A stretch of DNA of 64,000 nt, from the NCBI GenBank assembly GCA_950106755.1, contig OX467092.1, positions 28,472,582 to 28,536,581 on the forward strand, given 5' to 3'. The notes under the pieces were generated by a model, which searched no databases, was not told where the DNA came from, and was given only the letters and a program-made list of their open reading frames with translations. Both the position numbers and the translations under genes were made by a program. This stretch comes from Climacium dendroides (Eukaryota; Streptophyta; Bryopsida; Hypnales; Climaciaceae). Positions 1 to 64,000 of this stretch are shown here, in pieces. Each line of letters opens with the position of its first letter. The stretch's first letter is position 1.

Positions 1-37
1 CATTCTAAATCTCCCTAGTATGTACAACTTAGCTACT

Positions 38-624
38 TTATAGTCCTAAACCTAAGGTAGGGCCCCTCGGATTGGCTTCCATTTGTTCAAAGACTTCAAT
101 CAGGTTCCGATTCCGTTCTCCATCTGTAGGTTTAGGAACCGGATCGCCTTGGCTGGAATCGGGCGTAGACTCCAGATCAATGGCGGACTCTGGGATGTTG
201 GCCGGTTTAGATGCTTGCTCGGACTTCTTGGACTTTGGAGTCCTATCCTTTCCTTCCTTGGCAATTAATTCATCCAGAAATGATTCCAATAGGGAAAGGT
301 CCGAGAGTTGGATCCATTTGGAGCATGTAGCCCCGTCAGCTTCCGGCTACTCTCCTCAATCCGGTCTGCTGATATCCATGCCTCCATCATTACTGCCTCA
401 ACCCATTCGGCATAATCCGTAAGAATCGTCACTATCCTAGAACCGGATAGTTTCTTCTCCTTCTGCACCTCTTCGTCGAATAGCTTAGCTTTGGTGGCGG
501 CCATCCCGAATACTCCTAGGGTGTCCTTCACCTGCTCAGCTACCTTCTGAGTCTCCTCCGCCATTTTCCTAGTGGCGGTTGCATCCTCCTTCAAGACGAA
601 GTTTTCCGCCTTCAAGGTATCCAC
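38..624 (-). pseudogene. Coiled-coil tail of a gag-like LTR-retroelement protein (copy G1)
   Basis: Two overlapping open stretches (624 to 265, then 289 to 38 in another frame) encode a charged, heptad-like segment followed by a Lys/Ser/Pro-rich tail ending near NLIEVFE. The same order and many of the same residues occur at 55,881-56,399 on the plus strand (both begin MDTLKA), so this is the same protein in a second element copy. The frame change near 265-289 breaks it. It lies downstream, on the minus strand, of the gag head at 801-1,709 and runs towards the window edge. No enzymatic motif is visible; a structural or capsid-associated role is inferred from its place after gag. Confidence 0.6.
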
Positions 625-800
625 CTCCTTCTGTAGATGGATTATCTCCTCCTCTTACTTCTGGAACTTGACCTGGTTGGAGATGTAGTTTGCTACCTTC
701 TCTGGCAACTTGCTATCTGGTGGCACACTCACCAATTTTCCGATCGCTTCCAAGGTCTTGTACTTGACTTCCCAATCCGCTCAAGCACTGCAGAGGATGG

Positions 801-1709
801 CTATTGAATTGTTGAATAGATCCCCCGGATCCATTTCTTCCTCATCGACAGCCTTTCGTTTTCCTTTAGGAGTTGATCTGCCTGACTTGGTGGTGTTCCT
901 CGCTCGTGGGGAGGCGTCGTCTTTTGTCGCTTTATAGGCGGCAACAGACCCTCTTCTTCCTCTTCTTCTATTTCCGGATCTGATCCAGGAACAAATTCTG
1001 CTTTTTCGTTTGACTCCAACTCTTTGTATTTCAAAAGGACTTCCTAGGTCTTCCTCTCCCTATCCTCTGAATTAGTCACGAGCTGGTGGTTATGGTACAG
1101 GTGGAAGAGGCAAGGACATATTGGGGTAGCCCTACTTTTTCCCACTCTCCCAATGAGCTGGGTAACCAAATCTAAAACACTCCGGGCCTAGTCGACGTTC
1201 CGGATCTCGCATAAGGATCCAAAAATCGTATTACCGAGGGTGATTGTTACCCTTGTCGGCTTTTCCGGATGGAGGACTGGAATCAAGAACTGAAGAAGGT
1301 AACGGTGCAAGTCGTCTATACAATCTTCGACTGCATATCCATCCTTTGGATTGGAGGCACCCTGGAATTTGCCTCGGATGAATTCATCCTTCCGGCTCGC
1401 CATCCCTAGACCTCTGACCCGAAAGTCATACACTGCCCTCCACACTTCTTTAGTCCAGAGGAACGAATTCCCTTGCAAGGTGTTGTCGACCTCATTGGAC
1501 AACTTGCCCAAGAGCTCTTTCACCATCCGTTCCTCTCGGAATCCCTAGGGTTTCTCCACGAACCCTTGGCAATCCATGAAAGTTAGATCCTCCATGAGTT
1601 GGGCTTTTTCCTATTTATCGGAGGGAATAACCGGAACTACCTTTTGGAGCTTCACCTCAACCAGAACGAAGCTAGCCGATCCTGCTCTCTTCTTACGCAA
1701 CAGCAGCAT
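801..1709 (-). pseudogene. Gag-like protein head of Ty3/gypsy-type element (copy G1), four in-frame TAG codons
   Basis: A single minus-strand frame starts at the ATG at 1,707-1,709 and matches the plus-strand frame at 54,787-55,773 along its length (shared blocks EVKL.KVVP, NPKDGYAVEDC, LHPEKPTR, TLGNTIFG, then an acidic EEEEE stretch and KRQKTTP). In-frame TAG codons lie at 1,044, 1,188, 1,545 and 1,611. The stop at 1,188 coincides with a TAG at the same alignment column in the 54-kb copy, where the 8-kb relative has Trp. The ORF follows an LTR (1,710-2,242), the position expected for gag. No CCHC zinc knuckle is seen. Capsid function is inferred from position and repetition in three elements. 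Confidence 0.65.
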
Positions 1710-2242
1710 GGATGTTGGCTGTCTGTCTTGGATTCCTTATCGATTCTACCTTACCCTCTCCTAGCCGCACGTCCCGTTCCTCACTTTCCCTCTCCGATCT
1801 CAACCGGAAGCAATGTCACACACTATCAAATTCTACAAGTACGCTCTCACACGTCACCATACAACTACCACACGAAAGCATGAGGTGCTGAAAACCACAC
1901 AAGGAGCGCCTAAACTGCCAGAGAATGAAAAAGGGGTAAGACTGGCGAGGTTAGTCCTTAAGTAGTCCCAGAACTCCGTACTAGCTATTATGACCCTTTT
2001 CCGGTTCTGACAGCTTGACATCTGGTCTAACCTTAATCCAGTTCATAGGTAAATTTCGGATGGGTTTCCGGTTCCAACCAATCTGAACTTGAAACGGGAT
2101 TAGATCCAGTCCATCTATTACTTCGTTCCCATATCTAATTTTGTTTTTTCCTACAACTATTAATCAGATCCGGTCCCTTTCCACTAGTTTCCATTCCAAC
2201 TTCTAAGTAAGCTAAACAAAACCAAAAATTCACGTTGCAACA
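1710..2242 (-). repeat. LTR plus leader of Ty3/gypsy-type element
   Basis: On the minus strand this begins TGTTGCAACGTG directly after a polypurine tract that follows pol, so its start is a 3' LTR start. It aligns with the sequence beginning at 54,184 on the plus strand: similar opening bases, a shared GTCATAAT block, then a promoter-like stretch (ACTACTTAAGG here, ACTATATAAAGC at 54,470). A gag head follows immediately, so this LTR may join two tandem elements (pol-LTR-gag). The inner LTR end and primer-binding site could not be fixed, so the downstream boundary is simply the gag ATG. Confidence 0.55.
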
Positions 2243-2257
2243 TTACCCCCTCCTTAT
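2243..2257 (-). other. Polypurine tract preceding 3' LTR
   Basis: Minus strand reads ATAAGGAGGGGGTAA directly before the LTR start TGTTG and 21 bases after the pol stop codon at 2,279-2,281. This is the usual plus-strand primer position in an LTR retroelement. Confidence 0.6.
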
Positions 2258-2278
2258 CTGTAAGTGTCCCTACGAACA

Positions 2279-4876
2279 CTATTTGGCTTCATCAAAAGAA
2301 GTAACAGCAGTATATTTCTTCACCTTTGATCTATTCACGCGAGTGTCCAACCATTGGCCTTGTAGGTTTTCAAGTTGCAAGGATCCGTTCTGGAAGATTT
2401 GAACGACTTTGAAAGGCCCCATTCACCGTGTATGTAGTTTACCCAGGAAATCCTTGTGACGGTTGTTATAGAGAAGGACAAGTCCACCTTCTTGGATTCC
2501 ATGGTCCACTGGAAGTTTCCTGTCGTAGTCCTCCTTTCATTTGAACTGCACCTCCATAGTCCTTTCTAGGGCAGCATTCCGGATTTCCTCCAATTCTTCA
2601 ATCGTAAGAAGTCGCGGAAGCGTATCCATTGTTGGTTCTGCATTCCAAGCCGCCATTACTTGGAATGTCTCTACTTCCAATTCCACTCCATGAATTGTAT
2701 ATTGGCCAAAGACAAGAAAATATGGTGTCTGCCCGATCGTATTCTTCTCCGCGGTGTTGTACGCATGAACTGCCGATGGCAGTTTCTGGTCCCAATCTGT
2801 CTTATGAGCGGAAACCATCTTATTCAAGATCTTGCCAATAATTCCATTTTCTTGCTTTGTCAATCCGTTTGCCTTTGGATTATACGGAGTCGTCTTCCGG
2901 TGCTTGAAAAGATACTTGTTGATTAGGTCAGTAATAACGTCATTGAGGAAATGAGTTCCCTTGTCACTCACCAGCTCCAAGGGGTGACCAAATCGCATGA
3001 GAATTTCTTCAAACAAAAAGGTTGCGGAGGTCTCGGCGTTGTTCTTCCGTGTTGCTTTGGCCTCCACCCACTTGGTCGCGTAGTCGGTGGCCAGGATGAT
3101 GTACCTCTTCTTCCTTGTACTGACCGGAAAAATAGGTCCAATAAAATCTATTTCCCATTTTTCAAATGGCGCTAAAGGAATGATAGGGGTGAGCAGCTAG
3201 TGGTTTCGGAAGGATGGTGCTCCTGTCCGTTGACACTGATCGCAACTCCGAACAAAAATTTTCACATTCTGATGTAAATACGACCACCAATATCCAACTA
3301 AACGGATCCGATTTATTGTACTTACAAAGGCAAAGTGCCTACCCGAACTTTTGGCATGGAGTGCCCGGATAACCTTTTTCCGGTCTGGAGGTTCTAAGCA
3401 TCGCCTAAGGATGTCATCCGCCCCTAATTTAAAAAGGACTCCCCTAATTAAGGTGTAAGGAGCTATCTTTCTTTGAAAGATTTCTTTTTCCTCTTGATTC
3501 ATGTGTTCCGGATATCTAGACTCCACTAAGTAATCTATAATATCTTAAAACTCGAAAACAGACTTGTTACTAAGGTGAAAGACCTCTACCAAAGGAGAAT
3601 CCGGAAATTCATCTGGAAACTCAACAGAAATATCCACTATGGATTCCTGTCCTCTCTGTCTTGAGAGGTAATCCGCATTTGAATTTGCTTTTCTGGGTTT
3701 CACTACAACTTCGTAGTTAAATTCTTGTAAAAACAGAATCCATCTAGCAATCCGACCCGACAAATCCAGTTTGTTTACAAGGTATTTCAGAGAGTCATGA
3801 TTTGTGTGAAAGATTACCTTGTATCCTAGCAAATAATGCTGGAACTTCTTACAAGAATACACCACTGCCAACGCTTCTTGTTCCATGGTTGTGTAATTCC
3901 ATTCCGCCAAGCTCATTTGCCTACTTGCGTAGTAAATCAAGTTCTCGCGCTTCTCAGTATTGTACTGCCACAAAATAGACCCTAAACACCAACCGAATGC
4001 ATCGATGGTAACATGGAACTCCTTAGTCCAATCCGGTATTGAAAGGATTAGGGCCTTAGTGAGATGGGTCTTGAGGTCTTCAAAGGCTTGCTGTTGCTTT
4101 CCGGTCCACATGAATTCCGCATCATTTTTGAGAAGTTCCGTAAGGGGAATAGCCCTTTTTGCATATCTGTCAATGAATTGGCGGTAGTAGCCCACACATC
4201 CGAGAAATCCCCGAATCTCTTTTATGTTTGTTGGAGGTAATAGGGCTAGAACTACCCTAACCTTCTCCAAGTCTACTTGCAATCCGGATTGGCTTACTAT
4301 GTATCCAAGTAAAATTCCGGAATCCATCCCGAGGAAACATTTCCCAAGATGTAATTTCAAGTTAGTTTCCCGACACTTTTGAAATGTTTTCCGTAAACAT
4401 TTGAGATGACTTTTCCGATCACTAAAAACTGCAAAGTCATCTATGAATACCTTAAGGAAATGTCGGAAAAAGTCCTTGAAAATGTCCATCATTAGTCTCT
4501 GAAAAGTTCCGGGTGCATTGCACAAACCAAACGGTATCCGGATGAAGACGAAGGTTCCCCATTCTGTCGTGAACGTGGTTTTCAGTTGATCACACCACCG
4601 AACGAACACTTGGTTGTAACCAGAAAATCCATCTAAGAAACTGTAACACTCATGTCCGGCCACATGGTCTAAAATAATGTCAGTGAACGGAAGAGGAAAA
4701 TAATCCTTCTTCGTGGCTGCGTTCAATTTCCGGAAATCTTGGCAAACTTGGATCTTGACTTTCCCGTCCGTCCCTACCTTCTTCGGAACCACCACAATGG
4801 GCGAAATCCATTCAGAGTTGTTGACCGGATCGATAAATCCGGCTTCCAATAACCGATTGATTTCCTCCTTGACCAT
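2279..4876 (-). pseudogene. pol: Ty3/gypsy Pol: reverse transcriptase, RNase H and integrase, 5'-truncated and interrupted by stops
   Basis: One continuous minus-strand frame of about 865 codons. Residues 1-180 are reverse transcriptase (CQDFRKLN, FGLCNAPGTFQ, and FIDDF for the usual YxDD box). Residues about 270-400 are RNase H (TIDAFGWCLGS, QEALAVVYSCKKF, HTNHDSLKYL, NADYLSR). From about 450 comes integrase: a zinc-binding CDQCQRTG segment, a core with LVSDKGTHF and NGLTKQENG, and a C-terminal MGPF module. Internal stops fall at 3,545 (TAA), 3,197 (TAG), 2,537 (TGA) and 2,423 (TGA); flanking sequence is colinear across all four. Protease and the start of reverse transcriptase are missing because another transposon end abuts at 4,879. 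No chromodomain is seen. Ty3/gypsy assignment rests on the RT-RNase H-integrase order. Confidence 0.9.
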
Positions 4877-4878
4877 TA

Positions 4879-5580
4879 AAGGCCTTATTCGTTAAATTGA
4901 GACAAAATGGTCATTTTGAGACATTGAAAATTGGAGTGCAAAGCTCAATTGATTGAATAGTTGTAAATGAACCCTCAACTCACAACAACAATAAAGATCT
5001 CAAAGGCTACATTCTAGAAAATAATTAGCAAAGAATAAATAGATGCATAGAAAAGTGGATTGAATTGCATTCAGTAAGCTCAAATTACTTGAGAGTTTAA
5101 TTACACAAAGATATTTCAAGCCTCTATCACGATGTCATTGGACATAAATGGCTATTGAACACTAGGTACTCTGAATTTGTGTAGAAACGGAGAGGCTAAC
5201 TGTACACGTAAACCTCAACTTTTCTAAGTAATTTTTTTCTGTATTCTATTTAGCATGCTATTTATAGGGTTTAGACAATTTGACGCCCATGGCGTCCAAA
5301 ATTGAATCGGCTTGACCAAACGTCATTTGCAGCCTGTACAATTGTTCTTGGCCGCCTCCAACGCCTTCAACCTTGCCATGCTTCTATAGATATCCTCATG
5401 TTGTGAGGAATAGTACGATGCACTTGGATATTGCGCGCCACTGCTGAGGTCCATACTTGGAGAGGTGCTATCCTTGCGCTTTGCTTGACGCTTGCATGGA
5501 GGTAATTCGGAGGAAGACAGGGACCTCAATCCTCGAGGTGTCGGCTGTGGCATATCGACTGTACCGATTAGTCGGAGCAG
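4879..5580 (+). mobile_element. Truncated left end of the large TIR transposon family (third copy)
   Basis: Begins AAGGCCTTATT then CGTTAAATTGAGAC and a second TCATTTTGAGAC motif, matching the left terminus at 19,810 almost base for base and the inverted right terminus at 38,951. Inside, a minus-strand ORF matches the C-terminus of the last cassette gene at 20,355-21,332, at a similar distance from the TIR. Homology fades near 5,580 and no right TIR is convincing, so this is a one-ended remnant. It sits exactly where pol loses its N-terminal part. The strand given is arbitrary (left TIR on the left). Confidence 0.7.
5323..5553 (-). pseudogene. C-terminal fragment of the transposon family's terminal cassette protein
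   Basis: 76 codons on the minus strand. The last third (Y-S-S-x-x-E-D-I-Y-R-S-M-A-R-L-K-A-L-E-A-A-K) parallels the C-terminus of the 325-residue ORF at 20,355-21,332 (R-R-D-D-I-L-R-G-L-A-K-V-Q-A-M-E-A-A-K). The preceding basic stretch (KRQAKRK) corresponds to its KRKARA block. Upstream sequence is lost at the truncation near 5,580. Function unknown. Confidence 0.6.
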
Positions 5581-6881
5581 TATTCCTCCAGTTAGCCCTT
5601 AATTCACACCAAAGGCCTTCTTAGAGTAAACCGCTCCGGAATTGTTCCCACGAGGACTTGTGGATTACAGTTTTATAGGCTATCCCGGTCTAAGCATTCA
5701 CTTTTCTCCCCGTCAAACTGCTCCGGACTATAGGTCCGATCCGGACACTAGTGCCGAGTGGGTTCCGGAAGGATCCGGAAACCATTTCAGTGTCCCTTCC
5801 GGGATCCCTGGGTTTGGATGACAAGTGGCCAGATCCACCGTCCGGATGCTTACCGTGTCCGGAAACACGCTCTCTTTCACTCTCTCTCTCTCTCTCTAAT
5901 ACTAACAGTAACCTAATTCTTCAGGGACCAGAAATGTCCTCCTGTTCCGTCGCCTTACAAATCCGGAAGTTCTTCCGAATTAGATCACATAGGGACGGTC
6001 AAGAACTACAACGACATTCTAACCTTTAACCGAACACTGAGCCTCTTGTCGACCGGGTGGTTTCTCCTGTACTTTCTTGGGCTTGCGCCGGGGCTTGACT
6101 CTGTTCTACGGGGAATTCCGGCAATCTGGAATTCGGGCACGTCCGGCAATACCTCCGTACACGGAAGTTTGTTAGCAGCCTCTCAGATACCCCTTTCACC
6201 TAAGGCTGTATCCTACACGTAGGCTCTACCGGCATCTGAGCAGTACTACACTAACTCTACTGCCGGAACCATCCGGTTGATCTCCCCCTCAAGTTAATAC
6301 ATCCGGATACTCTCACAACATCGACTCTTTCCACATAAGGTAAGTTCTCAGTCCCGGAAACGTAAGAACGGACTCACACCTCTCACAAACATATACCGTA
6401 CACAAGAAAGATAAGATGTTGGATACTCCAACACACTTTAGATTTAAGCTCAGAAAAAGGTACAATGCTAAAACTATGAGATGGCTGTGAATGACCAGAA
6501 AGGCCATTAAAAGTCCTACTTATACTAAGACTAACGTCATCCTAAAAATCCTACAAAACATTCCTATTGGTCCGCTAGATTTCCGTAAAATTCCAGATCC
6601 TATTTTTCCGGCTTTGCCTGCTGGACTCCGGTATTGCCGCTATACTACACTACTGCATACTATTCTTTGGAATCCGGATCTTTGGGAGGAACATAGTCCT
6701 TCAGAAGATCCAGCTTTACCTCTTTCCGACTACTCTCCGGAGAAAACAGATTCGGACCCCTTTGGCCCCATCTTGGGACTTCCACAATACTGGTGTCCCT
6801 GTCTACACTCTTGGTCCCGACTACCTGAGTGTCCGGACTCCCCCGAGCATCCTTCTGGGTCTTCTTATGACGCGGAGAAGA
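5581..6881. other. Non-coding part of gag-type LTR element, rich in TCCGG words; CT microsatellite
   Basis: No supportable gene. TCCGG/CCGGA words are very frequent, as in the other gag-type element at 54.2-57.6 kb, so this is probably its 3' internal or LTR sequence. A CT dinucleotide run occupies about 5,873-5,898. On the minus strand a purine run (GACGGGGAGAAAAG) near 5,705-5,718 could be a polypurine tract, but no LTR pair could be matched. Long open frames here on both strands look incidental. Confidence 0.4.
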
Positions 6882-8762
6882 CTACACTGTCCGTCCGGCG
6901 TGAATTTCCGGAGAAGTACTTGTCAAGTCAATGGTCGGAGTCACCGGCAGCAGGTCTTCACTTCCCGGAGGTACCACTACTCCCCAGTCCACTCTTTCTG
7001 GCCTTCCGGCTGGTGGTGAAAGTTCCGGATTCACCGGTACCACCGGTGAGACCTCCGTAACCATAGGTTCCGGATTGCTACTTTCCGGAACCACCAAAGT
7101 CTGCGCTGACGGGGGAGATTGAGGTGCCAGATCCGACTCCGTGGAAATAAAGTACTCCATCATCTCCCTCATCGCGGCGCGGGATGTATCCATTCGTCTT
7201 GCCTGCTTTAGTAAGTATTTGACGATAGGAACCCGGCTTGAGCTGGCGGCTACATCGAGGTTAGTTTCAAACGGCCGGGCCTTGTTGATATAATCCGCCG
7301 GCACATCCAGAGAGCTCCGGAGCTGAACTACACTTTGGCACAATGCCGCTATCTGTCGGCGATGGTCTTCTTTTATGAGCCGGGCCGTCTCCTGAGCTAT
7401 GCGGAGGGTGCTCTCTAAATCCACACAGCGGGATTCTGAGTTCCGGACTTGGTCTCGCAACGTCCAATTTTCTACGTGCAACGTCCCTAGCTCCGTCACC
7501 AAATTCTTCCGTTCTTCTATGAGGAGGTCGTTCTGCTGCTCCGCTGCCACCAATGCATCCGTCCTCCGGAAAATGGCGTTTCGGTCGGTTAGCGCCATCT
7601 TCCAGCACACTCGTTTGAGGGCTCCATCATAGTTCTTGCAAATTTGGGTGAGATCGTCTACCCGCCACACCAGATGCTGAGCCATCTCCTAGATGTCTTC
7701 TAGAGGCGACCCTCCCAATCGCATGGTGGTCCGGTCCCTCTCCTCCATCTCTATCATCCGGGTCCGGGAAGGTCCGGCCTCGGCCTGAGTGGCAATGGTG
7801 TGCGGTCGTACTGGCCCAACCAGTTGCAAGGATGGTTGGACTCCCTTCGGAACAGGTCCGGTCTCTATCTTTACCTCCTGAACCTCTTCCTGTGGTTCCG
7901 GTGTGGGAGGCTCCTCTAATGGACTTACCGGCGGCGTCCTATTCCACCTTTTTCTCTTCTTTAGCAGAGAGACCGGCTCCTCTTCTTCTGTGTCCTCATC
8001 GTCCGGTCCGTCTCGAGGCGAAGGCTCCTCCCCTCTGTACTACTGGAGTTGGACTAGGTCCTGATATGCACTCTCCTCATTCGCCTTGAGCAAAGAGTGG
8101 TGTGCGTACAAATGAGACAAATATGCCGGAAGAGGACTCTAGCTCTTCTTTCCGGACCGGAGGGCATGCACTAGGTTTCCGACTAACTCATGTATGATGG
8201 CTGCCCAGTCCATCATCATATTTCCCTGGAGGCTCCCCAAAATGGTGGAGGCCACCTTCGCTACTACTCGCCGCGGCTTGGTGGGATGGAGGATAGGGTT
8301 GAGAAACGCTATCACATCCCGGTACTCCGGATTCACCAGGTCGGAAACCTGGTGACCTTCCTTCGGGTTGGCGGGCGTCCGAAATTCACCCTCCATCACC
8401 TTCTGGTTCTTCTCCATGACCTTGTCCGGCGCCTCCCGGAACTTGTAGACGGCCCTCCAAGTGTTCACCGTCCATAGGTCTGGCTTCGCCCGAATGGTGG
8501 TATCCAAGATACCAATTTCCGGACGAAGTATGTCCGAAACCAGACTCTCCTCTCGGATCCCCCACGGCACTTCTAAGAGTCTGTCACACCCCATGTTGTG
8601 GAGATGCTCCCGTAGGCACGCCAGTCGGTCCTCCTCCGTTGGAACCTTTGGAACCACCTTCATCACTGGGATAGTCCTTGGTCGAGGTGCAAGCACCGGC
8701 GCCTCATCCTCCGAATCCTCATGCAAGTCCTTCAACTTCCGCCGGCTTGCCCTAGAAGCCAT
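6882..8762 (-). pseudogene. Gag-like protein with coiled coil (copy G2), three in-frame TAG codons
   Basis: A single minus-strand frame of 626 codons from the ATG at 8,760-8,762 to 6,882, interrupted only by TAG at 8,139, 8,040 and 7,689. The head (8,762-8,142) is a diverged relative of the gag heads at 801-1,709 and 54,787: conserved W-R-A-V-Y, N-P-K-E-G, I-L-H-P-T-K-P-R and T-I-L-G-S blocks. Beyond the first TAG the acidic EEEEP segment and the basic KKRKR-W-N-R-T-P-P block align with the same region of the 54-kb copy. Residues about 360-500 form a long coiled coil, followed by a Pro/Ser/Val-rich tail. It belongs to a non-autonomous or pol-deleted LTR element; no pol is visible between here and 5,580. 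Confidence 0.6.
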
Positions 8763-9061
8763 TGTGTTCACCAACAATCCTCACACAATCTCTCCCTAAA
8801 TCTCTGCTCACAACTTTCACTCCGGTAACCCCTGCACGATCGCAACTCACACAGTCCCTCAGTCTACCGGAATTCTAACAAAGCGAGGAAAACGGAATAC
8901 GCCGGCGGAAGAACAAAAGAAAGAAGATAAGTGTGCCCGCGGCCGGCTACAGTCCTCCTCTTATACTAGCCCGATGTACGGGACAGGTTTTGGTGGCAAA
9001 ACCCTATCCCTAGTACAGATCCGGTTTCCGGCTTTTAGGGCCGGCGCTGTCATCCGATTTC
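8763..9061 (-). repeat. Leader/LTR region of gag-type element G2, left of the MITE
   Basis: GC-rich sequence upstream (minus strand) of the G2 gag start, with a TATA-like GTATAAGAGG near 8,955 at a distance comparable to the ACTATATAAAGC box in the 54-kb element. The same TCCGG-rich sequence resumes at 9,289 after the MITE. Outer LTR boundaries could not be identified. Confidence 0.35.
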
Positions 9062-9288
9062 CACTATAAGAAAACCTTGTTTTAGGTGACATTCAAAAAA
9101 ACAGCCGACGTTAAAGGGAACGAATTTTAGGTGACGTTGAAAAAAACAACCTGTATTATTCATGTCAATAATGATGTCCAATGAAACATTAATGGAGATA
9201 ATTGTTGACGGAAAAACATAGGTTGTTTTCTTCAACGTCACCTAAAATCCATTCCCTTAGACATCGAAAATTTTGGTTTCTTCTAGTG
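9062..9288. mobile_element. CACTA-type MITE with TTC target duplication
   Basis: A 227-bp unit starts CACTATAAGAAAACC and ends GGTTTCTTCTAGTG, imperfect terminal inverted repeats carrying the CACTA signature. It is flanked on both sides by TTC (9,059-9,061 and 9,289-9,291), the 3-bp duplication typical of the CACTA/EnSpm superfamily. Subterminal inverted copies of TTTTAGGTGACGTTGAA occur inside each end. There is no coding capacity. It interrupts the leader of gag-type element G2. Confidence 0.8.
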
Positions 9289-9601
9289 TTCCGGAACTTT
9301 TTAGGGTTCCGGATTTTAGGTTTTTAGCCCTAATGAAATTTTTCCGGATCTGGAAATCCGGTTTTCCTAATTTGCCCTAACTTCCTAGGAAAACTCAAAA
9401 ACTTTCCCTCTGAAGGAGACAATTTTTGAATTTTTCCGTCCTATGCTAGTATTATGGGTCTAGCATGTGAAACACAATATTCAATATTTTGAGAGGTTTA
9501 GGGCCTCTCATAATAATATTTTCCATTTAGGCTCTAAAAAGTGAATTGTAATGTTAACTAGTTTAGGTGGGCAAACACTAACTTTGCTAGTTGTAATACA
9601 C
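9289..9601. other. Remaining LTR-like sequence up to the outer transposon terminus
   Basis: TCCGG-rich bases to about 9,400 continue element G2. From about 9,420 the sequence becomes AT-rich with a GAGAGGTTTAGGGCCTCTC inverted repeat near 9,491-9,509. No gene is seen. Confidence 0.35.
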
Positions 9602-9632
9602 AATTTCCATTAAAATGAGAGTCTTTTTAGTG
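9602..9632 (+). repeat. Left terminal repeat of outer element
   Basis: CAATTTCC then ATTAAAATGAGAGTC. The core ATTAAAATGAGAGT is the inverse of the right end at about 48,027-48,040, and is close to the GTTAAAATGAGAC core of the nested element's TIR. Confidence 0.5.
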
Positions 9633-9711
9633 ATGGACTGTTGAAATACATGAAGTTTGCTTTAGGGTATATATTCTGATTTATATAAGTGAAGAGAATG
9701 ACATCTTTTGA

Positions 9712-9880
9712 ACACCAAGTCATAAGCTCCGCGGTTGGTTGTAAGGGGTTGTTCATCTCATTGAAGCGGTCCGGGTTCGATTCCCATTGGGTTTGTATGA
9801 GCGCATGAGAGAAAAAACATGACTTGGTGCTACTAAGTGAGCTTTGCCGGCAGGAAAGTTGTAACAACCAACCGACCCCC
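9712..9880 (+). repeat. tRNA-derived SINE-like insertion
   Basis: Contains GGTTCGATTCC near 9,773, a perfect match to the RNA polymerase III B-box consensus, preceded about 45 bases upstream by AGCTCCGCGGTTGGTTG, which resembles a tRNA A-box region. No full cloverleaf can be drawn. The extra ~170 bp here accounts for the longer distance between the DUF7869-like stop and the outer terminus compared with the nested copy. Boundaries are estimated. Confidence 0.4.
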
Positions 9881-10327
9881 TACCCAGAATGTGACAAGTG
9901 CTTTACATGTTAACCAAATAAATAGTGGATATATCCACTACATTTTTTTCTCCAATAGCAATGTAATTTCAAATAAAATATATTTAGTGATACACAAATA
10001 AGAAAATGAATTAAAAAATAGAGAAAATATAGCTCAAGAATAAAAAATATATATATATTAAAGACTATATTTAAATTCCATTGTTTTGTAAACACAAAAC
10101 ATACACTTGAAAACAATCATGCAGTATCAAACACTAAAATAGAATCAATCAACGGAAACCTATATCCTCTAAAAAAAACTAAAACGACTATCATCTATTA
10201 TAATATTAAGGGTCCAACACTTATGCAATGAAAAACAACTTCATATAAGATGTAGAAATAAAACAATACCCTCCATATGAATGTCATAGTTAAAATGCAT
10301 CCAATGTATGTACATGATTTCTCCATA

Positions 10328-13219
10328 TCATGTATATGAAGCCAAACTCTGGTTGATGATTTCGATTTGAACTGTAGGGATCTTGATTCTGCATTGGCGA
10401 GTACCTCTTCTGTTTTGAGACTTCCATGTTGTAATTAAAGCGTTTGTTGTCTCCCACGCAGGTTCTTCGGTTTCATCAACCCTCCAAAGCAAACCTCTAT
10501 CACTATCCCATCCTTCATAGAAGTCTTGAACTTCTTGATTGCGTGATGTTGGCCGAAAGTATTGAATGTGCACACAGTTTGGTTTCTTGGGGTTAGAGTT
10601 CGGATCAGACAATGCTCTGGCAATCCAAACTGGTCTGCTGTCACTGTTTGCAGGGCGAACTGCAACAAAATACCCTTCGTATACATCTCAAGCCACCCTA
10701 AAGGATGGTTGTGGACGATCCCTCAAGGGCCCAACATAAGGCTCATCCTCTCCATGCTCTTCGAGATCTTCACCATCTTCGTCTAAATGATTAGCTTCTA
10801 TCACTTGAATACGAGTAGTTGGCCAGAAACCATCTTTTAGAGCACTAGAAGTAGGAAGTGGCTCTTGAAGAGCTGCCTTTACACCACGCCAATAGTGCAC
10901 CACATTCTCATAGCGCCTACGATGTTCTCCACTCACGTCTGCTCTGCACAAGTCGTCCCAATAGTTTATGAATCCTGATAAACCTTTGACAATGTCATTG
11001 ACACCTTTCATTGGGTTGAGTGGTACTGGCAAAGGCACACCACGTGGCCACAAACTCCGTCCTTCATCGTCTTCTTTCCACAACTTAATGGCTTGACCGT
11101 GCCTGCCTAACCAGTTTTCATCCGTACACTTCAACTTGTACTTCATGACTGGGCATCCAACAGAGTCTAGGTAGAACTTCACTTGTTGCGGTCTTGTGTG
11201 TCCCACAAGGATTTCATCACCATCCATCCATTTTCCTGCAATGAAACGCTTGAAATCAGGCACCTCCTCTATGAGGTGAGGGATAGTAGGAATAGACTCA
11301 ACATCCATAAATGACTTCATGAGCGCCGGGATTGTTGGGAAGTTCTCCTTCTTTAATAGCATGCTCCATCTTCCAAACAATGCGTCAATGTCGTCGTGTG
11401 TGTGACCAACAATCATGAAGTTGACATACACTTCTTTGAAGATCTTGTTAGCAACAAGTAGAGACCAGAAACAGAAAACATATCTATTCTTGTTGTCGCC
11501 GGTGGCATTGTCCATTTGCACATTCAAAATAGGAGGCAAAGGCACTACTGGAACTGCATTCATTGGAGGTGGTGGCAGTGACGCGTCGCACATTTCTTTT
11601 TCCTACAGCACTGCCCTGAACAAATTTGAAGACCCTAACCCAGAAAATAATTGCCGAGAAGAAGACTTCGATGGCAATTCCAGATCCCGCAACAACTTTG
11701 CCATAGAACCAATTGTATAGTTTGAATCGTGTTTAAAGAGATCCAAACCATAATGTGCGTAACGCACATCTCCATGACCATGAGCAATCATGCCAGTGAC
11801 AGACACAGGCAATTTCACAAGGCCATCAAGCTCCTTACTCCTGTGGGAAAAGACTGGAGAAGTAGTCTTTGCATGATCCATCTTGTCGTGCATAACTGTG
11901 AGGCATTCGTGTGGAAAAGCTACTGAACGGTGACGGTTTGCATAATACAACTCCCGATGAGCTCGAGCAATCTCATTGTGCCTATCCAACTTCCAAGAAT
12001 ACTTCAATTCATTGTGAGACCCACTTATAGCACCCTTTTTGAGGTCTTGCAATTTGTCACATGTGCCACATCGCGCAAAATTGTCTCCAGGCTTCTTCAC
12101 CTCATACTCAGGGAACTTACAGCACCTAATCTTACTCAAGTTCGAAGTTGACACCTCACTCAGTCCAAAAATAGCATTGACATCATTGAGTTCTTTCATC
12201 TTACCCTTCCACTGGAAGGTGGAAGGTAGGATCTTGGCCACAACTTTCTCTTCTGACTTCAGGGTCTTCGTACGATGAGGCATGTGATCTGCCTCTTTCT
12301 CCAGAATGCACTTCAATGTTGCTATAGCTTGTTGAGTGTGTTTCCTCAGTTTCACCGTTCCCTTATTGCCATGGTCCTTTGCCTCTCGACCACGCCTCAT
12401 GTACGATTGGTAGCGATAGAATGTGGCCTCAGGGACCCCAGCTATATGCATCCACGCTCGCATACATACTAGTGTATTGTCAATTGACACCATTCGTCTA
12501 CCACGCTCGTCAACATGCACCTGCCTATGCACATCCATTTTCATGTAGGTCCTGTATTTGAACGTGGAGTTGCGATACATGCGTTCACGAAAGGCTCGAA
12601 TCTTATCCCTAGGAAATGGCTGAATATAGTTGCGACTACAACATATTTTAGTAGACACTGCATGGATGGAATCTTGAGTAAGCAACTCCTTCGATTTCAA
12701 ATTTGTTTCACGGGGCGCATTTCGGACCATACTTGTGTATGGTCTCGAAGACGTCGAAGAGGGCGGATTTAAGAGAGCCTGTTGGAGACAATTGAATTTG
12801 TCCCTAGCCTCATGGTCTCTAAGGCTAGCTCCACGATAGTGAACAAGATGAATAGGCCAAGCCAACAATGAGCACACTTGTTCCTCTGGTAGGTCCTCTT
12901 CGCTATGTGTTTTGGAGATGTGGATCGCCACGTGGGTGTCACCAAGAGGGCCATTGGCACCCAAAACGAGGTCAGAGTTCACACTATGACAGACACCTTC
13001 ACCCACAAGCACTCCAGCCTCATTGTACAAGATGACAACTCGAGTATTCCAAAGCTGACGCGGTAGACCTTCGCATTCCGGGACCCCAACATTCATTGCT
13101 TCGACATTCTGAAATTCGTCTTCTGAAGATGCCATGAAATCCTCTTCATCATGTCTGAATTCACTGGATTCAGAACCCGATGACATGTCCATGTCATCAG
13201 GGTCATCTATAGTATCCAT
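10328..13219 (-). pseudogene. DUF7869-like putative DDE-type transposase (outer copy)
   Basis: One minus-strand frame of about 963 codons from ATG 13,217-13,219, broken by TAG at 11,603 and TGA at 10,688. A pyrimidine-rich tract ending in TTTTTACAG lies just before the ATG, suggesting an intron in the 5' leader. The N-terminus is acidic; then come a C-S-R-N-Y-I-Q-P-F-P motif, a T-F-Y-R-Y block, a C-x2-C pair (RCGTCDK), MHDKMDHAK, QMDNATGDNKNR and GHTHDDIDALFGRWS. The spaced D...DN...D residues match the conserved core of plant and invertebrate proteins grouped as DUF7869, thought to be RNase H-fold nucleases. It is about 45-50% similar by eye to the copy at 35,541-38,391. The presumed role is transposition; catalysis is unproven. 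Confidence 0.7.
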
Positions 13220-13290
13220 GGATACCTGTAAAAATGCAATGTGAAATAGGGTAAGTGAATTGAAGCATAGATCATGCAATTTCATTCATG

Positions 13291-14214
13291 TTCAGGTCGA
13301 CCCGACCTGAATGACCAAATGTTATAGGTACATCTATGACAGGAACGAACTTATTCTGTGAAGCCTAGGTTTCAACTGCAATTGACATCATTCATTAAAA
13401 TTTCTTATAAATTCAGATATATGTAAACATTGTTTTCAGGTCGAATCGACCTGAAGTGTCTGATCCCTTGTCTTGTATAATTTTTGTTAGCCAAAAATAT
13501 AAATGTAAGAAGACTGAGTACAATCCTGAACTTCAGCTCGGATCGACCTGAAGTGTCCCTTGTACTCTGAGATAATGATCCCATCTTCATCTGTTCAATT
13601 CCACAAGGAATTCCCAATTTTATTCCTTTAAAAATCTCGAACTTCTCGAACTGAAGTCTATGATGGGAGTACCCACACTTCAGGTCGAACTGACCTGAAA
13701 TGAGGACTTGCAGTGAGCCGAATCCCATCTGTAGACTATTATCATTACGTACAGAATTCTTGGTGACTGAATCTGTGAATATCGGGAATTTCAGCAAGAC
13801 ATCTACGAGATTTTCACTTGAACGAAATTACAATTATAGATACGGTTTAGGTCGACTCGATCTGAATTGCCATGTATACCATTTCATAAATGATATTCGA
13901 TGACAGAACTATTCAATCTACTTAGGATACGTTTTACAGTACTTCAATTACTATCATATGGGTTAGTTCAGGTCGACTCGACCTGAATTGCATGAACGAA
14001 TGACTAATGTAGACAATCTCACATTCAGGTCGACTCGACCTGAGTTGCATGAATGAATGACTAATGTAGAGAACCTCACATTCAGGTCGACTCGACCTGA
14101 ATTGCATGAACGAATGACTAATGTAGACAATCTCACATTCAGGTCGACTCGACCTGAAGTGCATTAAAATTTACTCATGTACCATTGTTCGTATTCAGGT
14201 CGACTCGACCTAAA
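13291..14214. repeat. Array of 21-bp palindromes (CAGG-arm type) upstream of the outer DUF7869-like gene
   Basis: Ten palindromes with half-site TTCAGGTCG, a 3-bp spacer and the inverted half-site begin near 13,291, 13,435, 13,532, 13,679, 13,847, 13,967, 14,024, 14,081, 14,138 and 14,194. The last five are spaced 57, 57, 57 and 56 bp and sit in a near-identical tandem repeat containing GCATGAACGAATGACTAATG. They lie on the 5' side of the divergently transcribed transposase-like gene. Such dense, perfectly symmetrical sites suggest dimeric protein binding. Confidence 0.9.
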
Positions 14215-15387
14215 GAGTTCCGGATTTCTCAGACATTGTGTTGCCAATCTTGTAGTAACCGTGATCTCCTGTTCCGGGTTTCTCGGCGAGATAATCGAGC
14301 ACTGCACTTTCAGAATTCTGCAACTCAGATGTCAAGAACTAAACATTGAATAAAGACCTTGTCACTAAAAATTGAGGAAGTCCAGAACTCATAATCGTGC
14401 AACTCGATTTTCAGTAATAAACGTTGGAAACACACCCACTCTGCCAACTTCAGCAACTACGAACTCGATAGTAGATGGCAGCGCTGAAAGAAACATTATA
14501 CACACTCAGAAAACTACTATGTGCTTACAAAGTAACTATGTCCAATCCATTGAATGAAAATGTTTGAAAATGCTAAAGGCTTCTAACCTGAGGACATACG
14601 GAAGGCAACAAGCGCGCTCACCGAGATCCTCGAAGCACAATACTCCGACACTCTAGATAGTACAAGTACAAAAGTTGATAGAGTTCAGTAATGACATGAG
14701 AGAAGTGAAATCTCGCATGAACGTCCATGCATTCGCGACGGAGAAGGAGAGTACCCTAATGCGCGCGGACGCAACGACATTCAAAACAATTTTGGCGGCA
14801 ATGTGTAGGCGCAAATGCGAAGGCGGGAGCTGTAGGACGGAATTTGAAAATCCCGAACTCCTTCCGCAAATTCCTTTGATTTTTGATTCCCGCCTACACT
14901 GTTCATGACAGAAATAGCCACTGACAGTTATTAAGTACTTATGAGCTTGCTTTCTTGCACCGTTAAGCCCTAATTTCTAGATTCTATTTGTAACAAAATC
15001 TAGGCAAGAGATCTTCATTGTCTTTTTTTCTTTTGCAATTTTTGGTAGTCAATTTGATTTTACTGAAGTTAGGGTCTGTTTGTAAATTTAGACAAACACA
15101 ACCTTTTGCACCACCCAAGTGTTTGCATGTGATTTTATCAATAAGGGTTTTACAGTTTAGGGTTTAGGGTCTTTAGGGTTTAGGGTCTCTAGGGTTTAGA
15201 GTCTCTAGGGTTTAGGGTCTCGGGTTCAGGTATTTTTGTAGATTAATAAATCATTTCATATCATGTTTTTGAAATATTGAACAAATATTTAATTTAGAAG
15301 TGAATTCAAGGTTTTAGTACACACTAAGGAATTATACTGCATGCACTTTCAAATTCTTTTTATAATGTTCGCAATATTAATTTTTCT
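14215..15387. other. Outer-element spacer with degenerate telomere-like tract
   Basis: No gene supported. About 15,155-15,235 holds a degenerate run of TTTAGGGTTTAGGGTC-like words, an interstitial telomere-type repeat. Comparable tracts occur in the spacer of the nested copy (32.7-33.0 kb) and at 39.9-40.1 kb, so they belong to the transposon family rather than marking a chromosome end. Confidence 0.6.
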
Positions 15388-16170
15388 ATGAATCCGAATT
15401 ATTTCGCAGAGATTTGCAACTTGTGTGTTATTTTTTCGGACATGCTTCCACGTCAAACCGATACAAATTAATGGTTTGGTTTGTATTAATTACAACATCA
15501 ATCCTAAAGTATTTTTTTGGAAACTCATTTGAAAAAGTGTGGGTAAGCAATAGGGTTGTTTTAAAATTAAGTTTTTCCATGAATCCTAATTATTTTGAAC
15601 ATTTGCAATTCGTGTGTTACGTTTTTGGACATGCTTCTACGTCAAACCAATATAATTTATCGGTTTGGGTTCTATTAAATATAGCATGATTTTTAGAGTA
15701 TTTGTTTTGAAATCCATTTCAAATGAAAAAGACAGCGTAGGAAAGCAATAGGGTTGTCTTAAAATTAAGTTTTTCCATGAATCCTAATTATTTTGAACAT
15801 TTGCAACTTGTGTGTTACGTTTTTGGACATGCTTGCACGTCAAACCGATATAATTTATTGGTTTGGGTTCTATTAAATACAGCATGATTTTTAGAGTGCT
15901 TTTTTTAAACCCATTCCAATTGAAAAAGTGTGGGGAAGCAATAGGGTTGTCTTAAAATTAAGTTTTTCTATGAATCCTAATTATTTTGAACATTTGCAAC
16001 TTGTGTGTTACATTTTTGGACATGCTTGCATGTCAAACCGATATAATTTATTGGTTCGGGTTTTATTAAATACAGCATGATTTTTAGAGTATTTGTTTTG
16101 AAATCCATTTCAATTGAAGAAGTGTAGGAAAGCAATACGGTTCTTTTAAAATAATTTTTCCAATGAATCC
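15388..16170 (+). repeat. Tandem repeat, about four units of ~194 bp
   Basis: The phrase ATGAATCC recurs at 15,388, 15,579, 15,777, 15,970 and 16,163 (spacings 191, 198, 193, 193). Each unit contains ATTTGCAA, GTGTGTTA, GGACATGCTT, CGTCAAACC and AGCAATAGGGTTGT in the same order. The first unit is the most divergent. AT-rich, non-coding and satellite-like; no counterpart was noticed in the nested copy. Confidence 0.85.
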
Positions 16171-16246
16171 TACCCGATGAATTCATCCTCAAAATTTCAG
16201 TAGAATTTTTATGTATTAGATAAAATGCAGAGCAAGAAATGGGTTG

Positions 16247-16630
16247 GCGCTTGCTATGCTATCCATTCATCATTAGAATTTTATAAGAATTGTTGTGTAA
16301 AACTTTCAAATAAATCTTCAAATAAAAATCTCAAAAACTTTCTGAAGAACTTAATTCTTTTGGAATCCAAAATCACTTCAATTGAATGAATTTCTCAAAA
16401 TTATTTAGTAGTAGCAATAGAAGATTGAAATCATGAAAACTCACAGCTCACAAAAGAACAAAATCATAGAAGTGCAGAGGAGTGTAAAGCCAAGAGAAGC
16501 AATGGATTTGCTACCTCTATAATATCATTCTATGGATCCTCTTTAATATCACCTTCATTTCAACAACTATATTATGTCTATAATATCACCCGGTGGAAAA
16601 AGTGATATTATAAAAGTGATTGTTGGAGAT
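16247..16630 (-). repeat. Truncated copy of the 17.65-kb inverted-end element
   Basis: Shares GCGCTTGCTATGCT, CATTCATCATTAGAATTTTATAA (in two pieces) and the AAGCCAAGAGAAGCAATGG to AGTGATATTATA segment with 17,649-18,260. The match stops at about 16,622, where a 205-bp repeat begins. The terminal CTAG is not preserved. Confidence 0.55.
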
Positions 16631-16835
16631 CAACTCATGGTGTACAAGTAAAAGGTCAATATGAACGTTTACCTTGTGGTTATGATATTTGATTCCTACT
16701 TGTGTTCATCTGATTTTAATTCTTGTATGATTTGAATATTGTTTGAGGAATTCTCTTCTCCGTTTTCAAATGAAATTAGACTTTTGTAACTCTCATTTCG
16801 GTGGAATACTCTCATTTTAATGAATATTACGTTAT
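16631..16835 (+). repeat. 205-bp repeat identical in form to the outer element's right end
   Basis: Starts CAACTCATGGTGTACAAG and ends GAATATTACGTTAT. It matches 47,849-48,053 over the same 205 bp with about six substitutions and no gaps. It contains the same ACTCTCATTTTAATG terminal motif. It may be a solo end left by another insertion or a small mobile unit in its own right. Confidence 0.75.
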
Positions 16836-17648
16836 GACTAATAGTGAGCAAAATTTGTGGTGATTGTTTTTGTGTTATTTCAAAGTAATCAATAAGAATT
16901 TGTATATAGAAGTGTTTTGATGGCTAATCACTCCAAGGTTCATCGTGAAGAGTGCTAGGATGGTGAATAATTATAAATAAGCTAAGAATTCTACCGCCAC
17001 AAAGAAATTCATATGTATAATTCAAATTATAAATGAAGTTTCCCTAAAAATTTATATTGAAATCTTTAGGAACAAGACAGTGGTCTGAAGGTCTTTGACC
17101 AAGGGTGTCAGTTAAGTTTTTATATGGAATTCATAAGTGCTCTTTCAGTTTTTTTAGAATTACATCAATTATGTTACACAATAAAAAGGGGTAATTACTA
17201 CAGTCAATACCAATTCATCTAAGGAAACTATTAGTCAATCGTTCTTATAGTATGCACTTAATGCCTAGAACAAAATTGCAACTAATAATGATCGAATCTT
17301 TTTTGTTAAAATGGGAGGTCTCTGGCAGTAGTCAGTATACAAATGAAAGTTCGTACACCTTACTAAAGCCAATGATTTAGATAGTGAAAAAAAGAATGAT
17401 TTCCAAATGAAGAAATCAATATTTAAAGATTAAAAGGTAAAGGATTCACTTCCAATTCCCGTTAAAAAATTCAGGAATGAAAATATGTATTCTACATAGG
17501 TTTTCATGTGAGGAAGCTTTTAGGTATCATTGGGATTGAATTTGAAGGATTGACTATCATGGTTAAGTACAAAAAATGTTACGTTATTCAAATGAAGTTT
17601 TGTGATATTCATGTTTGTAAACAAACTTTTTAGTATTTTTGTTTCAAC
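16836..17648. other. AT-rich spacer, no features recognised
   Basis: Low-complexity AT-rich sequence with stops in all frames. No repeat or gene supported. Confidence 0.4.
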
Positions 17649-18459
17649 TAGAGGTTGGCGCTTGCTATGCTACGCATTCATCATTAGAATTTTATAATTT
17701 TTTTATATATTAGATAGAATGCAGAACAAAAATTTCAATAAATCTTCAAATAAAAATGACTAAAATCTTTGTATAATTTTTTTAAAAAGTAAGCATATAT
17801 TGAAATGTACAATAGAAATTTATTGAATGATGAATGAAACATATGCAATGGTAAATACTATAAAAGATACACATACATTAGAATGCATTAAAAATTTGAC
17901 TCCATTGTTACAAAAAATGGCAATCCAAATTGAAGAATTGAAAAGAAAAATTTATAAATCTTAAAAGCTTTTTAAACAACTCAATTGTTGTGGAATCCAA
18001 AATCATTTCAATTGAATAAATTTTTCAAAATCATTTGGTAGTAGCAATAGAAAATTGAAATCATGAAAGTTCAAAGCTCACAAAAGCACAAAATCATAGA
18101 AATGCAAAGAAGTGTAAAGCCAAGAGAAGCAATGGATTTGCCTTCTCTATAATATCATCATATGGATCCTCTCTAATATCACCTTAATTACAACAACTAT
18201 ATTATTTCTATAATATCACCCTTTGTAAAAAGTGATATTATAGAAGTGATTGCAAACTGCTACTCTATTTCTATGATATCACATTGTGTAAAAATACAAT
18301 TTCTATGTATGTATGATTGACAATATTTTTACATAATATTTAAAATAATTATTTTACAGACTTATTGAAATCATTATCATGCAATCTATTCAAATATATC
18401 AAATTTTTACTAATATGTAATACAATGAATGCGTAGCATAGCAAGCACGAGCCCCTAGT
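17649..18459. mobile_element. ~0.8-kb element with inverted Helitron-3'-like ends
   Basis: The left end reads CTAGAGGTTGGCGCTTGC then TATGCTACGCATTCAT; the right end is its imperfect inverse, GCGTAGCATAGCAAGC then ACGAGCCCCTAG, followed by T. The right end resembles plant Helitron 3' termini (GC-rich stem, then CTAG before T). Two opposed ends of this kind make a terminal-inverted-repeat unit of about 810 bp with no coding capacity. A related one-sided copy is at 16,247-16,630, and a weaker one near 31,972-32,010. Classification as Helitron-related is inference. Confidence 0.45.
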
Positions 18460-18569
18460 ATTAATGATAGCATTTGTGATATTACAGAGAGACTTATGAT
18501 TTTAGTAGTATGATAAACAAACCAAATTTTGGGAAAAGGGTATCTATTATTATGTTTAGGCTACAAAAA

Positions 18570-19115
18570 GGGATATATCACGGTCCAAGTACTTGAGACG
18601 GGTATTGAAGATGGTTGGGTACCAAAGGCGGGTATTGAAGAAGGCCGGGTACCTAAAATCACCAGGAAGAGTCGGGTACCTAGACCACCGGGTATATGCC
18701 TGTAGAGTTCTGGAAACCTAGGGTTTGGTATCCGCACATTTTCGTGCATGTCCGTTGTTTTGTCGTGCACCTCTACTGTTCCCTCATAAATCTCCGTTGT
18801 TCTCTTGTGCATTCTACTCTATTTTCGTGCATTCCGCTGTTCTTTGGGTGCATTTTCGTTGCATCTTCGTTGTTTGTGCATTTTGCACTTGCCGGCAGTT
18901 GACACGCATTTTTTTAGCACGGGCGTCATGAAGAAGAGGACCTTGTTTTCCGCATTGATTTGTGTGTGACTTTGGAGTTCGATTCAATTGGGGGGACTTG
19001 AAGCTGTGAAGAAGCGGACCTCAAGGCGGGCGTCGTGAAGAAGCGGACCTTGAGCATTGTTTTCTGTGTGATTTTGGAGTTCCATTTGATCGGGGGGACT
19101 TGAAGCTGCTGGGTG
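18570..19115. repeat. Short direct repeats in the outer-element spacer
   Basis: CGGGTA-containing units recur several times at about 18,597-18,700. A segment of roughly 85-90 bp (GGGCGTC.TGAAGAAG to GGGGGGACTTGAAGCTG) is present twice, near 18,922-19,012 and 19,027-19,112. No gene is supported, although open frames cross it. Confidence 0.6.
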
Positions 19116-19809
19116 GTGCTGTGTGTTTGCATCTAAAGGAGGTGCAGCTTGATCTCAAGGACATGTAACTTGAAGCAGGGTTTGGGGTTTGAGGTAAAAA
19201 CCTGACTCCATTCATCACTGTTATAGGAGTGCAATGGTTCTCTTGAGGCGTGTGATCTTGCTGTTTCTTTTCTCAGCTCCTCCAAGATCTGTCAGTTTTG
19301 TACTCAACGACGCTAGGATTTCGCGCAATAGGAGTCTTGTTTTTGCGTTCTGAATTTTTGTTACTGTGAATTTTCACAATTGTCCAAAGGAGGCTTGATC
19401 CACTTGGGAGAGTCTTTCTTCGAGAGTTTGTGTCCAGTAAAGCGGACCATCTTCGAGAATTTGTGTTTGTGAGCCATGGCTATGGCGTCTACTGATGCGA
19501 GGAGGTTTCCAGTGAAGTCCAGGTCGGTCTTGGGAGTGTTCCTGTTCTTAAGATTGGAGTCTCTGTTCCTCTTAGTGTATTGATGTGAAAGTGACACTTC
19601 TGCTTCTTTGGACACTTAGGGCTTGGGATTGGTTTTTTTGCTTTGTGTTGGGAATACTGTTGCATTTCCTCTGAAGTGTTGAATTCAAAATAATGGAGGA
19701 GGTACTTTCACGACATTTCATGATTTGTATGCATGAGATGTTATTGTCTGCGTTTCTACATTGTTGGATTTCGGATCTTGGATTGTGCCGGATTGTACAC
19801 ATCTTCCTT
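19116..19809. other. Outer-element spacer up to the nested insertion
   Basis: No gene supported. The last bases, CCTT at 19,806-19,809, recur at 38,952-38,955 immediately after the nested element and are taken as its target duplication. Confidence 0.4.
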
Positions 19810-19840
19810 AAGGCCTTATTTGTTAAAATGAGACAAAATG
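19810..19840 (+). repeat. Left TIR of nested element
   Basis: AAGGCCTTATT, T, GTTAAAATGAGACAAAATG, followed by a subterminal TCATTTTGAGAC. Pairs with 38,921-38,951 and matches the truncated copy at 4,879. Confidence 0.85.
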
Positions 19841-20354
19841 GTCATTTTGAGACTTCAAAAATTGAAAACCAAAGCCCCATTTCACAAAGAGTTGTTGAAC
19901 TCAATGATAAATAGAACTGTTTTGTCAACATCAACAAGAAGTTGCATCTAAAGAGATAGAAGAGGTGATTTTATATGATGACAATCAATTTAATAATGCG
20001 ATGGTTCAAAAGGTGCTTTCAAGGAAATTAATCAAGCGAATGAGTTCACGATCAATTAAGAAGCTTGGAGGAACCGTGTCATTTGCAATAGAATAGATCA
20101 TTTACAGTGAAAACAAACGAATCATTGAGTTTATTTTTTATTTTCCCAAATCCATGTGAAAACAATAAAGTGCTTCATAGTTACATGTCATAGCACCTCC
20201 TCTGTGTTCTAGTTTTTGTATATTTGCTATGCTATTTATAGTAACTACAATATGCCCGTACATACTCAATTTCTCTGAGTACTTACAATTTGACAATCAT
20301 TCTACTCATGGTAAAAGAGACTACAAAATTGATGGATTTTAAAACTTGTCTTTG
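19841..20354. other. 3' flank of the terminal cassette gene inside the nested element
   Basis: AT-rich, non-coding; about the same length as the gap between the last cassette ORF and the terminus of the outer copy (47,598-48,053). No site is recognised apart from the subterminal GAGAC motif. Confidence 0.4.
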
Positions 20355-21332
20355 TTATTTGCACATTTTCTCCCACTTTTTTTCTTTGGTCTCCGAACTT
20401 TCAATCTTTGCTGCTTCCATTGCTTGCACTTTTGCAAGCCCTCGTAGGATATCGTCACGCCTCGAAGGATAATGCGGCCGACCTCGACTATCAGAAGTAT
20501 CCCAATCATTCAAATTCTGCGTAGCCCTAGCTTTCCGCTTTGGCCTCCTCATGTTTTCGGGAACCTCCAAAGCAGAATGAGATTTTGGACCTTTGAGGGG
20601 CGGCCTTGGTAGAATCGGTTTAGGGTTTAGGTCTACAACTACAGCCTTGGTAGATTTTGAGCCCATACTTAGCCTTTGCTCTTTAACAATTCTTTGTCGA
20701 AAAAGACTATCCGATGACGGCGTTCGACTCGCTCCGCGAGACTTCAAACGAGGTGATGAATTACCATCAAACGATGTTTTACAGAATGAAACAGCCTTCC
20801 CGTGAAGTAAAATCTCGTCTTCTCCCTTTAGAAGTAGTTTTGATTCCACTCCAACAATGGGGATAGAAGCCAACCGAGTCGAAGTTTGAACGTCATCCTC
20901 GAGCCGAGGATATCTCACAACGTTGTCGATCGGGAGCTTTAGTTTCCGACTTGTGGGAGTGCCCATGCACGAAGTTGGTGATGCGGATCGTCCGTGGCTC
21001 GAGGACGTGCGCTTCAACGGTGACGGAGAACAGATAGGAGTCCTTCCGGGTCCACGACTCGGGGGGCTGTCCACAACGCCGTCCTCAATATTCCCCTTTG
21101 AATAGTTGATGGCAGCCGACGCGGCGTCCGCGGCAGAGCGCAACATGTAGGGCTTAGAGAAGGGAGCAGTTTCACAGCTTCCACCATCGGATTTGGAGTC
21201 ACTCGATCGTGCCTTTTCCGACCCAGAGAGGAGGCTCCTTGTGATTTTTTGCTTCACAAGTGATCCCAAAAAGCGAACACCTTCGACCTGCACTAAATAA
21301 TTATTAATAAGCTCAATTCCTGCCATTTGCAT
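20355..21332 (-). CDS. Basic Ser/Pro-rich terminal cassette protein (nested copy)
   Basis: 325 open codons, the last ORF of the cassette before the left TIR. Not a recognised family. Visible features are a Ser/Arg/Pro-rich middle with the motif VVDSPPSRGP and CSPSP, shared with VVDSPPGSAPH and CSPSP in the 47.2-kb ORF of the outer copy; a basic KRKARA patch; and a C-terminal helix (D-I-L-R-G-L-A-K-V-Q-A-M-E-A-A-K) also conserved in the fragment at 5,323-5,553. SP motifs and basic patches suggest a nuclear, phosphorylated, possibly DNA- or chromatin-associated protein, but this is inference. The 5' end may extend by splicing, since its counterpart at 47,193 is preceded by a clear acceptor (TTTTCTTAG). 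Confidence 0.55.
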   Translation of the reverse strand: MQMAGIELINNYLVQVEGVRFLGSLVKQKITRSLLSGSEKARSSDSKSDGGSCETAPFSKPYMLRSAADAASAAINYSKGNIEDGVVDSPPSRGPGRTPICSPSPLKRTSSSHGRSASPTSCMGTPTSRKLKLPIDNVVRYPRLEDDVQTSTRLASIPIVGVESKLLLKGEDEILLHGKAVSFCKTSFDGNSSPRLKSRGASRTPSSDSLFRQRIVKEQRLSMGSKSTKAVVVDLNPKPILPRPPLKGPKSHSALEVPENMRRPKRKARATQNLNDWDTSDSRGRPHYPSRRDDILRGLAKVQAMEAAKIESSETKEKKWEKMCK

Positions 21333-21499
21333 CGATCAAGTAGTACTTCGAGGGCAAACAAATTCTTAAACATTGAACCAAAAGATGATTGATAAAAAAA
21401 GAGCTTCATATATTAATTACAACGAATGGTCATTCACTTCAAATACATAGTACAAAATGCCTGGACCCCTGCATGCTCAATCACACGGAAGTGTAAACT

Positions 21500-22342
21500 C
21501 TAAGTCGAAGTGTAAACTCTACGGCGACGCGTCTCTACACGTAGACCTACTCCGGAAAGCTCGTATGAGCAATTCATGACCTTTGCGGACTCTTTCATGG
21601 CCTCAATGATATCTTGGAGGGCATGGTCATCGGGACCGGGGGGGTCTAACCCGATCCGATTCTCATTGACGTATTGTTGCATCCCGTCGTCCGGACAGTT
21701 GGAATGCAACCTTCGAAGCCAAGGGAGCAGCTCGCCCATGAGCACGTCGTCCCTCCGCTTGGAATGACTCCAAGTCTCGAGGAACAAGACATTCCCATTA
21801 TCATTGCAAATACTCTTTTCAGGAGAATCATCAATGAGAAGGGTGTTCCGATCGTTAAAGAACGGGTCCTGACTATGAACGGAAAACAGGCCATCCTCAA
21901 TAATCTTCAAGGAGAACACTTTGTTTCTGCGATGGAAGAACTTTCCAGGAGCGACTTCTACCTTCGAACACTGCTCCTGGCCTAGTATATCGAAGGGGAC
22001 CCTGCAATTGCTGAACAGGTGCCCAGCAATCGGTTCTGCATTATGCTTCATCATGGTGGACCATACAATGACCCTGTGCGCAATTTCCGACACCTACTGC
22101 AAGAATTCCCTGACATTCTGTCTAGCGAATACTGCTTTCGATCCGATGACAGTCGGGTACCGATGGCTAAGAACGTTGTCTTCAAGCCTATAAGACTTCA
22201 ATTTATCAGCAAACGCCGTCGGCATGCTCTGGCAAAGCACGCCGTTCAGGTCTAAGACAATATTCAACCATTTTCTCCGTGGCGGAGGCATCAAAGGACG
22301 CAAGCTCGTTCGCAAGACCTCTCTTCGCCCCTCCGATGCTAC
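21500..22342 (-). pseudogene. FCP1/HAD-type phosphatase-like domain (nested copy)
   Basis: Exon start inferred at the acceptor CTTTGATCAG (22,343). The frame is continuous to 21,500 except for a TAG at 22,094-22,096. Motifs in order: LDLNGVLC (HAD motif I, second Asp replaced by Asn), VIVWSTMMK (motif II region), LLIDDSPEKS (motif III/IV acidic pair), then LLPWLRRL. The D-L-N-G-V/L variant and following order match a plant subfamily of FCP1-homology proteins, not the canonical RNA polymerase II CTD phosphatases (D-x-D-x-T). Homologous throughout to 45,992-46,792. Possibly a host gene captured by the transposon; with Asn at the second acidic position, activity is doubtful and a binding role is possible. 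Confidence 0.75.
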
Positions 22343-22835
22343 CTGATCAAAGCAAAACAAATGAGAATTGGAGTTACCTGAATAAATGCAGAAGTGGGAG
22401 AGCCAACAAGCGGACAGATGCATTTCATTCCACTAATTGACTGGGGACTTCCGCGAGGGAGTGCTTTCATTGGTACCGGACGTTGCACATTTCTATGTGT
22501 ATTGAGCTGAGCATGAACACATGCACAAATCGGATCAATTAGACATCATTGTACAGAATCTATTGCAACGCTTATACTTTATTTAAGGTAGATTATAAAA
22601 TACATGTCAAAATTTCTTTTAAGTATGGATCGTCAAGACTGCGCATTGAGGCCTACGCTATACTATTCTACACGCATGTCGACCACAGACACAGGATCCG
22701 TCCGCGCAATTCATTCAAGGATAGGCACGCCATCCTGTCAAGCATCATGAATTCGAATAAGAGTCGGCAGTTCATGCGTACCGCATTCCAAACATCCACA
22801 CAATATCAAACGACTATCACACTCTCCACCTAAAA
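22343..22835. other. Probable intron or gap between coiled-coil and FCP1-like exons
   Basis: Stops in all frames. A splice acceptor on the minus strand (polypyrimidine then GATCAG) ends it at 22,343. No palindromic site of the ATCC/ATCG type was found here. Confidence 0.45.
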
Positions 22836-23913
22836 TTAATACTCTGGATTTGAGGAGTTTACCTGCGAAGATCCACCCGCTTGGGTGGAATCGTCTTCCC
22901 CCTCAGCGGGCTTAGATGAAGGACCTTTCTCTTTGTCCGGAGGAGTATCGTGAAGATCTTCTTCGCCCTCGCCGTAGTCCACCTTCTCCTCCTCTTCATC
23001 AAAGAAGGGAGAATGGCATTCCACAACAGCCTTCGCCGACTCAGGGACGGAGGTCATTTCAATCGGAGACGCCGGGACCTCTGCAACACGATCAGCATCG
23101 TCGACACGAGGATGATGTTCTACATCTTGTAGGGCAATCTGTGGCTCCGGAACAACAACTTCAAATGCTGAAGGTATTGGCGAAGATATCCTTGGCACTT
23201 GCGAAGTTGGTGTGCAAACAACGACATCTTCCGGTGTCACTGCACGACCACCCTCATTATCATCGATACGAGGATGAGGGAGCCCAGCAACCAGTTCCTG
23301 CACGATTGGTGATGTAGAGATAGGTAGTGGAGGATGTGAAGGCCCAGCCTGGGATACAACCAAGGGATTTCCAAGTTGTTGACTAGACTGGGATGACAGG
23401 AGCTGCTTGAGTTGCTCAAACTGGGACGATAGATCCGAGATTTGGGCTTGAGACTTTATCTGCAACTCCATTATTTTTGCATTCGCATCGGCCAACTCTT
23501 TGTCTTTTGCTGCCTTTGCTGCTATTCGTTCAATTCTTCTGGTCCTCTTCTCCTCTTCTAGCCTCCAATAGTCCTTCTCCACCTTGATGATGGAACCCGT
23601 GGGCAAGAGCAGTGGCTTCATTTCCTTCTATTTGGGAGCGCCATCATCATTTTCTTCATCGTCATCAGATTCTCGAGGATGATCTGCAACATCATGATCA
23701 CTGCCCAGGTCAATGAAGTTGGACAAGTTGGAAACATGGGCATCAACTATGAGTTCATCATCCACCCCAACATTCTCTTCCGCCCTTGCTTGGCCGACAT
23801 CCCCAACATTTTCAGTCTTCTTTGCCTCGTCCTCCATCATCTTGTCAAATTCCGTGTCTGATTCAATATCCTCCACGATAGGACGGGCAACAGGATCCAC
23901 ACCCGCGAGTACC
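22836..23913 (-). pseudogene. Acidic/coiled-coil segment of the cassette (nested copy)
   Basis: One minus-strand frame from a likely acceptor (AATCACAG, about 23,914) to 22,836, with an in-frame TAG at 23,628. It starts with an acidic stretch (DDDEENDDG), then a strongly charged helix rich in K/E/R/A (RRIERIAAKAAKDKELADA) followed by Gln/Ser-rich sequence. It parallels 44.4-45.0 kb in the outer copy, where a poly-Asp run precedes a similar charged helix (EIAELKRRRELDQMM). Probably an oligomerisation or linker region between the methyltransferase-like and phosphatase-like parts. Confidence 0.55.
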
Positions 23914-23949
23914 TGTGATTCATTACAAGGAGGTTGGGCAGATTTATTC

Positions 23950-24388
23950 TTTCAGACACACCAAACACGTCTACCAATCCAAGAGAGGAAGGTTGGATGT
24001 TCAAATTCTCAGAGGTGACGAGATCAGTAGTCGGATCCAGAGTTGGCATTGACACCGAGGACAACCACGCACGCATTTGGAACGTATTTGTTCTGAACTC
24101 GTTTATTCCATCCAATCCCAGATCGAAGCTAATGAGCTCTTCAATCTGCACTCGATTTTCCGTTACGGAGGTCCCAATAGGTGATTCCAGTGTCATGGGA
24201 GGCGACGGAGGCGAGTCAAACAACACCATGACGGGTCCACGACGAGGGGGTTGGACATACGTGAGCGAGTACGGCGAGTTTGAATGCATGAAGTCATTCT
24301 TGTCGAGTTTATCTGCAAAGTATGATATACTTCTATATCCCTTTGCATCGTGCTTGTCGACGTAACCATAGAAGAATGCCCCAAACAT
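23950..24388 (-). pseudogene. Exon continuing the methyltransferase-like fold, then linker (nested copy)
   Basis: Begins right after an acceptor (TTGATTCAG) with MFGAFFYGYVDKHD, which fits the strand after motif I in amino-methyltransferases (a small hydrophobic strand ending in an acidic residue). The next block FADKLDKNDFM matches TAKKLDKNDFLPEG in the outer copy, showing the exon junction is conserved. The remainder is a Pro/Ser/Thr-rich linker. Its 3' boundary is not fixed. Confidence 0.55.
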
Positions 24389-24676
24389 CTGAATCAAGAG
24401 AAGAGGACATCAGTGAGTCGTAGGGGAACAAGGAGAGGTTATTGTCGTGTCGGGGATAACAAGAGCATCCTACAGGCTTTGTTTTGTATGAAGAGCAAAG
24501 ACAAGAGCATGACAGGAAAACGGATTATACAAACTAGGTGATTATCGTTGAGTCGAGGATAAACGAGACAATTCCTCGATAGATTCACGAACTACAGCAG
24601 CCTAACAAATCCACTCCACAAAGTGACCATTATCCTCGAGTGAATGGTAGTAAATGACATTGATAACGTGACCTAC
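24389..24676 (-). promoter_or_regulatory. Cassette intron 2 (nested copy) carrying palindromic sites
   Basis: Bounded on the minus strand by donor AAAG/GTAGGT and acceptor TTGATTCAG/ATG, phase 0. It contains three ATCC/ATCG-type sites: near 24,438 (TTATTGTCG, 3 bp, inverted arm), 24,541 (TTATCGTTG, AGT, CGAGGATAA) and a half-degenerate one at about 24,628. The intron at the same protein position in the outer copy (44,042-44,376) carries four CAGG-type sites. Confidence 0.65.
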
Positions 24677-26009
24677 CTTTGCAGCAAGCATGAGCTTGAC
24701 TTCGGTATAAATTCCAAGCACGTTCTCGCTAGGGACTGCAAATGCTTGGAGGATCTCTAAATAGAACTCCATTCGGAGTTCAGTGGGGTGAATTCTCCAC
24801 TTGCATTCTGTATTCCTGTGCGCATCCTTGTAATACGAACATGTTTCCGAAGGCGCTCGATACTCTGGCTTCATGAAATCCCGTACAGATGAAGTGAATT
24901 CGTTCTCTTTCTTGAAGAGGAAGAGAAGAAGAACATCTGGGGCGGCGCCTCGGTTCATCACGTTGTTGAGCATTTCCGCTTTGCATGGGATGTACTTGGA
25001 CTTTAGTATGTCGTACTCCGCCATGTTCAAGTCAGCGAAGCTAACAGCCGCGCTCACATCCTCACTATCACGTAATATGAAAAGCCACACGTTGGCTACA
25101 CTCATACTTGGCTCCAACTTGTCGTCCAAGAAGTCCAGAAATGGGTCTATGGCTGCCTCGACTGCTGTGGGTTTTGATCGAGGGACTTCTCTCGTGTCAA
25201 CCACTGCAAGATTCACCTCCCGACGGCAGTAAGTGAATCAGTTAGTGGTGACAAGCGCCTTCGCCGTGACATCCATGCCGCGTATCTCCACTCCACCGCT
25301 CAATTCAGGAAGACTGTATTTCAGCTTCATGAAGCGATTGTACATGTGTAGAACGTCTGGGAATTCTTTTTCGAGGTCCGCTACGCGCTTCAACCATGCA
25401 TCATTCCGTAGGCGCTTTTTAAAATAGTCGGCCTTGATGTACGAAAGGAGGAAATCCCATGTAGCAGAAGAGAATCGGTGGCGAGACTTCCAAGACCTCC
25501 ACCGCTCATCGATTATGTCCTTCCGGCTATCTAGAAGCTTTAAGTCAGGCTTGATGCTCATCAAGTCTTGAATCACGATTTTCTTCCTCTTCCTTCGCTT
25601 AGTCCAGTCCGTACTTGTCATGTTGTCCACTACTAACACCTTCATTCTTGAAACTGAAAGCTTGGGATATGGTGCAACCCGACCAGGAGTAATCCCAAGC
25701 AGATGTTGTGCCTGTTTTCCGAAATCCTTGTCAGTGAAATGGCCAGCATGTTTAAAGAACTCCCTTCGTAATCCGGCAGGCTTCAATTTGTACCCTTTAT
25801 TTTCCTTATACATTTTAAGGGTAGCTGGGTCAATGAGCTCGCCTTCACCGTGCTTTGTCAAGAAGAGTTTCCAGTGATCCCACAACTCGTCCGAGAGGGT
25901 TATTATCTGGATTTCGTTCTTCAGGTCCGACGGACCCCTATTGTTGCACCGTCTCCTTTTGGATTAATATTCTGGAAACGATCTACAACTGCATCGGTAA
26001 AGCTCTGCA
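24677..26009 (-). pseudogene. Amino-methyltransferase-like (N6_N4 type) domain, degenerate (nested copy)
   Basis: Exon from acceptor TTCTTTGCAG (26,010) to donor at 24,677, with a frameshift near 25,929 and an in-frame TGA at 25,238. After an N-terminal helical region (LSDELWDHWKLF, ELIDPATL), the block IDPFLDF...VWLFIL...DVLLLFLFKK...IHPTELRMEFYLEILQAF...SENVLGIYTEVKLMLAA follows the order of beta-class DNA amino-methyltransferases: D-P-P-Y motif, strand, 'h.yilvf.K', 'HPTQKP', helix, then 'VLDPFxGSGTT..AA'. The catalytic tetrapeptide is reduced to D-P-F and motif I here is degraded to GIYTE. Fold assignment is inference from motif order; activity is unlikely in this copy. Confidence 0.5.
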
Positions 26010-26176
26010 AAGAAGAGGTTATGGAGAAATGAGGACAGAGAGAGAGGATGATAAGAAAAACATAGAGTTCTATTTAAAATTCAAACTATTGATCAATGAA
26101 TACAAGACGAAAGGAATTCAATGCTGTAGTGCAGCAGGTATCGTCGAGTCGACGATGGTGGTATGCTCTCACTCAC
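26010..26176 (-). promoter_or_regulatory. Cassette intron 1 (nested copy) with palindromic site
   Basis: Minus-strand donor AACTACAAG/GTGAGT and acceptor TTCTTTGCAG. It contains a GTATCGTCG, AGT, CGACGATGG palindrome at about 26,136-26,156. The matching intron of the outer copy (42,792-43,021) holds two CAGG-type sites. Confidence 0.65.
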
Positions 26177-27589
26177 CTTGTAGTTGACCGGACTGTATAC
26201 AGCCTTGTTTTGTCGCACCACATGATCAGTCACTTCAAGAGTGGGACGCTTGCAGGCGATCCAGATGTTCCTACAGCTGATTATTTGATTCCCCCACGTC
26301 AGCTGCGCATGATCTAGGTGGTTCGTTGCATTGTAGAAGCGCAAAATGTGTCGAAGTTTGTTTGGGTCCAACGTCCAAACAATGTATGCGTCCCACCTCT
26401 GCAGTTCCACACACCTACTTTCACCGCACCCTTGCTTCTGAAGCTCCTTGGATGCTATTATATTGTGTTGGCCATTGATAATCATGAACTGGCCATTTTC
26501 AATGTCTTCCCACTTCTGGGGTTTTATTTTCAAGAGTTGATTATTTCTGTCCACTGGAGTCAAGCATATTTTCTGCCGCTGCTTGATGTCGATGAGTTGG
26601 ATGAGCTGCTCTTTCACGGACTTGACCATGTCCTCTTGCAGTGCACGGATTATATACTGTTCTTTCGCAATCACGCATTGCTTGATGTCCACACTAACAG
26701 TGTTCTGATCGAAGAGAAAACACTGCTTGTGTTCTGCCCAGAATTCCCTCTGAATGAGTGCGTGCCTCTGAAACTCTTCCATCGGCTCTTCTGATTGAGT
26801 TCCAACTGATGTCAATGCAGACCCCGAGCTACCTGAACCCGTGGCACCTCCCACTAAACTTTTCCTTCTTCTCTTACTTGGTGGTGTTGGGCTCGGATCA
26901 ATGGAACCCTGAGTTTGAGTCTCCAGCATGGGTTGACTAGGTTGAGTCCCCCTACTTCTGCCTCCTCTACTTCCAGATGGCAGGTTCCGCTTTCCAGTCG
27001 ATTCTCATTGTTGAATATTACGTATTTGCCCTCCCACACTTGGAGGAGCTTGAACGTTTGACAAAGCGTACCTATCTAATGTCTGGAAGATAAGGCTGAG
27101 CTTGGTCGCAGTAGCTTTGCCGGTCCCGGTTTTCCATGGAAGATATCCGCTATCTATGAATTGCTGATTGAAGGACTCCATTTCAGAGCCCTCCAATAAT
27201 GTCATGAGGTTCTCAAGGTCAAACTTTGCTTGATTTGAGTTGACATTGAGCACTATTGAGTGACAATGTTTTCCGGCTTTCCCAACGTCATCTACCTCAC
27301 GTAGGACGACCGCAACGTAGTTGTTGTGGTGAGCATCTATGAACATCACCTTCTCATTCAAATTCCACACTAGGTAACCCGGCTGCCCAGTGACTTTGTA
27401 CCAGAGAAAGACGTAGTCTTTCCATCGGTTCACACCAAAACTCCAACTCGCAACATGCGATTTGAACTGGAATAGTTTCCCGTAGCTATCCTCCATTTCT
27501 GAAATGAAGGGTCCATCTTCGACAGGATTGACGAAGGGTTCAAGGTGGTGCTTTATCACTGAATAGTCGTACGCATCCTCCGAATCCAT
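26177..27589 (-). pseudogene. ParB/DGQHR-like domain protein, cassette exon 1 (nested copy)
   Basis: 471 codons from ATG 27,589 to the donor at 26,177 with an in-frame TGA at 27,005. The first ~195 residues form an uncharacterised N-terminal domain ending in a conserved G-T-G-K-A-T-A-T-K block. A low-complexity Ser/Arg/Pro linker follows. Residues about 250-450 include LTPVDRNN..., then FMIINGQHNIIASKEL, then W.A.IVW.....LR.I..FYN. The I-x-G-Q-H-x-x-x-A-S/A core and its preceding hydrophobic strand match ParB-like nuclease and DGQHR (DndB-type) domains, which bind or act on DNA. It aligns throughout with 41,355-42,791. It is joined by splicing to the methyltransferase-like exon; ParB-like plus amino-methyltransferase pairs are common in phages. 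Confidence 0.55.
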
Positions 27590-27689
27590 TCTCAGGTCCT
27601 GTCAAAAGGTGTGCATGATTGGAATTTAGTTTAAGCCTCTACGCTCCGTTTCCAAAAGATGTCCTATGAATTTGCTTTAGTAAAATTCA

Positions 27690-28468
27690 CATAATTGGAC
27701 ACAGCATCGTCGACTCAACGATAACTAGTGTTTGGGAATGATTCCACTAGCTGCAAATTTGAGTGGTTATTTCATGTGAATGATATGTGGAGAACGTTTG
27801 GGACTACTCGAGATTACTATTGTTTTTTTTGATGTTGTATCAATGATTTAAGGATACAATGTTTTTAATACAAAATTATGGGGTTTTCTGGAAAATATTG
27901 TTCTTTACCTCCATTTCAGTTCAGTTTTGTTTATCTGGCTCTTATCGGATGATTGACTTCTATGAATGATGGTATGCATTCTAGTGGTTAACATCATTTA
28001 CTTCCATGTTATCCTCGACTCGAGGATAACCAGGGATACTCCACAGGTTCCTAGGATGTCTGCATAGGATTGAATTTTCTCAGTTTATCTCTATTTTAGT
28101 TCAATGTTGTTATTTCCGCTCTTTTCTGATGATTGTCTTCTATGATTGATTGTATGCTTTCTAGTGGTTAACTTCAATTAACTTCAAGTTATCCTCGACT
28201 CGATGATATCCAGGGATACTTTACAGATATCTAAATTGTCTGGCTTTCGTTGATTTATCTCAGGTTACCTTCCATTTTAGTTGAATTTTGTTTTTTGTGG
28301 CTACGATTTGATTATTGTCTCCTAGAAATTATTGATAGCTTCCTAGTGGATAACATCAGTTACCTCCAAGGTATCCTCGAGTCGAGGATAACCAAGGATT
28401 CTTAACAACTATCTAGAAAGTCTGGATACCGCTAAAGTGTCCCAGGTTATCCTCGACTCGAGGATAAC
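27690..28468. repeat. Palindrome array (ATCC-arm type) upstream of the nested cassette
   Basis: Half-site TTATCCTCG, 3-bp spacer, inverted half-site, at about 28,009, 28,189, 28,371 and 28,447, plus a degenerate one at 27,706. The first three sit in a tandem repeat of 180-182 bp that also contains CTAGTGGTTAACATCA and CAGGGATAC. They lie just 5' of the leftward cassette, as the CAGG-type sites at 40.2-41.3 kb do for the outer cassette. Confidence 0.85.
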
Positions 28469-29770
28469 CTTGACTTCTGCTGGGGACCTGTCTGGGGCAT
28501 TTCGTGGAAACCCTAATTTTCGCATCTAAACCCTAAATGCTAGCATGATGGAACGAATTAGTTTTTCTTTCTCGACTTCAGTGGACAAACCTGGGACTTG
28601 GAAGACGCTTCCTCTGTGAACTTTGAACTTCAGATGCTCAACATATCCTTCGAATTCTGAAAATGCCATGTACAATGCAATTTCATTAAAGAAATGTAAG
28701 GTGCACGATCTGGAAAGATGTGATTATGCAAAATTCAAGTGGGAAACAGTGCAAGACACTACAAACTACAACCTGGAATCCAAACCGGGTACTTCAGCTC
28801 TTTCACTACTTACAAGCGTTCACAAACACCCTAAACAAGACATGCGACCCCAAAAAAGAGCCATCAAAGCGCTGAAAAACAAGTGCTCCCAACAAATTCG
28901 TAAACCACTCCGCCAGGACCACTGTGGCACACAAAATCGGAAGAAATGAACAGCATGAGCACTCACAATCCCAAACAAAAGCGCTGAAAAAGACGCTGAC
29001 AAACACAAACAGAAGACCGCAACAATCAGCGCGCACAAAAATATAAGCGCTCACTAATACACTCAGAAGCACAAGCCTTCCAAAGCCAGCGTCCACAGAT
29101 TGAAAACATTAATCCTTCAACTTGTGGAAGCACTCGGTCACTCAGTGTACACCCAAAATGAACTTGTACGATGGAGCTCAGAAGTCAGAACATGAACCTC
29201 GTACCTTGCAAAGCGCCGAAAAACCCGATTGAACTCACAAAATTGATTGTTGCCGCTCCCAATTGAACTCACGGATCGTAGCAACTCCTGATTGAACTTG
29301 CGGAATAAAGCTCACCTTAAACCCTGAAATTCGCAGATCCAACAGCTCACGATTGAACTCGTGGAAAAAATCTCAGCCTAAAGCCTGAAACTCGCGGAAT
29401 GGAGCTCAGCTTACTCACCCTAAATCTTGAATACACTTACGAAATGGAACTCACCCTAAGCCACAACCCTTGCAAAACGCAATTGCTCGCACTTCACACA
29501 ACCCTAAAACACAATTGTGCAAACAACTCACGCACTGAAGTTGATAGACAGACCGTAGAAGTCGCAACACCCGGAAACCTGCATCGCTTGAGGAGGTCGA
29601 CGACGACTATCCAAACCTCACGCTCGGCATACCCGAACCTCTTGCGGTAGTACCCAAACCTCCCCTTACAACACCCGAACCTGCCTATGACTTACCTAAG
29701 GTAGAAGGTCCTAAAAGCACTCACCTAAAGTGGGTACACCCAAAACCGTCAGTTTTTAGAGTTTAGCCTA
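28469..29770. other. Nested-element spacer: C/A-rich degenerate repeats
   Basis: No gene supported despite long open frames. GATTGAACTC, GGAATGGAGCTCA and CACCCGAACCT words recur between 29,220 and 29,700, like the CGGGTA/GAACTTG words of the outer spacer at 18.6-19.2 kb in the opposite orientation. Confidence 0.5.
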
Positions 29771-31530
29771 GTTACTATTATAAAAATGGTAAAATTTTTG
29801 TATGTTCTTTGTTGGCAAGGGAATGGAGGTTCGAACGCACCAGAGAACACTAGATTTGGATACAATATGCAAAAGTTTTGGAAAGTCAAATCTATGACTA
29901 AAAGCGCTCCAATCAAATAGGTATATAACTGATTTTCAAAATGTTCACATCATATACATGGCGCTTTTAGGTCAAGCGCCATTTTGGAGGTGAGTACCTT
30001 CAAGGAAATTAGGCCTTCTAGAGATCGTGGAGGACTTAAATTTATTTTGCCTTTTTTTTAGTGGAAGAGAATTTGAAGATTTATTTATTTCACGTATATG
30101 CTTGCCCAAAAAATAGTGGATGCAACCAATGAATGAATGAAACGACAAGCCACTCAATTCCAACTATTATGACAATTATTTTTCCTAAAACTGAAATCCC
30201 TGCTCACAAATCCTTGCTCCCTACTCTTTGCTCCCTACTTCATGCTCACATATTAGCATTCCCCTAGGGCTCTTTTTTTGTTCCTTTATACAGCAATAAT
30301 GCAAGAGACAACGTGCCGGAAAAGATGAAGTGGTTGTAAAAATCCATTAATAGGATGGGTAAAACCGTTCATGCAAATCTTTTAAAGCATCCAACAGAAG
30401 TTTGTGGGTTTAGAAATTCTCTAGTGATTTGATAATCATGCAAACCACATCCTTCAATTTGAAGTGCTGTAACTTGTGCATCCAATGTTCAAATTCAATA
30501 AAATTTATTGGAGAATTTACGCTCTTTTTTGTAGTTTGTGTGGTAAAATTTTCAGATGAATCCAAGATTTACCAATTCTCAGGAAGCCAAACTACGTTTG
30601 CAAGTTCCATTTGAGTCCTTCCACATGGTTGGGGAGTTTCCCATCACAGAAAGTTAAATCCATTTCAACACCCATGTCCAATATTTTAGAGCCTTTTGTA
30701 GGGGTGGTTCTTAATGCCTAAACCATTTTAGAGCCTCCCCCTATAAGCTTGGCCCAGAAGTTAAGTAGCCACTACAATGGATTATTTCATCCAAGATGGC
30801 CATCATTAAACCTTAAACAGACATGTTAGTAGATGTGGAGATCATGAATTCTACAACTGTCAAAAGAATTGTTTTTAAATAATTCAAAAGCTTATGTTGT
30901 AGAAGATTTTTCATTTCCACCCCTAATGCCAAGGCCAAATAGTTGTACTTCTGTCGTACAAAAGAACATGCTCTCTCATTCATCAACCAAAAAGCACTTT
31001 GAGCGTCTTTCAAAAGTTAATGTTTGATGAAGTACAATATTTCTCTATGCATCCATCTTTTTTAACAAAAAAACACTTTTTAGATGTATTCATAATTTGA
31101 ACTTTGAGTTATGAATTCCAAAGTTCCATCTATATTTTGTAATGAGATTAAAAAGATTTAGCCAAAAACAATTACTTCTATATGGCAAGAAGTAGACATT
31201 TAATTTGGATTGGGGTATTTGTAATAGGTGAGCCTAGGAAGACCTAGAAGTCAAGGTTTGGCAAAAAAATTCAAGAACTAAACCACTTATAAAATTACTA
31301 TTAAACAACTTAGGAAATTTTAAATGAATTAAACCACTTAGAAGAGACCATTCTATTTTGCGTAGTACATTATTTTGACTACCATTCTATCTTTGTGAAT
31401 GGCTACACCACTTTTGAATTGAAATGATTCATTCTAATTATCTTATTTACACCATTTTTTTTGTAGTTTAAATGCCCACAATATAGAACATATCCCTAAT
31501 TATATTTTATTATGCAAAGCATGAACCCTT
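29771..31530. other. AT-rich spacer of nested element, no gene seen
   Basis: Stops in all frames. GCTCCCT/GCTCAC words cluster near 30,200-30,245. Nothing else supportable. Confidence 0.4.
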
Positions 31531-31534
31531 CTCC

Positions 31535-32690
31535 TTAACCCAAGACTCCTGCTCTTCCATAAATGAATGGCAAATGAATTGAGCAACACTATCTCCCCAT
31601 TTCTTTTCATTGCTACAGTATTCCAACACACTTGCGTGAAGAAAATAATGGGAGAGTAATTGAGCAACACTATCTCTCCATTTTTCTTCATTCCTCTCGT
31701 ATTCCATCACACGTGTATCACAAAATGGCAGATACATTGAAGAATACTATTTCCCCATTTTTTTCATTGCTACATTAATGTATTTTAATGTATGTCTATC
31801 TTTTACAACATTCACCATTGCATATATTTCATTCATCATTCAATAAAATTCTATTTTACATTTCAATATATGCTTACTTAGAAAAAAAATTATACAAAGG
31901 TTTCAATAATTTTTATTTGAAAATGTATTGAAATTTTAGTTTTGCATTCTATCAAATACATAAAATCTCTAATAAAATTCTAATGATGAGTGCGTACCAT
32001 AGCATGTGTCAAAAATATTCTCAATGAGTGGGAGCTCATTTTTATGCTATGCTTACATGATTCATAATGACCCATTTTGTTTTGGTGTTTCCGGTTATTA
32101 TATATTTAAGAAAAGAAAAAATTTAGAAGTGAAATATCTTATTTACACCACATTTTTTTAGTTTAAATGCCCACAAATCCACAACCTACAACATACCCCT
32201 AATTATATGATATTATCTAAAGCATAAACCCTTATCCTTAAGCCAAGACTCTGGCTCTTCTATAAATAAATGAAGAATTAATTGAGCAACACTATCTCTC
32301 CATTTCTTTTCATTTCTATGGTATTCCAAAACACTTGCATGAAAAAAACAATGGGAGAGTAATTGAGCACATTATCTCCCCATTTTTTTTCATTCCTCTG
32401 GTATTCCATCAAACGTATATCAGTAAATGGCAAATACATTAAGCTGCATTGTTTCCCAATATTTTTCATTGCTACATTATTCCATCACACTTGCATGAAA
32501 AAATGGGAGAATAATTGAACAACAAAATATCCCAATTTTTTTTCATTTCTCAAGTATTCCACCAAACGTGCATGTATAAATGGAATATAAATTCAACAAT
32601 ACTATTTTCCATCTTATTCATTGGTACATTATTCCATTGCACCTTCATGAAGAAATAGAAGAGTATCTCCATTTTTTATCATCAATGCGA
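31535..32690. repeat. Dispersed and tandem ~95-100-bp repeats, two blocks
   Basis: Units containing GAGCAACACTATCTC, CCATTTCTTTTCATT, TATTCCA.CACACTTGC and ATGGGAGAGTAATTGAGCA recur in 31,555-31,800 and again in 32,225-32,680. Both blocks are preceded by a shared segment (CCTTAACCCAAGACTC / CCTTAAGCCAAGACTC). Non-coding. Between them, 31,972-32,010 resembles one end of the 17.65-kb element. Confidence 0.7.
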
Positions 32691-33005
32691 CCCTAAACCC
32701 TATTTGCATGATGAAATGACAGAACATAAACCTTAAAACCTACAGCCCTAAATATATTCAAAACCCATTTGTCATGCTCCAAACCCTAACCCAAAAGCAT
32801 TAACCCTAAACCCCAAATCCTAAACTTCTAAAAATTCACAGCCTACAAATCCTAAACCATAAAGCGTTAATCCAAAACCGTAAACCTCTAAAAATTCATA
32901 GCCTAAAAACCCTAAACCCTAAATCCTAAACCCCTACAAATTCATAGCCTGAAAACCCTAAACCCTAAACCCTAGAAGCCGTAAACCTCTAAAAATTCAT
33001 AGCTT
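32691..33005 (+). repeat. Degenerate telomere-like CCCTAAA tract
   Basis: Many CCTAAACCCTAAA, AACCCTAAACC and AAATTCATAGCC words in imperfect tandem. It sits in the spacer next to the palindrome array, as in the outer copy (15.2 kb and 39.9 kb), so it is a component of the transposon family. Confidence 0.75.
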
Positions 33006-33779
33006 GAATAGCCGAAATCCTAAAACCCAAAAATGGATTTGATAGAAAATAAGCCACCAAGAAAAGGCCTAAAAATATTGAGCAATCGATGGGCACATGA
33101 CCTGAGAAGTCAACCTACTAGAACTATAGCAGACAATTCTGTATATGGACAATTTTTTTTTTGAAAAAGCATTAGTGGAGCCACATCTTTTTTGTAGAAA
33201 GCTGGCAAAAGCGCCTTCAAGCAAATGACTGAACAGCCAGGAATCAAGGAGTTTGCAGGAATTTTGAAATTTGGAATTGCCCGCTAAAATGTTCCCGCTT
33301 TCTCCAACTTTTTGCCCATCTCTTGCCACGGACAACTTCACTTGCCAGACACGCCTTCTTCCACAAACACGCCGAGGAGACTCTTTTGCTCTTGCTATTC
33401 TCTTGCGCTTCAAGTGTGTCTGCATAGCACATTGACAAGTTCAGGTCCTCAAATTTTTTTCTTCTTGTTTGTGAGTTCTTAGATAGAAGGTGTAGTTTGT
33501 ATTTAAATTAGTTGCCATTGACCTCGTCTGGTGGTGAGTTAGTTTTGTACATATGGATGTCAGGAAGTACGTGAAACTAGTCATTGAAGGTCCATGTTTG
33601 TGACATCTCAATGCATGAAGACGTTATATTTGTTGAGCGAGCCTGTAGACTATAAGGAATTGGTTACTCTTGCTTTTGGTGAAGACAGTTGTAACAAAGT
33701 TGTTTGCAATGCCCATTTTTTGCAGCGTGAATGTCGGAGCATTTCATGGATAATTCCATTACCTCAATACTGTCATTGA
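33006..33779. other. Spacer between telomere-like tract and palindrome array
   Basis: Frames of up to about 118 codons occur on the minus strand but have no recognisable content and no counterpart in the outer copy. No gene is supported. Confidence 0.35.
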
Positions 33780-35300
33780 GGTACTTATCGTTGAGTTGAC
33801 GATAACTGTGACCTTTTTGACTTCTGGTTATCGTCGAATCGATGATAACGTAGTCAGATTTTTTCAATCGGCATTCTTAGCAAATGTGTAGCTACTTCAG
33901 TTTCTTCTGATTCCAAAGCAGAATGTGCATCGGGTTGAATTATTTCTTTGCCAAATTGAACAAATCATGAAAGGAATTTCGTTGAGGATAGTTATTGTTG
34001 AGTCAATGATACCTCTGATTTCTTTTGTTCCTAGTTATCGTCGAGTCGATGATAACGTAGTTAGATTTTATCAATCGGTATTCTTAGCAAATTTGAAGGT
34101 ACTTCAATTTCCTATGATTTGAAAGAGGAATGTGCATTGGGTTGAATTTTTCCTTCGTTACAACTAACGAAACATAAAAGGAGTTTCATTGAAGATCATT
34201 TTCGTTGTGTCAACGATAACTCTGAGTTCTTTGACTTCTAGTTATCGTCGAGTCGATGATAACGTAGTCAGTAATTTTCAGTTAGCATTCTTAGCAAATG
34301 TGTAGCTACTTCAGTTTCTTCTGATTTCAAAGCAGAATGTGCATCGGGTTGAATTATTTCTTCGTCAAATCGAACAAATCATGAAAGGAGTTTTGTTGAG
34401 GATAGTTATCGTTGAGTCAATGATACCTCTGAATTCTTTTGCTCCTAGTTATCGTCGAGTCGATGATAACGTAGTCAGATTTTATCAATCGGTATTCTTA
34501 GCAAATTTGAAGGTACTTCAATTTCCTATGATTTGAAAGAAGAATGTGCATTGGGTTGAATTTTTCCTTAGTCACAACTAACGAATCATGAAAGGAGTTT
34601 CATTGAAGATCATTATCGTTGTGTCAATGATAACTCTGAGTTCTTTGACTTCTAGTTATCGTCGAGTCGATGATAACGTAGTCAGTAATTTTCAGTTAGC
34701 ATTCTTAGCAAATGTGTAGGTACGTCAATTGCTTATGATTTCAAAGGAGATTGTGCATCGGGTTGAATTATTTCTTCGTCAAATCGAACAAATCATGAAA
34801 GGAGTTTCGTTGAGGATAGTTATCGTTGAGTCAATGATACCTCTGAATTCTTTTGCTACTAGTTATCGTCGAGTCGATGATAACGTAGTCAGATTTTTTC
34901 AATCGGCATTCTTAGCAAATGTGTATCTATTTCAATTTCTTAAGATTTGAAAGAAGAATGTGCATTGGGTTGAATTTTTCCTTCGTCACAACCAACGAAT
35001 CATGAGAGGAGTTTCATTGAAGATCGTTATCGTTGTGGCAACGATAACTTTGAGTTCTTCGAGTTCCAGTTATCGTCGGGTCGATGATAATCTTGTCAGA
35101 AATTTTCAAAGGTGTAGATACTTCAATTTCTTATGATTTCAAACGAGATTGTGCATTGGGTTGAATTATTTCTTCATCACATCCAACGAATGAAGAAATG
35201 AGTTTTGTTGAGGAGAGTTATCATTGAGTCAACGATCACTCTGAGTAACAACAACTTCCGGTTATCGTCGGGGCGATGATAATGTCAACTATAAATAAAG
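33780..35300. repeat. 207-bp tandem array with ATCG-type palindromes upstream of the nested DUF7869-like gene
   Basis: The half-site GTTATCGTCG, 3-bp spacer, inverted half-site recurs at 33,826, 34,034, 34,241, 34,448, 34,655, 34,862, 35,069 and 35,261: spacing 208, 207, 207, 207, 207, 207, 192. Each unit also holds a second, imperfect palindrome (GTTATCGTTG, 3 bp, CAATGAT) about 55 bp before the first. Alternate units are most alike (GCATCGGG versus GCATTGGG), giving a ~414-bp higher-order dimer. The palindromes are better conserved than the sequence between them. Confidence 0.9.
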
Positions 35301-35540
35301 TGTTTGCAACTTTGCATTGAAAAGTATTTACTTAGATGAAGATGAATGACTGAATCATAGCACAAATCATTGGATCATCCATTCATCGATGTTGTATTCG
35401 TAAGAAATTATAGAGACATGATGTTAATATTAGTGAATATAGAGTATGTTTAGTTTCTAGTATACTAGAAGTTGCTGCAATAGAACATCTTTATCTTTGA
35501 CTCAACAATGAATCTAAGGATTGGTCTTCGTGCTTGCAGA

Positions 35541-38391
35541 ATGGATTTCCATGGGTTTGATGAGTTCGCGAATCCAGTTCCCCCATTTCCACTTGATGTT
35601 CAGGTATGCGAGGGGATTGCTCGTGCAAAATGGGTCTTACGATTTGTCACTCTTCGAAACGAAGATGGGGTGGACCTTGCAAGGGAGGTTTGCCAAAACG
35701 TTGACCCAGAGTTAATCATTGACCAAGATGGAAAGCCTCTTGGCGATGACCGGGTTGCCATTCAAATTGCTGAGTCTCTGAATGAGGAACTCTTCTCATC
35801 TGGCAATGTATGGTCACTTCGTTCCTGGGACATCAAGAGAATTTTTTTAGATGACGATGTCAGCTTATATGACCATGACCAAACCCATGTATATAACGCA
35901 GCCATGAACCCATCAAGCAGAAGAATTTGTAAGGGGGTTCGATCGTACGAAACAACTCGTGAAAGGATTGATCCAGAGATTCCACCCAAGAAAGAACTTC
36001 TCCTCTCTATGGAATCGATCACATCAATATCCACAAAATCATGTTGTCAGAAAAATTGTGTTCAACCTTTTCCGCGTGGGCAAATCCAAGCGATAAGGAC
36101 TGAACTATATTCAGGTGAGGACTTCAAGGCGCGTAGCAAGACACTTTTGGAGGTGCATAGGCAAATCCATAAAGACAGTGCTGGCAAAGAGTGGATTACC
36201 TTGAAAGGTAGAGAAGTGTGCCCCATTGCATGGTGGATCATTCATGGGATTGCAAGAGCTACGTTCTATAGGTACAAAGAGAAGGCTAGAATTGGGAAGC
36301 AAGCTCAGGTGCATGGAAATGTGGGATCTAAAAAACCCCGCATGCATACTCTTCAAGCTACTGCCACGCTTCGAACTCTTATTGAGTCTGATGCCGATCA
36401 AATGCTATACAAAACAAGGACAATAGAGTCTGGGGAGAAAGTTGCAGCGATGGTTCTACCTTCTGCTTTTCGTTGGAGTGACAAATTACCTAAAATCAAT
36501 GAGTCCAATGCAGAGTTCAATTTGGAGCCGATTTCTTCCAGTGGCTTGAGCAACATTCGCCGTCAGAATTTCCCTGAATTTGCTGCCAAGGCTCGTGGGG
36601 ATAGTTTTGCTAGGTGTGGCTTGTGCGATGAGTATAAGCAATTGAGGAGCGCTTGTTGGAAATCAGAGTCGTTTGATAAGTATACCAATATTTTGAATAC
36701 CCATGTTGCAGGTCAGAGGGCTCATAGAGAGTACTACTATGGAAATCGAGAATTTTCCGTGAGATGCCCGGACAAAATGTTGTGCATCATTCATGATAAA
36801 ATGGATCACTCAAAAATGGCTTCTCCACACTTTTCTCACAAGAACAAGTCGACGGAATCCTTCATGAAAATGCCTGTTGCTGTCACAGGTATGATTGCTC
36901 ATGGTCATGGCGATGTACGATATGCACACTATGGTGTGGGCATTTTCCCAACAGATTCGAATCATACCATTGGATCCATTGCAAGGTTGTTGCGGGATTT
37001 GGAAGGCCCGCCTAAAAATTCATCGAGGGCGTTATTTTCTATTGAGGAGGGGCAATCCACATTGACAAAGGCGCTTTTAAAAGGAGCAGAAAATTGCTTG
37101 GACTCCCTCCTTCCACCTCTAGAACAGCCACTTCCAGCTCAACCTCTCCCACCAATATTAATATTGCAATTGGACAATGCGTCAGGGGACAACAAGAATC
37201 GATATCTTTTTGCTTTTTGCTCTTTGCTTGTATACAAAGGCATTTTTCGTGAGGTATACATCAACTTTCTTATTGTAGGACACTCACGAAGACATTGATG
37301 CTCTTTTTGGTCGATGGAGTTCAAGATTGAAGACGAATGACTATCCAACACTTCCAAAGCTCATGAAGTCCTTTATGGATTGTGAAACGCACCCTGTGAT
37401 TCCTCATCTCATTGAGGAGCTCCCTGATTTCAAGAAATTTGTGGAGGGTTATTTGGGCACTAGTGGAGATGAATTAGGAGGGCATTCGAAAAGTCAACAA
37501 TTCAAGTTTTTTATGGATTCTTCAGGATGGCCTTTGATGGAGTATAAAAATTTGTGTACTGACCCAAAGTGGTTGCCAGAGCACGGCAATGGGATAAGAA
37601 TGTGGTCAGAGACTGAGGATGGACTTCCTAAAGTACCAAGTGGTAGCCCTAAACCTTTGGCTCCAGTTCCAATGAAAGCTCTTGAAGAGATAAAGAAAGG
37701 TTTGAATGGCTATGTTAAACATTAGAACAAAATGGCAAACAATGATCATAGTGGAGAGTACAGGCGGAAGAATGGTCCACTAGAAGAGTATTGGAAAGGC
37801 ATCAGAGCTGTTCTAGATGCACCTCTTCAGGTGCGAGCGGCATTACTTGATGGATTTTGGCCAGCTTCAAGGATTGCCAATGATGAAACAGATCAAATGC
37901 AAAGAAATGGCACATTGCGTGAAGAAAATGCAGAGGATGCCAACTTTGTTGGACGTAAGCGTGATCGTCCACGTTCTTCGTTTCATGTTGCTCATGATAC
38001 ACACGCAGGTTCTTTTGTTGCAGTGCGTCCTGTTGATGGTGATCCAAAACCATTTTGGCTTGCTAGGGCTATTACGGCTCCGAGTCCCGATCCAGGGCAT
38101 ATGCATATGATCAAAATCCAATATTGGAGGCCTACTTCGGATCGGCACATTAATATGGAGACATATGAGGGTTGGGACACCAAACAAGGAAATGTGTGGC
38201 GTGAAGATAGCGTTATACCTTCAACATGGTCAAGCACAGATTGTATCATGACAACTTGGAAGCCACGGTTTCGTGATGGAACTAAAAATCCAAAGGTGAC
38301 GGTTTCAAGTCTACAAATTCAAATTATTAAGGCATCAGTGGCAGCCTTCACGACTACTGCAAATAACGATGGTTCTATGATTGAAGAATGA
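35541..38391 (+). pseudogene. DUF7869-like putative DDE-type transposase (nested copy)
   Basis: Starts at ATG 35,541, directly after an acceptor-like TGCTTGCAG, as in the outer copy. Open to about 37,286, where a small indel breaks the frame inside the third acidic motif (GHS.../EDIDALFGRWS), then open to 38,391 apart from a TAG at 37,723 where the outer copy has Trp. Motifs in order: NCVQPFPRG, ATFYRY, the C-x2-C pair RCGLCDE, IHDKMDHSK, MIAHGHGDVRYAHYG, QLDNASGDNKNRY and EDIDALFGRWS. The C-terminal domain (FVAVRPVDGDPKPFWLARAI, YEGWDT) resembles a small beta-barrel DNA- or chromatin-reader module. It is one base-pair event and one substitution from an open frame, so more recently active than the outer copy. 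Confidence 0.7.
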
Positions 38392-38920
38392 CTTGTAGTT
38401 CATAATTTTATTAGACAAATGTTGTTTTGGTAGTTCAATTAGAGCACTCATTGTAATTATTAACAAGTTTGGACATGTTTACATTCATATATGTATTGGT
38501 TACTTTTATTATGGTAGTGTGCCTATGTATGAGAAATTTATTTCTATTAATAGTAAATTTTTTTATTACTATTGCGTCTCCAAGTATTGTATTCTAAATG
38601 TTTTTGGTGAATTTTTGGTAATTCATATGTTTAATTTCATGTTAAAGTTTTCTATCCTCCATGTATACATTAGTTTTTTGACATATGAAAGTTTTGATTT
38701 TTAAAAATGTCTCACTTCATAATGTCTTTGACTATTTTGTTTTCTTTTTTACAAAGGAATTAGTAAATCGAGATGTACTTTTGAGTTTGTGCTACTTTAG
38801 TTAATAGTATAAAATTAATGAAATACATATTTGACATTTTCAAGTCTCAATTTAATGAACAGTCTCAATTTAATGAACCCTTCTTCCACCTTGCATGTAT
38901 GAAAAATTAAAATGAGACTG
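38392..38920. other. 3' flank of nested DUF7869-like gene with subterminal repeats
   Basis: AT-rich and non-coding. GTCTCAATTTAATGAAC occurs twice near 38,846-38,880 and AAAATGAGACTG once, subterminal copies of the TIR core that could be transposase-binding sites. Confidence 0.55.
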
Positions 38921-38951
38921 CAATTTGTCTCATTTTAACGAATAAGGCCTT
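38921..38951 (-). repeat. Right TIR of nested element
   Basis: Plus strand CAATTTGTCTCATTTTAAC then GAATAAGGCCTT, the inverse of 19,810-19,840, followed by CCTT which also precedes the left TIR. Confidence 0.85.
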
Positions 38952-40215
38952 CCTTGGTCTCGATGGCATTTTAGATGCGTATGACTCTAGCTGAATCAAG
39001 TATTGTGTGAATCCTCATTGTACTTGTGTGGGGATTGTATTGTGCCAGAGCACTTTGCCGAGGTTCTGAAGAGCAAGGTTGTGTAACCTTATTCTACTTC
39101 AAAGAATAGGTACTGGTGGATAAGCTACAACAACAACAACGAGGTTAGTATCTAGAACTTCATTGTTTGTTTTTCCTTGCTCAGATGTGGTTGTACAATT
39201 TTTTCTAGAAAATGAGCTTCTGGAGATAAGAGTTGTGTATTCTGTTGGGTGGTATTTGCTCCCAACAGATTGGATCTTTCTTTGTAATTGTTGGAAGGAA
39301 TGTGGTTGCTTGGAATATGTTTGCAGTTTGTTTCTTGGCATTTGGTTTGCAATGTAAGTTTTTTAAAATTGGTTTGTTTTTTGCATTTCAGATTGACAAT
39401 TGTAGCACTGGAGTTACAAGATTGTGGAGTCTATAATAAGCAGCTACACTGAAAGTAGGAGCTAAGTTGAGGCTGAAGTTGCATAGCGCTTGCTTGTAGA
39501 AACTCAGGTATGTATTAATTTCAATTCTCTTGCACCATCTCAGCTTTGAATAGTGATTTCTGTGATTGTTGTAAAGCTAGTTGCAATGTCCAATGGGGTT
39601 TAACTTGCGGGATGTATCGTGTGCGTACGTTCCTTTTTTAGTTCTCGTGAGGTTTGTTGTTTTCTGTTAGAATTCATGGTTTGGAAGTTTCTAGATGAAA
39701 ACATGCTTGTTTGGGATGTTGTAGGTTTGTACAATGACTTTTTGGTTTTAGGTTTAGGTGGTCTGCTGGTTTGAGATGTTTTTGATTTCTTTGGCTTTTT
39801 TCAACTCTTGAATTTGTTGAAAATGTGGATAATATTGCAGGTTTAGGAGATTAATCCATCTGCTTTGCATTTCAAGATCCTCATTTTTTAATTCCCGAGG
39901 TGAGTTATAATGCACAGGACTTCGTTTAGGGTTTAGGGTTCAAAAAATGGCATTCATTGTTTAGGGTCCAGTACTTCAGTTCCAGGGTTTGTTCAGGGTT
40001 CAGTGCTTAGGGTCCAGGGTTTCTTTAGGGTCCATTGCTTATGGTTTAGGGTTTCCTTAAGGTCTACGAATTAGAATTAAGAATGTCAAGGAAAGAAATG
40101 ACCAGCCACAACCACACAAATTCCCCAAAATCAGCCCAATACTACCCGGGTATCATCTTGTCACACTAAATTCCTAAACGTACTACGAATGTAAGGCGCC
40201 TGAACGAAACTGCAA
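38952..40215. other. Outer-element spacer, right of the nested insertion, with telomere-like tract
   Basis: No gene supported. From about 39,928 to 40,060 a degenerate series of TTTAGGGTT, GGGTTCAG and AGGGTCCA words forms another telomere-like tract, directly next to the palindrome array of the cassette. Confidence 0.5.
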
Positions 40216-41300
40216 TTCAGGTCGCATCGACCTGAATTGCATATCCCTTCAAACACATATCCTAGGTCCGGGCAAGTTCCTTGAAAATTTTCAGATGAGA
40301 TTAACCTGCATTTCAGGTCGGTCCGACCTGAAATGTACACCTACTAACATTTTTTGTACAAAGAAGGCAACTAAATGGAAGGGAATTGCACTAACATGTC
40401 AGAAGACAAATAACAAAGTCATCCAAATTCAATGCAGATCAGGTCGGTCCGACCTGAACTGCAAAGAACACCCTATGCAATCTGACGTGTCAAATAAGTT
40501 GTAAGACCAACAAATAAATAACTATCACAATATTAGACACCTATTTATAAACAAATGGACTAATAAATGAGTTCATTAACGTGTCGGTAATGTACGTCAC
40601 ATGACCCACACTACAATTCAAGTCGCATCGACCTGAATTGCAGAGCCCCATAAATCATATTCTCTCCCAAATCTCTCCATTTGTCCGTGCTATTTCATGG
40701 ACAATGTTGACATGAGATGAACATGCATTTTAGGTCGGTCCGACCTGAAATGTACACCTACTAGCATCGTCAGTACAAGGCAAGCAACTGAGTAGCAGAC
40801 ACTATCACTAACATCTCAGAAGAGAAATAACATGATCGTCAAAATTAAATGCAGATCAGGTCGGTCCGACCTGAACTGCAAGGAAGACCCTCTGCAATCT
40901 GGCACAGCAAATACATATTCCCTTCACCAACATACATATTTATATGACTATATTAGACACCTAGTATAATTAAAAAATTGACCAAAAGACACATTTCTAA
41001 TAAACATCCATTTACCAACAACAAACATGACAACACTACCGCATGCAATTCAGGTCGAACCGACCTGAACTACCAGTTCCAAAGTGAGAACAATACGTAC
41101 TAGGACGATCCGATAACATTAATCAATAACATTGAGGCCATCACAATAGCAGAAATATTTGCATATTCCGACTAGAACTTCAGGTCGAGTCAACCTGAAG
41201 TGTATGAAGCAAAACGAACTGAGTCCAAGTAGATCAAACACATAGAAGATGAAATGTAGAAGCTCCATGTACTGGTTTTTAGGTCGGGTCGATCTGAATC
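40216..41300. repeat. Palindrome array (CAGG-arm type) upstream of the outer cassette
   Basis: Nine sites at about 40,216, 40,312, 40,438, 40,617, 40,729, 40,855, 41,049, 41,179 and 41,279. Half-site TTCAGGTCG (or ATCAGGTCG) with 3-bp spacers CAT, GTC, GTC, CAT, GTC, GTC, AAC, AGT, GGT. The first three and next three form a duplicated unit of about 400-417 bp. Arms are nearly invariant while the spacer varies, as expected for a bound inverted repeat. Confidence 0.9.
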
Positions 41301-41354
41301 AACATAGCAACAACTCTTGTTCTAACAACATCCCGTTTGGAAAATGAATGCAGA

Positions 41355-42791
41355 ATGGATGACCAAATTGAGAAGCTGGAGGCCTTCTACGTACGCTGTG
41401 CGCACAAATCCTCTGGGGAGGAAGGGGACGACTTTGACAATGACGGAGACTACTGGGAATTCAAAAATCCCGAAAAGGTTGAGAATTGGAGTCTCCACAT
41501 GATTCCTTTCAAGAACCTCATTTGCTTCGCTGCAAAGTTCAAAGACACCGACCATTTCTTCAACATATCCTTTGATGAGAAGATAAAGGACGTTGCCCAC
41601 GACAGTGGTCCATTCTTGAAAATTCGGTGTGTTACAGCTGTGACTGGTACACCCGAAAGCGAGCAGTACCACTTCACTATTTGCTTGGACTCCTCAAGAT
41701 GTGCCTTCAACATATCACACTTCCTGTCAACGCTGGAACCGACTGAGTACAGAACGGAGATTCCCGACCTTGAGAAGAAAGTTGACCACAACTACTTCAA
41801 GACAAAGGACAGGAAGTTGGCAACAGGGAAGGCCCTATACTCTCGCCTGAAGACACTCCTAAACGACTTCACAATTCTGAAGACGAAACTTGAGCTGAAG
41901 AAGAAAGACATGACTGTCAGAACTGTCTCCCAGGAGTTTCCAAGTAACGTGGAGGGACAGAGCTCAATGGGTACACTTAGAACCCAACAGAGTCGGGGGA
42001 CAAGAAAGTCCATGCAGGCCGCTACTCCAGCACGAGCTCCCAGGAAAAGTAAGTTCGCATCAACCTCAACAACGGCAACAGTAGCGCAAGACCCTAGTGC
42101 AGTTTTACTAGGGGAGCTGAGTTTTGTATCTGCGGTAACTGAGGTCCCGGTCCCTTATGACGCCAAGAAATCGCACGATTACATTGCGTCCGCGGAGGCA
42201 TACAAGGCCTACTGGAAGCACTGCACGGACGCCTACATCTTTGGCTTGGAGGATAAGAAGACAATTTCCATTGAGCAGCTCATCAAGGCCCTAGAGGACT
42301 TAAACATCCGTAGCCATGAAATGAAGCTCGTGGAGGACATGATGACATACCTCTGGAAAATGCCAGATAAGTCCACAAAACAAACATTGTGTGTCATGCC
42401 AGTGGATTGCTTCGAGAAGCCAAAGCCGGAGGACTGGCTAGCACTTGAAAGGAAGAACTTCTACATCATCAATGGGCAGCATAGTGTGACTGCCAGCAAA
42501 ATGATGGTAGACCAAAACCTTGACGAAGAGATTGTCAAGAACTTTCGTCAATGGGATTGCTATGTGGTCTGGTCCACAAATGCCCAGAAACTACGGGACA
42601 TATCGGCGTACTACAATAGGGTCAATCACTTCGTAGTGCAGAAGCCCTCGTGGTCAACAAACATTCTGGGAGCTAGAAAAGTGTAGGAACTCATGGGGAG
42701 GCCACGCAATCCGAAGGAAGCGGCCCCAATAGCGACAATGTCCAACGTCAGGCGAAACGCTGAGAGTACAACAAATAAGAAGAAATTCATG
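41355..42791 (+). pseudogene. ParB/DGQHR-like domain protein, cassette exon 1 (outer copy)
   Basis: Starts at ATG 41,355; an in-frame TAG at 42,684 replaces a residue that is Trp in the nested copy; ends at donor TTCATG/GTAAGAG. The first 175 residues match the nested copy's N-terminal domain (conserved ATGKALYSRLK block). A basic linker follows (RTQQSRGTRKS, APRKSK). The second domain has QTLCVMPVDCF, FYIINGQHSVTASKMM, WDCYVVWSTNAQKLRDI and YYNRVNHF. The I-N-G-Q-H-S motif after a hydrophobic strand is the basis for the ParB/DGQHR-like call. Overall identity to the nested copy is moderate, so the two diverged before this nesting event. Confidence 0.55.
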
Positions 42792-43021
42792 GTAAGAGAT
42801 TCAGGTCGAGTCGACCTGATCTGAGAATGTCGTCTTCCACCTAGTATTCCAGCCAGCATAGGTGATGTATTGATTTACTTCACGTGATAATGAATGAAGA
42901 GTTCGAAGTAAGTAAAACGACAAAGGTGTATTTGACGTTCAAAATGAAATGTGTAGTTTAGGTCGGTCCGAGCTGAATAGAGAGCTCCAAATTGACCGAG
43001 ACATACAAAATTGCGTTGCAG
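42792..43021 (+). promoter_or_regulatory. Cassette intron 1 (outer copy) carrying two palindromic sites
   Basis: Donor ATG/GTAAGAG, acceptor TTGCGTTGCAG. Sites near 42,801 (TTCAGGTCG, AGT, CGACCTGAT) and 42,958 (TTAGGTCGG...). Same position as the site-bearing intron 26,010-26,176 of the nested copy, which has the other arm type. Confidence 0.7.
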
Positions 43022-44041
43022 AAATTCTCATCAGCAATGTACAAGCGGTTCGCTCTGCTAGATGTACTAAAGGCCCAGAAGGCTGCAAAAGGCAAGGACG
43101 CCAAGAAGAAGCTCGAGATCCGAAACGAGCTGAAGATAATCACAGCTCCGGACGATGTGTACAACCTGTGGAGCGAGGTCATTTCTAGTGCTGCGCATGG
43201 GGATTTGATAGACCCCAATACTAGACTGAAGTACAACGAGAAGGCCACTTGGAAGCCCGAGCAAGGGAATCTGACGCATGAGTTCTTCAAAGTGCTCGGA
43301 AACCTTTCCTTCAATGACTTGTCGAAGCTGGCCAAACATATTCTGCATCAGAATCCAGGGAGCAAGAACAAGGACTAGAACAAGAAACAATTTTGTGCCC
43401 CCAAAATCCACTGCATACTATCGTCCATATGACGTTATGTATAAGACGCACCAAGATTGGCCTAGAGGTGTGCTCACTGCAGAGAACGTGAAGGACATCA
43501 AGCTTGGAGTGTGGGACCTACGTTACACCCCGAATGTGGTGTCAAAGTCTAAGTGTACGCCAGCCGATCCATACTTCGCTGCAGTTGTCGAGTCCTTCCA
43601 AGAAAAGGGCCAGCCCCTTCTCGAGGACATTCCGGTGTGGGTGCTCATTTGTTCCGACCTCACCGAACAAACGCAAGCACTTCACTTCATAGACAACAAT
43701 CCCGTATTGAAGGAGTACTCCATGAGTTTCTCTAACTACATGCCCTCACCCAATGAGCGTATCGGTGACTTGTCTGCACGAAGCAAGAAGGCGGTGGAAC
43801 CAATTTACCTGACCATCCTGCAAAGCCCAAGCAATGCTAGGACGGTGAGAATGAGGTCTTCCTATGATGCTCCTAGTACTGAAACATTTATGAGGCCCGG
43901 GGCTTACAACAAGCTAGAGTTCAGGATTAATAATACTGAGCTACGGATGGAGTTCTTCCTCAATCTTGTGAGGAAATTCTGCGCTCCTGGAGCAAGCGTA
44001 ATGTCATTCTTCGCTGGGTCGAAGTTCACGTGTGCTGCGAT
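43022..44041 (+). pseudogene. Amino-methyltransferase-like domain (outer copy)
   Basis: Exon from acceptor at 43,021 to donor GCGATG/GTAAGC, with a frameshift near 43,376. Order: LKIITAPDDVYNLWSEV, LTHEFFKVLGNLS, ...GVWDLRYTP, CTPADPYFAAV (possible remnant of the D-P-P-Y box), VWVLICS, IYLTILQSPS, then NTELRMEFFLNLVRKFCAPG and SVMSFFAGSKFTCAAM. The last segment closely follows the 'VLDPFAGSGTT..AA' SAM-binding loop of beta-class amino-methyltransferases, with F-A-G-S-K instead of F-A-G-S-G, preceded by the usual helix. This copy keeps motif I better than the nested one. About 100 residues present in the nested copy (25.3-25.6 kb) are missing here. Function inferred from motif order only. Confidence 0.55.
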
Positions 44042-44376
44042 GGTAAGCCTGAACACAATGAATTCCACAATGTAATGTTTTGGCTATGGTTAAGGTCGAT
44101 TCGACCTGAATAAAATGGACATGTATTTCTTCTTGAAATTCTAAGGTGATAGAAACCAGGTCAGGTCGACCTGACTCGTAGCATTGACTGGATTGTGTTC
44201 CTCCATAGTTTGGCTCGACCTGACCGGTTCTATTGAGTGTCCAAGAGTGAACTTCAGGTCGGGTCGACCTGACCCAATCTACTGCTGACGTTACGTGAAA
44301 TACCATTGTATCCTCGTTAGGGAATTTTCATACTATCGTAATCTGATAGTATGTGACATTGTGTGTGACTTTGCAG
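44042..44376 (+). promoter_or_regulatory. Cassette intron 2 (outer copy) carrying four palindromic sites
   Basis: Donor ATG/GTAAGCC, acceptor TGACTTTGCAG/ATG, phase 0, at the same protein position as 24,389-24,676. Sites near 44,087, 44,160, 44,208 and 44,251 are variants of TTCAGGTCG-3 bp-CGACCTGAA; the second and third are partial. Confidence 0.7.
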
Positions 44377-45357
44377 ATGAGTGGGGTTAATGTGTTTGCT
44401 GTGGGGGACTCGGAGGAGTCTGACCAGTGGACTGAAATTGCAACCACTGCGAAGAAACTGGATAAGAACGATTTTCTTCCAGAGGGATACTTTGTCGATG
44501 AGGGCAAATTCCCGCGCCGACCATTGGGGTCAAGCACGCCTTCGTCATCAAAGCGCAAGGGGAAGGCAACTAGAGAGGCAAGCATGCCGTCCGGTCGGAG
44601 GTCATCTACAATCATATTGTGTAAGTCCTCCGACAGCGATGGGGCAGCCGGTGATGACGACGACGACGACGACGACGTTCCCATGGATCGGAGCACCCCT
44701 CCAGTGATCCGCTCTCAAAGCATCCGGGGATCATCAACGTCGTCGGGTCAACCACTTGACTCATCTACCATGCCGTCTCCAGCCTCCAGGGAGAAGCGAA
44801 AGAGGGCAAGATCGCAAGCCGACGACGACTATGATGTAGAAATTGCAGAGCTGAAGAGGAGGCGGGAACTGGATCAAATGATGTTTGACAGGCAAGCCAG
44901 GGAGATGGCGGAGTTGCGACAGTTTATGGTGGCAATGTCACAAAAGAACGACTCCAAACTGGAGGCCATTATCAACAATCTTGGTGGGGCCATGCCTCTA
45001 GCATCCATACAGCCGTCTCAGGTTGACCAAGTGCTTTTGCTGTAGGGAGCGCCAACAAGACCAACGATGAGTGGATCCTCAAGCTTACCCTCCACTCCAC
45101 GATTGACTGGGGTGCCTTCTGTCTCTCTCACTCCTCTTGCAGGTTCCGCAGATCCTCCAACTCCTCCTCCTACTGAGGAGTGCCCCTCCACCCCTCCACC
45201 TCCACCTGATGACGAGGACATGGCTCGAGTTCCACTTGATGGTGGCAGGTCCTTAGAGACCTTGGAGTCTAGCCCGAAGATGCCCGCGGATCCTGCCATC
45301 GCCATTGATGATGATCGGAGTCATGCATTGGATGGCCAGGATGCACCATCAGGTTGA
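44377..45357 (+). pseudogene. Methyltransferase-like fold end, acidic linker and coiled coil, Pro-rich tail (outer copy)
   Basis: Opens with MSGVNVFAVGDSEES (the strand after motif I), then KKLDKNDFLPEG shared with the nested copy. A poly-Asp run (GAC repeats, about 44,653-44,677), a charged helix (DVEIAELKRRRELDQMM) and Gln/Asn/Ser-rich sequence follow. An in-frame TAG at 45,043 separates this from a Pro/Ser-rich continuation (TPPPTEECPSTPPPPP) to 45,357, where the frame closes; a weak donor (CATCAG/GTTGAC) lies there. Confidence 0.55.
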
Positions 45358-45601
45358 CCACACAATCACTCAATGTCATTTGTATAGAATTAGTTCCACT
45401 CGAGCTGATTTGTGTCATAGGTTGTACTTAGATAGAGCCCCTTAGTATGGGAGACAATACTTTTTGATAGAAAACAATTTTTTGGCTAATCCATATCTTC
45501 ATGTAAGATGATGACTTTTTATACTGAATTTTATTAATCAATTATACGGATTTTTCTGTAAAAATTTTAAGTCTTGTTTGTCTGGCCCTTCCTGAATTGC
45601 A

Positions 45602-45835
45602 GAACCTCCTCTGATGGCTATCTCAACTGGACCAAATGATCTTCTGAAATCTATTGCTCCTGTACAGCATGTACAATGTCCAACATTTGGTTGTGGTATT
45701 ATAGAAGCTACAAGTGGAGGTGCATTGGAATCTGAGTCCATGCACTTAGATGATGACGTCTCTATTCCCGACACTCAGCTTCTGGAGATTGAAATGCCAG
45801 ACCCTGTTGGACCGACGTTGTCTTTGCCGGAAAAG
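45602..45835 (+). CDS. Short cassette exon between Pro-rich and FCP1-like parts (outer copy)
   Basis: Bounded by acceptor TGAATTGCAG and donor GAAAAG/GTAACC; 234 bp, phase 0 at both ends. It encodes 78 residues (PLMAISTGPNDLLK, DDDVSIPDTQLLEIEMPD) with no recognisable domain and no obvious counterpart in the nested copy. Confidence 0.5.
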
Positions 45836-45991
45836 GTAACCTCGTGCCCATGCGTCCTTGATCTCTGTGCTAATAGGTACCTTTGTATTCATATATAATC
45901 TGCGACAATTGGATTTTGCCTTTTTCCTTGAGTTTCGAAATGTGTTAGTGCAGCTTAGTAACTAGCTGCACATTTGTCCGTTTGATAGCAG

Positions 45992-46792
45992 GGATCGGTT
46001 CCTCCATCTGAACGTGGAGATACGTCGAAGGATGTTGAGATTCCATTGACGTCCAGGGTGACCGTCGCCGAGAAGTGGCTGAATGTTGTCTTGGACTTGA
46101 ATGGAGTCTTGTGTGTTTGTGAAGACACCAAGTACAAGGGGTGGGCTGTGCATGTCGGGAATGCAGACCAACCGCACTCCACCATGATTCCTGCGATTGT
46201 GGGACCGAAGGCGGTCTTTATCCGCCCAAATTGCGCTCATTTCCTTCGTGAGCTAGAATTGATAGCACACGTTTCTATTTGGAGCTCCATGAAGAAGTTT
46301 ACCGTTCAAAAAATCATCGATTATCTTTTTGTTGGTCTGGATAAGCCTCGCATTATACTTGGGCAGGAGTCTTGCACGACGCTCAAGTGTGAGGAACAGG
46401 GCCGGATAGTCACATTCAGGGAGCCAGGCACCACCAAGGACCTGTTCGTGAAGGACGCGAACACCTTGTTTAATAATTTCAATGGGCAATTTCTTCGAGA
46501 GAATACTGTCATAGTTGACGATAGTCCTATGAAGCACTTCATGAACAAGTCGGAGAACGTCGTTCTCCCCATCAGTTGGTCTCCCAAGGGTAACGGCCCC
46601 AGGGACTCATATTTGGACATGGTCCTTTTGCCCTGGCTCAGGCGACTTCACATAGCTCGAGATGAAGGGTTGAAATCATTTCGCAAGAGTAGTGCAGGGA
46701 AAATTGGGCGGAAGATGTTGTATGATGAGAGAAATCGTGGCATGTACAATAGTCTTATGGATGCAGTCAGAGTGTCTTCAGCGTACCGATAG
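45992..46792 (+). CDS. FCP1/HAD-type phosphatase-like domain (outer copy)
   Basis: Open from acceptor TGATAGCAG (45,991) to TAG 46,790-46,792. LDLNGVLCV is HAD motif I with Asn at the second acidic position. Then IRPNCAHFL, VSIWSSMKKF (motif II region), a domain with ILGQESC, VIVDDSPMKHF (acidic pair binding Mg in active HADs) and LLPWLRRL. It resembles the plant FCP1-homology subfamily whose first motif reads L-D-[LV]-N-G. No stop interrupts it, unlike its counterpart at 21,500-22,342, so it may be the least decayed part of the cassette. Probable host-derived cargo; a dephosphorylation substrate cannot be named. Confidence 0.75.
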   Translation, partial: GSVPPSERGDTSKDVEIPLTSRVTVAEKWLNVVLDLNGVLCVCEDTKYKGWAVHVGNADQPHSTMIPAIVGPKAVFIRPNCAHFLRELELIAHVSIWSSMKKFTVQKIIDYLFVGLDKPRIILGQESCTTLKCEEQGRIVTFREPGTTKDLFVKDANTLFNNFNGQFLRENTVIVDDSPMKHFMNKSENVVLPISWSPKGNGPRDSYLDMVLLPWLRRLHIARDEGLKSFRKSSAGKIGRKMLYDERNRGMYNSLMDAVRVSSAYR

Positions 46793-47192
46793 CGCACTGC
46801 ATTTCATTACTGTTCATGAGCCACGTGGATGCAGTGACTATGTCATCGTCTAATCGGCGTTACGAGAGGGTAGTTTATTTATTGCTTTAGTTCAGGTCGA
46901 GTCGTGCTGAATGGCATGTGGATTGTTCTCTGAGTTTCTAGTGAACTTCAGTTCACCTCGACCTTAATGGCTCGTGCATTCGCATGTATGGTTAGAGATA
47001 TACGTAATTTCTGTAATATAATTTTTTTATGAATACCTTTCTGTATTTTCTTCTTCCTCCAGTTTAGGTCGGGTCGACCTCATTCGATGGCCAGGACTTC
47101 CTAGACTGCAAATTTGCTATTGGAGTTTATTTGTAAATGTAATGACAGTTACAGCTTTTGATTAAATTGTTCTAATCTCTTTGTTTTCTTAG
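46793..47192 (+). promoter_or_regulatory. Gap between FCP1-like and terminal ORF, three degenerate palindromic sites
   Basis: Sites at about 46,891 (TTCAGGTCG, AGT, CGTGCTGAA), 46,949 (TTCAGTTCA, CCT, CGACCTTAA) and 47,064 (TTTAGGTCG, GGT, CGACCTCAT). It ends at acceptor TTTTCTTAG. No such sites were found in the corresponding gap of the nested copy (21,333-21,499). Confidence 0.55.
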
Positions 47193-47597
47193 AATTTGGG
47201 AACGTCGTCCTCTCTAGTTCGGCACACCAGTCTTCCGTGCACTGCATCAGCTGACTCTTTCTCCGACTACGGGCAGAATCTAATTCTGAGTACAGGAAAC
47301 TTCATGTGTTCAGCTGCCACTGCAAATTCGACAATGGACTTCTCCCTAAAGCCCGTTGATGATAGGGTGGTGGATAGTCCCCCGGGTTCAGCTCCACATC
47401 GTCCAAAATCATGTTCTCCATCGCCCATGAAGTCTAGCGATGTTTTTGCTACACCGATGTCGTCCTCACCTTGCGATAGAGCAACACAGCGGAAACTATA
47501 TGGTGAGGATGTGGGTCCTTTTTCGGATGTTCAAGGAAGTATGTGGGCTTTCCAAGCTCATGAATTACAAGCAAGTACAACCACAGGCCGAAGATGA
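47193..47597 (+). CDS. Basic Ser/Pro-rich terminal cassette protein (outer copy, short)
   Basis: About 134 codons after an acceptor. It shares with the ORF at 20,355-21,332 the A-A-T/D-A-x-S alanine block, V-V-D-S-P-P, P-K/T-x-C-S-P-S-P and a T-Q-R-K-L/S-R-K-L motif. It ends far short of the 325-residue copy, so the C-terminal helix is lost. Function unknown. Confidence 0.5.
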   Translation, partial: NLGTSSSLVRHTSLPCTASADSFSDYGQNLILSTGNFMCSAATANSTMDFSLKPVDDRVVDSPPGSAPHRPKSCSPSPMKSSDVFATPMSSSPCDRATQRKLYGEDVGPFSDVQGSMWAFQAHELQASTTTGRR

Positions 47598-47848
47598 CGA
47601 AGGCAATCGTGGAGCTCAAGAGTAAATGACACGTATAGTACTTGTTCATAGTGTAGAGTCATACATTCATGCTTCATGAAAGCTCAATGTGCATATTACA
47701 AAGGAGCTCAAAACTCGAGTGAATCACACTCGTAGCTTTTACAGTGTACGCAAAACAATGTAATGAACTACATTACTGGCCTTTATAGTTCGTTGTCTGT
47801 AATATAGTGTCACTAGACCTAGCCAAGCATAGTTGAAGATGTATGGAA

Positions 47849-48053
47849 CAACTCATGGTGTACAAGTGAAAGGTCAATATGAACGTTTACCTTGTGGTTA
47901 TGATATTTGATTTCTACTTGTGTTCATCTGATTTTAATTCTTGTATAATTTGAATATTGTTTGAGGAATTCTCTTCTCCATTTTCAAATGAAATTAGACT
48001 TCTGTAACTCTCATTTCGGTGGAATACTCTCATTTTAATGAATATTACGTTAT
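47849..48053 (+). repeat. 205-bp right-end repeat of outer element
   Basis: About 97% identical by eye to 16,631-16,835 over the same length. Contains two inverted TGAGAGT-type motifs (ACTCTCATTT) near its right end, the second being the inverse of the left terminal motif at 9,608. The last shared base is 48,053. Confidence 0.7.
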
Positions 48054-50591
48054 ATTAGCACCTTGAATACTGAAAGAGATTTACAAATTTTTTGTTTTCA
48101 TTAGTCTCTATAGAGCTTTAGTGAAGACACTTGCCAAAAGAGAATTTCTGCATGTTGAAACACTTACCTTGAATGCTATACAAAATTCAAATCACCTTCC
48201 ATGTGATATAAGAAACAGGGACAAAGAGGGACACAAGGAGAACGACATTCAAATTCAAAATGACTCTATTGCCAAAGCTTTTTCGAATTTCACAAGCCAT
48301 AGTACCCTAACCTTTGGTCTTCTGAATTCTAGTACGAAAATTAGTTTCATTCTTTGGAGTTTTTCCATATAGGAAATAACAATAAGAACATTCTCGTATT
48401 GACAGAAAGAGTGCAATACTAATGTGGTTGAAATTTATAAGTGCGTTAGAACTTACAAGCTGCAGATTCTACTTGGATTCTATAGGGTGCATTTACAAGG
48501 CTATTTTGAAATTGTCATTTGGTCTCTCATAGAAACCCAGTACTGTGTATGTGCATGTCTCCAAGGTCCCTAATTTTAGCATTTAAAATCTACTCTAGAA
48601 AAACCTGACAGTGTTTTTCTTCACGATCGTTGTTCTAGATATTTGAGTTACAGTTGTTTCGAATGAAGTCTCTCTATTCTTCAACTTCTGTAGCACATCC
48701 ATGAACCCTGTAGTTACCTCTTCTAAACTATTACTGTGAATTTCATTATACTTGCATGTGATTGCAATCCTTCCAACTTTGTTCCATGAACAAACAAGGA
48801 GGCCACATGACTCTACAAGCTTTCCTTAGAGGAGTAGAGTGACGACAGTTCTTTCACTGGAAAAAAACCAAGGGAGCTAAGTAGTTTTTAAAGAAAACAC
48901 AAAGATGATGTGCTTACATTTGAGACGTCGACTGTATTCTTCCCGCGTCCAGAGCTCAAACTGTCTGCTGAAGCCTCTCCAACAAGTTGGACATTTTCAC
49001 CAGGGGCATCCTCTTGCCCGACGATACTCCCGCTCTCGAACTGCAGAACTCTACGAAGATCTGGAGACGATGTCTTCCCAGACTTTGGCGCTCCTCATAT
49101 ACCTCTTTTCATCCTCGACCGCTTTAGCTCTCTAGTTGAAGAAAAGTAAAAGGACCCTCGTCTCTTTCTTCTTTGTGTGGGCCTCACACAAACAACCTCA
49201 CTAACCTCGCACCCTAGAAGCATGAAGGGAAAAGAGAGGGCATCGCCATCGTTGCTCTCAACTATACCACAGAACTGAAAACAACCGGAAGACAATGAAA
49301 ACTAAAGGAAGGACATGAAGCCTTATACATTTGGTTAGGCATTCCTATCAATAGCCGCTAAATTTGAATCTACAATGACAATACACATGCGAATTTGCTT
49401 CGTTTGTGGGCGCCTTCGGCTGTAAAGGACGTCGGCCGTCAAATCCTTTTTTGATAGGTTGGCCCTGACCATAATAGGACTGTCAGTACACATGAGGGCA
49501 CCGCCGATTCCATTAAAATTAAACCTTGACAGGGTGAAACTATTTTCTCAATGCACAACGTTCACTCTGACAAAGTACTTGTTCTTCCCTCTAATGGTGT
49601 GCCAAAAATCCTTATTAGTGTTGCTCTATTCATAAATTGCTCCCCATTTAATTAGCTCTGCCAATTATGGTTGCCTAGAATTTGAAGGGCTCTTAAACCA
49701 TGAATTTTAAATTTGGATTTCATTTCATGCAATTTCCCCTACAATCTATGAAATAAAGTACCAAGTGCCTTCAATGTTGTTGGATGAATATAAACAAACT
49801 TCTTAGTGTACCATGTATGCATTTAGTTGCATAGACAATAATCAATATTATGGTATGGGTATTTTAATTGACTAAATCAGAACCTTAAAATGAAGAAGGC
49901 ATCCAAGGTGAAAATGTAGTTTATAAATTAGCTATGTCATCAAATTATGGTAATAAAAAATTTCTCTATACTGGCAAATTTTTTTGTTTAGGAGGTTAGT
50001 ACCCCGTGTTATTAGAGACTAAATTTTCTATATTGCATATCATCACTAATATTTCCCTGTGCCTTACTTCATGACATCTTCCCAAAAGTAAATTTAATAG
50101 CATCCTAGCATAATTATTAATTTCAACATATGCCATTCATTAATTTAAGGAATAGAATTTGATGGGTGTAATTATGCATATTCATGTCATCCTCATTGTG
50201 CAAGTTCTTTTTTAAGGAGCGGTTTTAATTACAAAACTAATTTCTATTGAGTGGATTCTAGGATATATTGTCACCAAAATTTCTTTGTGATTCAATTTCG
50301 CCTCTTCATATCAAGCTATATGTGCTATTGCTTTTGTAAGGAGCATTTCAATTATTAAAGTAATTAATTTTGATTGGATTCCTAAATGTACTGTTCCCAA
50401 TATTTCTTTGGGAGGCATACTTCTCTGCATCACTATGTTGTTAGAGTGTTCCTTGTGCTTAGCAGTCACGTAAGAATTTGAAATGACCTTTGAACTAATT
50501 AATTTTCTTTAATCTCAATTGTCATATCGTTTCAAATTAAATCAAAGATGTTGCAGATAGGTGTTAAGATTTTGCTAATCGGTTTTAACAT
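48054..50591. other. Intergenic stretch between the outer transposon and the Mutator-like gene
   Basis: No gene supported. Frames at 48.9-49.3 kb lack recognisable content. GC-rich bases at about 49,400-49,440 (GGGCGCCTTCGGC, GGACGTCGGCCGTC) stand out from the AT-rich surroundings and might be part of a Mutator-like terminal repeat, but no partner was found. Confidence 0.4.
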
Positions 50592-50720
50592 ATGATTGCT
50601 ATAGGACAAACCAAAGATGCACCACTATCATTGAGAACCCATACCTTTTTGTTGTGGAGCTCATCTTCTTGGTTGCTTGGGCTTCTCCTTGTTCCTAGAC
50701 ATTCTCCTTTTGCTGCAAAG

Positions 50721-52880
50721 ATGGCTTCCATTAGAGTAGACGGTTATGATATACTTGTAGTATTCCCAATTGTTCATGGTGGTCACGCTAGAGTTCCTAG
50801 TCACCTTCTGCACGTCCGTTTTAGGTTCGTAGAAACGTCCATCTACGTTGAGGAGGAGAAAATGTCCAAAACTGGCGAAGTGATTCAATCTGTTCCGGTT
50901 GTGAGGTTTGACGATGATGGGACGCATTGTTGGTATCTTGGTCTAGGAAATTACAGAGCATACGGACTTCCACTCTCCATACTAGGTGCGTCAACAGAAA
51001 TCCAAAGTCGACAGTCAGATAATTCTACCGTGAATATGCCAGTCACTGCTCACACTATGTCACCTAGTCCGTCGACAGATGTTCCAAGTGTGCTACATAT
51101 GCCTTCCAAGCTTCTTGTTGTGAAAGAGGAGAAGTTAGATCCAATCATAGAGTTGTCAAGTGAATCTGAAGGTGAATCCCCCAATATTAGTGCTCAAAGA
51201 GAGGAGGGTTCATTCCGCATGGCATCTGTCCAGCCCACTATGCTAAAATCCTCATGTAGAATCTTGTCAAGAAGTCTCTCCAATTCCTCATTCTCACTCC
51301 CCCCACCGCCCCATCCTGTTGAAACCAGGAAAAGCATTATGGAGTGTCTGAAGGGACTTGGTAGTATGCAGTGCTCTCGGAATGAATTGTCCGCTATGGA
51401 TTTGAGCACAGTGAAGCACCAAAGAGTTCCATTCCTTCCAACAGTTTTCAACGGAGATGTCATCTTCGAATTGCCTCCTTGTGGGGCATCTTCATCTTCG
51501 TCGGGAGCCAAGAACTTGGAGGGAATGGACAAGCGTTACGATGGACATCCATGGTGCAAGCTTGTAACTACCAATATCCAGAACTTCGACAACCTAACAT
51601 TTCGTAAGTCCTACTGTGTTGGCCATCTTGCTTGTGAGAATGCTAATTGTGAGTACATGAAGAGAGCTTCGAAGAAAAACGAAACTAAGTGGAGTGGCTA
51701 CATTGTGTTCCCTTTCGCCCCCGGTGAAGCCCCCCCAAAGGACTCCACTCTAGTGTGCAAGGTTTGCAAGTTGGCTCCCCAGTGTCTAGGTGCATGCAAG
51801 GCTAGGATATATTTTGTGTATTCTAAAAACCCTGAAATGACGAGGGCGGCTATTCACTTCGGAGAGCATGGCCACCCGGTTGCTACAGGCATGTATAGGG
51901 ACTCTACCACCCTAATACACAGACTCATTGCAGAACAAGTGGCAAAAACACCCACGGCCACAAACTGTGCAATCACTCTCTCAGCTAGTAAGGACTTCCT
52001 CGGAAGCTATCTATTCCACAATGGAGATGGAGAGAAGCAGATGCTAAAAGTTGACGAAATGGAAGAGGTCATGGACCGCTTCCAATACTTGAGTAGTCCA
52101 AGTATTCAAAATGTCATCTCTTCTTTCCGCTCAAACAACCAAGGAGGGATAATTGACAACATCATAACCATGAAGAAGGAGTCCAAGTTTGAGTTCATAC
52201 ATGACAGTGTCTTCCCAGGTCAAGGCAAAGAGAAGGTTTACATTTTCAAGATGCTCACCGAGGGACCAGGAAGTGGAGTCGACCTCGTGAAGCGAATGCA
52301 ACCGGATGGGGATCTACAGAATGTGTGGTTAATGTTTGACTGTGTGAAGCGAGTAAAGGAGTGGACCACAATGGCTTGCCACGTGTATGATACCAACTAC
52401 AAAAAGGTGATGATGATTGCACTGTGCGATATGCAATCCGAAGATACTGAAGTGCAGGTACAGTTTTGGCGGAGCTTGAACGCAGTTATGCAACGCCACG
52501 GAGTACCAAACCCCAACTTCAAGGGATTCATGGCAGATAGTGCCATGGCCAACTGGAATGCAGTGCGGATAGTGTATGGCACTAGTTTTGCCAATGTTGA
52601 AATGGAGAATCGTGAGCGGACATGCTTATTGCATTGGGGTACCTCTCTTCACAAGCACACACAAAAGTACATCAAGGAAGTATTTCAACAACAACATTTA
52701 ACTTTGTGCAAGCAATACAAAGATTCAAAGAATATGGACCAAGTAGAGGTCCGTTATCTCGCAATACGGTCTTGGTGGTTGTCATCTGGTGCAGCCAACA
52801 AAGAAGGCTTACATCACCTGGACCATTGGCTTGCTTTCTAGCATTTCAGATACCATCAATGGGGAGGCTTCATGGACTTG
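50721..52880 (+). pseudogene. Mutator-like (MULE) transposase, exon 1
   Basis: ATG 50,721 chosen because the upstream codons to 50,592 look like untranslated or intronic sequence. The frame is open except TAG 52,839 and ends at donor GACTTG/GTGAGT. Domains: N-terminal Ser-rich region; FLYWCH/WRKY-GCM1-like zinc-binding block (WCKLVTTN, SYCVGHLACENANCEY, LVCKVCKLAPQCLGAC, FGEHGHPV); then the MULE catalytic region (VWLMFDCVKR, MIALCDMQSED, FKGFMADSAMANWNAV, CLLHWGTSLHKH), where the spaced acidic residues would be the DDE triad. The downstream exon carries a SWIM-type finger. The usual role is transposition of Mutator elements. Confidence 0.75.
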
Positions 52881-53543
52881 GTGAGTCAATTTTGTCCGCA
52901 AATGTGTTTAGGTGCTTAGGAATCTCTGGTTCACTTTGTAGGATGATGTTCTTTGTACTTCATAAAGAATTTTTTCTGAACTTCTTTTTGTTAATTAAGT
53001 TGAACATTTTATTTCTATTTATCAAGAAGTTGGGCGCTTCACATAGTAGGAAAACATGCCTTCGATTTGAGTCCATTAGATGAGGCCTTACCTGTTTTCT
53101 AAATGGAAGAGTCTGAATTAAATTTTAATAGGGGCAACAATTATAGTTCTCTCAAATTTTTTTGATAAAATATGAGAAATTTTCTCTCTTAGGAAAAAAA
53201 ACTTAGGGGTCCCCTCCCCACCTCCAGTACGTGCCTCGGATCCGAGGCATGTGTCGAAGGTGGGGGGAGGGGTCCCCCTTGATTCTTGTAACTTGTGTCC
53301 CTAAACCTGATTTGATAGTTGCATTTCATAATTGTTTTCAGTTATTTTAGGTTTGGGTTTTTAAGTAGGCTAGATGTGTTGTGTTCAGCGGTAGCAGTAG
53401 ATTTCTACTATCAGAAGTCAGTACTTATCTTTCGTCATACAGAACTATAAAAGTAATGAAAATTATTTATGAAGATGCTACAAGTTACAACGGTGATGAA
53501 TATTTGTTATTAATTCTGTTATACCTTTGATTACAAAATTCAG
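52881..53543 (+). other. Intron of the Mutator-like gene
   Basis: Donor GTGAGTCAAT, acceptor ATTCAG/AAATTG, phase 0 on both sides; downstream protein sequence continues plausibly. Contains the hairpin at 53,206-53,278. Confidence 0.6.
53206..53278. repeat. Strong GC-rich hairpin inside the MULE intron
   Basis: GGGGTCCCCTCCCCACCT at the left pairs with AGGTGGGGGGAGGGGTCCCC at the right, with a perfect central palindrome GCCTCGGATCCGAGGC. It is a near-continuous 73-nt foldback in otherwise AT-rich intron sequence. Possibly a small foldback element. Confidence 0.8.
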
Positions 53544-54183
53544 AAATTGAATTTGGAGGAGATGTTGGATTTGCCATCATGCAATCTATCCAAAACGGTG
53601 CATAACAAGTGGCTACAAATGTCCGGGAAGCGAGGCAACAGCTTGTTCGATGCCACATGTGACGACAGTATCCGTGCTTGGATGCAAATGACAAACTACC
53701 GTGCATACTTGAAAGGTTCTGCAACGGGATCAGGACCATCAAAAGGGGAGTTGAAGTTGAGAACTGCAAGAAGAAGTGGAGACCCCCAAAAAATTGCAGA
53801 GGCACTGAACACATTGCTTGGGGCAGAACACATGGGAACTAGAGTGCCACACTTGGAAGGAGAAGAAATCTTTGGGAGCACTAAGAGGAAGTTGGATGTA
53901 CCCATCGGTGATGCAGGAGACTCACACAGACCAGACAAGATCAATTTTTCCCAACCCCGTGTCAAAACACGATCCACCACGAATGCTTCTCAATCTTCTC
54001 CAGCCAAAGGTAAGCAAATTCAAGCAAAAACTTCTGGGCATGTGAATGTAGCATCTGAAAGTGACTGCGATGCATCCAATTGGCACATTGCTAGAATCAG
54101 CCACAAATCCAACGCAAGATGTCAAGCTCAGCAGTCCAGGTCTAACATCAAGTGCATTAGCAAGATTGCAAAAGGAAAGAAGG
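53544..54183 (+). pseudogene. Mutator-like transposase, exon 2, part before the LTR insertion
   Basis: Open frame in phase with exon 1, encoding LDLPSCNLSKTVHNKWLQMS, then a basic Ser/Lys-rich linker, up to GKK at the insertion. The final GAAGG (54,179-54,183) is repeated after the inserted element. Leaving out the insert and one GAAGG, the frame continues without change at 57,620. Confidence 0.75.
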
Positions 54184-54786
54184 TGTGACAAATTCATATT
54201 TTTGATTTTCTTTGTTTACCTTTTTAAGTAGAACGGAAACTAAAAATAGATATCTGGATCCATCTAAAACTTAAGAGAGAAATAAATCAAAAACAGTCAC
54301 AGAAGGACCTTACGGAACTAATCCAGTTTTAGGCAGAAATGGATCGGATTATAATTTCAACCGGAATGGATTTTTGACCGGATCCTCCTTGACCGGATTG
54401 GAGAGAACCGGATGTTAAGAACCGGACCGGATACCCGACCGGTCATAATGACCAGTCCAGGGCGTCAGGACTATATAAAGCTTGGCCCTGCCTATTTTCA
54501 GGTCTCTGGCTTTTACGTGTTGTCGTTTTCTGTCTTAGCGCTTGACGTTTTTCCGTTTACAACGGCTAGGGGGGAAAGTACAAGAGGGCCAGGTAGTGAG
54601 TGAGAGGTGTGAGACGAAGAGATCGCCTCCGGGCGCAAGAGGGTGAGACTTGAGTGCGGGCGGATACGGAACAGTGAGAGACTGAGATTGTGAGCACGCG
54701 AGGAGGGTGGTTTGCAAGTGGAGCGGAAAAGTATGAGTGCTCCCTTGTTAGGTCAGTAGAGAGTGAAACCAGGTAGAGCCGCCCTC

Positions 54787-55773
54787 ATGCCGCGATTGAA
54801 CCGGAAGAGACCAAGCTCTAGCACCCCGCCCCCGAGTGAAGTAAAACTGAGGAAGGTAGTTCCGCTCATGCCGACCAAAGAACTGGAACAGGGAGAACTC
54901 AGAGAGGACTTAGCGTCCATGGGTTGTCAAGGATTAGCCTTGAAACCTTGGGGGTTCAAAGATGAGGGGATGATTAGGGAAATCCTGAGTGGCATATCGA
55001 ATCAATTCGATAACACCTTGAGAGGGAATCCGGTCCAGTGGACCGAGGAGTTGTGGAGGGACGTATACGGATTCCGGACGGGAGGACTTGGGCTTGTTGG
55101 CCGGAAGGATGATTTCATCCAGGACAAGTTCGGAAGTGTCGTAAATCCGAAGGATGGCTACGCGGTGGAGGATTGTCTCGATGACCGGGAGCATCGCCTA
55201 TTGCAGTTCCTTGTTCCGGTTCTGCATCCGGAAAAGCCCACCAGGTTGACTATCACCTTGGGTAACACAATCTTCGGAGCGCTGAGCGGAAACCGGAGAG
55301 TAGACTAGGGCCGGATCTTTTTCGATCTAGTGTCCCAACTTACTACAAGAGTGGGGAGAAGTAGGGCTACCCCACTGTGCCCTTATGTGTACCACCTCTA
55401 CCAGCAACAAGAACTACTGACGGAAGTGGAGCTGAAGGTATGGAAGGCTCAGGAGTGGACCATGAAGTACGGTGAATCCGAGTCCGATCAAGAAGCGGAT
55501 TCCGGAAACGAAACCGAGGAGGAGGAAGAAGAAGAGGAAGACGAAGAAGAGGAACCACCGTTCACCTCCAAGAGGCAGAAGACCACGCCGACTCGGAATC
55601 GAGGAACGCCTCCGGGTCACCCGCGGCCGCGGAAGGAGGACGCTCCAGCCGGACCGGATGTGCCGTCCGGATCGGGAACCGGAGATCCGTTCGACGAGTT
55701 GGTCGGGATACTCTGCGGAATCCGGGCGAATTGGAAAGTTAAGAAGCGGACGCTCGGGATATCGCGCAATTAA
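54787..55773 (+). pseudogene. Gag-like protein head (copy G3), one in-frame TAG
   Basis: ATG 54,787 is supported by alignment with the start of copy G1 at 1,709. The frame runs to a stop at 55,773 with a TAG at 55,306 at the column where copy G2 has Trp. N-terminal basic Pro/Ser segment, conserved WGFKDEGM, NPVQWTEELWRDVYGF, NPKDGYAVEDC, LHPEKPTR and TLGNTIFGAL, then a long poly-Glu stretch (GAA/GAG repeats about 55,513-55,555) and KRQKTTPT. Presumed capsid-like protein of a Ty3/gypsy lineage; no zinc knuckle. Confidence 0.65.
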
Positions 55774-55880
55774 TTGGAGCGGAATCGGACAGTCAGTTAC
55801 CGCAGCGGGTAGCTGAGAGTGTCATCAATCCGGATGAGCTTCGGAAGATAAAGGCAGAAAGCAAGCGGCAGCACGATGAG

Positions 55881-56399
55881 TTGGATACCCTCAAGGCCAA
55901 ACTTTTCGCCTTGCTTGAGAACGCCACCGCGACAAGGGAGATGGCGGAAGAAATGAAGAGGCTGGCCGCAGAGGTGAAGGACGTGCTCGGAGGACCCGGA
56001 GCCGCGGTCACCAAGGCGCGCCTGTTCGAAGAGGAGGTGCACAAGGACAAGAAGATATCCGAAACAAGGGTGGTGCACATCCTCACCGATTTTGAGGAGC
56101 AGATGGAGAAGCTCTTATCCAAGGCACGGGAGTCAACGGACCGGATTGTGGAGAGCAGCCAGAAGTTGACAGAGATTCCGGTTCGGCTCTCTGAACTTTC
56201 TCTTCCGGACTTGTTTCCGGAAGAGGCAGCTCAGGAACCGGGAAAGGACAAGACGCCCCAGTTAAGTAGGGCACAGAAGAAGACGCCCTCGACCGGACCG
56301 CAGCCGATCGATTTAGACTCCCCGAAAATTGAGGAAGATCACCCGGCTCCACCTCCGGATGGGGAACGGAACCAGAATCTATCTGAGGTGTTCGAGTAG
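55881..56399 (+). CDS. Coiled-coil tail of gag-like protein (copy G3)
   Basis: 172 codons in a different frame from the gag head, so an indel separates them. Charged helix (MAEEMKRLAAEVKDVL, FEEEVHKDKKISETRVV) then Pro/Asp/Gln-rich tail ending QNLSEVFE. Colinear with 38-624 on the minus strand and with the coiled coil of copy G2. Confidence 0.6.
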   Translation: MDTLKAKLFALLENATATREMAEEMKRLAAEVKDVLGGPGAAVTKARLFEEEVHKDKKISETRVVHILTDFEEQMEKLLSKARESTDRIVESSQKLTEIPVRLSELSLPDLFPEEAAQEPGKDKTPQLSRAQKKTPSTGPQPIDLDSPKIEEDHPAPPPDGERNQNLSEVFE

Positions 56400-57614
56400 T
56401 TGGAGAGACCTGACGAGAGCCCTACCATTGGATCCCGAGTGTATGAGATGGAATAGGAAGTGTTGTAAAAATAGGAATTATAAAGTAGGAACCGGAATGG
56501 AATCCGGTTAGGATAAGGTAGGACCGGATTGTCAACGCCTTCAGAGGCGGAAATCATGTATTCTCTTTTTGCTTTTTGTTTTCTGTATATAAAACAATCT
56601 CTGAGCTGGAGACTAGGAGAGTTCTTTTTGGCATTTCCTTGCGTACTTTCCATTGACCTGACTTTGTGTATTCTTCCCGAGTGTTGGCAGGAGTGCACGG
56701 ATTTGGAGTAAAAGGTTATGTACGGAGGGGTTGGTAGAGTTCTCCCTTTGATGTATGTTTCCGGTTCTAAGTACATGTGAGTAGGTTATGAAGCGTTAGG
56801 AGTGGATTCCAGTTCCTCAGCATCTGCAGAAGCTTTACATTCCGGATAAGAAAGCCGTTGATTAGGCTAGGCGGATAGGGAGGGATTCCTTAGCTGCACT
56901 AGAACTCCTGGGTGGGAAATCCGGTTGAGTGTTCTGACTCCTGTGAGGTCTTGCCACCATTGTTGGTAAACAGAAGAGTTCGGTAGAGGTTGGAACGGAC
57001 GGATGCACTTGTAGCCACCTAACTTCGTATAGAACGGATTCAAACATCAAGGTCGTTGTAGTATGAGAGGATCGTATGAGGGGTCTTTGTGTGACCTGTG
57101 ATCCGGATTGCCATCTAGATTGCTGTGAAGGACCAAACCGGATCCTGGTTAGATAGGGGATTAGCGGATAGGAAAGTGGGTCTTCAGTCACTATAAGTTA
57201 CGGAAGGAGTGGTGGGTCTACCACTTTCAAAATCAAGTGGCGAACCCTTTGATGGTAAAACAGAGGTAAAACTAAACCGGATACGGAAGGGTGGACCGGA
57301 ACGGATCTGCCTAAAGGGACATTTAGGACCGGAAATTGTAGAAGCCTGAGTTGGGAAGTTTATCAATGAACCGGAAAATTAGAGAAACCGGATTGAGAAT
57401 AAAATCTGATCGTAGTCTTCTGGTTGGTTTTGGAGGTTCCGGATTTCAGAGGTAGAACCGGAAACTAGAATTTAAAGGTTAATTGGGTTTAGCTCCTTGT
57501 TAGAGTTAACTACTTCACAAGATCTCGTGGGTTCGATCTTTAGGGTCATTTTGTTATACTCTAGAGTGATTTTTGTGAGTATAATAGGGAAATTGCTTAC
57601 TATGTGCTGCGACA
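56400..57614 (+). other. 3' non-coding part of the inserted retroelement
   Basis: No ORF of note. A possible polypurine tract (ATGGAATAGGAAG) precedes TGTTGTAAAAATAGG at 56,462, and a TATA box (CTGTATATAAAAC) lies near 56,583. These could mark the 3' LTR start and promoter, but the sequence does not align well to the 5' LTR. Confidence 0.35.
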
Positions 57615-57619
57615 GAAGG

Positions 57620-58368
57620 GAACTCCAGCTCCTACTTATCGCGGCAGGAAAGAAGAATATGGTAGTAAGCGAGAGGTGGTGGCTGATTTTTGGTTCTGTT
57701 GGGATGATATTGAGCGATGCGTGAAGGGAACAAAGCGCAAATGGGTTTTGGATTGGCCAGAGGTACCAGAGGTTTGGCCTGTTCTCTCTGGAACAAACTT
57801 AACCCACGAAGAGACCTTGTTGCTGCAACATGCCGGATTTCACCTCCAAGAACAACCAATTCTATCACCACGTCGGCTATTCTACATGTCTAAGCTATTC
57901 AAGCCGGTTTTGTATGACAACCCTCCGCCACTAAACTTAGATGTGTATCCAACAGTGAGAAACAACAGAGCAGTTCGAAGGATTGCAAATGCGCCTACTC
58001 CCAAGCAACGAAACAAGTGGGAAAGCGCAGGCAATGTTAAAGGACAAATTTTGGGAGTAACACTGCTCCCTTTTCCAAGCCTTGGTGCAATTGTGGAGTT
58101 AGAGACAGGGTCAGACTCTAATAGAAATACATATAGAGTTACGATGGGCCAATTTCCCACATGCACATGCCCAAACTTTGTGAATATGGCAATTTCTGCA
58201 ATTGGAGGTCGACACCAGTACGTGAACTACAAACACTTGTACTATTTGTACAGGTACTTTTGCAAGATGGATGTCAATGAAGACAAATTTATTCATGCAC
58301 CAAGCTGTAGCTTCAATGAATTGAAGTTGTTGCTACTTCAGGCTGCCATGATCACACTTCCAAAATAG
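57620..58368 (+). pseudogene. Mutator-like transposase, C-terminal part with SWIM-type zinc finger
   Basis: The frame resumes exactly after the duplicated GAAGG. Contains YRVTMGQFPTCTCPNF, then QYVNYKHLYYLYRYF. This is the C-x-C...C-x-H SWIM pattern except that the third Cys is Tyr (codon TAC at about 58,226), which would disable metal binding. The ORF ends at 58,368. SWIM fingers are standard at the C-terminus of MULE transposases. Confidence 0.75.
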
Positions 58369-60390
58369 GCATAGACACGTTTCTGTATGCACTTCAGTTG
58401 TAATGAACTCTTCTTTATATATTATAGTATCAAAATTCTCATGCCTAATTTTCCCATCAAAAGTTCCATCTATATTTCCACTGATGTATCAATTTTGGCC
58501 AATGCCTTCCCTAAACCCTCTAAAGTTTTTGCCGTTATTTTTAATTGCAAGAAACTTTGCAATACAAAATGTTTTAAATTCCTGCTCGTACAACAACGCT
58601 GAGTATCATGAGTGCTGAAAACAGTAAAGAGTTCCCACGGCAATGTTCACAAGACAATATTGCCCAGTTTTCTACAAAAACAGATTAAAAATTTGCATAA
58701 ACATCTATACATCCACGGTCATGGGGTACACGGACATATGTCCCAAATTCACCCTAAACAACCAAAATAAATCAGTTTTTTGAATTTTTTTTGCCAAAAA
58801 AAAAAATGGAAAAAAAATGGAAAATTTTTGGCTCCATGCTCTCCGCTCACAGGCTCCCTGCTCCCCGCTCACAAGCTCCCCACTCCAAGCTCGCACGCTA
58901 GCGTCGTTGGAATCAAAGCTTGTGCACCTTTCTTGGGAAAAGGCTTTTCAATGGTACTAAGCATGCAACTAGAGGATGCACGATCCAATAGATCTTACTA
59001 TAACAAACAAGACAAACAAACAAACAAAACAAACAACCTAGCTTAACTCCTAAAGTTCTTAGGCTTTTTTCCATTGCATCAAAAACCACTCAAAGATATC
59101 ATTTCTATAGCAAAGAAAAAACAAAAAATTAAAATATTTTTTTTACATATGTAATCATAGGATCTTGTACTAGACTAGTGCAAAAGTGTGGAAGAAATTT
59201 CAAAAACTTTGACCATGTAGATTGCAAGTTATTTTGCATTTAAAGTGAAGGAAATAAGTTTTTGTGCACCTTGCTCAACTACATTTTTTGTTGTTGAGCC
59301 TTCTAAACTTGAAAATTTTGTTGTATTGATTTTGAATTTTGAATTTTATATGATGAAGAATTGAGTTGAGGATCTACAAAGTAAAAGAAAACAAAAAACT
59401 ACATGTTTTTCACTCATTAATTGTACTAAGGATGCAAAGAAAATTATGCTTACCAATATATACCAATTAAACTCTATGTCATATAAAAAAAATTTAAACG
59501 ATTCAAATAGGCTGGTTATAAGATTATAGTACCCACTATACATTGTAATAGATTATAAAACATATTCACTACATTCCTTTGGTAATTTCTATATTTTTAA
59601 AAAAATTATTTGTCAATTGTCATCCTAAAAAATAATTACGTATTATTAATTTTTTATTAGTTTCTTAGGAACAATATTTTTCATTAAACTATTTTATTTC
59701 ATTTTTTTCTTTTGAAAGAGAAGAAAAAGGTAGAACCCGTTACCTTATTTTTTTTGAATTGTTAATTGAAAAATAAAAATAAAATAAAATAGAATTTACA
59801 ACAAGAAACTCTAAACCACTTATGCATTAATTAGTTAGTTTCATGTCCCATAGCTATCTTATTGGACACAAATAGTTATTTATGCAGTCACATTATGAAT
59901 TTCATCCAATATTCTATTTTAGTAATATTAAGAGTGTACTGAATTATGATTAATGTTGTATTGCAACTATATAGTATTTTCTAATTATTGCAATATACCA
60001 AAAGTACGTATATAATATTATTAATATGCAATATTGCAAGAAGACAAATGATATACCTTGTTGGTCTACTACTATGGTAGCACAAATGTAGTATTGCAAA
60101 AGTATTGAGAAAAGGACTGTTTAGTTATATATTTCAATAATAATATTTTGTATTAGTTAACATTGCACTTTATAGAAACACATTATTAATGCACTAGAAA
60201 CACAATATGAAAATGCTTTTAAAAAATTATTATTATTTTTGTATTAACACAATACCATATGTAGTAATGCAAAAGTATTAGCTAGTATAGGCTCCAACAT
60301 AAGCATAATAGCTAGCATAGTATTAGCTAGCATAGTATTTCCTCATGGAATGATGGATGGCTTGGATCTCTTCACTTGATCTAACGGTTA
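58369..60390. other. AT-rich intergenic region
   Basis: No gene. Degenerate GCTCCC/GCTCAC words at 58,830-58,900 resemble those near 30.2 kb. Short microduplication of AGCTAGCATAGTATT at about 60,295-60,340. The right terminus of the Mutator-like element should lie here but was not identified. Confidence 0.4.
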
Positions 60391-60726
60391 TAAATACGAA
60401 TGGCTTGGATCAAGTCCGGGGATCCTACGGCCGTTGGCCTCACCCGCATATGCGACGTCGCACGGCTCCGTGCGCCCTCATGTGCGTCGGCCTTGTCTCC
60501 ATTCGCCCTTTGTCATGTTAGTGTGCTCTTTTCTCCCTGTCGGATTCTAATTCTTGTCATCTTTGGAGGCATTTGTTTTCTTGGGGCGAACTTGGATGGC
60601 CCGTCCCGGTTTAGGGTATTTGGCGTTCTGATTTGGGGTTTTCGGGTTGGGGTTTCGGCGATTGTTTTTCTCTCTGGTGAAGTGAATCCTCATTTTTCTG
60701 ACAAGGTTTTTCTGCTTCGTGTTCAG

Positions 60727-60780
60727 GCGCTGCAGAAGGGTACACACAAGGCTCCGGTCCCTGCCCCCTCGCAAAAGGAG
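60727..60780 (+). CDS. Probable upstream exon of the Crinkler/RHS-type gene
   Basis: 54 bp between acceptor CTTCGTGTTCAG and donor GAG/GTGAGA, phase 0 at both ends, encoding a short Pro/Lys-rich peptide that reads into the next exon. Still earlier exons and the true start codon were not resolved. Confidence 0.4.
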
Positions 60781-60895
60781 GTGAGAGACGTAACCTGCAG
60801 TGCTCCCCTAACTTTCCGTTTTCACTCAATCTCGTTGTTGGTTTTTGTCTTTCGGTTGTGTCTTTGATTGGGTGCTGACTCTGACGTGGATGCAG

Positions 60896-61163
60896 GTTTT
60901 CACAATGAAGGATGTCTACTTCAAGACGGAATCAGCTCCACCTGTTAGTGTTCTTATTAGCGATGGGAGGATCGATTACTCTGCGCTTGGTGACGAGTTC
61001 GAGTTGGATCCAACGTCTATTAAATTGAATGGATCTCGGTGTTCTAAAGAAGAAGTGTGGGAGGAGGTCGAGGAGTTCTTCAAGAGCAGGCGACGACCTA
61101 CCGGAACGGAGGAATATCCTGTGATAGTCACTGGGAAGCCTCGAGTTCATGGAGCGTCTACAG
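60896..61163 (+). CDS. Crinkler/RHS-type protein, N-terminal header (ubiquitin-like) exon
   Basis: Exon from acceptor GGATGCAG to donor TCTACAG/GTATGT. Encodes about 89 residues: MKDVYFKTESAPPVSVLISDG, SALGDEFELDPTSIKL, EEVEEFF, then TGTEEYPVIVTGKPR. The closing 'G..E.hVIV..P' after an F-x-x-x...P-x-G segment is the usual end of the ubiquitin-like header of Crinkler proteins. The donor leaves phase 1; a further small exon near 61,506-61,578 (RLLKNLLRQENILLQ, coiled coil) is possible, but phases do not join directly, so at least one more exon is missing from this model. Confidence 0.55.
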
Positions 61164-62620
61164 GTATGTTCCCCTCGCGCACTTCCACTCTTACAGTGTT
61201 CACGCTAAGTTCACAGAAAAGCACCTGTTTAGTTGAGAAAGCACCAAATCGTTGTCACTTTGTCTTGAGAATCGGTTGTTCACTGTGATGTTCCGAGTGA
61301 TTGCTATCCTTGCATCCTCTTCTGTTTTTATTCCAAGTAATTGTTGGTTGATACTTGTGGTTTATGGCTATTGTCATGTGACAATGTTTTGTAGGTTAGG
61401 GTTTTGAACGTCCGTGTGATTTTGTTTCTGGGGATATTATAGTGTAACTGGATTAGTTTCTTAGGTTTTGCACTTCAAGAGAGCATATTTTACCCTAAAC
61501 CGCAGATACGTCTTCTTAAGAATCTTCTTCGACAGGAGAATATTCTTCTGCAAGACAGAGCGAACCTGCGAGATCAAAGTGAGTAGTTGAGACTCGGCCA
61601 TTTTTAAAGCCTATATTGATGCGTCAGATCCTGCTGTTGATTGTCTGTGGTCCACTGTTTGTTGAGGCAATAGGTGCTGAGGCGGTGCAGTAATCGTGCC
61701 GGTTTGTTGCCACCTGATCGTCGTCACTTGTGCCTTGGTAATCGTAACCGCGTTGCCGCAGCTCGGATTTTCACTTTCTTGCTTGAACACCGTTGTGTCT
61801 ATCTTCTTAGCCTACTTTCTTTGTTGCGAGCATCTCTTTTGGTCCTCATCGAACCCGCTGCTGGTGGTTTATTTTCTAACTTTCCTATTAAGGGCAAACT
61901 AGGATTTTCTCTTTCTTGCTTCTTGCTTGAACAGCGTTGTGTCTATCTTCTTAGCCTGCTTTCTGCTTTGGTCTTGGCTCTGCTCTCTGACGAGATCAAA
62001 TTACAGATATTAAGTGATAGTGATATAGTGATACTTGCTGTTTAGGGTTTCGCTTAATCGTTGTTTTTGTGAGTTGATATTTCGCTGAGCTTGTTGCACT
62101 GCTTATCTATTACGCAGATTGATGGAAAGAGTCCATTTACCTGTTTTTTTTACTTCCTGGATTTTTGGACTCCTCCCTGGAGGCTTTCTTTAGTGTTTCT
62201 GGTTTGTTCCATCCCATCTTATGTATTAGGCAGATTGATGGTAAGAGTTCATTTGTAAATGCGTTCATTCTTTCTTAGGACTTACAGTGAATTGATCAGG
62301 GTTGCGGTGATCTGAGTTGAGATTGGTAATAGAGGGTTTAGGGTTCGAGTATTTCTGGTTTGTTGTTCGTCACTTGTGCCTTGTTGGGGTTTTGACTTTC
62401 ATTTACAATTCAATCATTTTTGTTTGAAGCTGTGTCTATGTCCATTTAGGGTTACTAGTTGATTTATTCGAAAGGTTTGCCTTCCTCTCGTACTTTGTAA
62501 AATTGGCTCCCTGTTCCCCACTTCCTTTCGTGGAGGGTTTAGGTTTTAGGTTCGAGTACTTGTTCGTAGTCCAAACAAAATTGCATCGGCTTAAAGACGT
62601 TTCATTTCATTGATGTTAAG
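61164..62620 (+). other. Large intron region of the Crinkler/RHS-type gene with internal duplications
   Basis: Stops in all frames over long stretches. Duplicated segments: CTTGCTTGAACA(C/G)CGTTGTG at about 61,779 and 61,924; TCGTCACTTGTGCCTTG at 61,723 and 62,366; GCAGATTGATGG(A/T)AAGAGT at 62,116 and 62,230. The repeated acceptor-like CAG/ATTGATGG may mark duplicated exon-like units. Confidence 0.5.
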
Positions 62621-64000
62621 GTCTTCGTCCGGCAAATGCGGCTGAGCTTTCAAGTGCTCCAGATAAGTATCAGCGCTTTGTCCGATCGGCAGCACAAAAT
62701 TACCAGGAGTGGGAACGTGGAAAGGAAAACAAAACCAAACCGGGAGATCGCCACATAAGAAAACCAAACAAGTTCTTGGAGGTGGATGGGGATCCGTTTG
62801 GTTCCTTTGACGATAGATTTCTGATTTTTATTCGGAAATCCTATAAAGATTTGAAGAAGATCTTCATGGAGGCGGGGCAGGGTCAAAGGTACATTGTATT
62901 GGGCACAGCAGGCATAGGGAAGTCTCTCTTCACTATTTTTTGGATCTGTTATCTGGCGACACTGAAGAGGAAAGTTGTTTGGAAGCTCGCTAGCGATCGC
63001 TATTATCTTCTGGACTTCAGCCTAGAGGTTGCGGTTGCTCGAGGTCCGGTAAAGGATGATACACACCCTGCCCTGCAATCAGTGTTCTCTGATCCTTCTT
63101 CCTGGCTTATAATAGATGGCCAACAGGAGGCTCCTTTGGAAGACAGTTGCCGTATGTTGCTAGCGTGTTCTGCGAAAAAGACAAACCATCATGAATTTAG
63201 CAAGCATGCCAAGTGTACGACCTACTATCTTCCTGTTTGGGCAGAGGCCGAGATCAATGAGTTTTATAACGATTCTGAAGAGCATAAGTCCAAGTTTTCA
63301 GATATGCATGTGCCTGACATGCAGAAGGCTCTTGCAAGATTTAAGGATCTAGGAGGAGTGCCTCGGTATGTACTAGATGAGCGTAAGTCGGAAATGGGCC
63401 TTGCCAAGTTTACGACTGCTGTTGAAATGGTTAACGCAGAGAACTGCGTGCAGATTCTTGGTGGGTTTTTTATCGAGGACGTGAGCGACTATCTTATCCA
63501 TATTTCTGTGAAGGAGGACCATATGTCAGTGGACAAGGAGACAGATTATGCTCAGAGCGAGTTTCGGTTTGCATCTTCCATTGCTCGGGAGAGGATTATC
63601 GAGGAGTTTGAAAAAGTTGGCCGTCTGAAGGTAGTGGAATTTTTAGGGGATCATATTGACAGCCGAATGCTTGAGAACACATGGGGGCATCTCTACGAGC
63701 GGGTTGCTCATGTCATTATGAGTCGGGGTGGAAAATTCAAGAGGAAGAGGGTATTCGAGGATCCAGCTGCTGATGGAGGCACTGAGGACTTCATGCAGGA
63801 GAAGCTGACGTTGGTGACGTTTGAGAAAGTTGAGGAGTTGAAGCGGCTTAAAGGGGTTTATTGCAAGCCTTCGAGCCTCAATTTTCAGAGCGTGGATGCA
63901 GTTATTGTTCCGAATACTTTGGTGCAGTTCTTTAAGTACAGTAAGGGCAACCACGGTTACAAAATTCAGGGGTTGAAGGAGTTGGACGAGGCTTTGAAAA
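62621..64000 (+). CDS. Crinkler/RHS-type P-loop NTPase domain, partial (runs off the window)
   Basis: Open for 460 codons from 62,620 to the window end, with an acceptor-like TGATGTTAAG at its start. Walker A GTAGIGKSLF at about 62,901-62,930 follows a hydrophobic strand; a Walker B-like WLIIDGQQ lies near 63,108. Further blocks (YYLPVWAEAEINEFYN, GGVPRYVL, GRLKVVEFLGDHIDSRMLENTWGHLYERVAH, DAVIVP) match the NTPase core and the start of the C-terminal region shared by Crinkler effectors and trypanosome retrotransposon-hot-spot proteins. In that superfamily an NTPase is coupled to a C-terminal nuclease or kinase-like domain, which would lie beyond this window. No stop or frameshift is visible. 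In a free-living plant or alga such genes may act in intragenomic conflict or host defence; its role here is unknown. Confidence 0.7.

Follow-up and report, generated by a model that had tools for sequence, protein, structure and literature searches.

The window, a stretch of 64,000 nucleotides from the moss Climacium dendroides, carries two copies of a design in which a DUF7869 gene is combined with a spliced cassette that includes a ParB-like exon. This locus raises the question of whether the two genes belong to one mobile element and, if so, what the cassette does for that element.

Architecture and boundaries of the two elements

Six-frame comparison paired the DUF7869 gene at 10‒13 kb (minus) with the cassette at 41‒48 kb (plus), and the cassette at 20‒28 kb (minus) with the DUF7869 gene at 35.5‒38.4 kb (plus), indicating that one element is inserted in a relative of like design (strand is given in this and the following lists where one applies):

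9471..48051: outer transposon, 19,435 bp once the nested insertion with its 4-bp duplication is subtracted; ends from six genomic copies
19810..38951: nested transposon, 19,142 bp, inserted in the outer transposon; the family design is common to both

In both elements, the DUF7869 gene lies towards one end and the spliced cassette towards the other, and both are transcribed outwards from the middle. In blastp comparisons of outer with nested proteins, DUF7869 gave an E value of 1.5e-142, the ParB-like exon 1.6e-24 and the FCP1-like part 5e-16, while the exon after the ParB-like one gave 5e-15 and 1.4e-16 in its two halves. With gene order kept and this level of similarity, the two copies of like design described in the first-pass annotation are real.

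The nested element is bounded by 28-bp terminal repeats, AAGGCCTTATTYGTTAAAATGAGACAAA, with 1 and 0 mismatches to one pattern, and the target duplication CCTT is present on both sides (19806‒19809 and 38952‒38955). The left end of the outer element, previously placed at 9602, had to be moved to 9471: six other genomic copies align past 9602, with 18‒20 of 20 bases per block, and the alignment breaks off at AACACAATATTC in five copies and at AATACAATATTC in one. The motif near 9602 is internal to the element. The left terminus AACACAATATTCA (AATACAATATTCA in one of the six copies) partners the right-end AACGTAATATTCA at 48051, and these terminal repeats are short and imperfect. No exact target duplication was found at the ends of the outer copy in the window (GTGA versus ATAT). 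Both copies had been called full-length; their ends could be located, but each carries stops or frameshifts.

Genomic copies and movement as a unit

Copies were searched for in the source genome (412.6 Mb). With the nested DUF7869 protein, 73 matches were scored out of 1952 candidates, 54 of them (window included) at 91‒100% identity and 19 at 67‒73%. The 20 best-scoring copies besides the window were sampled by taking 10 kb from their cassette side and 700 bp from the opposite end. The ParB-like exon was detected in all 20 (two showed no more than its first part, at the stretch edge), exon 2/3 in 18, the FCP1-like exon in 17 and the SP-rich exon in 15, while the left terminal repeat was found in 14 and the right in 20; the missing parts were interrupted or lay beyond the fetched stretch. 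In all 14 copies with both ends read, the flanks differed, an exact 4-bp duplication was present, and the DUF7869 gene and all four searched cassette parts lay between matching terminal repeats.

A search with outer exon 1 scored 92 matches of 1100 candidates at 89‒100% identity, window included. Six outer-type copies were sampled from these exon-1 matches, and both samples are biased to well-preserved copies. The outer-type DUF7869 gene was at the expected distance and strand in 6/6, and an exact 4-bp duplication was found in five, being absent in the sixth as in the window copy. Thus, terminal inverted repeats bound a like unit at many loci of both types, and the duplication is 4 bp long in 14/14 nested-type copies and the nested copy of the window, as well as in 5/6 outer-type copies. 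These results support the earlier proposal that the two modules co-occur and move as one unit, between terminal repeats and with 4-bp target duplications; both families have the terminal repeats and fixed-length duplications of a TIR (cut-and-paste type) DNA transposon.

The DUF7869 gene

10328..13285, minus: outer DUF7869 gene, predicted DDE-type transposase; Pfam PF25273, E 2.7e-34; in-frame TAG at 11603, TGA at 10688
35484..38391, plus: nested DUF7869 gene; PF25273, E 2.5e-25; frameshift near 37290, TAG at 37723

The Pfam matches verify the DUF7869-like gene reported in one arm, and the outer and nested proteins are 46% identical. The conserved motifs HDKMDH, QxDNA and DIDALF are placed at strand ends and on a helix, as expected for an RNase H-fold DDE enzyme, but the fold-search rows mainly cover the C-terminal domain. 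Inspection by eye also points to HTH-like and Cys-rich segments within this protein. Among the best 120 of 138 proteins, those relatives of the window DUF7869 protein that carry an organism name belong to Physcomitrium patens and Ceratodon purpureus, both mosses.

The cassette gene

41355..42791, plus: outer exon 1, N-terminal domain and ParB-fold domain with NGQHS motif (fold from the Physcomitrium relative); in-frame TAG at 42684
42983..44042, plus: outer exon 2/3, with a helical region, an MTase-like segment and one frame change
44377..45835, plus: outer exons 4‒6, with an acidic linker and a coiled coil; splice signals and frame judged by eye
45992..46792, plus: outer exon 7, FCP1/NIF-like domain with DLNG replacing DxDx; Pfam PF03031, E 2.6e-14
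47193..47594, plus: outer SP-rich basic exon; DxVVDSPP...CSPSP common with the nested copy, by eye
26096..27601, minus: open frame of nested exon 1 (ParB-fold), one in-frame TGA; the true exon end is probably before 26096
24605..25963, minus: nested exon 2/3 (helical, MTase-like); one in-frame TGA
22839..24409, minus: nested linker and coiled-coil exons
21503..22432, minus: nested FCP1/NIF-like exon; PF03031, E 3.7e-6; one in-frame TAG
20358..21335, minus: nested SP-rich basic exon

The spliced cassette is present in both copies, but what had been described as an assembly of parts is one fused gene, with predicted Physcomitrium proteins of 1,489‒1,551 aa. Exon 1 is about 24% identical between the two window copies. 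A confident model of a Physcomitrium cassette relative has the ParB/Srx fold, supporting the ParB-like assignment, while the helices after this fold, a candidate HTH region, were modelled with low confidence. Of 123 relatives, 11 had no readable Box II motif; in the remaining 112, arginine never follows GQH, and the Box II (GxxR) position is always occupied by S, N, I, C or T. In the parts of a ParB-fold survey that deal with this residue, its change abolished nucleotide binding (PMC12704722), and a CTP-driven clamp may therefore not exist in the cassette protein.

Family-specific palindromes in the window

Both elements carry a palindromic site of 21‒23 bp, in which the core TCGA-N-TCGA is common to the families and the arms differ:

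13291..14214: outer cluster upstream of the DUF7869 gene; 10 sites, 5 in a 57-bp tandem array
40216..41298: outer cluster upstream of the cassette; 9 sites
42800..42977: outer, cassette intron 1; 2 sites
44090..44273: outer, intron between exons 3 and 4; 3 sites
46891..47083: outer, between the FCP1-like and SP-rich exons; 3 sites, 2 weak
33773..35283: nested array upstream of the DUF7869 gene; 16 sites, tandem unit of 207 bp in about 7 copies
27703..28468: nested cluster upstream of the cassette; 5 sites
24438..24563: nested, intron between exons 3 and 4; 2 sites

Another nested site, at 26137, falls in the last part of the open frame of exon 1 and probably beyond the end of the exon itself. 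When TTCAGGTCGANTCGACCTGAA was searched at up to 5 mismatches, all 27 matches in the window fell inside the outer element; for GTTATCSTCGANTCGASGATAAC at up to 6 mismatches, 27 of 29 fell in the nested element and 2 in the outer. At a limit of 3 mismatches, 23 outer-type and 15 nested-type sites were detected, against none in eight trials each with shuffled windows. A motif-free search gave 36 ten-arm palindromes in the window versus 2‒10 in 20 shuffles, and 26 of the 36 were family sites.

The sites occur in the region preceding each of the two genes, often as tandem arrays, as well as between exons of the cassette. Under tighter limits, all 23 outer sites were outside exons, and two of 22 nested sites were in reading frames, that at 20892 being coding and the other probably past the exon end; the weak nested-type sites 23094 and 23256 fall in coding exons. 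Neither window element has a palindrome within about 0.9 kb of its ends. The palindromes are thus family-specific and mostly noncoding, with a common core.

The first-pass annotation did not record these palindromes.

Palindromes at additional loci

Four additional contigs came from one cyanobacterial genome bin and are presumably moss DNA: L002, on which the DUF7869 gene alone was seen, and the cassette contigs L019, L020 and L021. All share the core TCGA-N-TCGA. L002 has five palindromes, two of them weak, with TTTAGC arms; L019 and L020 have eight and six with TTCAGC arms, and L021 has five with TTATCC arms. In the three cassette contigs, palindromes occur between exons, including the exon 1/2 border inside the open-frame tail, and both contigs that reach upstream of exon 1 have them there as well. 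In a tree of exon-1 proteins, the nested copy grouped with L021 (TTATCC; 37% identical) and L019 with L020 (TTCAGC), each with support of 100/100. For the five labelled elements, however, shuffled labels matched cassette clades equally well in 67 of 200 trials, so that arm types are consistent with, but no proof of, tracking of the cassette tree.

Candidate function of the palindromes

These observations led us to a reading to which we give roughly even chances: the window represents two families of ~19-kb moss DNA transposons that combine a DUF7869 gene with a ParB-fold/FCP1-like fused gene, and the palindromes of each family are the likely landing site through which an element recognizes itself and stays expressible. 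Each window element has some twenty or more copies of its own palindrome. A dimer of the ParB-fold protein would bind the family palindromes and may then accumulate on the element or spread across it, in the manner of ParB, Noc and KorB at palindromic sites. The FCP1-like and MTase-like domains could serve as adaptors to chromatin or RNA polymerase, opposing silencing or promoting expression, much like VANC for Arabidopsis VANDAL elements. A more specific proposal, which we hold tentatively and at somewhat below even chances, is that plant transposons have domesticated a ParB‒parS-type system, in which a protein composed of a ParB fold, an FCP1-like domain and a dead methyltransferase would load at family palindromes whose TCGA-N-TCGA core is constant and whose arms vary, spread along the element and shield it from host silencing, with arm changes giving new specificities of self-recognition.

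It is also conceivable, at perhaps one chance in a few, that the palindromes serve as operators for the DUF7869 transposase or another protein of the element, giving simple autoregulation, and that the ParB-fold fusion has a different role. The densest arrays of both window elements are directly upstream of the DUF7869 gene, L002 has palindromes although the DUF7869 gene alone was seen on its contig, and the HTH-like and Cys-rich segments could read them. However, sites are also found between cassette exons in three contigs and upstream of exon 1 in two, they are lacking close to the ends, at which a transposase has to act, and the arm types are consistent with the tree, which was built from cassette exon 1.

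Catalytic motifs of the fused protein

The fused protein as an active DNA or protein modification enzyme (methyltransferase and phosphatase) targeted to the element, for which the first-pass annotation offered the analogy of TET/JBP cargo, is an improbable alternative. Motifs X and I of the MTase-like part aligned by hhalign to eight N6_N4 MTases with E 0.0016 (probability 16%) and 0.0005 (31%), while two other moss alignments gave 0.36 and 0.91; a Ceratodon relative matched PADLOC MTase_II (E 0.013), and Pfam NIF was matched with E down to 4.5e-15, in support of the FCP1-like part. Against catalysis, the D/N/S-P-P-Y/W (DPPY) motif is absent in the alignment rows reaching that site, which have DxR instead (DLRE, DLRY, DTRE, DFRN). 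The amino-methyltransferase-like part named earlier is therefore retained as a weakly supported similarity, but without the catalytic motif. Similarly, the catalytic motif of FCP1/NIF phosphatases is DxDx(T/V), while both window copies and Physcomitrium have DLNG, in which the second aspartate is missing, making FCP1-like catalysis doubtful. Fusions of a ParB fold with N6_N4 MTases are frequent in phages according to the sections of the survey on such fusions (PMC12704722); a tblastn search of 50,697 phage records with the Ceratodon relative P0125 gave no match. In the scanned proteins, DUF7869 and NIF were the only domains above Pfam cut-offs.

A role in copy maintenance or transposition, by parS-like pairing of copies or element ends, is very improbable: the ParB-class fold and clustered palindromes recall the parABS layout, but chromosomally integrated elements have no need of partition, the Pfam matches of the scanned proteins include no ParA-like domain, and the sites are away from the ends.

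Comparison with known systems

Fungal KDZ transposons carry TET/JBP cargo and, like the moss elements, are large with an epigenetic-type accessory gene, although transposase and cargo differ. In comparison with the CTP clamps ParB, Noc and KorB and their parS-type palindromes, the moss counterpart sits in a eukaryotic transposon, lacks the Box II arginine and any ParA seen, and is fused to MTase-like and FCP1-like parts. The phage ParB-N6_N4 fusions, as far as the survey describes them, have the MTase part after the ParB fold as in the moss cassette, which differs in lacking catalytic motif IV and in having an extra FCP1-like domain (PMC12704722). Sulfiredoxin is the commonest eukaryotic representative according to that survey, and the words 'plant' and 'moss' have no match in the main text (PMC12704722).

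The closest functional precedent is VANC, the anti-silencing protein of the Mutator-like VANDAL elements of Arabidopsis, which binds the motif of its element and removes DNA methylation. In the relevant parts of that work, a VANC accessory protein diverges faster than its more conserved transposase, and short noncoding motifs, often tandem and located in introns and intergenic DNA, differ between related elements (PMC5735166). The moss elements are alike in both respects, with about 24% identity between the window copies in exon 1 and 46% in DUF7869. As described there, VANDAL elements have a Mutator-type transposase and a DUF1985/DUF287 accessory protein, whereas the moss elements have DUF7869 and NIF instead. 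The moss elements, known from sequence alone, also differ in that their site is a palindrome of 21‒23 bp with a common core.

Significance

Our literature searches found no description of these elements; unpublished or subscription work may exist. If the proposed reading is true, self-recognition in eukaryotic transposons would be provided by a clamp fold of bacterial type together with a palindrome code that can be read. Physcomitrium is a model moss with efficient gene targeting. If the palindromes have been read correctly, their code would be legible across mosses directly from genome sequence, and the co-evolution of regulator and target, as well as escape from silencing, would therefore be directly testable in Physcomitrium.

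Additional repeats and reading frames in the window

Within its own left arm, the outer DUF7869-bearing transposon carries a second copy of its right end, which is adjoined by a MITE-like repeat. This repeat and the others of MITE-like type lie as follows:

16181-16622, partial relative of the MITE-like element at 17653-18459
16628-16835, second copy of the right end (208 bp, 97% identical)
17653-18459, MITE-like element with inverted ends of about 22 bp (CTTGCTATGCTACGCATTCAT)
31775-32012, inverted relative of the MITE-like element at 17653-18459

A third terminus of the nested type was detected at 4879-4950, with the terminal repeat matched at 27 of 28 bp, adjoining a Ty3-type reverse transcriptase frame; no partner end was found in the window. 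The 750-aa open frame at 50589-52841, which gave no match in the Pfam search, is perhaps another mobile-element gene. In addition, the segments at 1093-1643 and 54853-55403 form an inverted pair (69% identical) within the window, perhaps representing the gag regions of two related retrotransposons.

Related copies outside the window

One outer-type genomic copy, L079, lacked a matching target duplication, and by eye a second DUF7869-like reading frame seems to adjoin it; nested insertion or recombination is a possible origin of this arrangement. Moss-like transposon contigs (the DUF7869 locus L002 and the cassette contigs L019, L020 and L021) were included in the bin of the cyanobacterial genome AVDCRST_MAG81 from a public species collection, and a similar protein, P0168, bears the name 'uncultured Leptolyngbya'. 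The presence of these four contigs in AVDCRST_MAG81 probably reflects contamination.
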